A DNA stretch of 64,000 nt from Odiellus spinosus (lineage: Eukaryota; Arthropoda; Arachnida; Opiliones; Phalangiidae). The position numbers were made by a program, and so were the translations under genes. Positions within the stretch are counted from its first letter, which is position 1, and each line of letters opens with the position of its first letter. Shown here piece by piece: positions 1 through 64,000 of the stretch. Under the pieces are notes generated by a model. It saw only the letters and a list, made by a program, of their open reading frames with translations, was not told the DNA's origin and did no database searches. The stretch is taken from NCBI GenBank assembly GCA_963920705.1, contig OY987225.1, forward strand, positions 16,757,492-16,821,491, written 5' to 3'.

Positions 1-178
1 TATTGGATCGTGAATCAATAAGCCGCTCGAAAGGCGCAATGATGACATTTGACGTTGGTGTTGACGAAATTTTTCCAAGCGTAAAAAATAGGATGTAGGC
101 CGTTCTCCTAAATCCCTCCAGTCTTGACGAGCACGAATAAGTGCGCCGTGCAAGGTGGTATCTTGGAGATCTTTAATT
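1..178 (-). mobile_element. LINE ORF2 linker fragment, leading into RT outside the window
   Basis: Read on the minus strand, this stretch is open and encodes a peptide containing GERPTSYFLRLEKFRQHQ, preceded by LHGALIRARQDWRDL. The pattern GE(K/R)PTxYFLxLEK is the conserved linker between the endonuclease and the reverse transcriptase of L1/Tx1-type LINEs. It is in the orientation and order expected for the continuation of the LINE whose ORF1 and endonuclease lie at 4016-5906; the 179-3759 block separates them. The reverse transcriptase should begin beyond base 1. Family assignment rests on motif recognition only. Confidence 0.8.
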
Positions 179-504
179 CTTAGAACCCGGTAGGGTTCTA
201 TGTTATGGGCCCATCATCATCTGTAATGCTATTTTGATTTCCTAAAAAATTCAGTCTCTAGCCAATCAAAACGCTCCATTCTCCCATAGAATAACATTAA
301 AATCGAGTCTTTCGAGGACAAGTCCAGTGATTGACAGAACTAAAAGAGGAATTATTTGTTACAGTTATAATCACTTTTAAATGGTAGAGCAAGGTTCGAA
401 TGTTGAACTTTTCAAGTTTCATTTAAAAATATTAAGTCTAAGTATTTTAAAATTAATTCTGAAGTTGACCCTTTTTTTGGTACTTAGCTGGTTTCGCCCA
501 TGGC

Positions 505-1190
505 CAAATTCGTAATGTTATTCTATGGGATTTGCTTTTTTGAAAGTGGCTTACCTTTCAGATTTATTTTCTAATACTTCCGGATATTTTTCAGACTTGG
601 ATTTTCCGTGTGGTATGAATTAAGTTTCAAGCTTTATTTTAAGATTAATTTCATAATTTTACACCGAATAGTTGGCCCACAATCTATTTATGAAAACGGA
701 CGAAAAAGTAAGGCGGAGAAATAGATTCGCCAAAAACCTAAGCCTAATTTGACAAATTAGGCTTAGGTTTTATATGGCTTTTTAAAATCACGTGCAGGAG
801 GACTCGTGGAGGAGCGCGCTTGATTTGGAGGCTATGGGTATTGAACTCTGACTTAATTTCTCCTTCTTCATATTTTTGCCGTTTATGAAATTAGTCTAAG
901 ACTAAAGCCCGTAAAAGATCTGGAATCATTAGAAAATAAATCTGAAAGGTAAGTCTCTTACAAAAACTCTAAATCCCATAGAATTACATTAATTTTCAAT
1001 TTTTCCGCCTTTTTTTTTTTGCCGTTTTTATAAATAGACTGTGGCCAAACTAATCGGTGTAAAATTATGAAATTAGTCTTAAAATAAAGCCCGAAAAATA
1101 TCTGGAATCATTAGAAAATAAATCTGAAAGGTAAGTCTCGTACAAAAAATCTAAATCCCATAGAATAGCATTAAGTTTCAATTTCTCCGC
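505..1190. repeat. Imperfect large palindrome
   Basis: The segment about 505-735 recurs in inverted orientation twice, at about 880-1005 and about 1010-1190. Shared landmarks are the motif AATCTGAAAGGTAAG and its complement, and an ATCCCATAGAAT motif. The arms flank the perfect hairpin at 733-771, so the region could fold into a cruciform. No open frame of interest. Confidence 0.65.
733..771. repeat. Perfect 19-bp hairpin
   Basis: Arms at 733-751 and 753-771 are exact reverse complements around a single central base. It lies at the centre of the larger imperfect palindrome. Function unknown. Confidence 0.85.
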
Positions 1191-1256
1191 CTTAAAACTT
1201 AAAAGTACTCTCCTTTTTAAAAATGTGAAAGCCCGAACGACTTGGCATTCCGAACG

Positions 1257-1947
1257 GCAATAAGGAAGGTATTAACATAAAAAATGATGAAAAAATTATT
1301 TTAAATCTGGTTTAAGGGTAATGGGGAAAATATAAAGATTTCGCTGCGGTTGACGGAGGTGTTAACATCAAAAAATGATGAAAAAATAAATTTTAATTGG
1401 GATTAAAGGGCACTGGTAAAAATGTAGAGATTTGACTGAATCAAGTGCAGCTGCCGCAGCTATTAACATCAAAAATTATGAAAAAATTAATTTTAATTGG
1501 GATTAAAGGGCACTGGTAAAAATGTAGAGATTTGACTGGAATCAAGTGCGGCTGCCGGAGGTATTAACATAAAAAATTATGAAAAAATTAATTTTAATTG
1601 GGATTAAAGGGCACTGGTAAAAATGTAGAGATTTGACTGAATCAAGTGAGGCTGCCGCAGCTATTAACATCAAAAATTATGAAAAAATTAATTTTAACCG
1701 GGTTTAAAGGGCAATGATAAAAATGAAGAAATTTGACTAAATCAAGTGCAGCTGCCGCAGCTATTAACATCAAAAATTATGAAAAAATTAATTTTAATTG
1801 GTTTTAAAGAACAATGGTAAAAATGTAGAGATCAGACTGAATCAAGTGCGGCTGCCCCAGCTATTAACATCAAAAATAATGAAAATTTTTATTTTAATTG
1901 GGTTTAAAGGGCAATGTTAAAAATGTAGAGATTTGACTGAATCACTT
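1257..1947. repeat. Tandem repeat, about 100-bp period, about 7 copies
   Basis: Units carry AGCTATTAACATCAAAAA, then an ATGAAAAAATTAATTTTAA stretch, then a GGGCAATGGTAAAAATG-like stretch, and recur about every 100 bp. First and last copies are more diverged than the middle ones, as expected for an old tandem array kept homogeneous by unequal exchange. No coding capacity. Confidence 0.8.
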
Positions 1948-2010
1948 TTTAAAGGGCTAGTCTTTTAATATAGAAATTAACACTTTCGTGCTAGACTGAA
2001 GTGACAGATA

Positions 2011-3762
2011 TTATATCAAAAATGTCTTTGCGAACAAAGACCCAGAAGGACATGTTATGGCCTTGAATGTCTGAAGTGACAGATATTTAATTTTCTTTTA
2101 AAACATTAAATTTAAATACAATTAAATTTTCTTTTAAAACATGAAATTTAAATATAATTAGATTTTCTTTTAAAACGAAATTTAAATATAATCACAATCT
2201 GGCACGATTTAGAGTTTCAAATTTCAAAACAACTGATTTTATTCACTCGGAAATATTTAAGAAAAAACATAACAGACGATTTTCTCCCATTGACGCTTAA
2301 CATTAAATTTCGCTTAATTATTTTTCAGGGATTACGTGTCAAACAAAACGAAACTTTTCGTTCGATAGAAAAATTTACTTAATTTAGCTTTGGCTTTAGG
2401 CGTAGAATCAAAGTTCTATGATCTGATCTCATACCTTAATTGGATAATGTTTTCTAAGGATAATGCTTTATTATAACTCCTCGACTTTAGTCGAGGCAAT
2501 TCGTTCATGTTAGCTTATGAATGCTTATACAAGGAATTTAAAGGGAATAAAAATTCCCCATATTTTAATTTTTAATCTAGGTTGCAAACGAACAAACCTA
2601 ATCCATGGATAATGTTTTATTACAACTCCTCGACTTTAGTCGAGGCAATTCGTTCATGTTAGCTTATGAATGCTTATACAAGTAATTTAAAGGGAATAAA
2701 AATTCCCCATATTTAAATTTTTAATCTAGGTTGCAAACGAACAAACCTAATCCATGGATAATGTTTTATTACAACTCCTCGACTTTAGTCGAGGCAATTC
2801 GTTCATGTTAGCTTATGAATGCTTATACAAGGAATTTAAAGGGAAAAAAATTCCCCATATTTTAATTTTTAATTTAGGTTGCAAACGAACAAACCTAATC
2901 CATGGATAATGTTTTGTTATAACTCCTCGACTTTAGTCGAGGCAATACGTTCATGTTAGCTTATGAATGCTTATACAAGGAATTTAAAGGGAATAAAAAT
3001 TCCCCATATTTTAATTTAGGTTGCAAACGAACAAACCTAATCCATGGATAATGTTTTATTATAACTCCTAATAACTAATTAGTGGTCCCTTATGGAAATC
3101 ATCATTTAAATTGTACGGTTTCAATGAAAAGAAAAATGAAAGTATTACAATTTATTTAAAAACCTTATCCGCTCTAAAATTCGTCGCTTTGAAGTTCTCT
3201 TCCCTCGCGCGCGCAATATAGCTTTGAAAGTACAAATTGTTATGGTTTGCGTCGTCTGCTAAGTTAGAAAAGAAGGTGACTTTAAACGGGCTTTAAAAAA
3301 CACATTTCCCTTTATCATATACCCATTCCAATAAACCGGCGAGTATTTTTAACGATCCGTTCAATCGCGAGTCGTGGAAATTCGGGTTAAATTAAGAAAA
3401 CAAAAAGTGGACTCGCGTTATACTGAAAAATAACAGTTCAATCCCTGAAAAATAATTAAGCGAAATTTAATGTTAAGCGTCAATGGGAGAAAATCGTCTG
3501 TTATGTTTTTTCTTAAATATTTCAGAGTGAATAAAATCAGTTGTTTTGAAATTTGAAACTCTAAATCGTGCCAGATTGTGATTATTTTTAAATTTCGTTT
3601 TAAAAGAAAATCTAATTATATTTAAATTTCATGTTTTAAAAGAAAATTTAATTGTATTTAAATTTAATGTTTTAAAAGAAAATTAAATATCTGTCACTTC
3701 AGACATTCAAGGCCATAACATGTCCTTCTGGGTCTTTGTTCGCAAAGACATTTTTGATATAA
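2011..3762. mobile_element. Non-autonomous element with ~320-bp terminal inverted repeats
   Basis: Bases 2011-2333 are repeated almost exactly in reverse complement at about 3440-3762. The outer ends read TTATATCAAAAATGTC on each strand. Between the arms are about four copies of a 150-bp tandem repeat and no transposase frame, so this is a MITE-like or foldback-like DNA element. A 17-bp motif in the arm (CTGAAGTGACAGATATT, about 2069) also occurs just outside the left end (about 1995), so the left boundary is slightly uncertain. No convincing target-site duplication immediately flanks this 1.75-kb unit; the TAATT pair flanks the larger block. Confidence 0.7.
2447..3070. repeat. 150-bp tandem repeat carrying a conserved hairpin, ~4 copies
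   Basis: Units of about 148-150 bp begin near GGATAATGTTTTATTA at about 2460, 2608, 2757, 2905 and 3047 (last copy partial). The four full units each contain the perfect hairpin CCTCGACTTTAGTCGAGG and then TTCATGTTAGCTTATGAATG. The hairpin is kept while surrounding A/T runs vary in length. It occupies the centre of the long-TIR element. Confidence 0.85.
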
Positions 3763-3865
3763 TTAATTTGGAAGTAGTCGTAATTTCGTTGATGCAGGTA
3801 TCATCTTTTTGAATGACACCCTGCAGGTGCGATAATCGCGTTTCCAAACGTGCCTGTTCAGACCG
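3760..3865 (-). mobile_element. LINE ORF2 fragment between two insertions
   Basis: The minus-strand reading gives RSEQARLETRLSHLQGVIQ followed by KDDTCINEITTTSKLI, a charged helical stretch typical of the region between endonuclease and reverse transcriptase in L1/Tx1 LINEs. It continues the frame ending at 4006 once the 140-bp insertion is set aside, and leads into the fragment at 1-178. Confidence 0.75.
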
Positions 3866-4005
3866 GTATCGTCCCAATTGATCGACTTTTAAGTGATCGA
3901 AACCAGTTTTTTGGATTAAATGATCGAAATATTTAGGTTAGGTTAGGTTAGGTTAGTTTTTTAACTCAATCGATCATATGAAATTCGATCATTTCGACCC
4001 AAATC
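3866..4005. mobile_element. 140-bp MITE-like insertion with 10-bp target duplication
   Basis: The decamer GTTCAGACCG occurs at 3856-3865 and again at 4006-4015, exactly flanking 140 bp that break the LINE frame. The insert contains several TGATCGAAA motifs in both orientations and a (TTAGG)n run. No open frame. The 10-bp duplication and the precise interruption make this a clear insertion; its superfamily is not recognisable by eye. Confidence 0.8.
3932..3956 (+). repeat. (TTAGG)n run, about five units
   Basis: A perfect run of the pentamer TTAGG, the telomeric repeat of most insects and many other arthropods, sits inside the 140-bp insertion. It is too short and too internal to be a telomere. 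It may simply be part of the inserted element. Confidence 0.9.
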
Positions 4006-4015
4006 GTTCAGACCG

Positions 4016-4935
4016 ACGTTGAAAAGCCGCGTTTTTACCATAGAAAATACAATAATCTCGAATATCGTTTTTTAACAGATCGTACCAACGAAAAAAATGT
4101 TTTCGTGATAAAGGGCGAGTAGACGACTGCGTCTAACAATCCGACCAATCGCAGTGCAAAAAACATCATCCTGCAAAAAACTAGCATTGAAGGACCAAGT
4201 GCCAGGACCCCTAGGGATGGCGCTCGAATCAAAACGTAGAACCACTCCCTTATGGTCTGATAAAGGGCAGATTAAATGGTGACAACGAGTAATATTATTA
4301 ACATCACAATTTTTAACAAAAAAATAATCTATTCGAGAACTAACAAAATTACCAAAAACAAACCCCGACCTAGTATAATCAAAAATGTTTTTATGAGCAG
4401 CATGCCAAACATCAGTAAAGGACAACCTGTCCACCCACTGAAATAAATCAGTGCGGCGGTGAGTGACCGTTAAAGTATTAGAGCGTCTATCAAAAACCTG
4501 GGACATTACGTCATTGAAATCTCCCCCTATGATAGGCTAATGTAAGATCTGACATATGGAAAGTAGACTGTGCAAGAGGGACAGGCGGTCCTTCTGATCA
4601 TTTGGAGCTTATATAGAGCCAAAATCCATAGGGCACTCGTCCACCTTACCAGAAAGAAAAAGGAAGCGACCAGTGCCCGACGGAGTGAGGGAAGAAAAAG
4701 TAAAATTAACCTCCCGTTTTACACATATAGCCACTCCGCGAAAACCAGTTATCGTATCTAAATCAACAAAGACGTGACATTTAAATCCTTTTTTAAAACT
4801 AGTGACATGTTCGGCTTCCCAATGAGTTTCTTGAAGCAAAAAAACGTCAAAATCTTTAGCCCAAAGTAAAAAGGTGTCCATCTTATCAACACTTCGCAAG
4901 CCATGAATATTAAGCGTTAGGACGGTGACCGGCAT
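4016..4935 (-). pseudogene. LINE ORF2, APE-type endonuclease domain (broken)
   Basis: ORF2 starts at the ATG at 4935 (MPVTVLTLNIHGL). Endonuclease motifs appear in order: the N of LTLNIHG, the catalytic E of LLQETHW (residue 36), GGDFND at about 4511-4528, SRIDYFFV, and SDHKGVVLRF with the catalytic H. After these comes GPGTWSFNASFL, the usual post-endonuclease motif, and then WYDLLKNDIRDYCIFYGK. The domain nicks target DNA to prime reverse transcription. It is not intact: the frame shifts at about 4608, an in-frame TAG lies at 4537-4539, and a second frame change occurs near 4120. The remaining ORF2 parts are at 3760-3865 and 1-178. Confidence 0.85.
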
Positions 4936-5019
4936 GAGGAAGGCCGGGTGGGGTAAAGCCTGTCCCGGTTGCTAATGACGAAGAGTCAGAACGCGCAAGA
5001 GAACAGTTATCGTTATCAG

Positions 5020-5906
5020 TTAACAAGGGGGGGGGGGAAGCCGTACCGGAGAGACCAGGTCGGTAGGGCCCTTAACTTTTTTTTGACCGGACAACTTGGT
5101 AAAACGAGAACGATCGGAATCACTGGAGGAAAGGGGGTGTTTCCCAGTTGACCTGTGAAGCACCGCCGCAAAAGTAGGATCAACACTGGGTACCACCGCC
5201 GTCGGTACATCTCCAAGAGCGGGAACCCCAGTAGTGGTATCCATTTCAAAACAGGGCGTGGAGGAACGGAACCCTCCTCACGAAAATCAGGCAAGGGTTC
5301 AAGAAGCGTATTCCAAGACGGACAATTGCGAATTACATGACCTTGTTGATCACACTTACCACAAACAAACTGAGGACAGTGCTTATAAATATGATCGGTG
5401 GCCAGACACTTGTTACAGACCTTTACCTGAGATTCGTGCTTGACTCGATATAAAACTTCTCGTCCCAGAACATCAGGGACTCGAACCCCATAAGGCAAAG
5501 AGGCGATACCTTCGGGGAGAGTAAGCCGAACCGACCGAATATCGCAATAAATTGCCGCACGTTGGCGCTTTATGATTTCTCCACAAAGAGTGCAACCCAT
5601 GGAAACCAACTTTTTAGATAAAGCCTCATCCGTCACAAACTCCGGCATATCATAAAAGGTCGCCAAGATTGTTTTTTGCGTGACATTGGAAATTTCATAC
5701 ACCTCACCCCGCAACTCGGGTCCGGAATCAATAGCTTCCGACACATCGGCTTCCGACAAAAACGTAACCACGTAACCTCCAGTAGACGGTACCAGGGAAG
5801 ATACAGCGTTCGTACCATACTCTTTCTTCAAAACGGCCGCAACTTCTTCAAAAATAGGTAAAACTCCTTTACAGTCAATAAACACTGAGCGTTTTAAAAT
5901 ATCCAT
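5020..5906 (-). pseudogene. LINE ORF1 protein with two CCHC zinc knuckles (one frameshift)
   Basis: ORF1 encodes the nucleic-acid-binding protein of LINE ribonucleoprotein particles. I place the start at the ATG at 5906-5904 (MDILKRSVFI...); the open frame extends 40 codons upstream, but those residues are hydrophobic translation of the 5' UTR. About 80 residues in is an RRM-like region, then two knuckles of spacing CX2CX4HX4C: CNKCLATDHIYKHC and CGKCDQQGHVIRNC. At about 5250 the frame appears to shift: one frame continues into a Ser/Pro/Thr-rich tail ending at 5020 (typical for ORF1), the other into an unlikely hydrophobic tail. A G/C homopolymer at about 5026-5036 lies near the end. Confidence 0.8.
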
Positions 5907-6084
5907 CCTGGGTAAAACCCAGGAGGGCAGCGAAAATAAGTACGAAAAAACTACAGTGTAAATGAACAAGCGCGCAAAAAAAAAACCAAACAAAAAAGAA
6001 ATCAAGCGAAAACCGCGACTCTGCAAGATAACGCGGAGCGCGAGAAAGCGTGACCGTTTCCGACGAAAGCCAAAAACGGAAACC

Positions 6085-6116
6085 AGTCAAACGCGCTACC
6101 ATTGCGCCATCGGGCC
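6085..6116 (-). tRNA. 5' half of a tRNA-Trp cut by the LINE
   Basis: On the minus strand this is the 5' acceptor strand, D arm and 5' anticodon strand of tRNA-Trp, ending at ...GTTTGACT. The next base is LINE. The missing part begins with the anticodon CCA. The 3' half is expected beyond the far end of the LINE, outside the window. Confidence 0.85.
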
Positions 6117-6195
6117 ATGGGGTGTCAGCTCCCTTACATGTAGTTCATATTTATTACTAAAAAATCGAAAAGTACTACTTTTTCGAAAATAAAAG

Positions 6196-6267
6196 TGACC
6201 CGAACGTGATTCGAACACGTAGCCTTTTGATCTGGAGTCAAACGCGCTACCATTGCGCCATCGGGCC
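6196..6267 (-). tRNA. tRNA-Trp(CCA), base-49 variant
   Basis: Full 72-nt cloverleaf. Base 49 is A instead of G, which turns the G-U pair 49-65 into A-U. First complete unit after the LINE junction. Confidence 0.8.
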
Positions 6268-8403
6268 ATGGGGTGTGTGCTCCCTCACATGTAGTTCACA
6301 TTTATTACTAAAAAATCGAAAAGTACTAATTTTTGAAATAAAAGTCACCCGAACGTGATTCGAAAAAGCAACCTTTTAATCCGGAGTACAACGCGCTACC
6401 ATTGCGCCATCGGGCCATGGTGTGCTTTCTCCCTTACATTAGTTCAGATTTATTACTAAAAAATCGAAAAGTACTACTTTTTGAAATAAAAGTCACCCAA
6501 ACTTGATTCGAAAACGCAACCTTTCAATCTGGAGTTCAACGAGCTACCATAGAGCCTTCATTCCACAAGGTATTAGCTTCCTTATATGTAGTTCACATTT
6601 ATTACCTAAAAATCGAAAAAGTACTTTTTCGAAAATAGAAGTGACCCGAACGTGATTCGAACACGCAGCCTTGTGATTTGGAGTCAAACGCGATACCTTT
6701 GCGCCATCGGGCCATGGGGTGTGTGCTCCCTTACATGTAGTTCACATTTATTACTAAAAAATCGAAAAGTACTAATTTTTGAAATAAAAGTCACCCGAAC
6801 TTGATTCGAAAAAGCAACCTTTTAATCCGGAGTACAACACGCTACCATTGCGCCATCGGGCCATGGGGTTTGTGCTCCCTTACATGTAGTTCACATTTAT
6901 TACTAAAAAATCGAAAAGTACTAATTTTTGAAATAAAAGTCACCCGAACGTGATTCGAAAAAAGCAACCTTTTAATCCGGAGTACAAAGCGCTACCAGTG
7001 CGCCATCGGGCCATGGTGTGCTTTCTCCCTTACATTAGTTCAGATTTATTACTAAAAAATCGAAAAGTACTACTTTTTGAAATAAAAGTCACCCAAACTT
7101 GATTCGAAAACACAACCATTTAATCTGGAGTACAACGCGCTACAATAGAGCTTTCATGCCACAAGGTATTAGCTTCCTTACATGTAGTACGCATTTATTA
7201 CCTAAAAATCGAAAAGTACTTTTTCGAAAATAAAAGTGACCCAAAAGTGATTCGCACATGAAGCCTTTTCATCTGGAGTCAAACTCGCTACGATTGCGCC
7301 ATCGGGCCATGGGGTGTCTGCTCCCTTATATGTAGTTCACATTTATTACTAAAAAATCGAAAAGTACTACTTTTTCGAAAATATAAGTTACCCGAACGTG
7401 ATTCGAACCCGCAGCCTTTTTATCTGCAGTCAAACGCGCTACCATTGGGTCATCGGCCCATGGTGTGCTTGATCCCTTACATTAGTTCACATTTAATACT
7501 GAAAAATCGAAAAGTACTACTTCTTGAAATAAAAGTTACCCGAACGTGATTCGAACACGCGGCCTTTTGATCTGGAGTCAAACGCGCTACCATTGCGCCA
7601 GCGGGCCACGGGGTGTGTGCTCCCTTACATGTAGTTCACATTTATTACTAAAAAATCGAAAAGTACTAATTTTTGAAATAAAAGTCACCCGAACGTGATT
7701 CGAAAAACCAACCTTTTAATCCGGAGTACAACGCGCTACCATTGCGCCATCGGGCCATGGTGTACTTTCTCCCTTACATTATTTCAGATTTATTAATAAA
7801 AAATCGAAAAGTACTACTTTTTCGAGAAAAAAAAGTGACCCGAACGCGATTCGAACACGCAGCCTTTTGATCTGGTGTCATAAGCGCTACCATTGCGCCA
7901 TCGGGCCACTAGGAATGTTTTTCCTTTCATGTGGTACTCATTTATTATTTAAAAATCGAAGAGTACTACTTTTTGAAATAAAAGTCACCCTAACGTGATT
8001 CGAAAACGAAGCATTTTAATCTGGAGTAAAACGCGCTTCAAGAGAATCTTCAAGCCACAAGGTAACATTACTTAAACATGGAAAAGTACTTTTACGAAAA
8101 TACAAGTGACCCGAAAGTAACTCGAACACGCAGCCTTTTGATCTGGAGTCAAACGCGCTAGTGTTGCGCCATCGGGCAATGGATTGTCAGCTCCCTTACA
8201 TGTAGTTCACATTTATTACTAAAAAATCGAAAAGTACTATTTTTTGAAATAAAAGTCACCCTAACGTGTTTCGAAAACGCAACCTTTTAATCCGGAGTCC
8301 AACGCGCTACCATGGAGCCATCATGCCACAAGGCATCAGCTTCCTTACATGTAGTACGTATTAATTACCTAAAAATCGAAAAGTACTTTTTCGGAAATGA
8401 AAG

Positions 8404-8475
8404 TGACCCGAACGTGATTCGAACACGTAGCCTTTTGATCTGGAGTCAAACGCGCTACCATTGCGCCATCGGGCC
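8404..8475 (-). tRNA. tRNA-Trp(CCA), base-49 variant
   Basis: Same A49 variant as 6196, otherwise matching the reference unit at 19209. Surrounded by decayed units. Confidence 0.8.
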
Positions 8476-8810
8476 ACGGGGTGTGTGCTCCCTTACATGT
8501 AGTTCATATTTATTACTAAAAAATCGAAAAGTACTTTTTCGAAAATAAAAGTGACCCGAACACGCACCCACTTGATCTGGAGTCAAACGCGCTACCATTG
8601 CGCCATCGGGCTATTAGGAACGCGTTCCCTTTCATGTGGTACTCATTTATTATTTAAAAATCGAAGAGCACTACTTTTTGATATGAAAGTCACCCTAACG
8701 TGATTCGAAAACGAAGCATTTTAATCTGGAGTAAAACGCACTTCAAGAGAATCTCCTGCCACAAGGTATCATTACTTAAACATGGAAAAGTACTTTTACG
8801 AAAATAGAAG

Positions 8811-8882
8811 TGACCCGAACGTGACTCGAACACGCAGCCTTTTGATCTGGAGTCAAACGCGCTACCGTTGCGCCATCGGGCC
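8811..8882 (-). tRNA. tRNA-Trp(CCA), loop variants
   Basis: All stems pair as in the reference. The T loop reads TTCGAGT and the D loop AACGGTA, both tolerated substitutions. The 3' trailer reads CACTTCTATTTTCG, so the first T4 run comes about 8 nt after the 3' end. Confidence 0.75.
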
Positions 8883-9451
8883 TTGGTTTGTCAGATCCCT
8901 TACATGTAGTTCACATTTATTACTAAAAAATCTAAAAGTACTAATTTTTGAAATAAAAGTCACCCTAACGTGATTCGAAAACGCAACCTTTTAATCCGGA
9001 GTACAACGCGCTACCATAGCGCCATCGGGCCGTGGAGTGTCTGCTCCCTTACATGTACTTCACATTTATTACTAAAAAATCGAAAAGTACTACTTTTTCG
9101 AAAATAACCCGAACGTGATTCGAACACGCAGCCTTTTGATCTGGAGTCAAACGTTCTACCATTTCGCCATCGGGCCATGGGGTGATCGCTCCCTTACATG
9201 CAGTTCAGATTTATAACTAAAAAATCGAAAATTACTAATTTTTGAAATACAAGTTGGGAAACCAAAATATAACCTCCCCGACCCCGACGTTAAGGTAATC
9301 TAACCTAACCCTACCTAAAATAAAAGATGAAAAGAAATGTAGAGTATTGGATGAGTAGAGGAAACAGCGTGCATTTCAATCATTATTCTCTATTTTACGG
9401 AGTATAAGTATTTTCCCTTAACCTCAAGGATACAGAGAATGCAAAAGAATG

Positions 9452-9585
9452 TCATGCGTTACCCATAATTATATGCGGCAGGTCGTAGACTCTAATATAC
9501 ACACCAAATGAAATGTCCTGCGTTACCCATAATTATATGCGGCATGGCGTAGAGTTTATAATTGACACACCAAATGAAATTTATT
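9452..9585 (+). repeat. Two direct repeats of ~66 bp in outer element A
   Basis: Two copies of a unit starting ATGTCCTGCGTTACCCATAA and ending CACACCAAATGAA, matching the three copies in inner B. Confidence 0.8.
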
Positions 9586-11073
9586 TTCTAAATAAATATG
9601 TAAAATACATGTTCTTTTAATATAAATTATCATTAGAGCATAGGCTGTACTGTGTGATTATCTTTGAGATAATCCACTGATTTGATAAAGACGAAGGATT
9701 TATTCTCGGATGGCAATGAAGACAAGGAATTAAAACGACGAAGATTTTGTAGCAAGTTCCTCTTAGACAAACCAAGAAATATTGTAGACTGAATGTTCCA
9801 TTTACAACCCATTTTCGGTAGATGATCGGCAATTACTTCCGGTACAGTTTTCGTCTAAAATTCTTGTTTTGACGTGCTAATAGAGGACCATTACTGATAT
9901 TTTCATCATGCAAGTGATCCCAGTCATTGGAAGAATCAAAGGATTGAACTGGTCGAGAGGTTATTTTCCAAACCGGCTGACAAGACGTTAGCTTCCACTC
10001 CTATGATAAAAAAAATATCTTGAATACTGAAATAGACTAATTTCCATACCGTTAATATTTATACTTGAATAGCTCCTTTTATGTTTAGAATAACGAGGCC
10101 GTATGAAGAACTGTTGAGCTTTTACTGACTGTAAGAATCTCATATGTCGAGTCCGAAAACACTCACTGCTTGCGTGTTTCAATTCTTCGTAGCCAGGCCG
10201 TCTCTTTCTGGTGATAAATGAAAGCCGTGTCGCTGCTCGGTTGACTTCAAATGGTGATGACATTCTGCGCTGGTTGATTTTCTCACTTAAGTCACTATAG
10301 CTCTCTTTTGTCTGATCTCACTCTACACGGCTTCTTTTGATTATGAAAATAATCGGAAATGTTTCTTGGTTTTATAGTGGAGAAATCTGAAGCCTATTTT
10401 TTTCCAGCACCAGATAACCATTTTTTATTCAAAACTGATGTTTTTTTAAACACGGGAAACCTACTGTACTTCTGTCCAAGGGGAGTTTTCACGACTATAA
10501 TTTTTCTTAAGAGGTTTAACATTTTGTATCAATCCGCCTCAGCTTTAAATCTTATGTCGTTTCTATCTTGGATGCCCGTGTAAACGTACCTTTATTTAGA
10601 TTCTTCAATCCACCCCAAGTTTGCAGCAAGCCTTAGCCTATACTGCCCGTTATACCTTTGCTTTTTGGACTAAATGATATATGGAAAACAGCTTAGCGCG
10701 TGTTGCCAACTCAAGCTGGTATTAAACGGTCACATTTCATTAAATCTTTGTTTAACTAAGAGAAGCACTCGTAAACAATAAACTATACTTTCTCTCTATT
10801 AGCTCGAATTCAATGGATATTCCTTATCATTCTACTGTTTAAGAAATAAAATTTTTGTTTATCATTTTGAAGCAATTAATAAAAATGGGCTAAGCTTATG
10901 ATTTCACCCTTTTGTAACCAATTCAGGCACCTTACTCTCTATTACTTCATATAATTTATCAATATTTCATTATTTAAATCTGTGTTTAACTAGAGAAACT
11001 CTCGTACCGAAAGAAGTCTTATCAAATTTTTACCTCCCCGACTGAACTTTAGTTCAGGGGGAGGTGTTACACT

Positions 11074-11150
11074 GGTCGTGTCTGTGTGTCTGTCTGTCTG
11101 TGTGTCTGTCTGTGTGTCTGTCTGTGTGTCTGTCTGTCTGTCTGTGTGTG
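11074..11150 (+). repeat. TGTC/TGTG microsatellite near the element 3' end
   Basis: Alternating GTGTCTGTCTG motifs about 40 nt from the 3' terminus of inner A. The same position is occupied by CAGACAGACACA in C and D and by (AC)n in inner B (about 32555-32585), so a length-variable microsatellite is a fixed part of this family's 3' end. Confidence 0.9.
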
Positions 11151-12699
11151 TAAGCGGATATCCTGTGTAAACGGAAGTCACGTGACCTAGCTCGTGGAGC
11201 CAAAAGTCTAGAGACGTAATCATACCAGCTTATCGTTCAATTCCGGGGAATTACCTCCTTTAAGCGTGGCTGCCACATTGAGTTTCAAGTGTCGTGCAAA
11301 GACATACAACAGGACGTCTCCCATTGCACATCATCGCATTCCACCATCCACTTTACGGTCGAACCTCGATGCTGAACAGCCGAAGGCGATTACAAGCAAT
11401 GGGACCTCTCCCACTGTCATAATCACCTCCGACCATCCCCGCACCAAGGTCCAACCTCCAGTTTCCGATCTCAGCGATCCATACTAGCGAGGCGTCCCCC
11501 ACTAGTACAGTTCACATCAACCTTCCACTGACTCCAAACATCGCCCCACCAATGGGTAAATTGCGTCGCCAAGCGCCTAGAGATCAAGAATCAGCAAGAC
11601 ATTGAAAGGGGGGGGGGTTTTCCCCCTAACTTCATGGCCATCACGCACGGTTACTTCGATTAATATAGCCCTTCGAAAGGTTTATATAGTATCTTTTTGG
11701 AACGTATGCAAATTAGCCTCATGGGGTGATTTTGTTTGATATTGTTTAGGGAAATGAAACACAATATTAATTTATATTATAATTAAAAATATTAAAATGG
11801 TTCATCTTAATCTAATTAATTAGAAAGTCGAAAAATTAATTTAAAATTCGAGATAGTTTAGAAGTTATTTGAGAATTTATGCAAAAATTTAAAGAAATTT
11901 GACCGATTAATGGCAGTTTTAGTTGGCAGCATGCGCCTAAGCTATTTTCCATATATATCATTTACTCGAAAAAGCAAAGGTATAACGGGCAGTATAGGCT
12001 TATCTCTGGTGCAAACTTGGGGTGGATTGAAGAACTTAAATAAAGGTGCGTTTACACGGGTATGGAAGATTGAAACAACATAATTTAGATAAGAGATAAG
12101 ACAATAATAACTTCGATTATACTCGGTGAATTTTTAACCAGTTCAAGGGGAATTGGTGTATAAGATTTGAAGCTGAGGCGGATTTATGCATAATGTTAAA
12201 CCACTTAAGAAAAATGATAGTCGTGAAAACTCTCCTCGAACAGAAGTAGAGTAGGTTTCCAGTGTATTTGTGACACGTGTAAAATCGAGTTCGCCAGCAC
12301 GCGAGTATGTGTAGACCACTAAATTTGAAGTCGGAAACCTCTTTACGCATGGAAAATATCAATGTGATTTTTTTTGATATTCTTGGGAGAATCAGCTTCA
12401 TGTATGGGGAAATATCGTAATCTTCTGGCAAACTTGCAAACAGTGGCGTATTTGGTTTTAATTACTGGCACGGATTTTCAAATTAATTTTTTTATAATTT
12501 TCGCGCGTTTCGCAAATGTATTTCGTGCGAAATTGTGTACATGCGCAGAGCGAACCAGGTTAACGCGGATACACACAGACCTGTTTTTACGCGTTTCACG
12601 CTCGTGAACTCATAGAAGTACCATTAGCACGCGCGAGCGAGGTGCAAACCACTCTAGAAAAATTTTGTACACCTGATTCCAGATTCATTTGATTGTCAG

Positions 12700-12955
12700 T
12701 GATTCCGAATCAATTCGCGTGATTCCGAATTGATTCGTGATTCGCGTGATTCCGAATCGATTCAAGTGATTCCGTATCGATTCGCGTGATTCCGTATCGA
12801 TTCTCGTGATTCCGAATCGATTCGCGTGATTCCGAATCGATTCGCGTGATTCCGTATCGATTCTCCTGATTCCGAATCGATTCGCGTGATTCCGAATCGA
12901 TTCGCGTGATTCCGTATCGATTCTCCTGATTCCGAATCGATTCGCGTGATTCCAT
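12700..12955 (-). repeat. 20-bp minisatellite in inner element A
   Basis: The same GAATCGATTC-based unit in reverse orientation, about 13 copies, slightly shorter than in C and D. Confidence 0.9.
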
Positions 12956-15900
12956 TTAGTTTGTACACCTGATTCCAAGAGTGGTTTGCCCATTGCCCCT
13001 CGCGCGTGACCGTGAAAAGCGTGAAAATAGGTCTGTGTGAATCCGGCTTTAGTCATGCCACAATTAACAATTGACGAACTTTCTTAAACCGGATTGACAT
13101 TGAAATTTCTCGTGTTTTAATAGTCATGTATGATATGGTTGACCCAAGAGTGAAATGTAGACAGAGTGAGGAAAAGAATCACGTGATTGGATCTCGTGAT
13201 GACTGCTAGTTTTAGTTTCACACTTTTTCATACATGAATTTAATGTTAATCCCAATTAAGTATAATAGAACCAGGCTTTTAATGCCTACTGTCGTGTATT
13301 TCCGGTAACATTTTAGCTAGTGTGGAGTCACGTAAAATGACGTTTGTTTCACAACTTGGTATATTTTTACTCAGGCCTGCCCTGTCAGAAAAAAAAAATA
13401 TAAAAAATTTATGGTAGGGCCAAAAGAGAAACATCTATTCTTTACTCACAGCATTATCACCAAAAAACGTGTTTTTAGACGTAGGCTTATAAGGTATCTG
13501 TAGGTCGTGTAGCACCAAAAAGCGAAATTGTACGTCACAGTTCGTAGTTTAGCGTGTTATGCGGAAAACTTATTCGTTAATTGTTTATTGAATATGTTTA
13601 TTTACGGTTATATGACGATACCGAGGTCATAACTTGATTTTGATGAAATATTTTGCCTAATGACGTTACTTGGTCTACAAATACTCTAGTTTTCTTAACG
13701 CCGATATGATTTTACTGAGGGACCTTGACTTTGCTTATCTAAATTTTAATTTATTGAACGTAAAATCGTTTCATTTCTTTTGAAATCTTCGACGAAGTTT
13801 GTTCTCTAGAGATTTGACTCGTTGAAATTTTAAATTAAGTTTCATTCGTTTGAATACAATTTATTGGTAAGGAAGTAATTTTGAATTTGAATCATTTATT
13901 TGATGCGTTTATTATTTGTTTGGACATTTTTGGTATATTTTCATTGACCTGAACTCTAATTTTTATTACTGAGTTGTGACTGAAATATTAGTTTGGAAAT
14001 CAAAAGGTTTTTTTTTTCTGACTCATTTTTCTCTGTAGTAATTTTTTGTTTTCGTAAAAGAGTTAATAATGCCTAATGTCGTTTATTTTCGGTGATGTTT
14101 TAGCCAGTGTGTAGTCACGTAAAATAACGTTTGTTTCACAACTTGTGTTGTATACTGAAGCCATGTATAGGTTCAATTTGATATAACATTTTGCCTTTTC
14201 ACGTTACTTGGTCTACAAATACTCTACAACCGTCAAAATTCTGATATGGTTTTAAAAGAAGAACCTTGACCTTGTGTATTTAATCTCATATCGAGATTAA
14301 ATGTTTTTCGCATCTAATTTTAATTGGTTTATCAATATGTTATTTGTATAGATATTTTTTTTAAGATTTTATATTTTTTAGATTAAAATAAATTTATTAT
14401 TCCAGAAGATTTTGTAGAATCTAGTTCTCAGGATTACCGGTGTTGAAAATTTATTTTGCTAATGTTATCTTGATGTCTGTGTTTTCTGCCCGCTATTTGG
14501 TAGTGGTAAGATTAATATTTTTAATTTTAATTAATTGACTTATTTGGCGTTTATTTGATAATTTGCTTTACTTAAATTGTTCGTGTAAGGGCTATTTTAC
14601 ATATTACCAAAGATTGCTAATTTCAGTTGTCTTAATTCTGATTTTTTTGTTTTAATACTGAATTATGGACTGGATTATTTATCTTGAAATCTATGTGGTT
14701 ATATCTTATTTATTTTCCTTTTTTTCTCTAGTTAGGTTTGGTTTTAAGTAGAGAATTATTTAGGGTTGTGTTGGTATACTGAAGAAATGCATATAGGTTC
14801 AATGTGATATAATATTTTGCCTATTTCGCTGTTTCTTCTACTCATCCAATACTCTACATTTCTTTTCATCTTTTATTTTAGGTAGGGTTAGGTTAGGTTA
14901 GATTACCTTAACGTCGGGGTCGGGGAGGTTATATTTTGGTTTCCCAACTTGTGTCAAAGTACCTTTGTCTGTATTAATTCGAATTCAGTGGACGGTGTAA
15001 ACGCACTTTTATTTAGATTCTTCAATCCACCCCAAGTTTGCAGCAAGACTAAGCCTATACTGCCCGTTATACCTTTGCTTTTTGGACTAAATGATATATG
15101 GAAAACAGCTAAGCGCGTGTTGCCAACTCAAGCTGGTATTAAACGGTCACATTTCATTAAATTTTTGGGAAATTTCTTAAATATCTTCTAAACTATCTCG
15201 AATTTTTAATTGATTTTTCAGCTTCTTTATTAATTAGATTCAGTTTAACAATATTATTATATTAAATTAAAATTTAAATGAATTATACGCTTCAATTCAC
15301 TAAAAGATATCGCGGCATAAGGCCAAAATAGTTAGGGCATGGAAAAGGGGTATATATAGCTTTCGCTAACCTTTATTCACCGAGCGAGTAACCGAGAAGA
15401 GTTGGGGAAAACCCCCCCTTCTCAACGTCTAGACGTTTATCGTAACCCTAGGCATTCGGTAACTGCACCACAAAGACCCGTAGAGGGAGGAGATGACTGG
15501 AGTGGAAGGTTGATGTGGACTATATTAGCGAGGGACGCCTCGCTAATATGGCCCGCTGAGATCGGACACTAGAGGTTGGACCTTGGTGTGAGGATGGTCG
15601 GAGGTGATTATAACAGTGGGAGACGTCCCATTGCGTATAATCGCCTTCAACTGTCCAGCATCGAGGTTTGACCGTAAAGTGATGGAGACGTCCTGTTGTA
15701 TATAATTGCACGACACCTGAAACTCATTGTGGCAGCCACGCTTAAAGGAGGTAATTCCCGTTAAAGTTCAGTCGGGGAGGTAAAAAGTCACCCGAACGTG
15801 ATTCGAAAACGCAACCTTTTAATCCGGAGAATAACGCGCTACCATTGCGCCATCATGCCACAAGGTATTAGCTTCCTTACATGTAGTATGCATTTATTAC

Positions 15901-18169
15901 CTAAAAATCGAAAAGTACTTTTTTGAAAATAAAAGTGACCCGAACGTGATTCGAACACGTAGCCTTTTGATCTGGAGTCAAACGCGCTATCATAGCGCCA
16001 TAGGGCCATAGGGTGCCTACTCTCTTACATGTAGTTCACATTTATTACCAAAAAATCGAAAAGTACTACTTTTTGAAATAAAAGTCACCCGAACGTGATT
16101 CGAAAACGCAACCTTTTAATCTGGAGTACTACGCGCTACAATAGAGCTTTCATGCCACAAGGTATTAGGTTCCTTACATGCAGTACGCATTTATTACCTA
16201 AAAATCGAAAAGTACTTTTTCGAAAATAAAAGTGACCCGAACGTGATTCGAAAACGTAGCCTTTTGATCTGGAACCAAACGCGCTATCATAGCGCTATCG
16301 GGCCATGGAGTGCCTACTCCCTTACATGTAGTTCACATTTATTACCAAAAAATCGAAAAGTACTACTTTTTCGAAAATAAAAGTTACCCGAACGTGATTC
16401 GAACACGCAGCCTTTTGATCTGGAGTCAAACGCGCTACCATTGCGCCATCGGGCCATGGGGTGTCTGCGCCCTTACATGTAGTTCAGATTTATTACTAAA
16501 AAATCTAAAGCCTTCATTTTGAAATAAATGTCACCCGAACTTGATTCGAAAACGCAACCTTTCAATCTGGAGTTTAACGAGCTACCATAGAGCCTTCATG
16601 CCACAAGGTATTAGCTTCCTTACATGTAGTACGCATTTATTACCTAAAAATCGAAAAGTACTTTTTCGAAAATAAAAGTGACCCGAACGTGATTCGAAAA
16701 CGTAGCCTTTTGATCTGGAACCAAACGCGCTATCATAGCGCTATCGGGCCATGGAGTGCCTACTCCCTTACATGTAGTTCACATTTATTACCAAAAAATC
16801 GAAAAGTACTACTTTTTGAAATAAAAGTGACCCGAACGTGATTCGAACACGCAGCCTTTTGATCTGTAGACAAACGCGCTACCATTGCGCCATCGGGCCA
16901 TTGGGTGTCAGCTACCTTACATGTAGTTCACATTTATTACTAAAAAATCGAAAAGTACTACTTTTTCGAAAATAAAAGTGACCCGAGCGTGATTCGAACA
17001 CGCAGCCTCATGATCTTTAGTCAAACGCGCTACTATTGCGCCATCGGGCCATGGGGTGTCTGCTCCCTAACATGTAGTTCAGATTTATTACTAAAAAATC
17101 GAAAAGTACTAATTTTTGAAATAAAAGTCACCCGAACGTGATTCGAAAACGCAACCTTTTAATCCGGAGTACAACGCGCTACCATTGAGCCTTCATGCCA
17201 CAAGTTATTACCTTCCTTACATGTAGTACGCATTTATTACCTAAAAATCGAAAAGTACTTTTTCTAAAATAAAAGTGACCCGAACGCGATTCGAACACGC
17301 AGCTTTTTGATCTGGAGTTGAACGCGCTACGATTGCGGCATCGGGCCATGGGGTATCTGCTCCCTTACATGTAGTTCACATTTATTACTAAAAAATCGAA
17401 AAGTACTACTTTTTCGAAAATAAAAGTGACCCGAACGTGATTCGAACACGCAGCCTTTTCATCTGGAGTCAAACGCGCTACCATTGCGCCATCATGCCAC
17501 GCAGTATTAGCTTCCTTACATGTAGTACGCATTTATTACCTAAAAATCGAAAAGTACTAATTTTTGAAATAAAAGTCACCCGAACGTGATTCGAAAACGC
17601 AACCTTTTAATACGGAGTACAACGCGCTACCATTGCGCCATCATGCCACAAAGTATTAGCTTCCTTACATGTAGTACGCATTTATTACCTAAAAATCGAA
17701 AAGTACTTTTTCGAAAATAAAAGTGACCCGAACGTGATTCGAAAACGAAGCCTTTTGATCTGGAGCCAAACGCGCTATCATAGCGCCATCGGGCCATAGG
17801 GTGCCTACTCTCTTACATGTAGTTCACATTTATTACCAAAAAATCGAAAAGTACTACTTTTTCGAAAATAAAAGTGACCCGAACGTGATTCGAACACGCA
17901 GCTTTTTGATCTGGAGTCAAACGCGCTACCATTGCGCCATCAGGCCATGGGGTGTCTTCTCCCTTACATGTAGTTCAGATTTATTACTAAAAAATCTAAA
18001 GCCTTCATTTTGAAATAAAAGTCACCCGAACGTGATTCGAAAACGCAACCTTTTAATCTGGAGTACTACGCGCTACAATAGAGCTTTCATGCCACAAGGT
18101 ATTAGGTTCCTTACATGTAGGACGCATTTATTACCTAAAAATCGAAAAGTACTTTTTCGAAAATAAAAG

Positions 18170-18241
18170 TGACCTGAACGTGATTCGAACACGCAGCTTT
18201 TTGATCTGGAGTCAAACGCGCTACCATTGCGCCATCAGGCC
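18170..18241 (-). tRNA. tRNA-Trp(CCA) with compensatory acceptor pair
   Basis: Both sides of acceptor pair 5-68 are changed relative to the reference, from C-G to U-A, so the stem stays fully paired. The neighbouring unit at 17875 carries only the first change (U-G). Confidence 0.75.
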
Positions 18242-19208
18242 ATGGGGTGTCTTCTCCCTTACATGTGGTTCAGATTTATTACTAAAAATCTAAAGCCTTC
18301 ATTTTGAAATAAAAGTCACCCGAACTTGATTCGAAAACGCAACCTTACAATCTGGAGTTTAACGAGCTACCATAGAGCCTTCATGCCACAAGGTATTAGC
18401 TTCCTTACATGTAGTACGCATTTATTACCTAAAAATCGAAAAGTACTTTTTCGAAAATAAAAGTGACCCGAACGTGATTCGAAAACGTAGCCTTTTGATC
18501 TGGAACCAAACGCGCTATCATAGCGCTATCGGGCCAAGGGGTGCCTACTCCCTTACATGTAGTTCACATTTATTACAAAAAAATCGAAAAGTACTACTTT
18601 TTCGAAAATAAAAGTGACCCGAACGTGATTCGTACACGCAGCCTTTTGATCTGGAGTCAAACGCGCTACCATTGCGCCATCGGGCCATGGGGTGTCTGCT
18701 CCCTTACATGTAGTTCAGATTTATAACTAAAAAAACGAAAAGCACTAATTTTTGAAATAAAAGTCACCCGAACGTGATTCGAAAACGCAACCTTTTAATA
18801 CGGAGTACAACGCGCTACCATTGCGCCATCATGCCACAAAGTATTAGCTTCCTTACATGTAGTACGCATTTATTACCTAAAAATCGAAAAGTACTTTTTC
18901 GAAAATAAAAGTGACCCGAACGTGATTCGAAAACGTAGCCTTTTGATCTGGAGCCAAACACGCTATCATAGCGCCATCAAGCCATGGGGTGCCTACTTTC
19001 TTACATGTAGTTCACATTTATTACCAAAAAATCGAAAAGTACTACTTTTTGAAATAAAAGTCACCCGAACGTGATTCGAAAACGCAACCTTTTAATCTGG
19101 AGTACTACGCGCTACAATAGAGCTTTCATGCCACAAGGTATTAGGTTCCTTACATGCAGTACGCATTTATTACCTAAAAATCGAAAAGTACTTTTTCGAA
19201 AATAAAAG

Positions 19209-19280
19209 TGACCCGAACGTGATTCGAACACGCAGCCTTTTGATCTGGAGTCAAACGCGCTACCATTGCGCCATCGGGCC
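19209..19280 (-). tRNA. tRNA-Trp(CCA), reference unit of the array
   Basis: Would decode UGG as tryptophan. Read 5' to 3' on the minus strand: acceptor GGCCCGA pairs with TCGGGTC (one G-U, 2-71); D stem GCGC/GCGC with loop AATGGTA; anticodon stem TTTGA/TCAAA with loop CTCCAGA, anticodon CCA; five-base variable region AGGCT; T stem GCGTG/CACGT with loop TTCGAAT; discriminator A. Length 72 nt, no intron, CCA tail not encoded. Internal Pol III promoter: A box TGGCGCAATGG and B box GTTCGAATC match the consensus. A T4 run begins one base past the 3' end (CACTTTTATTTTCG), so each unit carries its own terminator. Whether any single copy is expressed cannot be told from sequence; an ordinary host tRNA-Trp gene outside this array is also likely. 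Confidence 0.9.
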
Positions 19281-19651
19281 ATGAAGTGTCTGCTCCCTTA
19301 CATGTAGTTCAGATTTATTACTAAAAAATCTAAAGCCTTCATTTTGAAATAAAAGTCACCCGAACTTGATTCGAAAACTAAACCTTTCAATCTGGAGTTT
19401 AACGAGCTACCATAGAGCCTTCATGCCACAAGGTATTAGCTTCCTTACATGTAGTACGCATTTATTACCTAAAAATCGAAAAGTACTTTTTCGAAAATAA
19501 AAGTGACCCGAACGTGATTCGAAAACGTAGCCTTTTGATCTGGAACCAAACGCGCAATCATAGCGCTATCGGGCCATGGGGTGCCTGCTCCCTTACATGT
19601 AGTTCACATTTATTACCAAAAATAGAAAAGTACTACTTTTTAAAATAAAAG

Positions 19652-19723
19652 TGACCCGAACGTGATTCGAACACGCAGCCTTTTGATCTGGAGTCAAACG
19701 CGCTACCATTGCGCCATCGGGCC
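19652..19723 (-). tRNA. tRNA-Trp(CCA)
   Basis: All 72 nt match the 19209 unit; the trailer is CACTTTTATTTTAA. Confidence 0.88.
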
Positions 19724-21877
19724 ATGAGGTGTCTGCTCCCTTACATGTAGTTCAGATTTATTACTAAAAAATCTAAAGCCTTCATTTTGAAATAAAAGTC
19801 ACCCGAACTTGATTCGAAAACTAAACCTTTCAATCTGGAGTTTAACGAGCTACCATAGAGCCTTCATGCCACAAGGTATTAGCTTCCTTACATGTAGTAC
19901 GCATTTATTACCTAAAAATCGAAAAGTACTTTTTCGAAAATAAAAGTGACCCGAACGTGATTCGAAAACGTAGCCTTTTGATCTGGAACCAAACGCGCTA
20001 TCATAGCGCTATCGGGCCATGGGGTGCCTCTCCCTTACATGTAGTTCACATTTTTTACCAAAAAATAGAAAAGTACTACTTTTTAAAATAAAAGTGACCC
20101 GAACGTGATTCGAACACGCAGCCTTTTGATCTGGACTCAAACGCGCTACCATTGCGCCATCGGGCCATGGGGTGTCAGCTACCTTACATGTAGTTCATAT
20201 TTATTACTAAAAAATCGAAAAGTACTACTTTTTCGAAAATAAAAGTGACCCGAAAGTGATTCGTACACGCAGCCTTTTGATCTGGAGTCAAACGCGCTAC
20301 CATTGCGCCATCAGGCCATGGGGTGTCTGCTCCCTTACATGTAGCTCAGATTTATAACTAAAAAAACGAAAAGTACTAATTTTTGAAATAAAAGTCACCC
20401 GAACGTGATTCGAAAACGCAACCTTTTAATACGGAGTACAACGCGCTACCATTGCGCCATCATGCCACAAAGTATTAGTTTCCTTACATGTAGTACGCAT
20501 TTATTACCTAAAAATCGAAAAGTACTTTTTCGAAAATAAAAGTGACCCGAACGTGATTCGAAAACGTACGCTTTTGATCTGGGGCCAAACGCGCTATCAT
20601 AGCGCCATCGGGCCATGGGGTGCTTTCTCTCTTACATGTAGTTCACATTTATTACCAAAAAATCGAAAAGTACTACTTTTTGAAATAAAAGTCACCCGAA
20701 CGTGATTCGAAAACGCAACCTTTTAATCTGGAGTACTACGCGCTACAACAGAGCTTTCATGCCACAAGGTATTAGGTACCTTACATGCAGTACGCATTTA
20801 TTACCTAAAAATCGAAAAGTACTTTTTCGAAAATAAAAGTGACCCGAACGTGATTCAAACACGCAGCCTTTTGATCTGGAGCCAAACGCGCTACCATTGC
20901 GCCATCGGGCCATGGGGTGTCTGCTCCCTTACATGTAGTTCACATTTATTACCAAAAAATCGAAAAGTACTACTTTTTGAAATAAAAGTCACCCGAACGT
21001 GATTCGAAAACGCAACCTTTTAATACGGAGTACAACGCGCTACCATTGCGCCATCATGCCACAAAGTATTAGCTTCCTTACATGTAGTACGCATTTATTA
21101 CCTAAAAATCGAAAAGTACTTTTTCGAAAATAAAAGTGACCCGAACGTGATTCGAAAACGTACGCTTTTGATCTGGGGCCAAACGCGCTATCATAGCGCC
21201 ATCGGGCCATGGGGTGCCTACTCTCTTACATGTAGTTCACATTTATTACCAAAAAATCGAAAAGTACTACTTTTTGAAATAAAAGTCACCCGAACGTGAT
21301 TCGAAAACGCAACCTTTTAATCTGGAGTACTACGCGCTACAATAGAGCTTTCATGCCACAAGGTATTAGGTTCCTTACATGCAGTACGCATTTATTACCT
21401 AAAAATCGAAAAGTACTTTTTCGAAAATAAAAGTGACCCGAATGTGATTCGAACACGCAGCCTTTTGATCTGGAGTCAAACGCGCTACCATCGCGCCATC
21501 GGGCCATAAGGTGTCTGCTCCCTTACATGTAGTTCAGATTTATTACTAAAAAATCTAAAGCCTTCATTTTGAAATAAAAGTCACCCGAACTTGATTCGAA
21601 AACTAAACCTTTCAATCTGGAGATTAACGAGCTACCATAGAGCCTTCATGCCACAAGGTATTAGCTTCCTTACATGTAGTACGCATTTATTACCTAAAAA
21701 TCGAAAAGTTTATTTTCGAAAATAAAAGTGACCCGAACGTGATTCGAAAACGTAGCCTTTTGATCTGGAACCAAACGCGCTATCATAGCGCTATCGGGCC
21801 ATGGGGTGCCTGCTCCCTTACATGTAGTTCACATTTATTACCAAAAAATAGAAAAGTACTACTTTTTAAAATAAAAG

Positions 21878-21949
21878 TGACCCGAACGTGATTCGAACAC
21901 GCAGCCTTTTGATCTGGAGTCAAACGCGCTACCATTGCGCCATCGGGCC
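21878..21949 (-). tRNA. tRNA-Trp(CCA)
   Basis: All 72 nt match the 19209 unit. Followed on the plus strand by the TTCGTACACG class. Confidence 0.88.
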
Positions 21950-22924
21950 ATGGGGTGTCAGCTACCTTACATGTAGTTCATATTTATTACTAAAAAATCG
22001 AAAAGTACTACTTTTTCGAAAATAAAAGTGACTCGAACGTGATTCGTACACGCAGCCTTTTGATCTGGAGTCAAACGCGCTACCATTGCGCCATCAGGCC
22101 ATGGGGTGTCTGCCCCCTTACATGTAGTTCAGATTTATAACTAAAAAAACGAAAAGTACTAATTTTTGAAATAAAAGTCACCCGAACGTGATTCGAAAAC
22201 GCAACCTTTTAATACGGAGTACATCGCGCTACCATTGCGCCATCATGCCACAAAGTATTATCTTCCTTACATGTAGTACGCATTTATTACCTAAAAATCG
22301 AAAAGTACTTTTTCGAAAATAAAAGTGACCCGAACGTGATTCGAAAACGTACGCTTTTGATCTGGAGCCAAACGCGCTATCATAGCGCCATCGGGCCATG
22401 GGGTGCCTACTCTCTTACATGTAGTTCACATTTATTACCAAAAAATCGAAAAGTACTACTTTTTGAAATAAAAGTCACCCGAACGTGATTCGAAAACGCA
22501 ACCTTTTAATCTGGAGTACTACGCGCTACAATAGAGCTTTCATGCCACAAGGTATTAGGTTCCTTACATACAGTACGCATTTATTACCTAAAAATCGAAA
22601 AGTACTTTTTCGAAAATAAAAGTGACCCGAACGTGATTCGAACACGCAGCCTTATGATCTGGAGTCAAACGCGCTACCATTGCGCCATCGGGCCATGGGG
22701 TGTCAGCTACCTTACATGTAGTTCACATTTATTACTAAAAAATCGAAAAGTACTACTTTTTCGAAAATAAAAGTGACCCGAGCGTGATTCGAACACGCAG
22801 CCTCATGATCTGGAGTCAAACGCGCTACTATTGCGCCATCGGGCCATGGGGTGTCTGCTCCCTAACATGTAGTTCAGATTTATTACTAAAAAATCGAAAA
22901 GTACTACTTTTTCGAAAATAAAAG

Positions 22925-22996
22925 TGACCCGAACGTGATTCGAACACGCAGCCTTTTGATCTGGAGTCAAACGCGCTACCATTGCGCCATCGGGCC
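22925..22996 (-). tRNA. tRNA-Trp(CCA)
   Basis: All 72 nt match the 19209 unit; T4 terminator adjacent. Confidence 0.88.
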
Positions 22997-23226
22997 ATGG
23001 GGTGTCAGCTACCTTACATGTAGTTCATATTTATTACTAAAAAATCGAAAAGTACTACTTTTTCGAAAATAAAAGTGACCCGAACGTGATTCGTACTCGC
23101 AGTATTTTGATCTGGAGTCAAACGCGCTACCATTGCGCCATCAGGCCATGGGGTGTCTGCTCCCTTACATGTAGTTCACATTTATTACTAAAAAATCGAA
23201 AAGTACAACTTTTTCGAAAATAAAAG

Positions 23227-23298
23227 TGACCCGAACGTGATTCGAACACGCAGCCTTTTGATCTGGAGTCAAACGCGCTACCATTGCGCCATCGGGCC
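23227..23298 (-). tRNA. tRNA-Trp(CCA)
   Basis: All 72 nt match the 19209 unit. The next unit (23378) has lost one base of the anticodon stem. Confidence 0.88.
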
Positions 23299-23820
23299 AT
23301 GGGGCGTCTGCTCCCTTACATGTAGTTCACATTTATTACTAAAAAATCGAAAAGTACAACTTTTTCGAAAATAAAAGTGACCCGAACGTGATTCGAACAC
23401 GCAGCCTTTTGATCTGGAGTAAACGCGCTACCATTGCGCCATCGGGCCATGGGGTGTCTGCTCCCTTACATGTAGTTCAGATTTATTACTAAAAAATCTA
23501 AAGCCTTCATTTTGAAATAAATGTCACCCGAACTTGATTCGAAAACGCAACCTTTCAATCTGGAGTTTAACGAGCTACCATAGAGCCTTCATGCCACAAG
23601 GTATTAGCTTCCTTACATGTAGTACGCATTTATTACCTAAAAATCGAAAAGTACTTTTTCGAAAATAAAAGTGACCCGAACGTGATTCGAAAACGTAGCC
23701 TTTTGATCTGGAACCAAACGCGCTATCATAGCGCTATCGGGCCATGGAGTGCCTACTCCCTTACATGTAGTTCACATTTATTACTAAAAAATCGAAAAGT
23801 ACAACTTTTTGAAATAAAAG

Positions 23821-23892
23821 TGACCCGAACGTGATTCGAACACGCAGCCTTTTGATCTGGAGTCAAACGCGCTACCATTGCGCCATCGGGCC
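23821..23892 (-). tRNA. tRNA-Trp(CCA)
   Basis: All 72 nt match the 19209 unit. Confidence 0.88.
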
Positions 23893-24715
23893 ATGGGGTG
23901 TCAGCTACCTTACATGTAGTTCACATTTATTACTAAAAAATCGAAAAGTACTACTTTTTCGAAAATAAAAGTGACCCGAGCGTGATTCGAACACGCAGCC
24001 TCATGATCTGGAGTCAAACGCGCTACTATTGCGCCATCGGGCCATGGGGTGTCTGTTCCCTAACATGTAGTTCAGATTTATTACTAAAAAATCGAAAAGT
24101 ACTAATTTTTGAAATAAAAGTCACCCGAACGTGATTCGAAAACGCAACCTTTTAATCCGGAGTACAACGCGCTACCATTGAGCCTTCATGCCACAAGTTA
24201 TTACCTTCCTTACATGTAGTACGCATTTATTATCTAAAAATCGAAAAGTACTTTTTCGAAAATAAAAGTGACCCGAACGTGATTCGAAAACGTAGCCTTT
24301 TGATCTGGAGCCAAACGCGCTATCATAGCGCCATCGGGCCATAGGGTGCCTACTCTCTTACATGTAGTTCACATTTATTACCAAAAAATCGAAAAGTACT
24401 ACTTTTTGAAATAAAAGTCACCCGAACGTGATTCGAAAACGCAACCTTTTAATCTGGAACACTACGCGATACAATAGAGCTTTCATGCCACAAGGTATTA
24501 CCTTCCTTACATGTAGTACGCATTTATTACCTAAAAATCGAAAAGTACTTTTTCGAAAATAAAAGTGACCCGAGCGTGATTCGAACACGCAGCCTCATGA
24601 TCTGGAGTCAAACGCGCTACCATTGCGCCATCGGGCCATGGGGTGTCTGCTCCCTTACATGTAGTTCACATTTATTACTAAAAAATCGAAAAGTACAACT
24701 TTTTCGAAAATAATG

Positions 24716-24787
24716 TGACCCGAACGTGATTCGAACACGCAGCCTTTTGATCTGGAGTCAAACGCGCTACCATTGCGCCATCGGGCC
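24716..24787 (-). tRNA. tRNA-Trp(CCA), altered trailer
   Basis: Body matches 19209, but the trailer is CACATTATTTTCG, moving the first T4 run to about 7 nt past the 3' end. Confidence 0.86.
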
Positions 24788-25160
24788 ATGGGGTGTCTTC
24801 TCCCTTACATGTAGTTCAGATTTATTACTAAAAAATCTAAAGCCTTCATTTTGAAATAAAAGTCACCCGAACTTGATTCGAAAACGCAACCTTTCAATCT
24901 GGAGTTTAACGAGCTACCATAGAGCCTTCATGCCACAAGGAATTAGCTTCCTTACATGGAGTACGCATTTATTACCTAAAAATAGAAAAGTACTTTTTCG
25001 AAAATAAAAGTGACCCGAACGTGATTCGAAAACGTAGCCTTTTGATCTGGAGCCAAACGCGCTATCATAGCGCCATCGGGCCATGGGGTGCCTACTCTCT
25101 TACATGTAGTTCACATTTATTACCAAAAAATCGAAAAGTACTACTTTTTCGAAAATAATG

Positions 25161-25232
25161 TGACCCGAACGTGATTCGAACACGCAGCCTTTTGATCTGG
25201 AGTCAAACGCGCTACCATTGCGCCATCGGGCC
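25161..25232 (-). tRNA. tRNA-Trp(CCA), altered trailer
   Basis: Same body and same CACATTATTTTCG trailer as 24716, so the two are sister copies. Confidence 0.86.
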
Positions 25233-25603
25233 ATGGGGTGTCTTCTCCCTTACATGTAGTTCAGATTTATTACTAAAAAATCTAAAGCCTTCATTTTGAA
25301 ATAAAAGTCACCCGAACTTGATTCGAAAACTAAACCTTTCAATCTGGAGTTTAACGAGCTACCATAGAGCCTTCATGCCACAAGGTATTAGCTTCCTTAC
25401 ATGTAGTACGCATTTATTACCTAAAAATCGAAAAGACTTTTTCGAAAATAAAAGTGACCCGAACGTGATTCGAAAACGTAGCCTTTTGATCTGGAACCAA
25501 ACGCGCTATCATAGCGCTATCGGGCTATGGAGTTCATACTCCCTTACATGTAGTTCACATTTATTACAAAAAAATCGAAAAGTACTACTTTTTGAAATAA
25601 AAG

Positions 25604-25675
25604 TGACCCGAACGTGATTCGAACACGTAGCCTTTTGATCTGGAGTCAAACGCGCTACCATTGCGCCATCGGGCC
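25604..25675 (-). tRNA. tRNA-Trp(CCA), base-49 variant
   Basis: A49 variant as at 6196 and 8404, here inside the more homogeneous part of the array. Confidence 0.85.
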
Positions 25676-26190
25676 ACGGGGTGTCAGCTACCTTACATGT
25701 AGTTCATATTTATTACTAAAAAAACGAAAAGTACTAATTTTTGAAATAAAAGTCACCCGAACGTGATTCGAAAACGCAACCTTTTAATCTGGAGTACTAC
25801 GCGCTACAATAGAGCTTTCATGCCACAAGGTATTAGGTTCCTTACATGTAGTACGCATTTATTACCTAAAAATCGAAAAGTACTTTTTCGAAAATAAAAG
25901 TGACCCGAGCGTGATTCGAACACGCAGCCTCATGATCTGGAGTCAAACGCGCTACCATTGCGCCATCGGGTGTCTGCTCCCTTAGAAGTAGTTCACATTT
26001 ATTACTAAAAAATCGAAAAGTACAACTTTTTGAAATAAAAGTGACCCGAACGTGATTCGAACACGCAGCCTTTTGATCTGGAGTCAAACGCGCTACCATT
26101 GCGCTATCGGGCCATGGGGTGCCTACTGCCTTACATGTAGTTCACATTTATTACCAAAAAATCGAAAAGTACTACTTTTTGAAATAAAAG

Positions 26191-26262
26191 TGACCCGAAC
26201 GTGATTCGAACACGCAGCCTTTTGATCTGGAGTCAAACGCGCTACCATTGCGCCATCGGGCC
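26191..26262 (-). tRNA. tRNA-Trp(CCA)
   Basis: All 72 nt match the 19209 unit. Confidence 0.88.
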
Positions 26263-27524
26263 ATGGGGTGTCAGCTACCTTACATGTAGTTCATATTTAT
26301 TACTAAAAAATCGAAAAGTACTACTTTTTCGAAAATAAAAGTGACCCGAACGTGATTCGTACACGCAGCCTTTTGATCTGGAGTCAAATGCGCTACCATT
26401 GCGCCATCAGGCCATGGGGTGTCTGCTCCCTTACATGTAGTTCAGATTTATAACTAAAAAAACGAAAAGTACTAATTTTTGAAATAAAAGTCACCCGAAC
26501 GTGATTCGAAAACGCAACCTTTTAATACGGAGTACAACGCACTACCATTGCGCCATCATGCCACAAAGTATTAGCTTCCTTACATGTAGTACGCATTTAT
26601 TACCTAAAAATCGAAAAGTACTTTTTCGAAAATAAAAGTGACCCGAACGTGATTCGAAAACGTAGCCTTTTGATCTGGAGCCAAACGCGCTATCATAGCG
26701 CCATCGGGCCATGGGGTGCCTACTCTCTTACATGTAGTTCACATTTATTATCAAAAAATCGAAAAGTACTACTTTTTGAAATAAAAGTCACCCGAACGTG
26801 ATTCGAAAACGCAACCTTTTAATCTGGAGTACTACGCGCTACAATAGAGCTTTCATGCCACAAGGTATTAGGTTCCTTACATGCAGTACGCATTTATTAC
26901 CTAAAAATCGAAAAGTACTTTTTTGAAAATAAAAGTGACCCGAACGTGATTCGAACACGCGGCCTTTTGATCTGGACTCAAACGCGCTACCATTGCGCCA
27001 TCGGGCCATGGGGTGTCAGCTACCTTACATGTAGTTCATATTTATTACTAAAAAATCGAAAAGTACTACTTTTTCGAAAATAAAAGTGACAAGAACGTGA
27101 TTCGTACACGCAGCCTTTTGATCTGGAGTCAAACGCGCTACCATTGCGCCATCAGGCCATGGGGTGTCTGCTCCCTTACATGTAGTTCAGATTTATAACT
27201 AAAAAAACGAAAAGTACTAATTTTTGAAATAAAAGTCACCCGAACGTGATTCGAAAACGCAACCTTTTAATCTGGAGTACTACGCGCTACAATAGAGCTT
27301 TCATGCCACAAGGTATTAGGTTCCTTACATGTAGTACGCATTTATTACCTAAAAATCGAAAAGTACTTTTTCGAAAATAAAAGTGACCCGAGCGTGATTC
27401 GAACACGCAGCCTCATGATCTGGAGTCAAATGCGCTACCATTGCGCCATCGGGTGTCTGCTCCCTTACAAGTAGTTCACATTTATTACTAAAAAATCGAA
27501 AAGTACAACTTTTTGAAATGAAAG

Positions 27525-27596
27525 TGACCCGAACGTGATTCGAACACGCAGCCTTTTGATCTGGAGTCAAACGCGCTACCATTGCGCCATCGGGCC
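27525..27596 (-). tRNA. tRNA-Trp(CCA), weak terminator
   Basis: Body matches 19209. The trailer reads CACTTTCATTTC, so there is no T4 run close to the 3' end; the next one is about 25 nt on. Confidence 0.83.
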
Positions 27597-29966
27597 ATGG
27601 GGTGTCAGCTACCTTACATGTAGTTCACATTTATTACTAAAAAATCGAAAAGTACTACTTTTTCGAAAATAAAAGTGACCCGAGCGTGATTCGAACACGC
27701 AGCCTCATGATCTGGAGTCAAACGCGCTACTATTGCGCCATCGCGCCATGGGGTGTCTGTTCCCTAACATGTAGTTCAGATTTATTACTAAAAGTACTAA
27801 TTTTTGAAATAAAAGTCACCCGAACGTGATTCGAAAACGCAACCTTTTAATCCGGAGTACAACGCGCTACCATTGAGCCTTCATGCCACAAGTTATTACC
27901 TTCCTTACATGTAGTACGCCTTTATTATCTAAAAATCGAAAAGTACTTTTTCGAAAATAAAAGTGACCCGAACGTGATTCGAAAACGTTGCCTTTTGATC
28001 TGGAGCCAAACGCGCTATCATAGCGCCATCGGGCCATAGGGTGCCTACACTCTTACATGTAGTTCACATTTATTACCAAAAAATCGAAAAGTACTACTTT
28101 TTACCTGGCCCCGAGTGAACTTGTTCACTGGGAGGTTTTACGTTCGTCGTGTCTGTGTGTCTGTGTGTCTGTCACTTCCGGTGTAAGCGGATATCCTGTG
28201 TAACCGGATATCACGTGACCTAGCACGTAGAGCAAAAATCTTGGGACTCAAGACGTAAACATGACATCTTTTCGTTCAATTCCGTTCAACCGGATTTCCT
28301 ATAATCAGGCTGCCACATGGATAAGCTTCAGGTGTCGTGCGATTTTATGTTACCGTGGACGTCTCCCATTGCATATTATCGCCTTCCACCATCCACATCT
28401 AACCTCGATGCTGGACAGTTGAAGGCGATTATACACAATGGGACGTCTCCCACTGTTATAATCACCAAACGCATCAAGGTCCAACCTCTAGTTTCCGATC
28501 TCAGCGGGCCATATTAGCGAGGCGTCCCTCAACTAATATGGTCCACATCAACCATCAACTCGCCCCCTCTACGGGTCAGATTTGCATTCGTAGCTACACT
28601 GAGCGCCTGGTGTAATAACTACTTCCAGACATTGAACAGGGGTTGGGTTCCCCTTTCTTCACAGCTTTAAGTTACAGATACCTAATAATGTTTTTCGATC
28701 GCCTTATATACCACTTTTTTTACACTAACGCGTTGTAGCCTTATGGCGTGGTATCTTTCAGTGAATTGAAACGAAATGTTCATTTAAACTATAATTAAAA
28801 TTTCTTAAATTACTTAACTTAGTCTAATTAATAATTTCGCTGAAAATTAAATTAAAATTAAATGTTATTTTAGAAGATATTTAAGAAATTGTCTAAGAAT
28901 TTTGTGAAATTTGTGTGTTCAATACCAGCTCGAGTTGGCAGCACGCGTTAAGCTATTTTCCATGTACCATTTAGTCCAAAAACATAGGTATTGTAGGCTT
29001 AGGCTTGCTGCAAACTCAGGGTGGATTGGAAAACTAATACAGTTCAACTTCTACGCATATGGAAGTAGTCTTGTTTTTTATCTATTTTAATTGATTGATT
29101 TAATTTTTTAGCTTAGCCTCAGTTATTAAAATGTGTAGGTGTTTTTTTTTATTTTGTTTATCGCATATATAAAAGCGTGAAATACTATTTCGGCCGTCAG
29201 AGAAAAAGCTGGGATCGAAGAGCTGGTTACCTTTTCGCTCGCCGTACCAATTCACTAGTGTGATGGTAATTTGACAGCGGCTCTTAGCTGCTTCGACTGG
29301 CGCTTCTCTCCGTGGAGTGATACCTCCTTTACCTCGGTGTCGAGGAGAGCTAATACACGTGTGGGCTTCGTACTTGTACATAACCTTAAGGCCTGCGTAA
29401 AAGCCTCATATAATGTAAGGTCTTATGGGTGATTTGCACTTGACTTTTGGAGCGAATGTACCCGTATATCTAACTTAAACTTCTCCATTACCTACTTTGA
29501 TTTTCATGTACTTGAGTTCCGTGACTGGAATGTGCTTTAAACCCAATCTTTAATAATTCGCCATTGAATAACAAACCAACTATTACCACGTAGGATAGGA
29601 GACATGATAATTGAGGTCTACATGTTGAATAACCTGCCACAAACTTGTATTTAATAGAATAACCGGCCGAGTACAGGGACTGGAAGTCTGCAACAGACTT
29701 CTATTCCGATATTGGCTACGATTGACTTCATTTACTGATAATCATGTGATTTAAATCTAACATCGACGACTATAATAACGATAGTCAAATAAATTTGGTC
29801 TTCGACCTATTAATCAGTTTAGGTCCTTGATTTGGAACAGCGAATTGGTTTAGGCCTACCGGGATAATGTTAAAAATATTTGCCAATAAAAGTTCATATC
29901 CTTTCGCCGATTTAAAGATAATGAAGAAAATATTTGTCAATAAAAATTTTAATTAGAGGAATAGCT

Positions 29967-30039
29967 GCTACGATCGCTGGAAAAGAATCCGCGCATTCTG
30001 GGTGGAAGCCAGATGTCCTTTACCCTAGACCATATCGGA
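29967..30039 (-). tRNA. tRNA-Glu-like pseudogene, TCC anticodon
   Basis: The minus strand starts TCCGATATGGTCTAGGG, close to animal tRNA-Glu, with a good anticodon arm (CTGG, loop CTTCCAC, CCAG). The T arm and 3' acceptor strand are badly decayed. The anticodon position reads TCC where tRNA-Glu has TTC or CTC. Confidence 0.6.
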
Positions 30040-30114
30040 CGACGGACTAGCTTATTACACGAAGATAATAAAGAAAATATTTGTCAATATAATTTTAAAA
30101 ATTTTAAATTCCTA

Positions 30115-30186
30115 CGCCGATACCAGGAATCGAACCCAGGCATTATGGGAGTAAGCCAGATATCCTCGCCTCTAGACCAAATCGGA
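30115..30186 (-). tRNA. tRNA-Glu-like unit, TAC anticodon
   Basis: A cloverleaf is recognisable, with B box GTTCGATTC and most of the acceptor pairs. The anticodon loop reads CTTACTC. One anticodon-stem mismatch and acceptor mismatches make it a probable pseudogene. 148 bp from the previous unit. Confidence 0.6.
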
Positions 30187-30441
30187 TGTGATTACTATTC
30201 GAAGATAATGAAGAAAATATTTGTCAATACAATTTTAACAAGTTGGGAAACCAAAATTTAACCTCCCCGACCCGACGTTAACCTAACCTAACCTAACCTT
30301 ACTTAAAATAAAAGATGAAAAGAAATGTAGAGTAGTGGAAGAGTAGAAGAAACAGCGTGCATTTCAATCACCTATTTCCCATCTAGGTTACGGAGTATAA
30401 GTATTTTCCCTTAACCTCAATGATTCAGAGAATGCAAAAGA

Positions 30442-30645
30442 GTGTCCTGCGTTACCCATAATTATATGCGGCAGGAGGTAGACTTATTAATATACACACC
30501 AAATGAAATGTCCTGCGTTACTCATAATTATATGCGGCAGGGAATAGATTTCTTAATAGACACACCAAATGAAATGTCCTGCGTTACCCATAATTATATG
30601 CGGCAGGGCATAGATTTCTTAATAGACACACCAAATGAAATGTTT
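30442..30645 (+). repeat. Three 66-bp direct repeats in inner element B
   Basis: Units of 66 bp begin ATGTCCTGCGTTACCCATAA, each with ATTATATGCGGCAGG and CACACCAAATGAA. A multiple of three without stops, so it yields a 70-residue open frame, which I regard as accidental. Confidence 0.85.
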
Positions 30646-31362
30646 ATTTTATAAGTAAAAATGTAAAATACAAGTTCTTGTAATATAAATTAACACTTGA
30701 GTATAGGCTGTACTCTGTGATTATCTTTGATAATCCACTGATTTGATAAGACGAAGAATTTAGTCTGGGATGCCAAGGAAGACAAGGAATGAAAACGACG
30801 AAGATATGGTAGCAAGTTTCTCTTGGAAACCAAGGAATATTGTAGACTGAATGTTCCATTTACAACCCATTGTCGGTAGATGATTGGTAATTACTTCCGG
30901 TACAATTTCGTCTGAAATTCTTGATTTGACGTGCTAATAGAGGACCATTACTGATATTATCATCATACAAGTGATCCCAGTCAATGGAAGAATGAAAGGA
31001 TTGAGCTGGTTGAGAGGTTATTTTCCAAACCGGTTACAAGACGTTAGCTTCCACTCCTATGATAAAAAAATATCTTAAAAGACTGAAAGTAGACTAATTT
31101 CCATACCGTTAGAATAGCTCCTTTTATGTTTACAATTACGAGGCCGTATGAAGAACTGCCGAGCTTTTACTGACTGTAGGTATCTCATATGTCGAGTCCG
31201 AAAACACTAACTTCTTGCACATTTCAATTCTTCGTAGCCGGGCCGTCTCTTTCGATAAATGAAAGCCGTGTCGCTGCTTTGTTGACTTCAAATGGTGATA
31301 ACATTCTATGCTGGTTGATTATCTCCCTTAAGTCATTATAGCTCTCTTTTGTCTGGTCTGGC

Positions 31363-31392
31363 CTCGTCTCCTCTCGTCTCGTCTCGTCTCGA
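31363..31392 (+). repeat. (TCTCG)n microsatellite
   Basis: About five pentamer copies within inner B. Confidence 0.85.
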
Positions 31393-32641
31393 AGATCACT
31401 GTACACGGCTTATTTCGATTATGAAAAAAATAGGAAATGTTTCTTGGTTTTATAGTGGAGAAAACTGAAGCCTATTTTTTTTTTCCAGCATCAGATGTCC
31501 ATTTTTTCTTCAAAATTGTTGTTTTTTAAACACGGGAAACCTACTGTACTTTTGTTCAAGGAGAGTTTTCACCACTATCATTTTTCTTAAGAGGTTTAAC
31601 ATTTTGTATCAATCCTCCTCAGCTTTAAATCTTATATCATTTCTATCTTGGATGCCCGTGTAAACGTACCTTTATTTAGATTCTTCAATCCACCCCAAGT
31701 TTGCAGCAAGCCTTAGCCTATACTGCCCGTTATACCTTTGCTTTTTGGACTAAATGATATATGGAAAACAGCTTAGCGCGTGTTGCCAACTCAAGCTGGT
31801 ATTAAACGGTCAAATTTCACTAAATTCTTGGACAATTTCTTAAATATCTTCTAAACTATTTCCAATTTCAAATTTAATTTTCAGCTACATTTTTAATTAG
31901 ATTAAGTGAAACAATTTGAATATTTTTAATTATACCTTAAATAATTATTACGTTTAAATTTACTAAAAGATATCACGCCATAACGCCAAATGATACTACA
32001 CTTCCAAAAAGGGTTATATAAGGGGTTCGACTAGCATTATACAGTAACCGATTGTGATAAAATCTTGTGAAGTTCTCACCTGATAAATGCTCAGACGTTT
32101 CTCGTAACCCTGGGTGCCACTGTCGGCCAATTTACCCTTGGGGGGCGATGTTTGGAGAGTGGAAGGTTGATGTGGACCATATTAGTGAGGGACGCCTCGC
32201 TAGTATGGCCCACTGAGATCGGACACTTGAGGTTGGACCTTGGTGTAGTGATGGTCGGAGGTGATTATAACAGTGGGAGACGTCCCATTGCGTATAATCG
32301 CCTTCAACTGTCCAGCATCGAGGTTTGACCGTAAAGTGGATGGTGGAAGGTGATAATATGCAATTGGAGACGTCCTGTTGCATATAATTGCACGACACTT
32401 GAAACTTAATGTGGCAGCCACGCTTAAAGGAGGTAATTCCCGTTAAACGGAATTGAACGATAAGCTGGTATGATTACGTCTCTAGACTTTTTGCTCCACG
32501 AGCTAGGTCACGTGATTTCCGCTTACACAGGATATCCGCTTACACAGGAAGTGACACACACACACACACACACAGACAGACACGACCAGTGTAAAACCTC
32601 CCCCTGAACTAAAGTTCAGTCGGGGAGGTAAAAATATTAAA

Positions 32642-32713
32642 TCCCTTCGGGAATCGAACCCGGGCGTTTTGGGTGTAAGCCCGATATCCTTGCCCCTAGA
32701 ATATATATTACCT
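32642..32713 (-). tRNA. tRNA-Glu-like unit, 5' end decayed, TAC anticodon
   Basis: The T arm (CCGGG, TTCGATT, CCCGA) and B box are good; the loop reads CTTACAC. The 5' acceptor strand is replaced by a TATATA run. Inner element B is inserted just past its 3' end. Confidence 0.6.
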
Positions 32714-32780
32714 GTGCCTACTACTCGTAGATAATTAAGAAAATATTTTTTAATAAAAATTTTAATTAGAGGAATAGCTG

Positions 32781-32852
32781 GACCAATACCGGGAATCGAA
32801 CCCGCGCATTCTGGGTGGAAGCCAGATGTCTTTTACCCTAGACCATATCGGA
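32781..32852 (-). tRNA. tRNA-Glu-like unit, TCC anticodon
   Basis: The best preserved of this set: acceptor TCCGATA pairs with most of TATTGGT, anticodon stem TCTGG/CCAGA perfect, loop CTTCCAC, T arm with one mismatch. The body is tRNA-Glu-like but the anticodon would read a glycine codon. 139 bp from the previous unit. Confidence 0.65.
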
Positions 32853-34046
32853 CCGGATTATAAGCCGAAGATAATGAAGAGATATTGATTAATAAGATAG
32901 ACGAGTCACGACACGGTAATTGAGATCCGCAAGTTGAATAAGCGGCCACAAACTTCTGGTCTGCAACTAGAATAACCGGCCGAGTACATGTACTAACAAT
33001 AATTGAAGACCAATATTGGCTACCATTTAATGACTAAGGGACTTAGAACCCCAATTTGAGTTTTTATCAATCAATTATTTAAGATAGACTCCTATAAGAA
33101 GAAAATCACCCAAGGGTTTCTAGCCTTGAAACGATGGATTTGCAGTTTAAGGCGGAGGTGGATGCACTCAGACACATTTTTCGCGCTTGAAACGCTCGAA
33201 AAATGTGTCTGTGTGCAGTCGGCTTAACAATTAGCACACGAATTAGAGAGATTGGGGATCGACAATGTTTGCAATTTGTCACGTGAACGCGTATAGCGAG
33301 AGTTTCTAGCGAAAAATATAATTGTTTCCGCACGAATAAGAAAATTGTCAGTTTCTGAGAAAGTAAAATACCAGAGCTCGATAATTGGTAATCGTGATTT
33401 CAAAATCAGAATTTGCATACATTATATCTTTATTCTTACGCAATGAGAATGTTCACAATTGGCAAAGTAGAGGCGGATCGATACAATATATAGGGAAAAT
33501 GTAGCAGATTTGCAGTTTAAAATTTTCGCCGACACTGTTTTATAAAAGTATATTGTCTAGCACTTTTTTAGTCAGCGGCTACCCAACAAAATGTACCCTG
33601 CGTCTTATTACTTATTTCCCAAGGTTACAAAAAACTATAACCGTATGATATAATATTTTTATGGATTTTTTTTTCAAGCTGATGAATTTTGAAATTCGTT
33701 ACACTCGGGGAGGTATTATTTTGGTTTCCCAACTTGTTGAAATAAAAGTCACCCGAACGTGATTCGAAAACGCAACCTTTTAATCTGGAGCACTACGCGA
33801 TACAATAGAGCTTTCATGCCACAAGGTATTAGGTTCCTTACATGTAGTACGCATTTATTACCTAAAAATCGAAAAGTACTTTTTCGAAAATAAAAGTGAC
33901 CCGAGCGTGATTCGAACACGCAGCCTCATGATCTGGAGTCAAACGCGCTACCATTGCGCCATCGGGCCATGGTGTGTCTGCTCCCTTACATGTGGTTCAC
34001 ATTTATTACTAAAAAATCGAAAAGTACTACTTTTTCGAAAATAATG

Positions 34047-34118
34047 TGACCCGAACGTGATTCGAACACGCAGCCTTTTGATCTGGAGTCAAACGCGCTA
34101 CCATTGCGCCATCGGGCC
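34047..34118 (-). tRNA. tRNA-Trp(CCA), altered trailer
   Basis: Body matches 19209; CACATTATTTTCG trailer as at 24716. Confidence 0.86.
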
Positions 34119-35088
34119 ATGGGGTGTCTTCTCCCTTACATGTAGTTCAGATTTATTACTAAAAAATCTAAAGCCTTCATTTTGAAATAAAAGTCACCCG
34201 AACTTGATTCGAAAACGCAACCTTTCAATCTGGAGTTTAACGAGCTACCATAGAGCCTTCATGCCACAAGGTATTAGCTTCCTTACATGTAGTACGCATT
34301 TATTACCTAAAAATCGAAAAGTACTTTTTCGAAAATAAAAGTGACCCGAACGTGATTCGAAAACGTAGCCTTTTGATCTGGAACCAAACGCGCTATCATA
34401 GCGCTATCGGGCCATGGGGTGCCTACTCCCTTACATGTAGTTCACATTTATTACCAAAAAATCGAAAAGTACTACTTTTTGAAATAAAAGTGACCCGAAC
34501 GTAATTCGAACACGCAGCCTTTTGATCTGGAGTCAAACGCGCTACCATTGCGACATCGGGCCATGGGGTGTCAGCTACCTTACATGTAGTTCATATTTAT
34601 TACTAAAAAATCGAAAAGTACTACTTTTTCGAAAATAAAAGTGACCCGAACGTGATTCGTACACGCAGCCTTTTGATCTGGAGTCAAACGCGCTACCATT
34701 GCGCCATCAGGCCATGAGGTGTCTGCTCCCTTACATGTAGTTCAGATTTATAACTAAAAAAACGAAAAGTACTAATTTTTGAAATAAAAGTCACCCGAAC
34801 GTGATTCGAAAACGCAACCTTTTAATACGGAGTACAACGCACTACCATTGCGCCATCATGCCACAAAGTAATAGCTTCCTTACATGTAGTACGCATTTAT
34901 TACCTAAAAATCGAAAAGTACTTTTTCGAAAATAAAAGTGACCCGAACGTGATTCGAAAACGTAGCCTTTTGATCTGGAGCCAAACGCGCTATCATAGCG
35001 CCATCGGGCCATGGGGTGCCTTTTCTCTTACATGTAGTTCACATTTATTACCAAAAAATCGAAAAGTACTACTTTTTCGAAAATAATG

Positions 35089-35160
35089 TGACCCGAACGT
35101 GATTCGAACACGCAGCCTTTTGATCTGGAGTCAAACGCGCTACCATTGCGCCATCGGGCC
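35089..35160 (-). tRNA. tRNA-Trp(CCA), altered trailer
   Basis: Body matches 19209; CACATTATTTTCG trailer, a copy of the 34047 unit within a ~1-kb local duplication. Confidence 0.86.
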
Positions 35161-35536
35161 ATGGGGTGTCTTCTCCCTTACATGTAGTTCAGATTTATTA
35201 CTAAAAAATCTAAAGCCTTCATTTTGAAATAAAAGTCACCCGAACTTGATTCGAAAACGCAACCTTTCAATCTGGAGTTTAACGAGCTACCATAGAGCCT
35301 TCATGCCCCAAGATATTAGCTTCCTTACATGTAGTACGCATTTATTACCTAAAAAAAAATCGAAAAGTACTTTTTCGAAAATAAAAGTGACCCGAACGTG
35401 ATTCGAAAACGTAGCCTTTTGATCTGGAACCAAACGCGCTATCATAGCGCTATACGGCCCTGGGGTGCCTACTCCCTTACATGTAGTTCACATTTATTAC
35501 CAAAAAATCGAAAAGTACTACTTTTTGAAATAAAAG

Positions 35537-35608
35537 TGACCCGAACGTGATTCGAACACGCAGCCTTTTGATCTGGAGTCAAACGCGCTACCATTGCGCC
35601 ATCGGGCC
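35537..35608 (-). tRNA. tRNA-Trp(CCA)
   Basis: All 72 nt match the 19209 unit. Its duplicate at 34491 carries lesions in the T and D stems. Confidence 0.88.
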
Positions 35609-36578
35609 ATGGGGTGTCAGCTACCTTACATGTAGTTCATATTTATTACTAAAAAATCGAAAAGTACTACTTTTTCGAAAATAAAAGTGACCCGAACGTG
35701 ATTCGTACACGCAGCCTTTTGATCTGGAGTCAAACGCGCTACCATTGCGCCATCAGGCCATGGGGTGTCTGCTCCCTTACATGTAGTTCAGATTTATAAC
35801 TAAAAAAACGAAAAGTACTAATTTTTGAAATAAAAGTCACCCGAACGTGATTCGAAAACGCAACCTTTTAATACGGAGTACAACGCACTACCATTGCGCC
35901 ATCATGCCACAAAGTATTAGCTTCCTTACATGTAGTACGCATTTATTACCTAAAAATCGAAAAGTACTTTTTCGAAAATAAAAGTGACCCGAACGTGATT
36001 CGAAAACGTAGCCTTTTGATCTGGAGCCAAACGCGCTATCATAGCGCCATCGGGCCATGGGGTGCCTACTCTCTTACATGTAGTTCACATTTATTACCAA
36101 AAAATCGAAAAGTACTACTTTTTGAAATAAAAGTCACCCGAACGTGATTCGAAAACGCAACCTTTTAATCTGGAGTACTACGCGCTACAATAGAGCTTTC
36201 ATGCCACAAGGTATTAGGTTCCTTACATGCAGTACGCATTTATTACCTAAAAATCGAAAAGTACTTTTTCGAAAATAAAAGTGACCCGAACGTGATTCGA
36301 AAACGTAGCCTTTTGATCTGGAGCCAAACGCGCTATCATAGCGCCATCGGGCCATGGGGTGCCTACTCTCTTACATGTAGTTCACATTTATTACCAAAAA
36401 ATCGAAAAGTACTACTTTTTGAAATAAAAGTCACCCGAACGTGATTCGAAAACGCAACCTTTTAATCTGGAGTACTACGCGCTACAATAGAGCTTTCATG
36501 CCACAAGGTATTAGGTTCCTTACATGCAGTACGCATTTATTACCTAAAAATCGAAAAGTACTTTTTCGAAAATAAAAG

Positions 36579-36650
36579 TGACCCGAACGTGATTCGAACA
36601 CGCAGCCTTTTGATCTGGAGTCAAACGCGCTACCATTGCGCCATCGGGCC
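36579..36650 (-). tRNA. tRNA-Trp(CCA)
   Basis: All 72 nt match the 19209 unit; last complete unit before the 36720 insertion. Confidence 0.88.
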
Positions 36651-38715
36651 ATGGGGTGTCTTCTCCCTTACATGTAGTTCAGATTTATTACTAAAAAATC
36701 TAAAGCCTTCATTTTGAAACAAGTTGGGAAACCAAAATATAACCTCCCCGACCCCGACGTTAAGGTAATCTAACCTAACCTAACCCTACCTAAAATAAAA
36801 GATGAAAAGAAATGTAGAGTATTGGATGAGTAGAAGAAACAGCGAAATAGGCAAAATATTATATCACATTGAACCTATATGCATTTCTTCAGTATACCAA
36901 CACAACCCTAAATAATTCTCTACTTAAAACCAAACCTAACTAGAGAAAAAAAGGAAAATAAATAAGATATAACCACATAGATTTCAAGATAAATAATCCA
37001 GTCCATAATTCAGTATTAAAACAAAAAAATCAGAATTAAGACAACTGAAATTAGCAATCTTTGGTAATATGTAAAATAGCCCTTACACGAACAATTTAAG
37101 TAAAGCAAATTATCAAATAAACGCCAAATAAGTCAATTAATTAAAATTAAAAATATTAATCTTACCACTACCAAATAGCGGGCAGAAAACACAGACATCA
37201 AGATAACATTAGCAAAATAAATTTTCAACACCGGTAATCCTGAGAACTAGATTCTACAAAATCTTCTGGAATAATAAATTTATTTTAATCTAAAAAATAT
37301 AAAATCTTAAAAAAAATATCTATACAAATAACATATTGATAAACCAATTAAAATTAGATGCGAAAAACATTTAATCTCGATATGAGATTAAATACACAAG
37401 GTCAAGGTTCTTCTTTTAAAACCATATCAGAATTTTGACGGTTGTAGAGTATTTGTAGACCAAGTAACGTGAAAAGGCAAAATGTTATATCAAATTGAAC
37501 CTATACATGGCTTCAGTATACAACACAAGTTGTGAAACAAACGTTATTTTACGTGACTACACACTAGCTAAAACATCACCGAAAATAAACGACAGTAGGC
37601 ATTAATAACTCTTTTACGAAAACAAAAAATTACTACAGAGAAAAATGAGTCAGAAAAAAAAAACCTTTTGATTTCCAAACTAATATTTCAGTCACAACTC
37701 AGTAATAAAAATTAGAGTTCAGGTCAATGAAAATATACCAAAAATGTCCAAACAAATAATAAACGCATCAAATAAATGATTCAAATTCAAAATTACTTCC
37801 TTACCAATAAATTGTATTCAAACGAATGAAACTTAATTTAAAATTTCAACGAGTCAAATCTCTAGAGAACAAACTTCGTCGAAGATTTCAAAAGAAATGA
37901 AACGATTTTACGTTCAATAAATTAAAATTTAGATAAGCAAGGTCAAGGTCCCTAAGTAAAATCATATCGGCGTTAAGAAAACTAGAGTATTTGTAGACCA
38001 AGTAACGTCATTAGGCAAAATATTTGATCAAAATCAAGTTATGACCTCGGTATCGTCATATAACCGTAAATAAACATATTCAATAAACAATTAACGAATA
38101 AGCTTTCCGCATAACACGCTAAACTACGAACTGTGACGTACAATTTCGCTTTTTGGTGCTACACGACCTACAGATACCTTATAAGCCTACGTCTAAAAAC
38201 ACGTTTTTTGGTGATAATGCTGTGAGTAAAGAATAGATGTTTCTCTTTTGGCCCTACCATAAATTTTTTATATTTTTTTTTTCTGACAGGGCAGGCCTGA
38301 GTAAAAATATACCAAGTTGTGAAACAAACGTCATTTTACGTGACTCCACACTAGCTAAAATGTTACCGGAAATACACGACAGTAGGCATTAAAAGCCTGG
38401 TTCTATTATACTTAATTGGGATTAACATTAAATTCATGTATGAAAAAGTGTGAAACTAAAACTAGCAGTCATCACGAGATCCAATCACGTGATTCTTTTC
38501 CTCACTCTGTCTACATTTCACTCTTGGGTCAACCATATCATACATGACTATTAAAACACGAGAAATTTCAATGTCAATCCGGTTTAAGAAAGTTCGTCAA
38601 TTGTTAATTGTGGCATGACTAAAGCCGGATTCACACAGACCTATTTTCACGCTTTTCACGGTCACGCGCGAGGGGCAATGGGCAAACCACTCTTGGAATC
38701 AGGTGTACAAACTAA

Positions 38716-39015
38716 ATGGAATCACGCGAATCGATTCGGAATCAGGAGAATCGATACGGAATCACGCGAATAGATTCGGAATCACGCGAATCGATTCGGA
38801 ATCAGGAGAATCGATACGGAATCACGCGAATCGATTCGGAATCACGCGAATCGATTCGGAATCACGAGAATCGATACGGAATCACGCGAATCGATACGGA
38901 ATCACGCGAATCGATTCGGAATCACGCGAATCGATTCGGAATCACGAGAATCGATTCGGAATCACGCGAATCACGAATCAATTCGGAATCACGCGAATTG
39001 ATTCGGAATCACTGA
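38716..39015 (+). repeat. 20-bp minisatellite in element C, ~15 copies
   Basis: The unit is close to GGAATCACGCGAATCGATTC. Each unit holds the perfect palindrome GAATCGATTC or the variant GAATCGATAC. Flanked on both sides by GGAATCAGGTGTACAAA. It gives long but meaningless open frames because 20 is not a multiple of 3 and the unit has few stops. Confidence 0.92.
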
Positions 39016-40580
39016 CAATCAAATGAATCTGGAATCAGGTGTACAAAATTTTTCTAGAGTGGTTTGCACCTCGCTCGCGCGTGCTAATGGTACTTCTATG
39101 AGTTCACGAGCGTGAAACGCGTAAAAACAGGTCTGTGTGTATCCGCGTTAACCTGGTTCGCTCTGCGCATGTACACAATTTCGCACGAAATACATTTGCG
39201 AAACGCGCGAAAATTATAAAAAAATTAATTTGAAAATCCGTGCCAGTAATTAAAACCAAATACGCCACTGTTTGCAAGTTTGCCAGAAGATTACGATATT
39301 TCCCCATACATGAAGCTGATTCTCCCAAGAATATCAAAAAAAATCACATTGATATTTTCCATGCGTAAAGAGGTTTCCGACTTCAAATTTAGTGGTCTAC
39401 ACATACTCGCGTGCTGGCGAACTCGATTTTACACGTGTCACAAATACACTGGAAACCTACTCTACTTCTGTTCGAGGAGAGTTTTCACGACTATCATTTT
39501 TCTTAAGTGGTTTAACATTATGCATAAATCCGCCTCAGCTTCAAATCTTATACACCAATTCCCCTTGAACTGGTTAAAAATTCACCGAGTATAATCGAAG
39601 TTATTATTGTCTTATCTCTTATCTAAATTATGTTGTTTCAATCTTGCATACCCGTGTAAACGCACCTTTATTTAAGTTCTTCAATCCACCCCAAGTTTGC
39701 ACCAGAGATAAGCCTATACTGCCCGTTATACCTTTGCTTTTTCGAGTAAATGATATATATGGAAAATAGCTTAGGCGCATGCTGCCAACTAAAACTGCCA
39801 TTAATCGGTCAAATTTCTTTAAATGTTTGCATAAATTCTCAAATAACTTCTAAACTATCTCGAATTTTAAATTAATTTTTCGACTTTCTAATTAATTAGA
39901 TTAAGATGAACCATTTTAATATTTTTAATTATAATATAAATTAATATTGCGTTTCATTTCCCTAAACAATATCAAACAAAATCACCCCATGAGGCTAATT
40001 TGCATACGTTCCAAAAAGATACTATATAAACCTTTCGAAGGGCTATATTAATCGAAGTAACCGTGCGTGATGGCCATGAAGTTAGGGGGAAACCCCCCCC
40101 CCCTTTCAATGTCTTGCTGATTCTTGATCTCTAGGCGCTTGGCGACGCAATTTACCCATTGGTGGGGCGATGTTTGGAGTCAGTGGAAGGTTGATGTGAA
40201 CTGTACTAGTGGGGGACGCCTCGCTAGTATGGAACGCTTGGTGCGGGGATGGTCGGAGGTGATTATGACAGTGGGAGACGTCCCATTGCTTGTAATCGCC
40301 TTCGGCTGTTCAGCATCGAGGTTCGACCGTAAAGTGGATGGTGGAATGCGATGATGTGCAATGGGAGACGTCCTGTTGTCTTTGCACGACACTTGAAACT
40401 CAATGTGGCAGCCACGCTTAAAGGAGGTAATTCCCCGGAATTGAACGATAAGCTGGTATGATTACGTCTCTAGACTTTTGGCTCCACGAGCTAGGTCACG
40501 TGACTTCCGTTTACACAGGATATCCGCTTACACACACAGACAGACACACAGACAGACACACAGACACGACCAGTGTAACA

Positions 40581-40612
40581 CCTCCCCCTGAACTAAAGTT
40601 CAGTCGGGGAGG
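40581..40612 (+). repeat. 3'-terminal hairpin of element C
   Basis: CCTCCCC-CTGAACT pairs with AGTTCAG-(TC)-GGGGAGG, one base before the element end. The same hairpin ends inner A, inner B and D; outer B has a diverged version at 28103-28134. A 3' hairpin next to the terminus is a hallmark of Helitron-class elements. Confidence 0.75.
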
Positions 40613-41663
40613 TAATAAAAGTCACCCGAACTTGATTCGAAAACGCAACCTTTCAATCTGGAGTTTAACGAGCTACCATAGAGCCTTCATGCCACAAGGT
40701 ATTAGCTTCCTTACATGTAGTACGCATTTATTACCTAAAAATCGAAAAGTACTTTTTCGAAAATAAAAGTGACCCGAACGTGATTCGAAAACGTAGCCTT
40801 TTGATCTGGAACCAAACGCGCTATCATAGCGCTATCGGGCCATGGGGTGCCTACTCCCTTACATGTAGTTCACATTTATTACCAAAAAATCGAAAAGTAC
40901 TACTTTTTGAAATAAAAGTGACCCGAACGTGATTCGAACACGCAGCCTTTAGATCTGGAGTCAAACGCGCTACCATTGCGCCATCGGGCCATAGGGTGTC
41001 AGCTACCTTACATGTAGTTCATATTTATTACTAAAAAATCGAAAAGTACTACTTTTTCGAAAATAAAAGTGACCCGAACGTGATTCGTACACGCAGCCTT
41101 TTGATCTGGAGTCAAACGCGCTACCATTGCGCCATCAGGCCATGGGGTGTCTGCTCCCTTACATGAAGTTCAGATTTATAACTAAAAAAACGAAAAGTAC
41201 TAATTTTTTAAATAAAAGTCACCCGAACGTGATTCGAAAACGCAACCCTTTAATACGGAGTACAACGCACTACCATTGCGCCATCATGCCACAAAGTATT
41301 AGCTTCCTTACATGTAGTACGCATTTATTACCTAAAAATCGAAAAGTACTTTTTCGAAAATAAAAGTGACCCGTACGTTATTCGAAAACGTAGCCTTTTG
41401 ATCTGGAGCCAACCGCGCTATCATAGCGCCATCGGGCCATGGGGTGCCTACTCTCTTACATGTAGTTCACATTTATTACCAAAAAATCGAAAAGTACTAC
41501 TTTTTGAAATAAAAGTCACCCGAACGTGATTCGAAAACGCAACCTTTTAATCTGGAGTACTACGCGCTACAATAGAGCTTTCATGCCACAAGGTATTAGG
41601 TTCCTTACATGCAGTACCCATTTATTACCCAAAAATCGAAAAGTACTTTTTCGAAAATTAAAG

Positions 41664-41735
41664 TGACCCGAACGTGATTCGAACACGCAGCCTTTTGATC
41701 TGGAGTCAAACGCGCTACCATTGCGCCATCGGGCC
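41664..41735 (-). tRNA. tRNA-Trp(CCA), altered trailer
   Basis: Body matches 19209. The trailer CACTTTAATTTTCG has its first T4 run about 7 nt downstream. Confidence 0.86.
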
Positions 41736-43145
41736 ATGGGGTGTCTGCTCCCTTACATGAAGTTCACATTTATTACTAAAAAATCGAAAAGTACTACTTT
41801 TTCGAAAATAAAAGAGACCCGGACGTGATTCGAACACGCAGCCTTTTGATCTGGAGTCAAACGCGCTACCATTGCGCCATCGGGCCATGAGGTGTGTGGT
41901 CCCTTACATGTAGTTCAGATTTATTACTAAAAATCTAAAGCCTTCATTTTTGAAATAAAAGTCACCCGAACTTGATTCGAAAACTAAACCTTTCAATCTG
42001 GAGTTTAACGAGCTACCATAGAGCCTTCATGCCACAAGGTATTAGCTTCCTTACATGTAGTACGCATTTATTACCTAAAAATCGAAAAGTACTTTTTCGA
42101 AAATAAAAGTGACCCGAACGTGATTCGAAAACGTAGCCTTTTGATCTGGAGCCAAACGCGCTATCATAGCGCTATCGGGCCATGGGATGCCTACTGCCTT
42201 ACATGTAGTTCACATTTATTACCAAAAAATCGAAAAGTACTACTTTTTGAAATAAAAGTGACCCGAACGTGATTCGAACACGCAGCCTTTTGATCTGGAG
42301 TCAAACGCACTACCATTGCGCCATCGGGCCATGGGGTGTCAGCCACCTTACATGTAGTTCATATTTATTACTAAAAAATCGAAAAGTACTATTTTTCGAA
42401 AATAAAAGTGACCCGAACGTGATTCGTACACGCAGCCTTTTGATCTGGAGTCAAACGCGCTACCATTGCGCCATCAGGCCATGGGGGGTCTGCTCCCTTA
42501 CATGTAGTTCAGATTTATAACTAAAAAAACGAAAAGTACTAATTTTTGAAATAAAAGTCACCCGAACGTGATTTGAAAACGCAACCCTTTAATACGGAGT
42601 ACAACGCACTACCATTGCGCCATCATGCCACAAAGTATTAGCTTCCATACATGTAGTACGCATTTATTACCTAAAAATCGAAAAGTACTTTTTCGAAAAT
42701 AAAAGTGACCCGTACGTGATTCGAAAACGTAGCCTTTTAATCTGGAGCCAACCGCGCTACCATAGCGCCATCGGGCCATGGGGTGCCTACTCTCTTACAT
42801 GTAGTTCACATTTATTACCAAAAAGTACTACTTTTTGAAATAAAAGTCACCCGAACGTGATTCGAAAACGCAACCTTTTAATCTGGAGTACTACGCGCTA
42901 CAATAGAGCTTTCATGCCACAAGGTATTAGGTTCCTTACATGCAGTACCCATTTATTACCTAAAAATCGAAAAGTACTTTTTCGAAAATAAAAGTGACCC
43001 GAACGTGATTCGAACACGCAGCCTTTTGATATGGAGTCAAACGCGCTACCATTGCGCCATCGGGCCATGGGGTGTCTGCTCCCTTACATGTAGTTCACAT
43101 TTATTACTAAAAAATCGAAAAGTACCACTTTTTCGAAAATAAAAG

Positions 43146-43217
43146 TGACCCGAACGTGATTCGAACACGCAGCCTTTTGATCTGGAGTCAAACGCGCTAC
43201 CATTGCGCCATCGGGCC
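43146..43217 (-). tRNA. tRNA-Trp(CCA)
   Basis: All 72 nt match the 19209 unit; duplicated at 53747. Confidence 0.88.
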
Positions 43218-43588
43218 ATGAGGTGTCTGGTCCCTTACATGTAGTTCAGATTTATTACTAAAAATCTAAAGCCTTCATTTTGAAATAAAAGTCACCCGAA
43301 CTTGATTCGAAAACTAAACCTTTCAATCTGGAGTTTAACGAGCTACCATAGAGCCTTCATGCCACAAGGTATTAGCTTCCTTACATGTAGTACGCATTTA
43401 TTACCTAAAAATCGAAAAGTACTTTTTCGAAAATAAAAGTGACCCGAACGTGATTCGAAAACGTAGCCTTTTGATCTGGAACCAAACGCCCTATCATAGC
43501 GCTATCGGCCCATGGGGTGCCTACTGCCTTACATGTAGTTCACATTTATTACCAAAAAATCGAAAAGTACTACTTTTTGAAATAAAAG

Positions 43589-43660
43589 TGACCCGAACGT
43601 GATTCGAACACGCAGCCTTTTGATCTGGAGTCAAACGCGCTACCATTGCGCCATCGGGCC
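43589..43660 (-). tRNA. tRNA-Trp(CCA)
   Basis: All 72 nt match the 19209 unit; duplicated at 54190. Confidence 0.88.
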
Positions 43661-44185
43661 ATGGGGTGTCAGCTACCTTACATGTAGTTCATATTTATTA
43701 CTAAAAAATCGAAAAGTACTACTTTTTCGAAAATAAAAGTGACCCGAACGTGATTCGTACACGCAGCCTTTTGATCTGGAGTCAAACGCGCTACCATTGC
43801 GCCATCAGGCCATGGGGTGTCTGCTCCCTTACATGTAGTTCAGATTTATAACTAAAAAAACGAAAAGTACTAATTTTTGAAATAAAAGTCACCCGAACGT
43901 GATTCGAAAACGCAACCTTTTAATACGGAGTACAACGCGCTACCATTGCGCCATCATGCCACAAAGTATTAGCCTCCTTACATGTAGTACGCATTTATTA
44001 CCTAAAAATCAAAAAGTACTTTTTCGAAAATAAAAGTGACCCGAACGTGATTCGAAAACGTAGCCTTTTGATCTGGAGCCAAACGCGCTATCATAGCGCT
44101 ATCGGGCCATGGGGTGCCTACTGCCTTACATGTAGTTCACATTTATTACCAAAAAATCGAAAAGTACTACTTTTTGAAATAAAAG

Positions 44186-44257
44186 TGACCCGAACGTGAT
44201 TCGAACACGCAGCCTTTTGATCTAGAGTCAAACGCGCTACCATTGCGCCATCGGGCC
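44186..44257 (-). tRNA. tRNA-Trp body with CTA anticodon (predicted amber suppressor)
   Basis: Identical to the 19209 unit except for the middle anticodon base: loop CTCTAGA instead of CTCCAGA, giving anticodon CUA, which pairs with the stop codon UAG. Stems, A box, B box, discriminator A and T4 terminator are all kept. Known parallel: the bacterial su7 suppressor is a tRNA-Trp with the same CCA to CUA change. Whether it is transcribed, and with which amino acid it is charged, is unknown, since the anticodon is itself a recognition element for tryptophanyl-tRNA synthetase. Confidence 0.8.
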
Positions 44258-44326
44258 ATGGGGTGTCAGCTACCTTACATGTAGTTCATATTTATTACTA
44301 AAAAATCTAAAGCCTTCATTTTGAAA

Positions 44327-47300
44327 CAAGTTGGGAAACCAAAATATAACCTCCCCGACCCCGACGTTAAGGTAATCTAACCTAACCTAACCCTACCTAA
44401 AATAAAAGATGAAAAGAAATGTAGAGTATTGGATGAGTAGAAGAAACAGCGAAATAGGCAAAATATTATATCACATTGAACCTATATGCATTTCTTCAGT
44501 ATACCAACACAACCCTAAATAATTCTCTACTTAAAACCAAACCTAACTAGAGAAAAAAAGGAAAATAAATAAGATATAACCACATAGATTTCAAGATAAA
44601 TAATCCAGTCCATAATTCAGTATTAAAACAAAAAAATCAGAATTAAGACAACTGAAATTAGCAATCTTTGGTAATATGTAAAATAGCCCTTACACGAACA
44701 ATTTAAGTAAAGCAAATTATCAAATAAACGCCAAATAAGTCAATTAATTAAAATTAAAAATATTAATCTTACCACTACCAAATAGCGGGCAGAAAACACA
44801 GACATCAAGATAACATTAGCAAAATAAATTTTCAACACCGGTAATCCTGAGAACTAGATTCTACAAAATCTTCTGGAATAATAAATTTATTTTAATCTAA
44901 AAAATATAAAATCTTAAAAAAAATATCTATACAAATAACATATTGATAAACCAATTAAAATTAGATGCGAAAAACATTTAATCTCGATATGAGATTAAAT
45001 ACACAAGGTCAAGGTTCTTCTTTTAAAACCATATCAGAATTTTGACGGTTGTAGAGTATTTGTAGACCAAGTAACGTGAAAAGGCAAAATGTTATATCAA
45101 ATTGAACCTATACATGGCTTCAGTATACAACACAAGTTGTGAAACAAACGTTATTTTACGTGACTACACACTAGCTAAAACATCACCGAAAATAAACGAC
45201 AGTAGGCATTAATAACTCTTTTACGAAAACAAAAAATTACTACAGAGAAAAATGAGTCAGAAAAAAAAAACCTTTTGATTTCCAAACTAATATTTCAGTC
45301 ACAACTCAGTAATAAAAATTAGAGTTCAGGTCAATGAAAATATACCAAAAATGTCCAAACAAATAATAAACGCATCAAATAAATGATTCAAATTCAAAAT
45401 TACTTCCTTACCAATAAATTGTATTCAAACGAATGAAACTTAATTTAAAATTTCAACGAGTCAAATCTCTAGAGAACAAACTTCGTCGAAGATTTCAAAA
45501 GAAATGAAACGATTTTACGTTCAATAAATTAAAATTTAGATAAGCAAGGTCAAGGTCCCTCAGTAAAATCATATCGGCGTTAAGAAAACTAGAGTATTTG
45601 TAGACCAAGTAACGTCATTAGGCAAAATATTTGATCAAAATCAAGTTATGACCTCGGTATCGTCATATAACCGTAAATAAACATATTCAATAAACAATTA
45701 ACGAATAAGCTTTCCGCATAACACGCTAAACTACGAACTGTGACGTACAATTTCGCTTTTTGGTGCTACACGACCTACAGATACCTTATAAGCCTACGTC
45801 TAAAAACACGTTTTTTGGTGATAATGCTGTGAGTAAAGAATAGATGTTTCTCTTTTGGCCCTACCATAAATTTTTTATATTTTTTTTTTCTGACAGGGCA
45901 GGCCTGAGTAAAAATATACCAAGTTGTGAAACAAACGTCATTTTACGTGACTCCACACTAGCTAAAATGTTACCGGAAATACACGACAGTAGGCATTAAA
46001 AGCCTGGTTCTATTATACTTAATTGGGATTAACATTAAATTCATGTATGAAAAAGTGTGAAACTAAAACTAGCAGTCATCACGAGATCCAATCACGTGAT
46101 TCTTTTCCTCACTCTGTCTACATTTCACTCTTGGGTCAACCATATCATACATGACTATTAAAACACGAGAAATTTCAATGTCAATCCGGTTTAAGAAAGT
46201 TCGTCAATTGTTAATTGTGGCATGACTAAAGCCGGATTCACACAGACCTATTTTCACGCTTTTCACGGTCACGCGCGAGGGGCAATGGGCAAACCACTCT
46301 TGGAATCAGGTGTACAAACTAAATGGAATCACGCGAATCGATTCGGAATCAGGAGAATCGATACGGAATCACGCGAATAGATTCGGAATCACGCGAATCG
46401 ATTCGGAATCAGGAGAATCGATACGGAATCACGCGAATCGATTCGGAATCACGCGAATCGATTCGGAATCACGAGAATCGATACGGAATCACGCGAATCG
46501 ATACGGAATCACGCGAATCGATTCGGAATCACGCGAATCGATTCGGAATCACGAGAATCGATTCGGAATCACGCGAATCACGAATCAATTCGGAATCACG
46601 CGAATTGATTCGGAATCACTGACAATCAAATGAATCTGGAATCAGGTGTACAAAATTTTTCTAGAGTGGTTTGCACCTCGCTCGCGCGTGCTAATGGTAC
46701 TTCTATGAGTTCACGAGCGTGAAACGCGTAAAAACAGGTCTGTGTGTATCCGCGTTAACCTGGTTCGCTCTGCGCATGTACACAATTTCGCACGAAATAC
46801 ATTTGCGAAACGCGCGAAAATTATAAAAAAATTAATTTGAAAATCCGTGCCAGTAATTAAAACCAAATACGCCACTGTTTGCAAGTTTGCCAGAAGATTA
46901 CGATATTTCCCCATACATGAAGCTGATTCTCCCAAGAATATCAAAAAAAATCACATTGATATTTTCCATGCGTAAAGAGGTTTCCGACTTCAAATTTAGT
47001 GGTCTACACATACTCGCGTGCTGGCGAACTCGATTTTACACGTGTCACAAATACACTGGAAACCTACTCTACTTCTGTTCGAGGAGAGTTTTCACGACTA
47101 TCATTTTTCTTAAGTGGTTTAACATTATGCATAAATCCGCCTCAGCTTCAAATCTTATACACCAATTCCCCTTGAACTGGTTAAAAATTCACCGAGTATA
47201 ATCGAAGTTATTATTGTCTTATCTCTTATCTAAATTATGTTGTTTCAATCTTGCATACCCGTGTAAACGCACCTTTATTTAAGTTCTTCAATCCACCCCA

Positions 47301-48235
47301 AGTTTGCACCAGAGATAAGCCTATACTGCCCGTTATACCTTTGCTTTTTCGAGTAAATGATATATATGGAAAATAGCTTAGGCGCATGCTGCCAACTAAA
47401 ACTGCCATTAATCGGTCAAATTTCTTTAAATGTTTGCATAAATTCTCAAATAACTTCTAAACTATCTCGAATTTTAAATTAATTTTTCGACTTTCTAATT
47501 AATTAGATTAAGATGAACCATTTTAATATTTTTAATTATAATATAAATTAATATTGCGTTTCATTTCCCTAAACAATATCAAACAAAATCACCCCATGAG
47601 GCTAATTTGCATACGTTCCAAAAAGATACTATATAAACCTTTCGAAGGGCTATATTAATCGAAGTAACCGTGCGTGATGGCCATGAAGTTAGGGGGAAAC
47701 CCCCCCCCCTTTCAATGTCTTGCTGATTCTTGATCTCTAGGCGCTTGGCGACGCAATTTACCCATTGGTGGGGCGATGTTTGGAGTCAGTGGAAGGTTGA
47801 TGTGAACTGTACTAGTGGGGGACGCCTCGCTAGTATGGAACGCTTGGTGCGGGGATGGTCGGAGGTGATTATGACAGTGGGAGACGTCCCATTGCTTGTA
47901 ATCGCCTTCGGCTGTTCAGCATCGAGGTTCGACCGTAAAGTGGATGGTGGAATGCGATGATGTGCAATGGGAGACGTCCTGTTGTATGTCTTTGCACGAC
48001 ACTTGAAACTCAATGTGGCAGCCACGCTTAAAGGAGGTAATTCCCCGGAATTGAACGATAAGCTGGTATGATTACGTCTCTAGACTTTTGGCTCCACGAG
48101 CTAGGTCACGTGACTTCCGTTTACACAGGATATCCGCTTACACACACAGACAGACACACAGACAGACACACAGACAGACACACAGACACGACCAGTGTAA
48201 CACCTCCCCCTGAACTAAAGTTCAGTCGGGGAGGT
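44327..48235 (+). mobile_element. Helentron-like element D, segmental-duplication copy of C
   Basis: Almost base-for-base equal to C at an offset of about 7,607 bp. Differences I saw are single bases (for example CCCTAAG versus CCCTCAG), a 4-bp difference near the 3' end and microsatellite length. Both flanks are also shared with C, so this copy came from duplication of the locus and not from a separate insertion. Confidence 0.8.
46323..46622 (+). repeat. 20-bp minisatellite in element D
   Basis: Copy of the 38716 array, same number and order of unit variants, as expected from very recent duplication. Confidence 0.92.
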
Positions 48236-49285
48236 AATAAAAGTCACCCGAACTTGATTCGAAAACGCAACCTTTCAATCTGGAGTTTAACGAGCTACCA
48301 TAGAGCCTTCATGCCACAAGGTATTAGCTTCCTTACATGTAGTACGCATTTATTACCTAAAAATCGAAAAGTACTTTTTCGAAAATAAAAGTGACCCGAA
48401 CGTGATTCGAAAACGTAGCCTTTTGATCTGGAACCAAACGCGCTATCATAGCGCTATCGGGCCATGGGGTGCCTACTCCCTTACATGTAGTTCACATTTA
48501 TTACCAAAAAATCGAAAAGTACTACTTTTTGAAATAAAAGTGACCCGAACGTGATTCGAACACGCAGCCTTTAGATCTGGAGTCAAACGCGCTACCATTG
48601 CGCCATCGGGCCATAGGGTGTCAGCTACCTTACATGTAGTTCATATTTATTACTAAAAAATCGAAAAGTACTACTTTTTCGAAAATAAAAGTGACCCGAA
48701 CGTGATTCGTACACGCAGCCTTTTGATCTGGAGTCAAACGCGCTACCATTGCGCCATCAGGCCATGGGGTGTCTGCTCCCTTACATGAAGTTCAGATTTA
48801 TAACTAAAAAAACGAAAAGTACTAATTTTTTAAATAAAAGTCACCCGAACGTGATTCGAAAACGCAACCCTTTAATACGGAGTACAACGCACTACCATTG
48901 CGCCATCATGCCACAAAGTATTAGCTTCCTTACATGTAGTACGCATTTATTACCTAAAAATCGAAAAGTACTTTTTCGAAAATAAAAGTGACCCGTACGT
49001 TATTCGAAAACGTAGCCTTTTGATCTGGAGCCAACCGCGCTATCATAGCGCCATCGGGCCATGGGGTGCCTACTCTCTTACATGTAGTTCACATTTATTA
49101 CCAAAAAATCGAAAAGTACTACTTTTTGAAATAAAAGTCACCCGAACGTGATTCGAAAACGCAACCTTTTAATCTGGAGTACTACGCGCTACAATAGAGC
49201 TTTCATGCCACAAGGTATTAGGTTCCTTACATGCAGTACCCATTTATTACCCAAAAATCGAAAAGTACTTTTTCGAAAATTAAAG

Positions 49286-49357
49286 TGACCCGAACGTGAT
49301 TCGAACACGCAGCCTTTTGATCTGGAGTCAAACGCGCTACCATTGCGCCATCGGGCC
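49286..49357 (-). tRNA. tRNA-Trp(CCA), altered trailer
   Basis: Segmental copy of 41664 with the same CACTTTAATTTTCG trailer. Confidence 0.86.
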
Positions 49358-50028
49358 ATGGGGTGTCTGCTCCCTTACATGTAGTTCACATTTATTACTA
49401 AAAAATCGAAAAGTACTACTTTTTCGAAAATAAAAGTGACCCGGACGTGATTCGAACACGCAGCCTTTTGATCTGGAGTCAAACGCGCTACCATTGCGCC
49501 ATCGGGCCATGAGGTGTGTGGTCCCTTACATGTAGTTCAGATTTATTACTAAAAATCTAAAGCCTTCATTTTTGAAATAAAAGTCACCCGAACTTGATTC
49601 GAAAACTAAACCTTTCAATCTGGAGTTTAACGAGCTACCATAGAGCCTTCATGCCACAAGGTATTAGCTTCCTTACATGTAGTACGCATTTATTACCTAA
49701 AAATCGAAAAGTACTTTTTCGAAAATAAAAGTGACCCGTACGTTATTCGAAAACGTAGCCTTTTGATCTGGAGCCAACCGCGCTATCATAGCGCCAACGG
49801 GCCATGGGGTGCCTACTCTCTTACATGTAGTTCACATTTATTACCAAAAAATCGAAAAGTACTACTTTTTGAAATAAAAGTCACCCGAACGTGATTCGAA
49901 AACGCAACCTTTTAATCTGGAGTACTACGCGCTACAATAGAGCTTTCATGCCACAAGGTATTAGGTTCCTTACATGCAGTACCCATTTATTACCTAAAAA
50001 TCGAAAATTACTTTTTCGAAAATAAAAG

Positions 50029-50100
50029 TGACCCGAACGTGATTCGAACACGCAGCCTTTTGATCTGGAGTCAAACGCGCTACCATTGCGCCATCGGGCC
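50029..50100 (-). tRNA. tRNA-Trp(CCA)
   Basis: All 72 nt match the 19209 unit. Confidence 0.88.
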
Positions 50101-50179
50101 ATGGGGTGTATGCTCCCTTACATGTAGTTCACATTTATTACTAAAAAATCGAAAAGTACTACTTTTTCGAAAATAAAAG

Positions 50180-50251
50180 TGACCCGAACGTGATTCGAAC
50201 ACGCAGCCTTTTGATCTGGAGTCAAACGCGCTACCATTGCGCCATCGGGCC
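50180..50251 (-). tRNA. tRNA-Trp(CCA)
   Basis: All 72 nt match 19209; directly follows the intact 50029 unit, a pair of intact neighbours. Confidence 0.88.
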
Positions 50252-50623
50252 ATGAGGTGTCTGGTCCCTTACATGTAGTTCAGATTTATTACTAAAAATC
50301 TTAAGCCTTCATTTTTGAAATAAAAGTCACCCGAACTTGATTCGAAAACTAAACCTTTCAATCTGGAGTTTAACGAGCTACCATAGAGCCTTCATGCCAC
50401 AAGGTATTAGCTTCCTTACATGTAGTACGCATTTATTACCTAAAAATCGAAAAGTACTTTTTCGAAAATAAAAGTGACCCGAACGTGATTCGAAAACGTA
50501 GCCTTTTGATCTGGAACCAAACGCCCTATCATAGCGCTATCGGGCCATGGGGTGCCTACTGCCTTACATGTAGTTCACATTTATTACCAAAAAATCGAAA
50601 AGTACTACTTTTTGAAATAAAAG

Positions 50624-50695
50624 TGACCCGAACGTGATTCGAACACGCAGCCTTTTGATCTGGAGTCAAACGCGCTACCATTGCGCCATCGGGCC
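50624..50695 (-). tRNA. tRNA-Trp(CCA)
   Basis: All 72 nt match the 19209 unit. Confidence 0.88.
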
Positions 50696-51221
50696 ATGGG
50701 ATGTCAGCTACCTTACATGTAGTTCATATTTATTACTAAAAAATCGAAAAGTACTACTTTTTCGAAAATAAAAGTGACCCGAACGTGATTCGTACACGCA
50801 GCCTTTTGATCTGGAGTCAAACGCGCTACCATTGCGCCATCAGGCCATGGGGTGTCTGCTCCCTTACATGTAGTTCAGATTTATAACTAAAAAAACGAAA
50901 AGTACTAATTTTTGGAAATAAAAGTCACCCGAACGTGATTCGACAACGCAACCTTTTAATACGGAGTACAACGCGCTACCATTGCGCCATCATGCCACAA
51001 AGTATTAGCTTCCTTACATGTAGTACGCATTTATTACCTAAAAATCGAAAAGTACTTTTTCGAAAATAAAAGTGACCCGAACGTGATTCGAACACGTAGC
51101 CTTTTGATCTGGAGCCAAACGCGCTATCATAGCGCTATCGGGCCATGGGGTGCCTACTGCCTTACATGTAGTTCACATTTATTACCAAAAAATCGAAAAG
51201 TACTACTTTTTGAAATAAAAG

Positions 51222-51293
51222 TGACCCGAACGTGATTCGAACACGCAGCCTTTTGATCTGGAGTCAAACGCGCTACCATTGCGCCATCGGGCC
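51222..51293 (-). tRNA. tRNA-Trp(CCA)
   Basis: All 72 nt match the 19209 unit; 598 bp (four units) after 50624. Confidence 0.88.
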
Positions 51294-51815
51294 ATGGGGT
51301 GTCAGCTACCTTACATGTAGTTCATATTTATTACTAAAAAATCGAAAAGTACTACTTTTTCGAAAATAAAAGTGACCCGAACGTGATTCGTACACGCAGC
51401 CTTTTGATCTGGAGTCAAACGCGCTACCATTGCGCCATCGGGCCATGAGGTGTCTGGTCCCTTACATGTAGTTCAGATTTATTACTAAAAATCTAAAGCC
51501 TTCATTTTGAAATAAAAGTCACCCGAACTTGATTCGAAAACTAAACCTTTCAATCTGGAGTTTAACGAGCTACCATAGAGTCTTCATGCCACAAGGTATT
51601 AGCTTCCTTACATGTAGTACGCATTTATTACCTAAAAATCGAAAAGTACTTTTTCGAAAATAAAAGTGACCCGAACGTGATTCGAAAACGCAGCCTTTTG
51701 ATCTGGAATCAAACGCCCTATCATAGCGCTATCGGGCCATGGGGTGCCTACTGCCTTACATGTAGTTCACATTTATTACCATAAAATCGAAAAGTACTAC
51801 TTTTTGAAATAAAAG

Positions 51816-51887
51816 TGACCCGAACGTGATTCGAACACGCAGCCTTTTGATCTGGAGTCAAACGCGCTACCATTGCGCCATCGGGCC
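51816..51887 (-). tRNA. tRNA-Trp(CCA)
   Basis: All 72 nt match the 19209 unit; 594 bp (four units) after 51222. Confidence 0.88.
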
Positions 51888-52559
51888 ATGGGGTGTTAGC
51901 TACCTTACATGTAGTTCATATTTATTACTAAAAAATCGAAAAGTAATATTTTTCGAAAATAAAAGTGACCCGAACGTGATTCGTACTCGCAGCCTTTTGA
52001 TCTGGAGTCAAACGCGCTACCATTGCGCCATCAGGCCATGGGGTGTCTGCTCCCTTACATGTAGTTCAGATTTATAACTAAAAAAACGAAAAGTACTAAT
52101 TTTTGAAATAAAAGTCACCCGAACGTGATTCGAAAACGCAACCCTTTAATACGGAGTACAACGCACTACCATTGCGCCATCATGCCACAAAGTATTATCT
52201 TCCATACATGTAGTACGCATTTATTACCTAAAAATCGAAAAGTACTTTTTCGTAAATAAAAGTGACCCGTACGTGATTCGAAAACGTAGCCTTTTAATCT
52301 GGAAACAACCGCGCTATCATAGAGCCATCGGGCCATGGGGTGCCTACTCTCTTACATGTAGTTCACATTTATTACCAAAAAATCGAAAAGTACTACTTTT
52401 TGAAATAAAAGTCACCCGAACGTGATTCGAAAACGCAACCTTTTAATCTGGAGTACTACGCGCTACAATAGAGCTTTCATGCCACAAGGTATTAGGTTCC
52501 TTACATGCAGTACCCATTTATTACCTAAAAATCGAAAAGTACTTTTTCGAAAATAAAAG

Positions 52560-52631
52560 TGACCCGAACGTGATTCGAACACGCAGCCTTTTGATCTGGA
52601 GTCAAACGCGCTACCATTGCGCCATCGGGCC
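52560..52631 (-). tRNA. tRNA-Trp(CCA)
   Basis: All 72 nt match the 19209 unit. Confidence 0.88.
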
Positions 52632-53746
52632 ATGGGGTGTCTGCTCCCTTACATGTAGTTCACATTTATTACTAAAAAATCGAAAAGTACTACTTTTTCG
52701 ACAATAAAAGTGACCCGAACGTGATTCGAAAACGTAGCCTTTTGATCTGGAGCCAAACGCGCTATCATAGCGCTATCGGGCCATGGGATGCCTACTGCCT
52801 TACATGTAGTTCACATTTATTACCAAAAAATCGAAAAGTACTACTTTTTGAAATAAAAGTGACCCGAACGTGATTCGAACACGCAGCCTTTTGATCTGGA
52901 GTCAAACGCACTACCATTGCGCCATCGGGCCATGGGGTGTCAGCCACCTTACATGTAGTTCATATTTATTACTAAAAAATCGAAAAGTACTATTTTTCGA
53001 AAATAAAAGTGACCCGAACGTGATTCGTACACGCAGCCTTTTGATCTGGAGTCAAACGCGCTACCATTGCGCCATCAGGCCATGGGGGGTCTGCTCCCTT
53101 ACATGTAGTTCAGATTTATAACTAAAAAAACGAAAAGTACTAATTTTTGAAATAAAAGTCACCCGAACGTGATTTGAAAACGCAACCCTTTAATACGGAG
53201 TACAACGCACTACCATTGCGCCATCATGCCACAAAGTATTAGCTTCCATACATGTAGTACGCATTTATTACCTAAAAATCGAAAAGTACTTTTTCGAAAA
53301 TAAAAGTGACCCGTACGTGATTCGAAAACGTAGCCTTTTAATCTGGAGCCAACCGCGCTACCATAGCGCCATCGGGCCATGGGGTGCCTACTCTCTTACA
53401 TGTAGTTCACATTTATTACCAAAAAGTACTACTTTTTGAAATAAAAGTCACCCGAACGTGATTCGAAAACGCAACCTTTTAATCTGGAGTACTACGCGCT
53501 ACAATAGAGCTTTCATGCCACAAGGTATTAGGTTCCTTACATGCAGTACCCATTTATTACCTAAAAATCGAAAAGTACTTTTTCGAAAATAAAAGTGACC
53601 CGAACGTGATTCGAACACGCAGCCTTTTGATATGGAGTCAAACGCGCTACCATTGCGCCATCGGGCCATGGGGTGTCTGCTCCCTTACATGTAGTTCACA
53701 TTTATTACTAAAAAATCGAAAAGTACCACTTTTTCGAAAATAAAAG

Positions 53747-53818
53747 TGACCCGAACGTGATTCGAACACGCAGCCTTTTGATCTGGAGTCAAACGCGCTA
53801 CCATTGCGCCATCGGGCC
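53747..53818 (-). tRNA. tRNA-Trp(CCA)
   Basis: Duplicate of 43146 (offset 10,601), including the rare AGTACCACTTTTTCG spacer variant. Confidence 0.88.
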
Positions 53819-54189
53819 ATGAGGTGTCTGGTCCCTTACATGTAGTTCAGATTTATTACTAAAAATCTAAAGCCTTCATTTTGAAATAAAAGTCACCCGA
53901 ACTTGATTCGAAAACTAAACCTTTCAATCTGGAGTTTAACGAGCTACCATAGAGCCTTCATGCCACAAGGTATTAGCTTCCTTACATGTAGTACGCATTT
54001 ATTACCTAAAAATCGAAAAGTACTTTTTCGAAAATAAAAGTGACCCGAACGTGATTCGAAAACGTAGCCTTTTGATCTGGAACCAAACGCCCTATCATAG
54101 CGCTATCGGCCCATGGGGTGCCTACTGCCTTACATGTAGTTCACATTTATTACCAAAAAATCGAAAAGTACTACTTTTTGAAATAAAAG

Positions 54190-54261
54190 TGACCCGAACG
54201 TGATTCGAACACGCAGCCTTTTGATCTGGAGTCAAACGCGCTACCATTGCGCCATCGGGCC
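54190..54261 (-). tRNA. tRNA-Trp(CCA)
   Basis: Duplicate of 43589 (offset 10,601). Confidence 0.88.
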
Positions 54262-54786
54262 ATGGGGAGTCAGCTACCTTACATGTAGTTCATATTTATT
54301 ACTAAAAAATCGAAAATTACTACTTTTTCGAAAATAAAAGTGACCCGAACGTGATTCGTACACGCAGCCTTTTGATCTGGAGTCAAACGCGCTACCATTG
54401 CGCCATCAGGCCATGGGGTGTCTGCTCCCTTACATGTAGTTCAGATTTATAACTAAAAAAACGAAAAGTACTAATTTTTGAAATAAAAGTCACCCGAACG
54501 TGATTCGAAAACGCAACCTTTTAATACGGAGTACAACGCGCTACCATTGCGCCATCATGCCACAAAGTATTAGCCTCCTTACATGTAGTACGCATTTATT
54601 ACCTAAAAATCAAAAAGTACTTTTTCGAAAATAAAAGTGACCCGAACGTGATTCGAAAACGTAGCCTTTTGATCTGGAGCCAAACGCGCTATCATAGCGC
54701 TATCGGGCCATGGGGTGCCTACTGCCTTACATGTAGTTCACATTTATTACCAAAAAATCGAAAAGTACTACTTTTTGAAATAAAAG

Positions 54787-54858
54787 TGACCCGAACGTGA
54801 TTCGAACACGCAGCCTTTTGATCTAGAGTCAAACGCGCTACCATTGCGCCATCGGGCC
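54787..54858 (-). tRNA. tRNA-Trp body with CTA anticodon (predicted amber suppressor)
   Basis: Body as at 44186, and its segmental-duplication partner (offset 10,601 bp). Confidence 0.8.
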
Positions 54859-55380
54859 ATGGGGTGTCAGCTACCTTACATGTAGTTCATATTTATTACT
54901 AAAAAATCGAAAAGTACTACTTTTTCGAAAATAAAAGTGACCCGAACGTGATTCGTACACGCAGCCTTTTGATCTGGAGTCAAACGCGCTACCATTGCGC
55001 CATCGGGCCATGAGGTGTCTGGTCCCTTACATGTAGTTCAGATTTATTACTAAAAATCTAAAGCCTTCATTTTGAAATAAAAGTCACCCGAACTTGATTC
55101 GAAAACTAAACCTTTCAATCTGGAGTTTAACGAGCTACCATAGAGCCTTCATGCCACAAGGTATTAGCTTCCTTACATGTAGTACGCATTTATTACCTAA
55201 AAATCGAAAAGTACTTTTTCGAAAATAAAAGTGACCCGAACGTGATTCGAAAACGTAGCCTTTTGATCTGGAACCAAACGCCCTATCGTAGCGCTATCGG
55301 GCCATGGGGTACCTACTGCCTTACATGTAGTTCACATTTATTACCAAAAAATCGAAAAGTACTACTTTTTGAAATAAAAG

Positions 55381-55452
55381 TGACCCGAACGTGATTCGAA
55401 CACGCAGCCTTTTGATCTAGAGTCAAACGCGCTACCATTGCGCCATCGGGCC
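55381..55452 (-). tRNA. tRNA-Trp body with CTA anticodon (predicted amber suppressor)
   Basis: Body as at 44186. Lies four units from the 54787 copy, so local unit exchange has propagated the change. Confidence 0.8.
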
Positions 55453-55682
55453 ATGGGGTGTCAGCTACCTTACATGTAGTTCATATTTATTACTAAAAAA
55501 TCGAAAAGTACTACTTTTTCGAAAATAAAAGTGACCCGAACGTGATTCGTACACGCAGCCTTTTGATCTGGAGTCAAACGCGCTACCATTGCGCCATCAG
55601 GCCATGGGGTGTCTGCTCCCTTAAATGTAGTTCAGATTTATAACTAAAAAAACGAAAAGTACTAATTTTTCGAAAATAAAAG

Positions 55683-55754
55683 TGACCCGAACGTGATTCG
55701 AACACGCAGCCTTTTGATCTGGAGTCAAACGCGCTACCATTGCGCCATCGGGCC
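55683..55754 (-). tRNA. tRNA-Trp(CCA)
   Basis: All 72 nt match the 19209 unit; its partner in a later repeat is 59707. Confidence 0.88.
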
Positions 55755-56126
55755 ATGAGGTGTCTGCTCCCTTACATGTAGTTCAGATTTATTACTAAAA
55801 AATCTAAAGCCTTCATTTTGAAATAAAAGTCACCCGAACTTGATTCGAAAACTAAACCTTTCAATCTTAAGTTTAACGAGCTACCATAGAGCCTTCATGC
55901 CACAAGGTATTAGCTTCCTTACATGTAGTACGCATTTATTACCTAAATATCGAAAAGTACTTTTTCGAAAATAAAAGTGACCCGAACGTGATTCGAAAAC
56001 GTGGCCTTTTGATCTGGAACCAAACGCGCTATCATAGCGCTATCGGGCCATGGGGTGCCTACTCCCTTACATGTAGTTCACATTTATTACCAAAAAATCG
56101 AAAAGTACTACTTTTTGAAATAAAAG

Positions 56127-56198
56127 TGACCCGAACGTGATTCGAACACGCAGCCTTTTGATCTGGAGTCAAACGCGCTACCATTGCGCCATCGGGCC
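56127..56198 (-). tRNA. tRNA-Trp(CCA)
   Basis: All 72 nt match the 19209 unit. Confidence 0.88.
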
Positions 56199-56277
56199 AT
56201 GGGGTGTCTGCTCCCTTACATATAGTTCACATTTATTACTAAAAAATCGAAAAGTACTACTTTTTCGAAAATAAAAG

Positions 56278-56349
56278 TGACCCGAACGTGATTCGAACAC
56301 GCAGCCTTTTGATCTGGAGTCAAACGCGCTACCATTGCGCCATCGGGCC
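56278..56349 (-). tRNA. tRNA-Trp(CCA)
   Basis: All 72 nt match 19209; adjacent to the intact 56127 unit. Confidence 0.88.
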
Positions 56350-56721
56350 ATGAGGTTTCTGCTCCCTTACATGTAGTTCAGATTTATTACTAAAAAATCT
56401 AAAGCCTTCATTTTGAAATAAAAGTCACCCGAACTTGATTCGAAAACTAAACCTTTCAATCTTAAGTTTAACGAGCTACCATAGAGCCTTCATGCCACAA
56501 GGTATTAGCTTCCTTACATGTAGTACGCATTTATTACCTAAATATCGAAAAGTACTTTTTCGAAAATAAAAGTGACCCGAACGTGATTCGAAAACGTGGC
56601 CTTTTGATCTGGAACCAAACGCGCTATCATAGCGCTATCGGGCCATGGGGTGCCTACTCCCTTACATGTAGTTCACATTTATTACCAAAAAATCGAAAAG
56701 TACTTCTTTTTGAAATAAAAG

Positions 56722-56793
56722 TGACCCGAACGTGATTCGAACACGCAGCCTTTTGATCTGGAGTCAAACGCGCTACCATTGCGCCATCGGGCC
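56722..56793 (-). tRNA. tRNA-Trp(CCA)
   Basis: All 72 nt match the 19209 unit; the spacer has the AGTACTTCTTTTTG variant shared with 62237. Confidence 0.88.
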
Positions 56794-56872
56794 ATGAGGT
56801 TTCTGCTCCCTTACATGTAGTTCAGATTTATTACTAAAAAATCGAAAAGTACTACTTTTTCGAAAATAAAAG

Positions 56873-56944
56873 TGACCCGAACGTGATTCGAACACGCAGC
56901 CTTTTGATCTGGAGTCAAACGCGCTACCATTGCGCCATCGGGCC
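56873..56944 (-). tRNA. tRNA-Trp(CCA)
   Basis: All 72 nt match 19209; adjacent to the intact 56722 unit. Confidence 0.88.
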
Positions 56945-57616
56945 ATGTGGTGTCAGCTACCTTACATGTAGTTCATATTTATTACTAAAAAATCGAAAAG
57001 TACTATTTTTCGAAAATAAAAGTGACCCGAACGTGATTCGTACACGCAGCCTTTTGATCTGGAGTCAAACGCGCTACCATTGCGCGATCAGGCCATGGGG
57101 TGTCTGCTCCCTTACATGTAGTTCAGATTTATAACTAAAAAAACGAAAAGTACTACTTTTTCGAAAATAAAAGTGACCCGAACGTGATTCGAACACGCTG
57201 CCTTTTGATTTGGAGTCAAACGCGCTACCATTGCGCCATCGGGCCATGAGGTGTCTGGTCCCTTACATGTAGTTCAGATTTATTACTAAAAATCTAAAGC
57301 CTTCATTTTGAAATAAAAGTCACCCGAACTTGATTCGAAAACTAAACCTTTCAATCTGGAGTTTAACGAGCTACCATAGAGCCTTCATGCCACAAGGTAT
57401 TAGCTTCCTTACATGTAGTACGCATTTATTACCTAAAAATCGAAAAGTACTTTTTCGAAAATAAAAGTGACCCGAACGTGATTCGAAAACGTAGCCTTTT
57501 GATCTGGAACCAAACGCCCTAACATAGCGCTATCGGGCCATGGGGTGCCTACTGCCTTACATGTAGTTCACATTTATTACCAAAAAATCGAAAAGTACTA
57601 CTTTTTGAAATAAAAG

Positions 57617-57688
57617 TGACCCGAACGTGATTCGAACACGCAGCCTTTTGATCTGGAGTCAAACGCGCTACCATTGCGCCATCGGGCC
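57617..57688 (-). tRNA. tRNA-Trp(CCA)
   Basis: All 72 nt match the 19209 unit. Confidence 0.88.
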
Positions 57689-58213
57689 ATGGGGTGTCAG
57701 CTACCTTACATGTAGTTCATATTTATTACTAAAAAATCGAAAAGTACTACTTTTTCGAAAATAAAAGTGACCCGAACGTGATTCGTACACGCAGCCTTTT
57801 GATCTGGAGTCAAACGCGCTACCATTGCGCCATCAGGCCATGGGGTGTCTGCTCCCTTACATGTAGTTCAGATTTATAACTAAAAAAACGAAAAGTACTA
57901 ATTTTTGAAATAAAAGTCACCCGAACGTGATTCGAAAACGCAACCTTTTAATACGGAGTACAACGCGCTACCATTGCGCCATCATGCCACAAAGTATTAA
58001 CTTCCTTACATGTAGTACGCATTTATTACCTAAAAATCAAAAAGTACTTTTTCGAAAATAAAAGTGACCCGAACGTGATTCGAAAACGTAGCCTTTTGAT
58101 CTGGAGCCAAACGCGCTATCATAGCGCTATCGGGCCATGGGGTGCCTACTGCCTTACATGTAGTTCACATTTATTTCCAAAAAATCGAAAAGTACTACTT
58201 TTTGAAATAAAAG

Positions 58214-58285
58214 TGACCCGAACGTGATTCGAACACGCAGCCTTTTGATCTAGAGTCAAACGCGCTACCATTGCGCCATCGGGCC
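58214..58285 (-). tRNA. tRNA-Trp body with CTA anticodon (predicted amber suppressor)
   Basis: Body as at 44186, in a class context (CCG class, CTGGAGCC class, then this unit) like that of 54787. Confidence 0.8.
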
Positions 58286-58807
58286 ATGGGGTGTCAGCTA
58301 CCTTACATGTAGTTCATATTTATTACTAAAAAATCGAAAAGTACTACTTTTTCGAAAATAAAAGTGACCCGAACGTGATTCGTACACGCAGCCTTTTGAT
58401 CTGGAGTCAAACGCGCTACCATTGCGCCATCGGCCCATGAGGTGTCTGGTCCCTTACATGTAGTTCAGATTTATTACTAAAAATCTAAAGCCTTCATTTT
58501 GAAATAAAAGTCACCCGAACTTGATTCGAAAACTAAACCTTTCAATCTGGAGTTTAACGAGCTACCATAGAGCCTTCATGCCACAAGGTAATAGCTTCCT
58601 TACATGTAGTACGCATTTATTACCTAAAAATCGAAAAGTACTTTTTCGAAAATAAAAGTGACCCGAACGTGATTCGAAAACGTAGCCTTTCGATCTGGAA
58701 CCAAACGCCCTATCGTAGCGCTATCGGGCCATGGGGTGCCTACTGCCTTACATGTAGTTCACATTTATTACCAAAAAATCGAAAAGTACTACTTTTTGAA
58801 ATAAAAG

Positions 58808-58879
58808 TGACCCGAACGTGATTCGAACACGCAGCCTTTTGATCTGGAGTCAAACGCGCTACCATTGCGCCATCGGGCC
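58808..58879 (-). tRNA. tRNA-Trp(CCA)
   Basis: All 72 nt match the 19209 unit; four units after the CTA copy at 58214. Confidence 0.88.
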
Positions 58880-59404
58880 ATGGGGTGTCAGCTACCTTAC
58901 ATGTAGTTCATATTTATTACTAAAAAATCGAAAAGTACTACTTTTTCGAAAATAAAAGTGACCCGAACGTGATTCGTACACGCAGCCTTTTGATCTGGAG
59001 TCAAACGCGCTACCATTGCACCATCAGGCCATGGGATGTCTACTCCCTTACATGTAGTTCACATTTATAACTAAAAAAACGAAAAGTACTAATTTTTGAA
59101 ATAAAAGTCACCCGAACGTGATTCGAAAACGCAACCTTTTAATACGGAGTACCACGCGCTACCATTGCGCCATCATGCCACAAAGTATTAGCTTCCTTAC
59201 ATGTAGTACGCATTTATTACCTAAAAATCGAAAAGTACTTTTTCGAAAATAAAAGTGACCCGAACGTGATTCGAAAACGTAGCCTTTTGATCTGGAGCCA
59301 AACGCGCTATCATAGCGCTATCGGGCCATGTGGTGCCTACTGCCTTACATGTAGTTCAAATTTATTACCAAAAAATCGAAAAGTACTACTTTTTGAAATA
59401 AAAG

Positions 59405-59476
59405 TGACCCGAACGTGATTCGAACACGCAGCCTTTTGATCTGGAGTCAAACGCGCTACCATTGCGCCATCGGGCC
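59405..59476 (-). tRNA. tRNA-Trp(CCA)
   Basis: All 72 nt match the 19209 unit. Confidence 0.88.
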
Positions 59477-59706
59477 ATGGGGTGTCAGCTACCTTACATG
59501 TAGTTCATATTTATTACTAAAAAATCGAAAAGTACTACTTTTTCGAAAATAAAAGTGACCCGAACGTGATTCGTACACGCAGCCTTTTGATCTGGAGTCA
59601 AACGCGCTACCATTGCGCCATCAGGCCATGGGGTGTCTGCTCCCTTAAATGTAGTTCAGATTTATAACTAAAAAAACGAAAAGTACTAATTTTTCGAAAA
59701 TAAAAG

Positions 59707-59778
59707 TGACCCGAACGTGATTCGAACACGCAGCCTTTTGATCTGGAGTCAAACGCGCTACCATTGCGCCATCGGGCC
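59707..59778 (-). tRNA. tRNA-Trp(CCA)
   Basis: All 72 nt match the 19209 unit; context repeats that of 55683. Confidence 0.88.
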
Positions 59779-60152
59779 ATGAGGTGTCTGCTCCCTTACA
59801 TGTAGTTCAGATTTATTACTAAAAAATCTAAAGCCTTCATTTTGAAATAAAAGTCACCCGAACTTGATTCGAAAACTAAACCTTTCAATCTTAAGTTTAA
59901 CGAGCTACCATAGAGCCTTCATGCCACAAGGTATTAGCTTCCTTACATGTAGTACGCATTTATTACCTAAATATCGAAAAGTACTTTTTCGAAAATAAAA
60001 GTGACCCGAACGTGATTCGAACACGCAGCCTTCTGATCTGGAGTCAAACGCGCTACCATTGCGCCATCGGGCCATGGGGTGTCTGCTCCCTTACATGTAG
60101 TTCACATTTATTACTAAAAAATCGAAAAGTACTACTTTTTCGAAAATAAAAG

Positions 60153-60224
60153 TGACCCGAACGTGATTCGAACACGCAGCCTTTTGATCTGGAGTCAAAC
60201 GCGCTACCATTGCGCCATCGGGCC
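60153..60224 (-). tRNA. tRNA-Trp(CCA)
   Basis: All 72 nt match the 19209 unit; the neighbour at 60002 differs only by a G-U in the anticodon stem. Confidence 0.88.
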
Positions 60225-60596
60225 ATGAGGTTTCTGCTCCCTTACATGTAGTTCAGATTTATTACTAAAAAATCTAAAGCCTTCATTTTGAAATAAAAGT
60301 CACCCGAACTTGATTCGAAAACTAAACCTTTCAATCTTAAGTTTAACGAGCTACCACAGAGCCTTCATGCCACAAGGTATTAGCTTCGTTACATGTAGTA
60401 CGCATTTATTACCTAAAAATCGAAAAGTACTTTTTCGAAAATAAAAGTGACCCGAACGTGATTCGAAAACGTAGCCTTTTGATCTGGAACCAAACGCCCT
60501 ATCATAGCGCTATCGGGCCACGGGGTGCCTACTGCCTTACATGTAGTTCACATTTATTACCAAAAAATCGAAAAGTACTACTTTTTGAAATAAAAG

Positions 60597-60668
60597 TGAC
60601 CCGAACGTGATTCGAACACGCAGCCTTTTGATCTGGAGTCAAACGCGCTACCATTGCGCCATCGGGCC
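60597..60668 (-). tRNA. tRNA-Trp(CCA)
   Basis: All 72 nt match the 19209 unit; repeated 2,380 bp later at 62977. Confidence 0.88.
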
Positions 60669-61792
60669 ATGGGGTGTCATCTACCTTACATGTAGTTCAT
60701 ATTTATTACTAAAAAATCGAAAAGTACTACTTTTTCGAAAATAAAAGTGACCCGAACGTGATTCGTACACGCAGCCTTTTGATCTGGAGTCAAACGCGCT
60801 ACCATTGCGCCATCGGGCCATGAGGTGTCTGGTCCCTTACATGTAGTTCAGATTTATAACTAAAAAAACGAAAAGTACTAATTTTTGAAATAAAAGTCAC
60901 CCGAACGTGATTCGAAAACGCAACCTTTTAATACGGAGTACAACGCGCTACCATTGCGCCATCATGCCACAAAGTATTAGCTTCCTTACATGTAGTACGC
61001 ATTTATTACCTAAAAATCGAAAAGTACTTTTTCGAAAATAAAAGTGACCCGAACGTGATTCGAAAACGTAGCCTTTTGATCTAGAACTAAACGCGCTATC
61101 ATAGCGCTATCGGGCCATGGGGTGCCTACTGCCTTACATGTAGTTCACATTTATTACCAAAAAATCGAAAAGTACTACTTTTTGAAATAAAAGTGACCCG
61201 AACGTGATTCGAACACGCAGCCTTTTGATCTGGAGTCAAACGCGCTACCATTGTGCCATCGGGCCATGGGGTGTCAGCTACCTTACATGTAGTTCATATT
61301 TATTACTAAAAAATCGAAAAGTACTACTTTTTCGAAAATAAAAGTGACCCGAACGTGATTCGTACACGCAGCCTTTTGATCTGGAGTCAAACGCGCTACC
61401 ATTGCGCCATCAGGCCATGGGGTGTCTGCTCCCTTACATGTAGTTCAGATTTATAACTAAAAAAACGAAAAGTACTAATTTTTGAAATAAAAGTCACCCG
61501 AACGTGATTCGAAAACGCAACCTTTTAATACGGAGTACTACGCGCTACAATAGAGCTTTCATGCCACAAGGTATAAGGTTCCTTACATGCAGTACGCATT
61601 TATTACCCAAAAATTGAAAAGTACTTTTTCGAAAATAAAAGTGACCCGAACGTGATTCGAACACGCAGCCTTTTGACCTGGAGTCAAACGCGCTACCATT
61701 GCGCCATCGGGCCATGGGGTGTCTGCTCCCTTACATGTAGTTCACATTTATTACTAAAAAATCGAAAAGTAATACTTTTTCGAAAATAAAAG

Positions 61793-61864
61793 TGACCCGA
61801 ACGTGATTCGAACACGCAGCCTTTTGATCTGGAGTCAAACGCGCTACCATTGCGCCATCGGGCC
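61793..61864 (-). tRNA. tRNA-Trp(CCA)
   Basis: All 72 nt match the 19209 unit; spacer variant AGTAATACTTTTTCG. Confidence 0.88.
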
Positions 61865-62236
61865 ATGAGGTGTCTGCTCCCTTACATGTAGTTCAGATTT
61901 ATTACTAAAAAATCTAAAGCCTTCATTTTGAAATAAAAGTCACCCGAACTCGATTCGAAAACTAAACCTTTCAATCTGGAGTTTAACGAGCTACCATAGA
62001 GCCTTCATGCCACAAGGTATTAGCTTCCTTACATGTAGTACGCATTTATTACCTAAAAATCGAAAAGTACTTTTTCGAAAATAAAAGTGACCCGAACGTG
62101 ATTCGAAAACGTAGCCTTTTGATCTGGAACCAAACGCGCTATCATAGCGCTATCGGGCCTTGGGGTGCCTACTCCCTTACATGTAGTTCACATTTATTAC
62201 CAAAAAATCGAAAAGTACTTCTTTTTGAAATAAAAG

Positions 62237-62308
62237 TGACCCGAACGTGATTCGAACACGCAGCCTTTTGATCTGGAGTCAAACGCGCTACCATTGCGCC
62301 ATCGGGCC
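62237..62308 (-). tRNA. tRNA-Trp(CCA)
   Basis: All 72 nt match the 19209 unit. Confidence 0.88.
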
Positions 62309-62533
62309 ATGGGGTGTCTGCTCCCTTACATGTAGTTCATATTTATTACTAAAAAATCGAAAAGTACTACTTTTTGAAATAAAAGTCACCCGAACGTGAT
62401 TCGAAAACGCAACCTTTTAATCTGGAGTACTACGCGCTACAATAGAGCTTTCATGCCACAAGGTATTAGGTTCCTTACATGCAGTACCCATTTATTACCT
62501 AAAAATCGAAAAGTACTTTTTCGAAAATAAAAG

Positions 62534-62605
62534 TGACCCGAACGTGATTCGAACACGCAGCCTTTTGATCTGGAGTCAAACGCGCTACCATTGCGCCATC
62601 GGGCC
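62534..62605 (-). tRNA. tRNA-Trp(CCA)
   Basis: All 72 nt match the 19209 unit. Confidence 0.88.
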
Positions 62606-62976
62606 ATGAAGTGTCTGGTCCCTTACATGTAGTTCAGATTTATTACTAAAAATCTAAAGCCTTCATTTTGAAATAAAAGTCACCCGAACTTGATTCGAAA
62701 ACTAAACCTTTCAATCTGGAGTTTAACGAGCTACCACAGAGCCTTCATGCCACAAGGTATTAGCTTCGTTACATGTAGTACGCATTTATTACCTAAAAAT
62801 CGAAAAGTACTTTTTCGAAAATAAAAGTGACCCGAACGTGATTCGAAAACGTAGCCTTTTGATCTGGAACCAAACGCCCTATCATAGCGCTATCGGGCCA
62901 TGGGGTGCCTACTGCCTTACATGTAGTTCACATTTATTACCAAAAAATCGAAAAGTACTACTTTTTGAAATAAAAG

Positions 62977-63048
62977 TGACCCGAACGTGATTCGAACACG
63001 CAGCCTTTTGATCTGGAGTCAAACGCGCTACCATTGCGCCATCGGGCC
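62977..63048 (-). tRNA. tRNA-Trp(CCA)
   Basis: All 72 nt match the 19209 unit; higher-order repeat partner of 60597. Confidence 0.88.
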
Positions 63049-64000
63049 ATGGGGTGTCATCTACCTTACATGTAGTTCATATTTATTACTAAAAAATCGA
63101 AAAGTACTACTTTTTCGAAAATAAAAGTGACCCGAACGTGATTCGTACACGCAGCCTTTTGATCTGGAGTCAAACGCGCTACCATTGCGCCATCGGGCCA
63201 TGAGGTGTCTGGTCCCTTACATGTAGTTCAGATTTATAACTAAAAAAACGAAAAGTACTAATTTTTGAAATAAAAGTCACCCGAACGTGATTCGAAAACG
63301 CAACCTTTTAATACGGAGTACAACGCGCTACCATTGCGCCATCATGCCACAAAGTATTAGCTTCCTTACATGTAGTACGCATTTATTACCTAAAAATCGA
63401 AAAGTACTTTTTCGAAAATAAAAGTGACCCGAACGTGATTCGAAAACGTAGCCTTTTGATCTAGAACTAAACGCGCTATCATAGCGCTATCGGGCCATGG
63501 GGTGCCTACTGCCTTACATGTAGTTCACATTTATTACCAAAAAATCGAAAAGTACTACTTTTTGAAATAAAAGTGACCCGAACGTGATTCGAACACGCAG
63601 CCTTTTGATCTGGAGTCAAACGCGCTACCATTGTGCCATCGGGCCATGGGGTGTCAGCTACCTTACATGTAGTTCATATTTATTACTAAAAAATCGAAAA
63701 GTACTACTTTTTCGAAAATAAAAGTGACCCGAACGTGATTCGTACACGCAGCCTTTTGATCTGGAGTCAAACGCGCTACCATTGCGCCATCAGGCCATGG
63801 GGTGTCTGCTCCCTTACATGTAGTTCAGATTTATAACTAAAAAAACGAAAAGTACTAATTTTTGAAATAAAAGTCACCCGAACGTGATTCGAAAACGCAA
63901 CCTTTTAATACGGAGTACTACGCGCTACAATAGAGCTTTCATGCCACAAGGTATAAGGTTCCTTACATGCAGTACGCATTTATTACCCAAAAATTGAAAA

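Follow-up and report, generated by a model that had tools for sequence, protein, structure and literature searches.

A tRNA-Trp gene array of Odiellus spinosus, probably now mostly satellite, among tRNA satellites that mostly look selected

The tandem tRNA-Trp sequences of Odiellus spinosus were probably once a functional tRNA gene array and are now mostly a neutral satellite, in a genome whose other tRNA satellites mostly still look selected. The question addressed is whether tRNA genes in large arrays are useful or amount to selfish satellites, and one genome gave opposite signatures for the same architecture: common variants were nearly excluded from the tRNA in the Lys, Ala and Cys arrays, but not in the Trp array. 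The Trp array was analysed in a window of 64,000 nucleotides on contig C1; at least eight further tRNA arrays exist in the genome, which was not visible from the window alone. An earlier note on this DNA had left four options for it, namely a pure satellite, a tRNA source, a TFIIIC-binding boundary or a source of tRNA fragments. The sequence favors a tRNA array in origin that is mostly satellite now, the second part because conservation of the tRNA body did not exceed that of the linker and the anticodon was changed in 90 of 445 aligned units, and the first because the array consensus kept every base pair despite differing from the isolated genes.

The nhmmer search found 256 tRNA-Trp units of ~149 bp in the window, every one of them minus-strand; they form five blocks that total 36,177 bp (Table 1). 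This confirms the approximately 250 head-to-tail units counted before. The array given as ~38 kb was present and its units summed to 36.2 kb; however, the span assigned to it (6085-64000) included four inserts of 3.9-6.5 kb. TRF periods across the array were 148/149 and 297, and of the 143 window tRNA genes called by ARAGORN nearly all were minus-strand Trp-CCA. Each monomer was a complete tRNA-Trp transcription unit with an upstream flank, a tRNA with internal A and B boxes and a T-run. The whole array measured ~163 kb with roughly 850 units and extended past the window on both sides, forming the long head-to-tail series of similar monomers expected of a satellite. The 7.6-kb duplication, with copies still 96.7% identical, pointed to multi-unit exchange in the array. 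Units from the window and 30 kb rightward were aligned (445 units, ~3 of them counted twice in a 492-base overlap), and 265 of these sequences were distinct. The explanation that an assembler multiplied the copies is very improbable and was set aside, since so many distinct units, several inserts and diverged 7.6-kb copies are unlike a collapsed or looped repeat.

Table 1. Features of the window, in window positions unless marked C1.
Feature	Position	Strand	Basis or remark
5' part of insert C1:16,753,927-16,763,575, LINE frames	1..6084	-	5' end at 6084
Target duplication AGTCAAAC	6085-6092		adjoins LINE 5' end at 6084
tRNA-Trp satellite block 1	6085..9237	-	nhmmer and junction; begins inside LINE-cut unit
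tRNA-Trp satellite block 2, ~83 units	15783..28096	-	nhmmer, TRF
tRNA-Trp satellite block 3	33739..36704	-	nhmmer, TRF
tRNA-Trp satellite block 4	40613..44311	-	nhmmer, TRF
tRNA-Trp satellite block 5, open at window edge	48235..64000	-	runs on to ~C1:16,911,325
Inserts between blocks, four, 3.9 to 6.5 kb	9238-15782, 28097-33738, 36705-40612, 44312-48234
7.6-kb segment (insert and array), two copies	36705-44311 and 44312-51941	.	96.7% identical, blastn
Intact unit tRNA, example	8404..8475	-	70.4 bits, anticodon CCA (ARAGORN, Rfam)
Unit tRNA with stop-reading CTA anticodon, example	44186..44257	-	69.6 bits (ARAGORN, Rfam)

The LINE insertion lay beside the anticodon stem in all three readable insertions. 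Further copies of this LINE include ones at C13:19.58 Mb, C17:5.80 Mb and C17:1.81 Mb. Positions 1-4000 of the window also contained other repeats, and a short TTAGG-like run was seen at 3935-3956; the TTAGG repeat is linked to arthropods.

Above the gathering score, 176 Rfam tRNA matches were obtained in the window, at least one of which (32781-32852) sat in an insert outside the array. Among the 150 matches listed, 51 reached 68.1 bits or more, in agreement with the fifty near-perfect cloverleaves reported earlier, but four of these carried a CTA anticodon. The lesioned neighbors described with them formed a class of their own: the 249 units of the window that the alignment retained fell into class A (intact consensus, 176 units) and class B (degenerate, 73 units), which were interspersed, with two class B units adjacent once only. 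The class B consensus tRNA differed from that of class A at 11 sites, and every class B unit had mispairs (2-10 per unit), compared with 136 mispair-free units among 311 of class A. The terminator, previously noted as usual, was found in all units, with TTTT at most 35 nt after the tRNA in 445/445. The CCA anticodon was retained in 355/445 units, and nine units departed from the consensus solely by a stop-reading anticodon (CTA in four, TCA in five). The exact consensus tRNA was present in 60/445 units, close to the maximum for other windows of the same length (0-61, median 13), so that intact Trp tRNAs may be kept as blocks, although the contrast is not clean, as all those other windows include a hypervariable stretch just upstream of the tRNA.

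When the tRNA body was compared with the linker, the tRNA was more conserved in five of the six aligned arrays, and Trp was the exception. The tRNA/linker mismatch ratio was 0.95 in Trp, 0.20 in Lys1, 0.33 in Lys2, 0.21 in Ala, 0.23 in Cys and 0.48 in Ser; with distinct units only it was 0.93 in Trp, and the Lys, Ala and Cys values lay within 0.20-0.37 under either count. By this ratio, no purifying selection on the Trp tRNA body was detected. When windows as long as the tRNA were taken around the unit and ordered from least to most divergent, the true tRNA came 72nd of 148 in Trp, and its places in the remaining five arrays were 3rd, 2nd, 1st, 5th and 1st of 147-159. Common variants, defined as those present in 10% or more of distinct units, numbered 16 in the tRNA versus 18 in the linker in Trp, 0 versus 13 in Lys1, 2 versus 11 in Lys2, 1 versus 16 in Ala, 0 versus 14 in Cys and 7 versus 17 in Ser. 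Variants in the Trp array had therefore spread regardless of coded function, as in a satellite. Selection on the Trp units had also been considered on the strength of the 51 high-scoring cloverleaves alone, and was rejected: class A units by themselves had 9 common variants in the tRNA versus 10 in the linker, with divergence slightly lower in the tRNA (0.049 versus 0.057).

Anticodon meaning was kept in 94-100% of units in the five non-Trp aligned arrays. It was TTT in 132/132 and 66/66 Lys units and GCA in 125/125 Cys units, and it stayed within its own codon box in 111/112 Ala and 58/62 Ser units. Variation in Ala and Ser was almost restricted to the wobble base, the mark expected from decoding selection on a satellite. 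Both statistical tests counted related units as independent; column-wise Mann-Whitney p values were 0.92 for Trp, 7e-5 for Ala and 0.019 for Cys, and marginal for Lys1 (0.05), Lys2 (0.069) and Ser (0.084), and Fisher tests of rare versus common variants in tRNA versus linker gave 1e-5 for Lys1, 0.00012 for Cys, 0.0045 for Ala, 0.022 for Ser, 0.1 for Lys2 and 0.24 for Trp. On these sequence patterns, the arrays of Lys, Ala and Cys would be gene arrays still under selection, and so, with less clarity, would that of Ser. In Ser, TTTT within 35 nt after the tRNA was found in only 3/62 units, and most units were without it. Biased homogenization could mimic such a selection signature.

In all six aligned arrays, common variants were denser within 18 nt of the tRNA on either side than in the far linker (pooled, 66 in 216 columns versus 24 in 241; approximate p 5e-6). 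Excess variation is expected beside transcribed tRNA genes through transcription-associated mutation (PMC8113476, in its available portion), and the flank excess fits this process, though weaker flank constraint would look alike. On the upstream side in Trp, 11 common variants lay within 18 nt of the tRNA versus 4 farther away. This excess, the 51 high-scoring units among the 150 matches listed, the 60 exact consensus tRNAs and the universal T-run would agree with a living tRNA source, in which an intact minority works, possibly in the oocyte or embryo, with the rest as tolerated passengers; zebrafish maternal tRNAs derive from repetitive clusters (PMC11417395, available portion). However, the Trp tRNA body showed no net constraint, nine units were off consensus only by a stop-reading anticodon, and the downstream flank had no excess (2 versus 2), so that a living source appears unlikely. 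If the Trp array still does more than a satellite, the intact minority of units would be responsible.

Less likely still is a chromatin boundary or organizer acting through TFIIIC or Pol III binding, with the boxes rather than tRNA function under selection. The human 1q23.3 tRNA repeat has been proposed as a boundary element (PMC4041453, available portion), but the Trp A-box region was not spared (12 columns, mean mismatch 0.109 versus 0.086 for the whole tRNA, 5 common variants). The B-box region was milder (11 columns, 0.064, 1 common variant).

Eight further single-isotype tRNA arrays were found in the genome (two Lys, two Ala, and one each of Cys, Ser, Pro and Gly; units 148-164 bp), and a pattern search added another Lys array at C4:15.148 Mb, the ninth besides Trp among the matches listed. 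B boxes paired at array spacing numbered 5,557 versus 69 in the control. Isolated genes were also present for Trp, Lys, Arg and Thr, as was a Cys pair. The expectation that ordinary tRNA-Trp genes would be few was borne out, with at least three isolated genes, all on contig C7, among the matches listed. Among 100 listed of 853 places with the T-arm pattern, only these three C7 genes and one C4 match lay outside the Trp locus. Unit-query matches listed were all at C1 16.78-16.91 Mb, and neither these nor the listed T-arm matches showed dispersed copies that had a tail and target duplications. A tRNA-derived SINE family turned tandem was accordingly set aside as scarcely credible, although SINE-derived satellites are reported in reptiles (PMC10702118, available portion).

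The Trp array consensus differed from the C7:10.40 Mb genes at 6 sites without any mispair, and two pairs were changed on both sides. The chance of such double pair changes was 0.003 for Trp and 0.001 for Cys; that of six pair-preserving changes, a weak test, was 0.18 if all are transitions and 0.02 otherwise. This pair-preserving divergence would reflect past function, for which we lean on the double changes. One of the two predates the array, since the isolated C7:21.80 Mb gene carries it.

A former gene array turned satellite could have arisen as follows. The founder would have been a functional, diverged tRNA-Trp gene whose units were amplified and spread by unequal exchange. Selection on the Trp tRNA may later have weakened or lapsed, after which class B and other-anticodon units would have spread roughly as easily as intact units; the isolated C7 genes can presumably supply the cell. 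For the arrays that look selected, bulk germline or maternal tRNA supply is a candidate reason by analogy with zebrafish. A broader and more tentative reading is a second tRNA gene set made of nucleosome-length satellites of at least seven isotypes, with isodecoders distinct from those of the isolated genes and maintained by selection for use at a particular stage, oogenesis or early embryogenesis for example. The Trp array would be its disused, decaying member under satellite dynamics, with a LINE lineage living beside the anticodon stems, and would then serve as a natural control. Array and isolated isodecoders differ in sequence, at consensus sites 2, 4, 7, 27, 41 and 65 in Trp and at sites 5, 6 and 66-68 in Cys, and therefore tRNA-seq can separate them directly. 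Trp and its sister arrays offer a natural comparison of dying and living tRNA gene arrays.

No report of one-gene tRNA satellites in an arthropod was found in the open-access literature among the matches listed; the following comparisons draw on the available portions of the cited papers. Bombylius bee-flies likewise have hundreds of Ala, Phe and Ser tRNA gene copies unrelated to codon use, although that portion is silent on whether they are in tandem or under constraint (PMC10978632). The human 1q23.3 locus is also a tRNA-bearing tandem repeat and varies in copy number, but its unit is 7.3 kb long, includes several tRNAs plus a CTCF site, and occurs in 9-43 copies (PMC4041453). The Arabidopsis Ser-Tyr-Tyr cluster, whose tRNA genes are mostly silent, resembles the Trp array in tandem arrangement and in having some degenerate units; it differs in having two isotypes per unit, tens of copies and root-tip reactivation (PMC12308677). 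Zebrafish clusters similarly hold very many tRNA genes beside isolated ones, with differing isodecoders, but one-gene 150-bp monomers are not described in the portion available, and stage-specific expression was measured there whereas the Odiellus spinosus arrays are known from sequence alone (PMC11417395). Entamoeba arrays are alike in their long tandem series of short units with tRNA genes, many different arrays per genome (as found here) and homogenized copies (PMC2652664). However, almost all Entamoeba tRNA genes are arrayed, in units that combine 1-5 tRNA types, the genes being separated by short tandem repeats, whereas in Odiellus spinosus isolated genes persist and each array carries one isotype in a unit of 148-164 bp.

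The genome is 443 Mb in size, and the window corresponds to C1:16,757,492-16,821,491. In the window, 256 tRNA-Trp units of ~149 bp were found in five blocks, all on the minus strand and covering 36,177 bp, with tandem periods of 148/149 and 297. ARAGORN called 143 tRNA genes in the window, and 176 Rfam tRNA matches exceeded the Rfam cut-off; at least 51 scored 68.1 bits or more among the 150 of 176 listed. A DNA query with the Trp unit gave 172 matches, and those listed all fell at C1:16.78-16.91 Mb. The T-arm pattern (up to 3 mismatches) matched 850 minus-strand and 3 plus-strand places, versus 1 and 3 for controls. Trp units were absent from the 2.7 kb beyond the right end of the array. The whole array therefore comprises about 850 units over 163 kb, inserts included; sequence was read for the window, loci L018-L021, L055 and L056 and a few 3-kb loci, with 16.851-16.910 Mb read in part.

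Coordinates of tRNA arrays, inserts and retrotransposons (C, contig; L, locus read from the same assembly)
Feature	Location	Unit or spacing	Basis or detail
Trp units, left and right ends	C1:16,748,515; C1:16,911,325	~149 bp	single detached fragment at 16,741,345-16,741,461
Trp units with CTA or TCA anticodon	window 44185, 54786, 55380, 58213; also L018-L020		
Lys-TTT array	C4:15.33 Mb	148 bp	read directly
Lys-TTT array, different linker	C5:9.53 Mb	149 bp	read directly
Third tRNA-Lys series, plus strand	C4:15,147,891-15,151,137	~146 bp	pattern listing alone
Ala-CGC/TGC array	C17:8.32 Mb	159 bp	read directly
Ala-CGC/TGC array	C223	158 bp	read directly
Cys-GCA array	C16:6.18 Mb	154 bp	read directly
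Ser array	C1:8.12-8.25 Mb	161 bp	read directly
Pro-CGG array	C2:0.697 Mb	148 bp	read directly
Gly-GCC array	C2:32.8 Mb	mostly 164, some 135 bp	read directly
Inserts with common ends	window 9238-15782, 36705-40612, 44312-48234		
Minisatellite in these inserts	window 12699-12953, 38718-39012, 46325-46619	20 bp	
Insert with other tRNA-like units	window 28097-33738		Val-TAC at 30115, Gly-TCC at 32780; paired B boxes at 32650-32802
Non-tRNA tandem repeats	window 2458-3069; 1362-1944	149 bp; 100 bp	
LINE in Trp array	C1:16,753,927-16,763,575		L021:6428-9992 and window 1-6084; T-run at L021:6428-6450
LINE in Ser unit	C1:8.20-8.21 Mb		L047:2357-3172, L048:1-1363

Searches of the whole genome revealed further arrays, and the catalogue, drawn from the first 100 places listed per pattern, is a lower bound. 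Isotype patterns, which also count isolated genes, gave 343 places for Lys, 927 for Ser, 227 for Ala and 157 for Cys (controls 0). B-box pairs 135-165 bp apart occurred at 2,738 + 2,819 places versus 8 + 61 in controls, and one T-arm subset at 951 places versus 0.

When units were aligned, the Trp tRNA had nearly as many mismatches as its linker, and the tRNA of five sister arrays had far fewer or, in Ser, about half as many. The 461 Trp units came from the window and L018-L020; about 3 of the 445 retained were entered twice, as 492 bases of L018 are shared with the window. Rare variants were about equally dense in tRNA and linker in all arrays, showing that mutation does reach the tRNA. The sole common tRNA variant of the Ala array was the wobble base. 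Constraint was weakest, among the five non-Trp arrays, in Ser, where TTTT lay within 35 nt of the tRNA in just 3/62 units; it did so in 445/445 Trp units. The exact consensus tRNA was present in 60/445 Trp units, close to the top of the range for equal-length windows (0-61). This last count, together with the weak constraint and mostly missing TTTT of Ser, speaks against a simple story. Judged from the sequence, selection in the Trp array is probably weak or gone.

Constraint on tRNA and linker (dropped units spanned too little of the model; rank, true tRNA position among tRNA-long windows moved round the whole unit; rare, in at most 2 distinct units; common, in at least 10% of distinct units)
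Array	Retained/found	Mean mismatch ratio, tRNA/linker	Same, distinct units	Rank	Rare-variant density, tRNA/linker	Common variants, tRNA vs linker
Trp	445/461	0.95	0.93	72/148	1.46	16 vs 18
Lys1	132/140	0.20	0.20	3/147	1.75	0 vs 13
Lys2	66/68	0.33	0.37	2/147	0.74	2 vs 11
Ala	112/118	0.21	0.21	1/158	0.85	1 vs 16
Cys	125/129	0.23	0.24	5/154	1.35	0 vs 14
Ser	62/63	0.48	0.50	1/159	1.14	7 vs 17

The anticodon was TTT in every Lys unit (132/132 and 66/66), GCA in 125/125 Cys units, TGC or CGC in 111/112 Ala units (L009-L010) and AGA, TGA or CGA in 58/62 Ser units (L052). The synthetases that charge tRNA-Ala and tRNA-Ser are not known to recognise the anticodon; if they indeed do not, drift confined to the wobble base is the trace expected of selection on decoding. 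The 445 Trp units carried CCA (355), CCG (67), TCA (7), CTA (6) and others (10). A stop-type anticodon was the sole departure from consensus in 4/6 CTA and 5/7 TCA units. If expressed and charged, such units would read stop codons, and their presence in the array counts against strong expression.

Of the Trp units, 311 belonged to class A, with an intact cloverleaf as consensus, and 134 to class B, whose consensus tRNA is degenerate and departs from that of class A at 11 sites. In class A, 136 units had no mispair, 156 had 1-6 and 19 were gapped; in class B, 132 had 2-10 and 2 were gapped. In the window, 176 class A and 73 class B units were intermingled, with neighbouring B units just once. 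A 7.6-kb duplication (96.7% identity) in the array indicates that many units were exchanged at once. Three inserts with common ends (CAAGTTGGGAAACCAAAAT..., CCTCCCC hairpin) look like a DNA transposon family; the first includes a sequence that matches the other two at 97% identity in inverted orientation, and all contain a minisatellite (GGAATCACGCGAATCGATTC). Another insert, with ARAGORN tRNA-like units of other kinds, perhaps carries a piece of another tRNA array. The 149-bp non-tRNA repeat has a CTCCTCGACTTTAGTCGAGG hairpin.

Isolated tRNA-Trp genes were found at C7:10.40 Mb (two, identical) and C7:21.80 Mb. The array consensus differed from the former at 6 sites with no mispair, pairs 7:65 and 27:41 being altered on both sides (chance 0.003); the C7:21.80 Mb gene already carries the 27:41 change and is thus nearer to the array. 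The Cys array differed from an isolated pair on C3 at 5 sites with no mispair and two double changes (0.001), and the two Lys arrays departed from isolated Lys genes by 4 sites and 1 site, also with no mispair. Array isodecoders are therefore distinct from isolated ones in the three isotypes compared, and the consensus tRNAs of the arrays seem to stem from functional genes.

The LINE in the Trp array opens with a 23-base T-run after ...GGAGTCAAAC and stops directly before AGTCAAACGCGC, an 8-bp target duplication on the 5' side of a Trp anticodon stem. Pfam matched reverse transcriptase (3.6e-25) and endonuclease (1.9e-5) and, falling short of the curated cut-offs, zf-RVT (0.00028) and a zinc knuckle (0.023). 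On C12, the tail of two relatives (L057, L058), treated as one event as their flanks are near-identical, adjoins the 3' portion of a tRNA-Pro interrupted at the anticodon-stem base (48 nt, 6 mismatches by eye). A remoter relative (ORF1 51.6% identical) lies within a Ser unit, its tail immediately ahead of the anticodon arm. There were 16 LINE matches, including further 5'-end matches; the site was beside the anticodon stem in 3/3 events read (Trp, Pro, Ser), two of them encountered because they lie inside arrays. These A-tailed LINEs are possibly a tRNA-targeting non-LTR retrotransposon lineage; the nearest named case found, in the part of the source available, is Dewa, which targets a tRNA-Leu spacer (PMC3706591).

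A tRNA gene and its flanks may have been amplified locally, with units homogenised through unequal exchange and selection presumably acting on the tRNA in most arrays. In zebrafish, according to the available part of one report, repetitive clusters supply maternal tRNAs and isolated copies later ones (PMC11417395), the most specific lead for why arrays exist. A 2010 survey, in its accessible portion, stated that Entamoeba was the sole reported case of tRNA tandem repeats (PMC2888827). By the extracts available, tandem tRNA genes are already known from Entamoeba, zebrafish, Arabidopsis and man, and tRNA gene expansions from bee-flies; unlike those systems as there described, this genome has one-gene monomers of 148-164 bp in seven isotypes with contrasting constraint.
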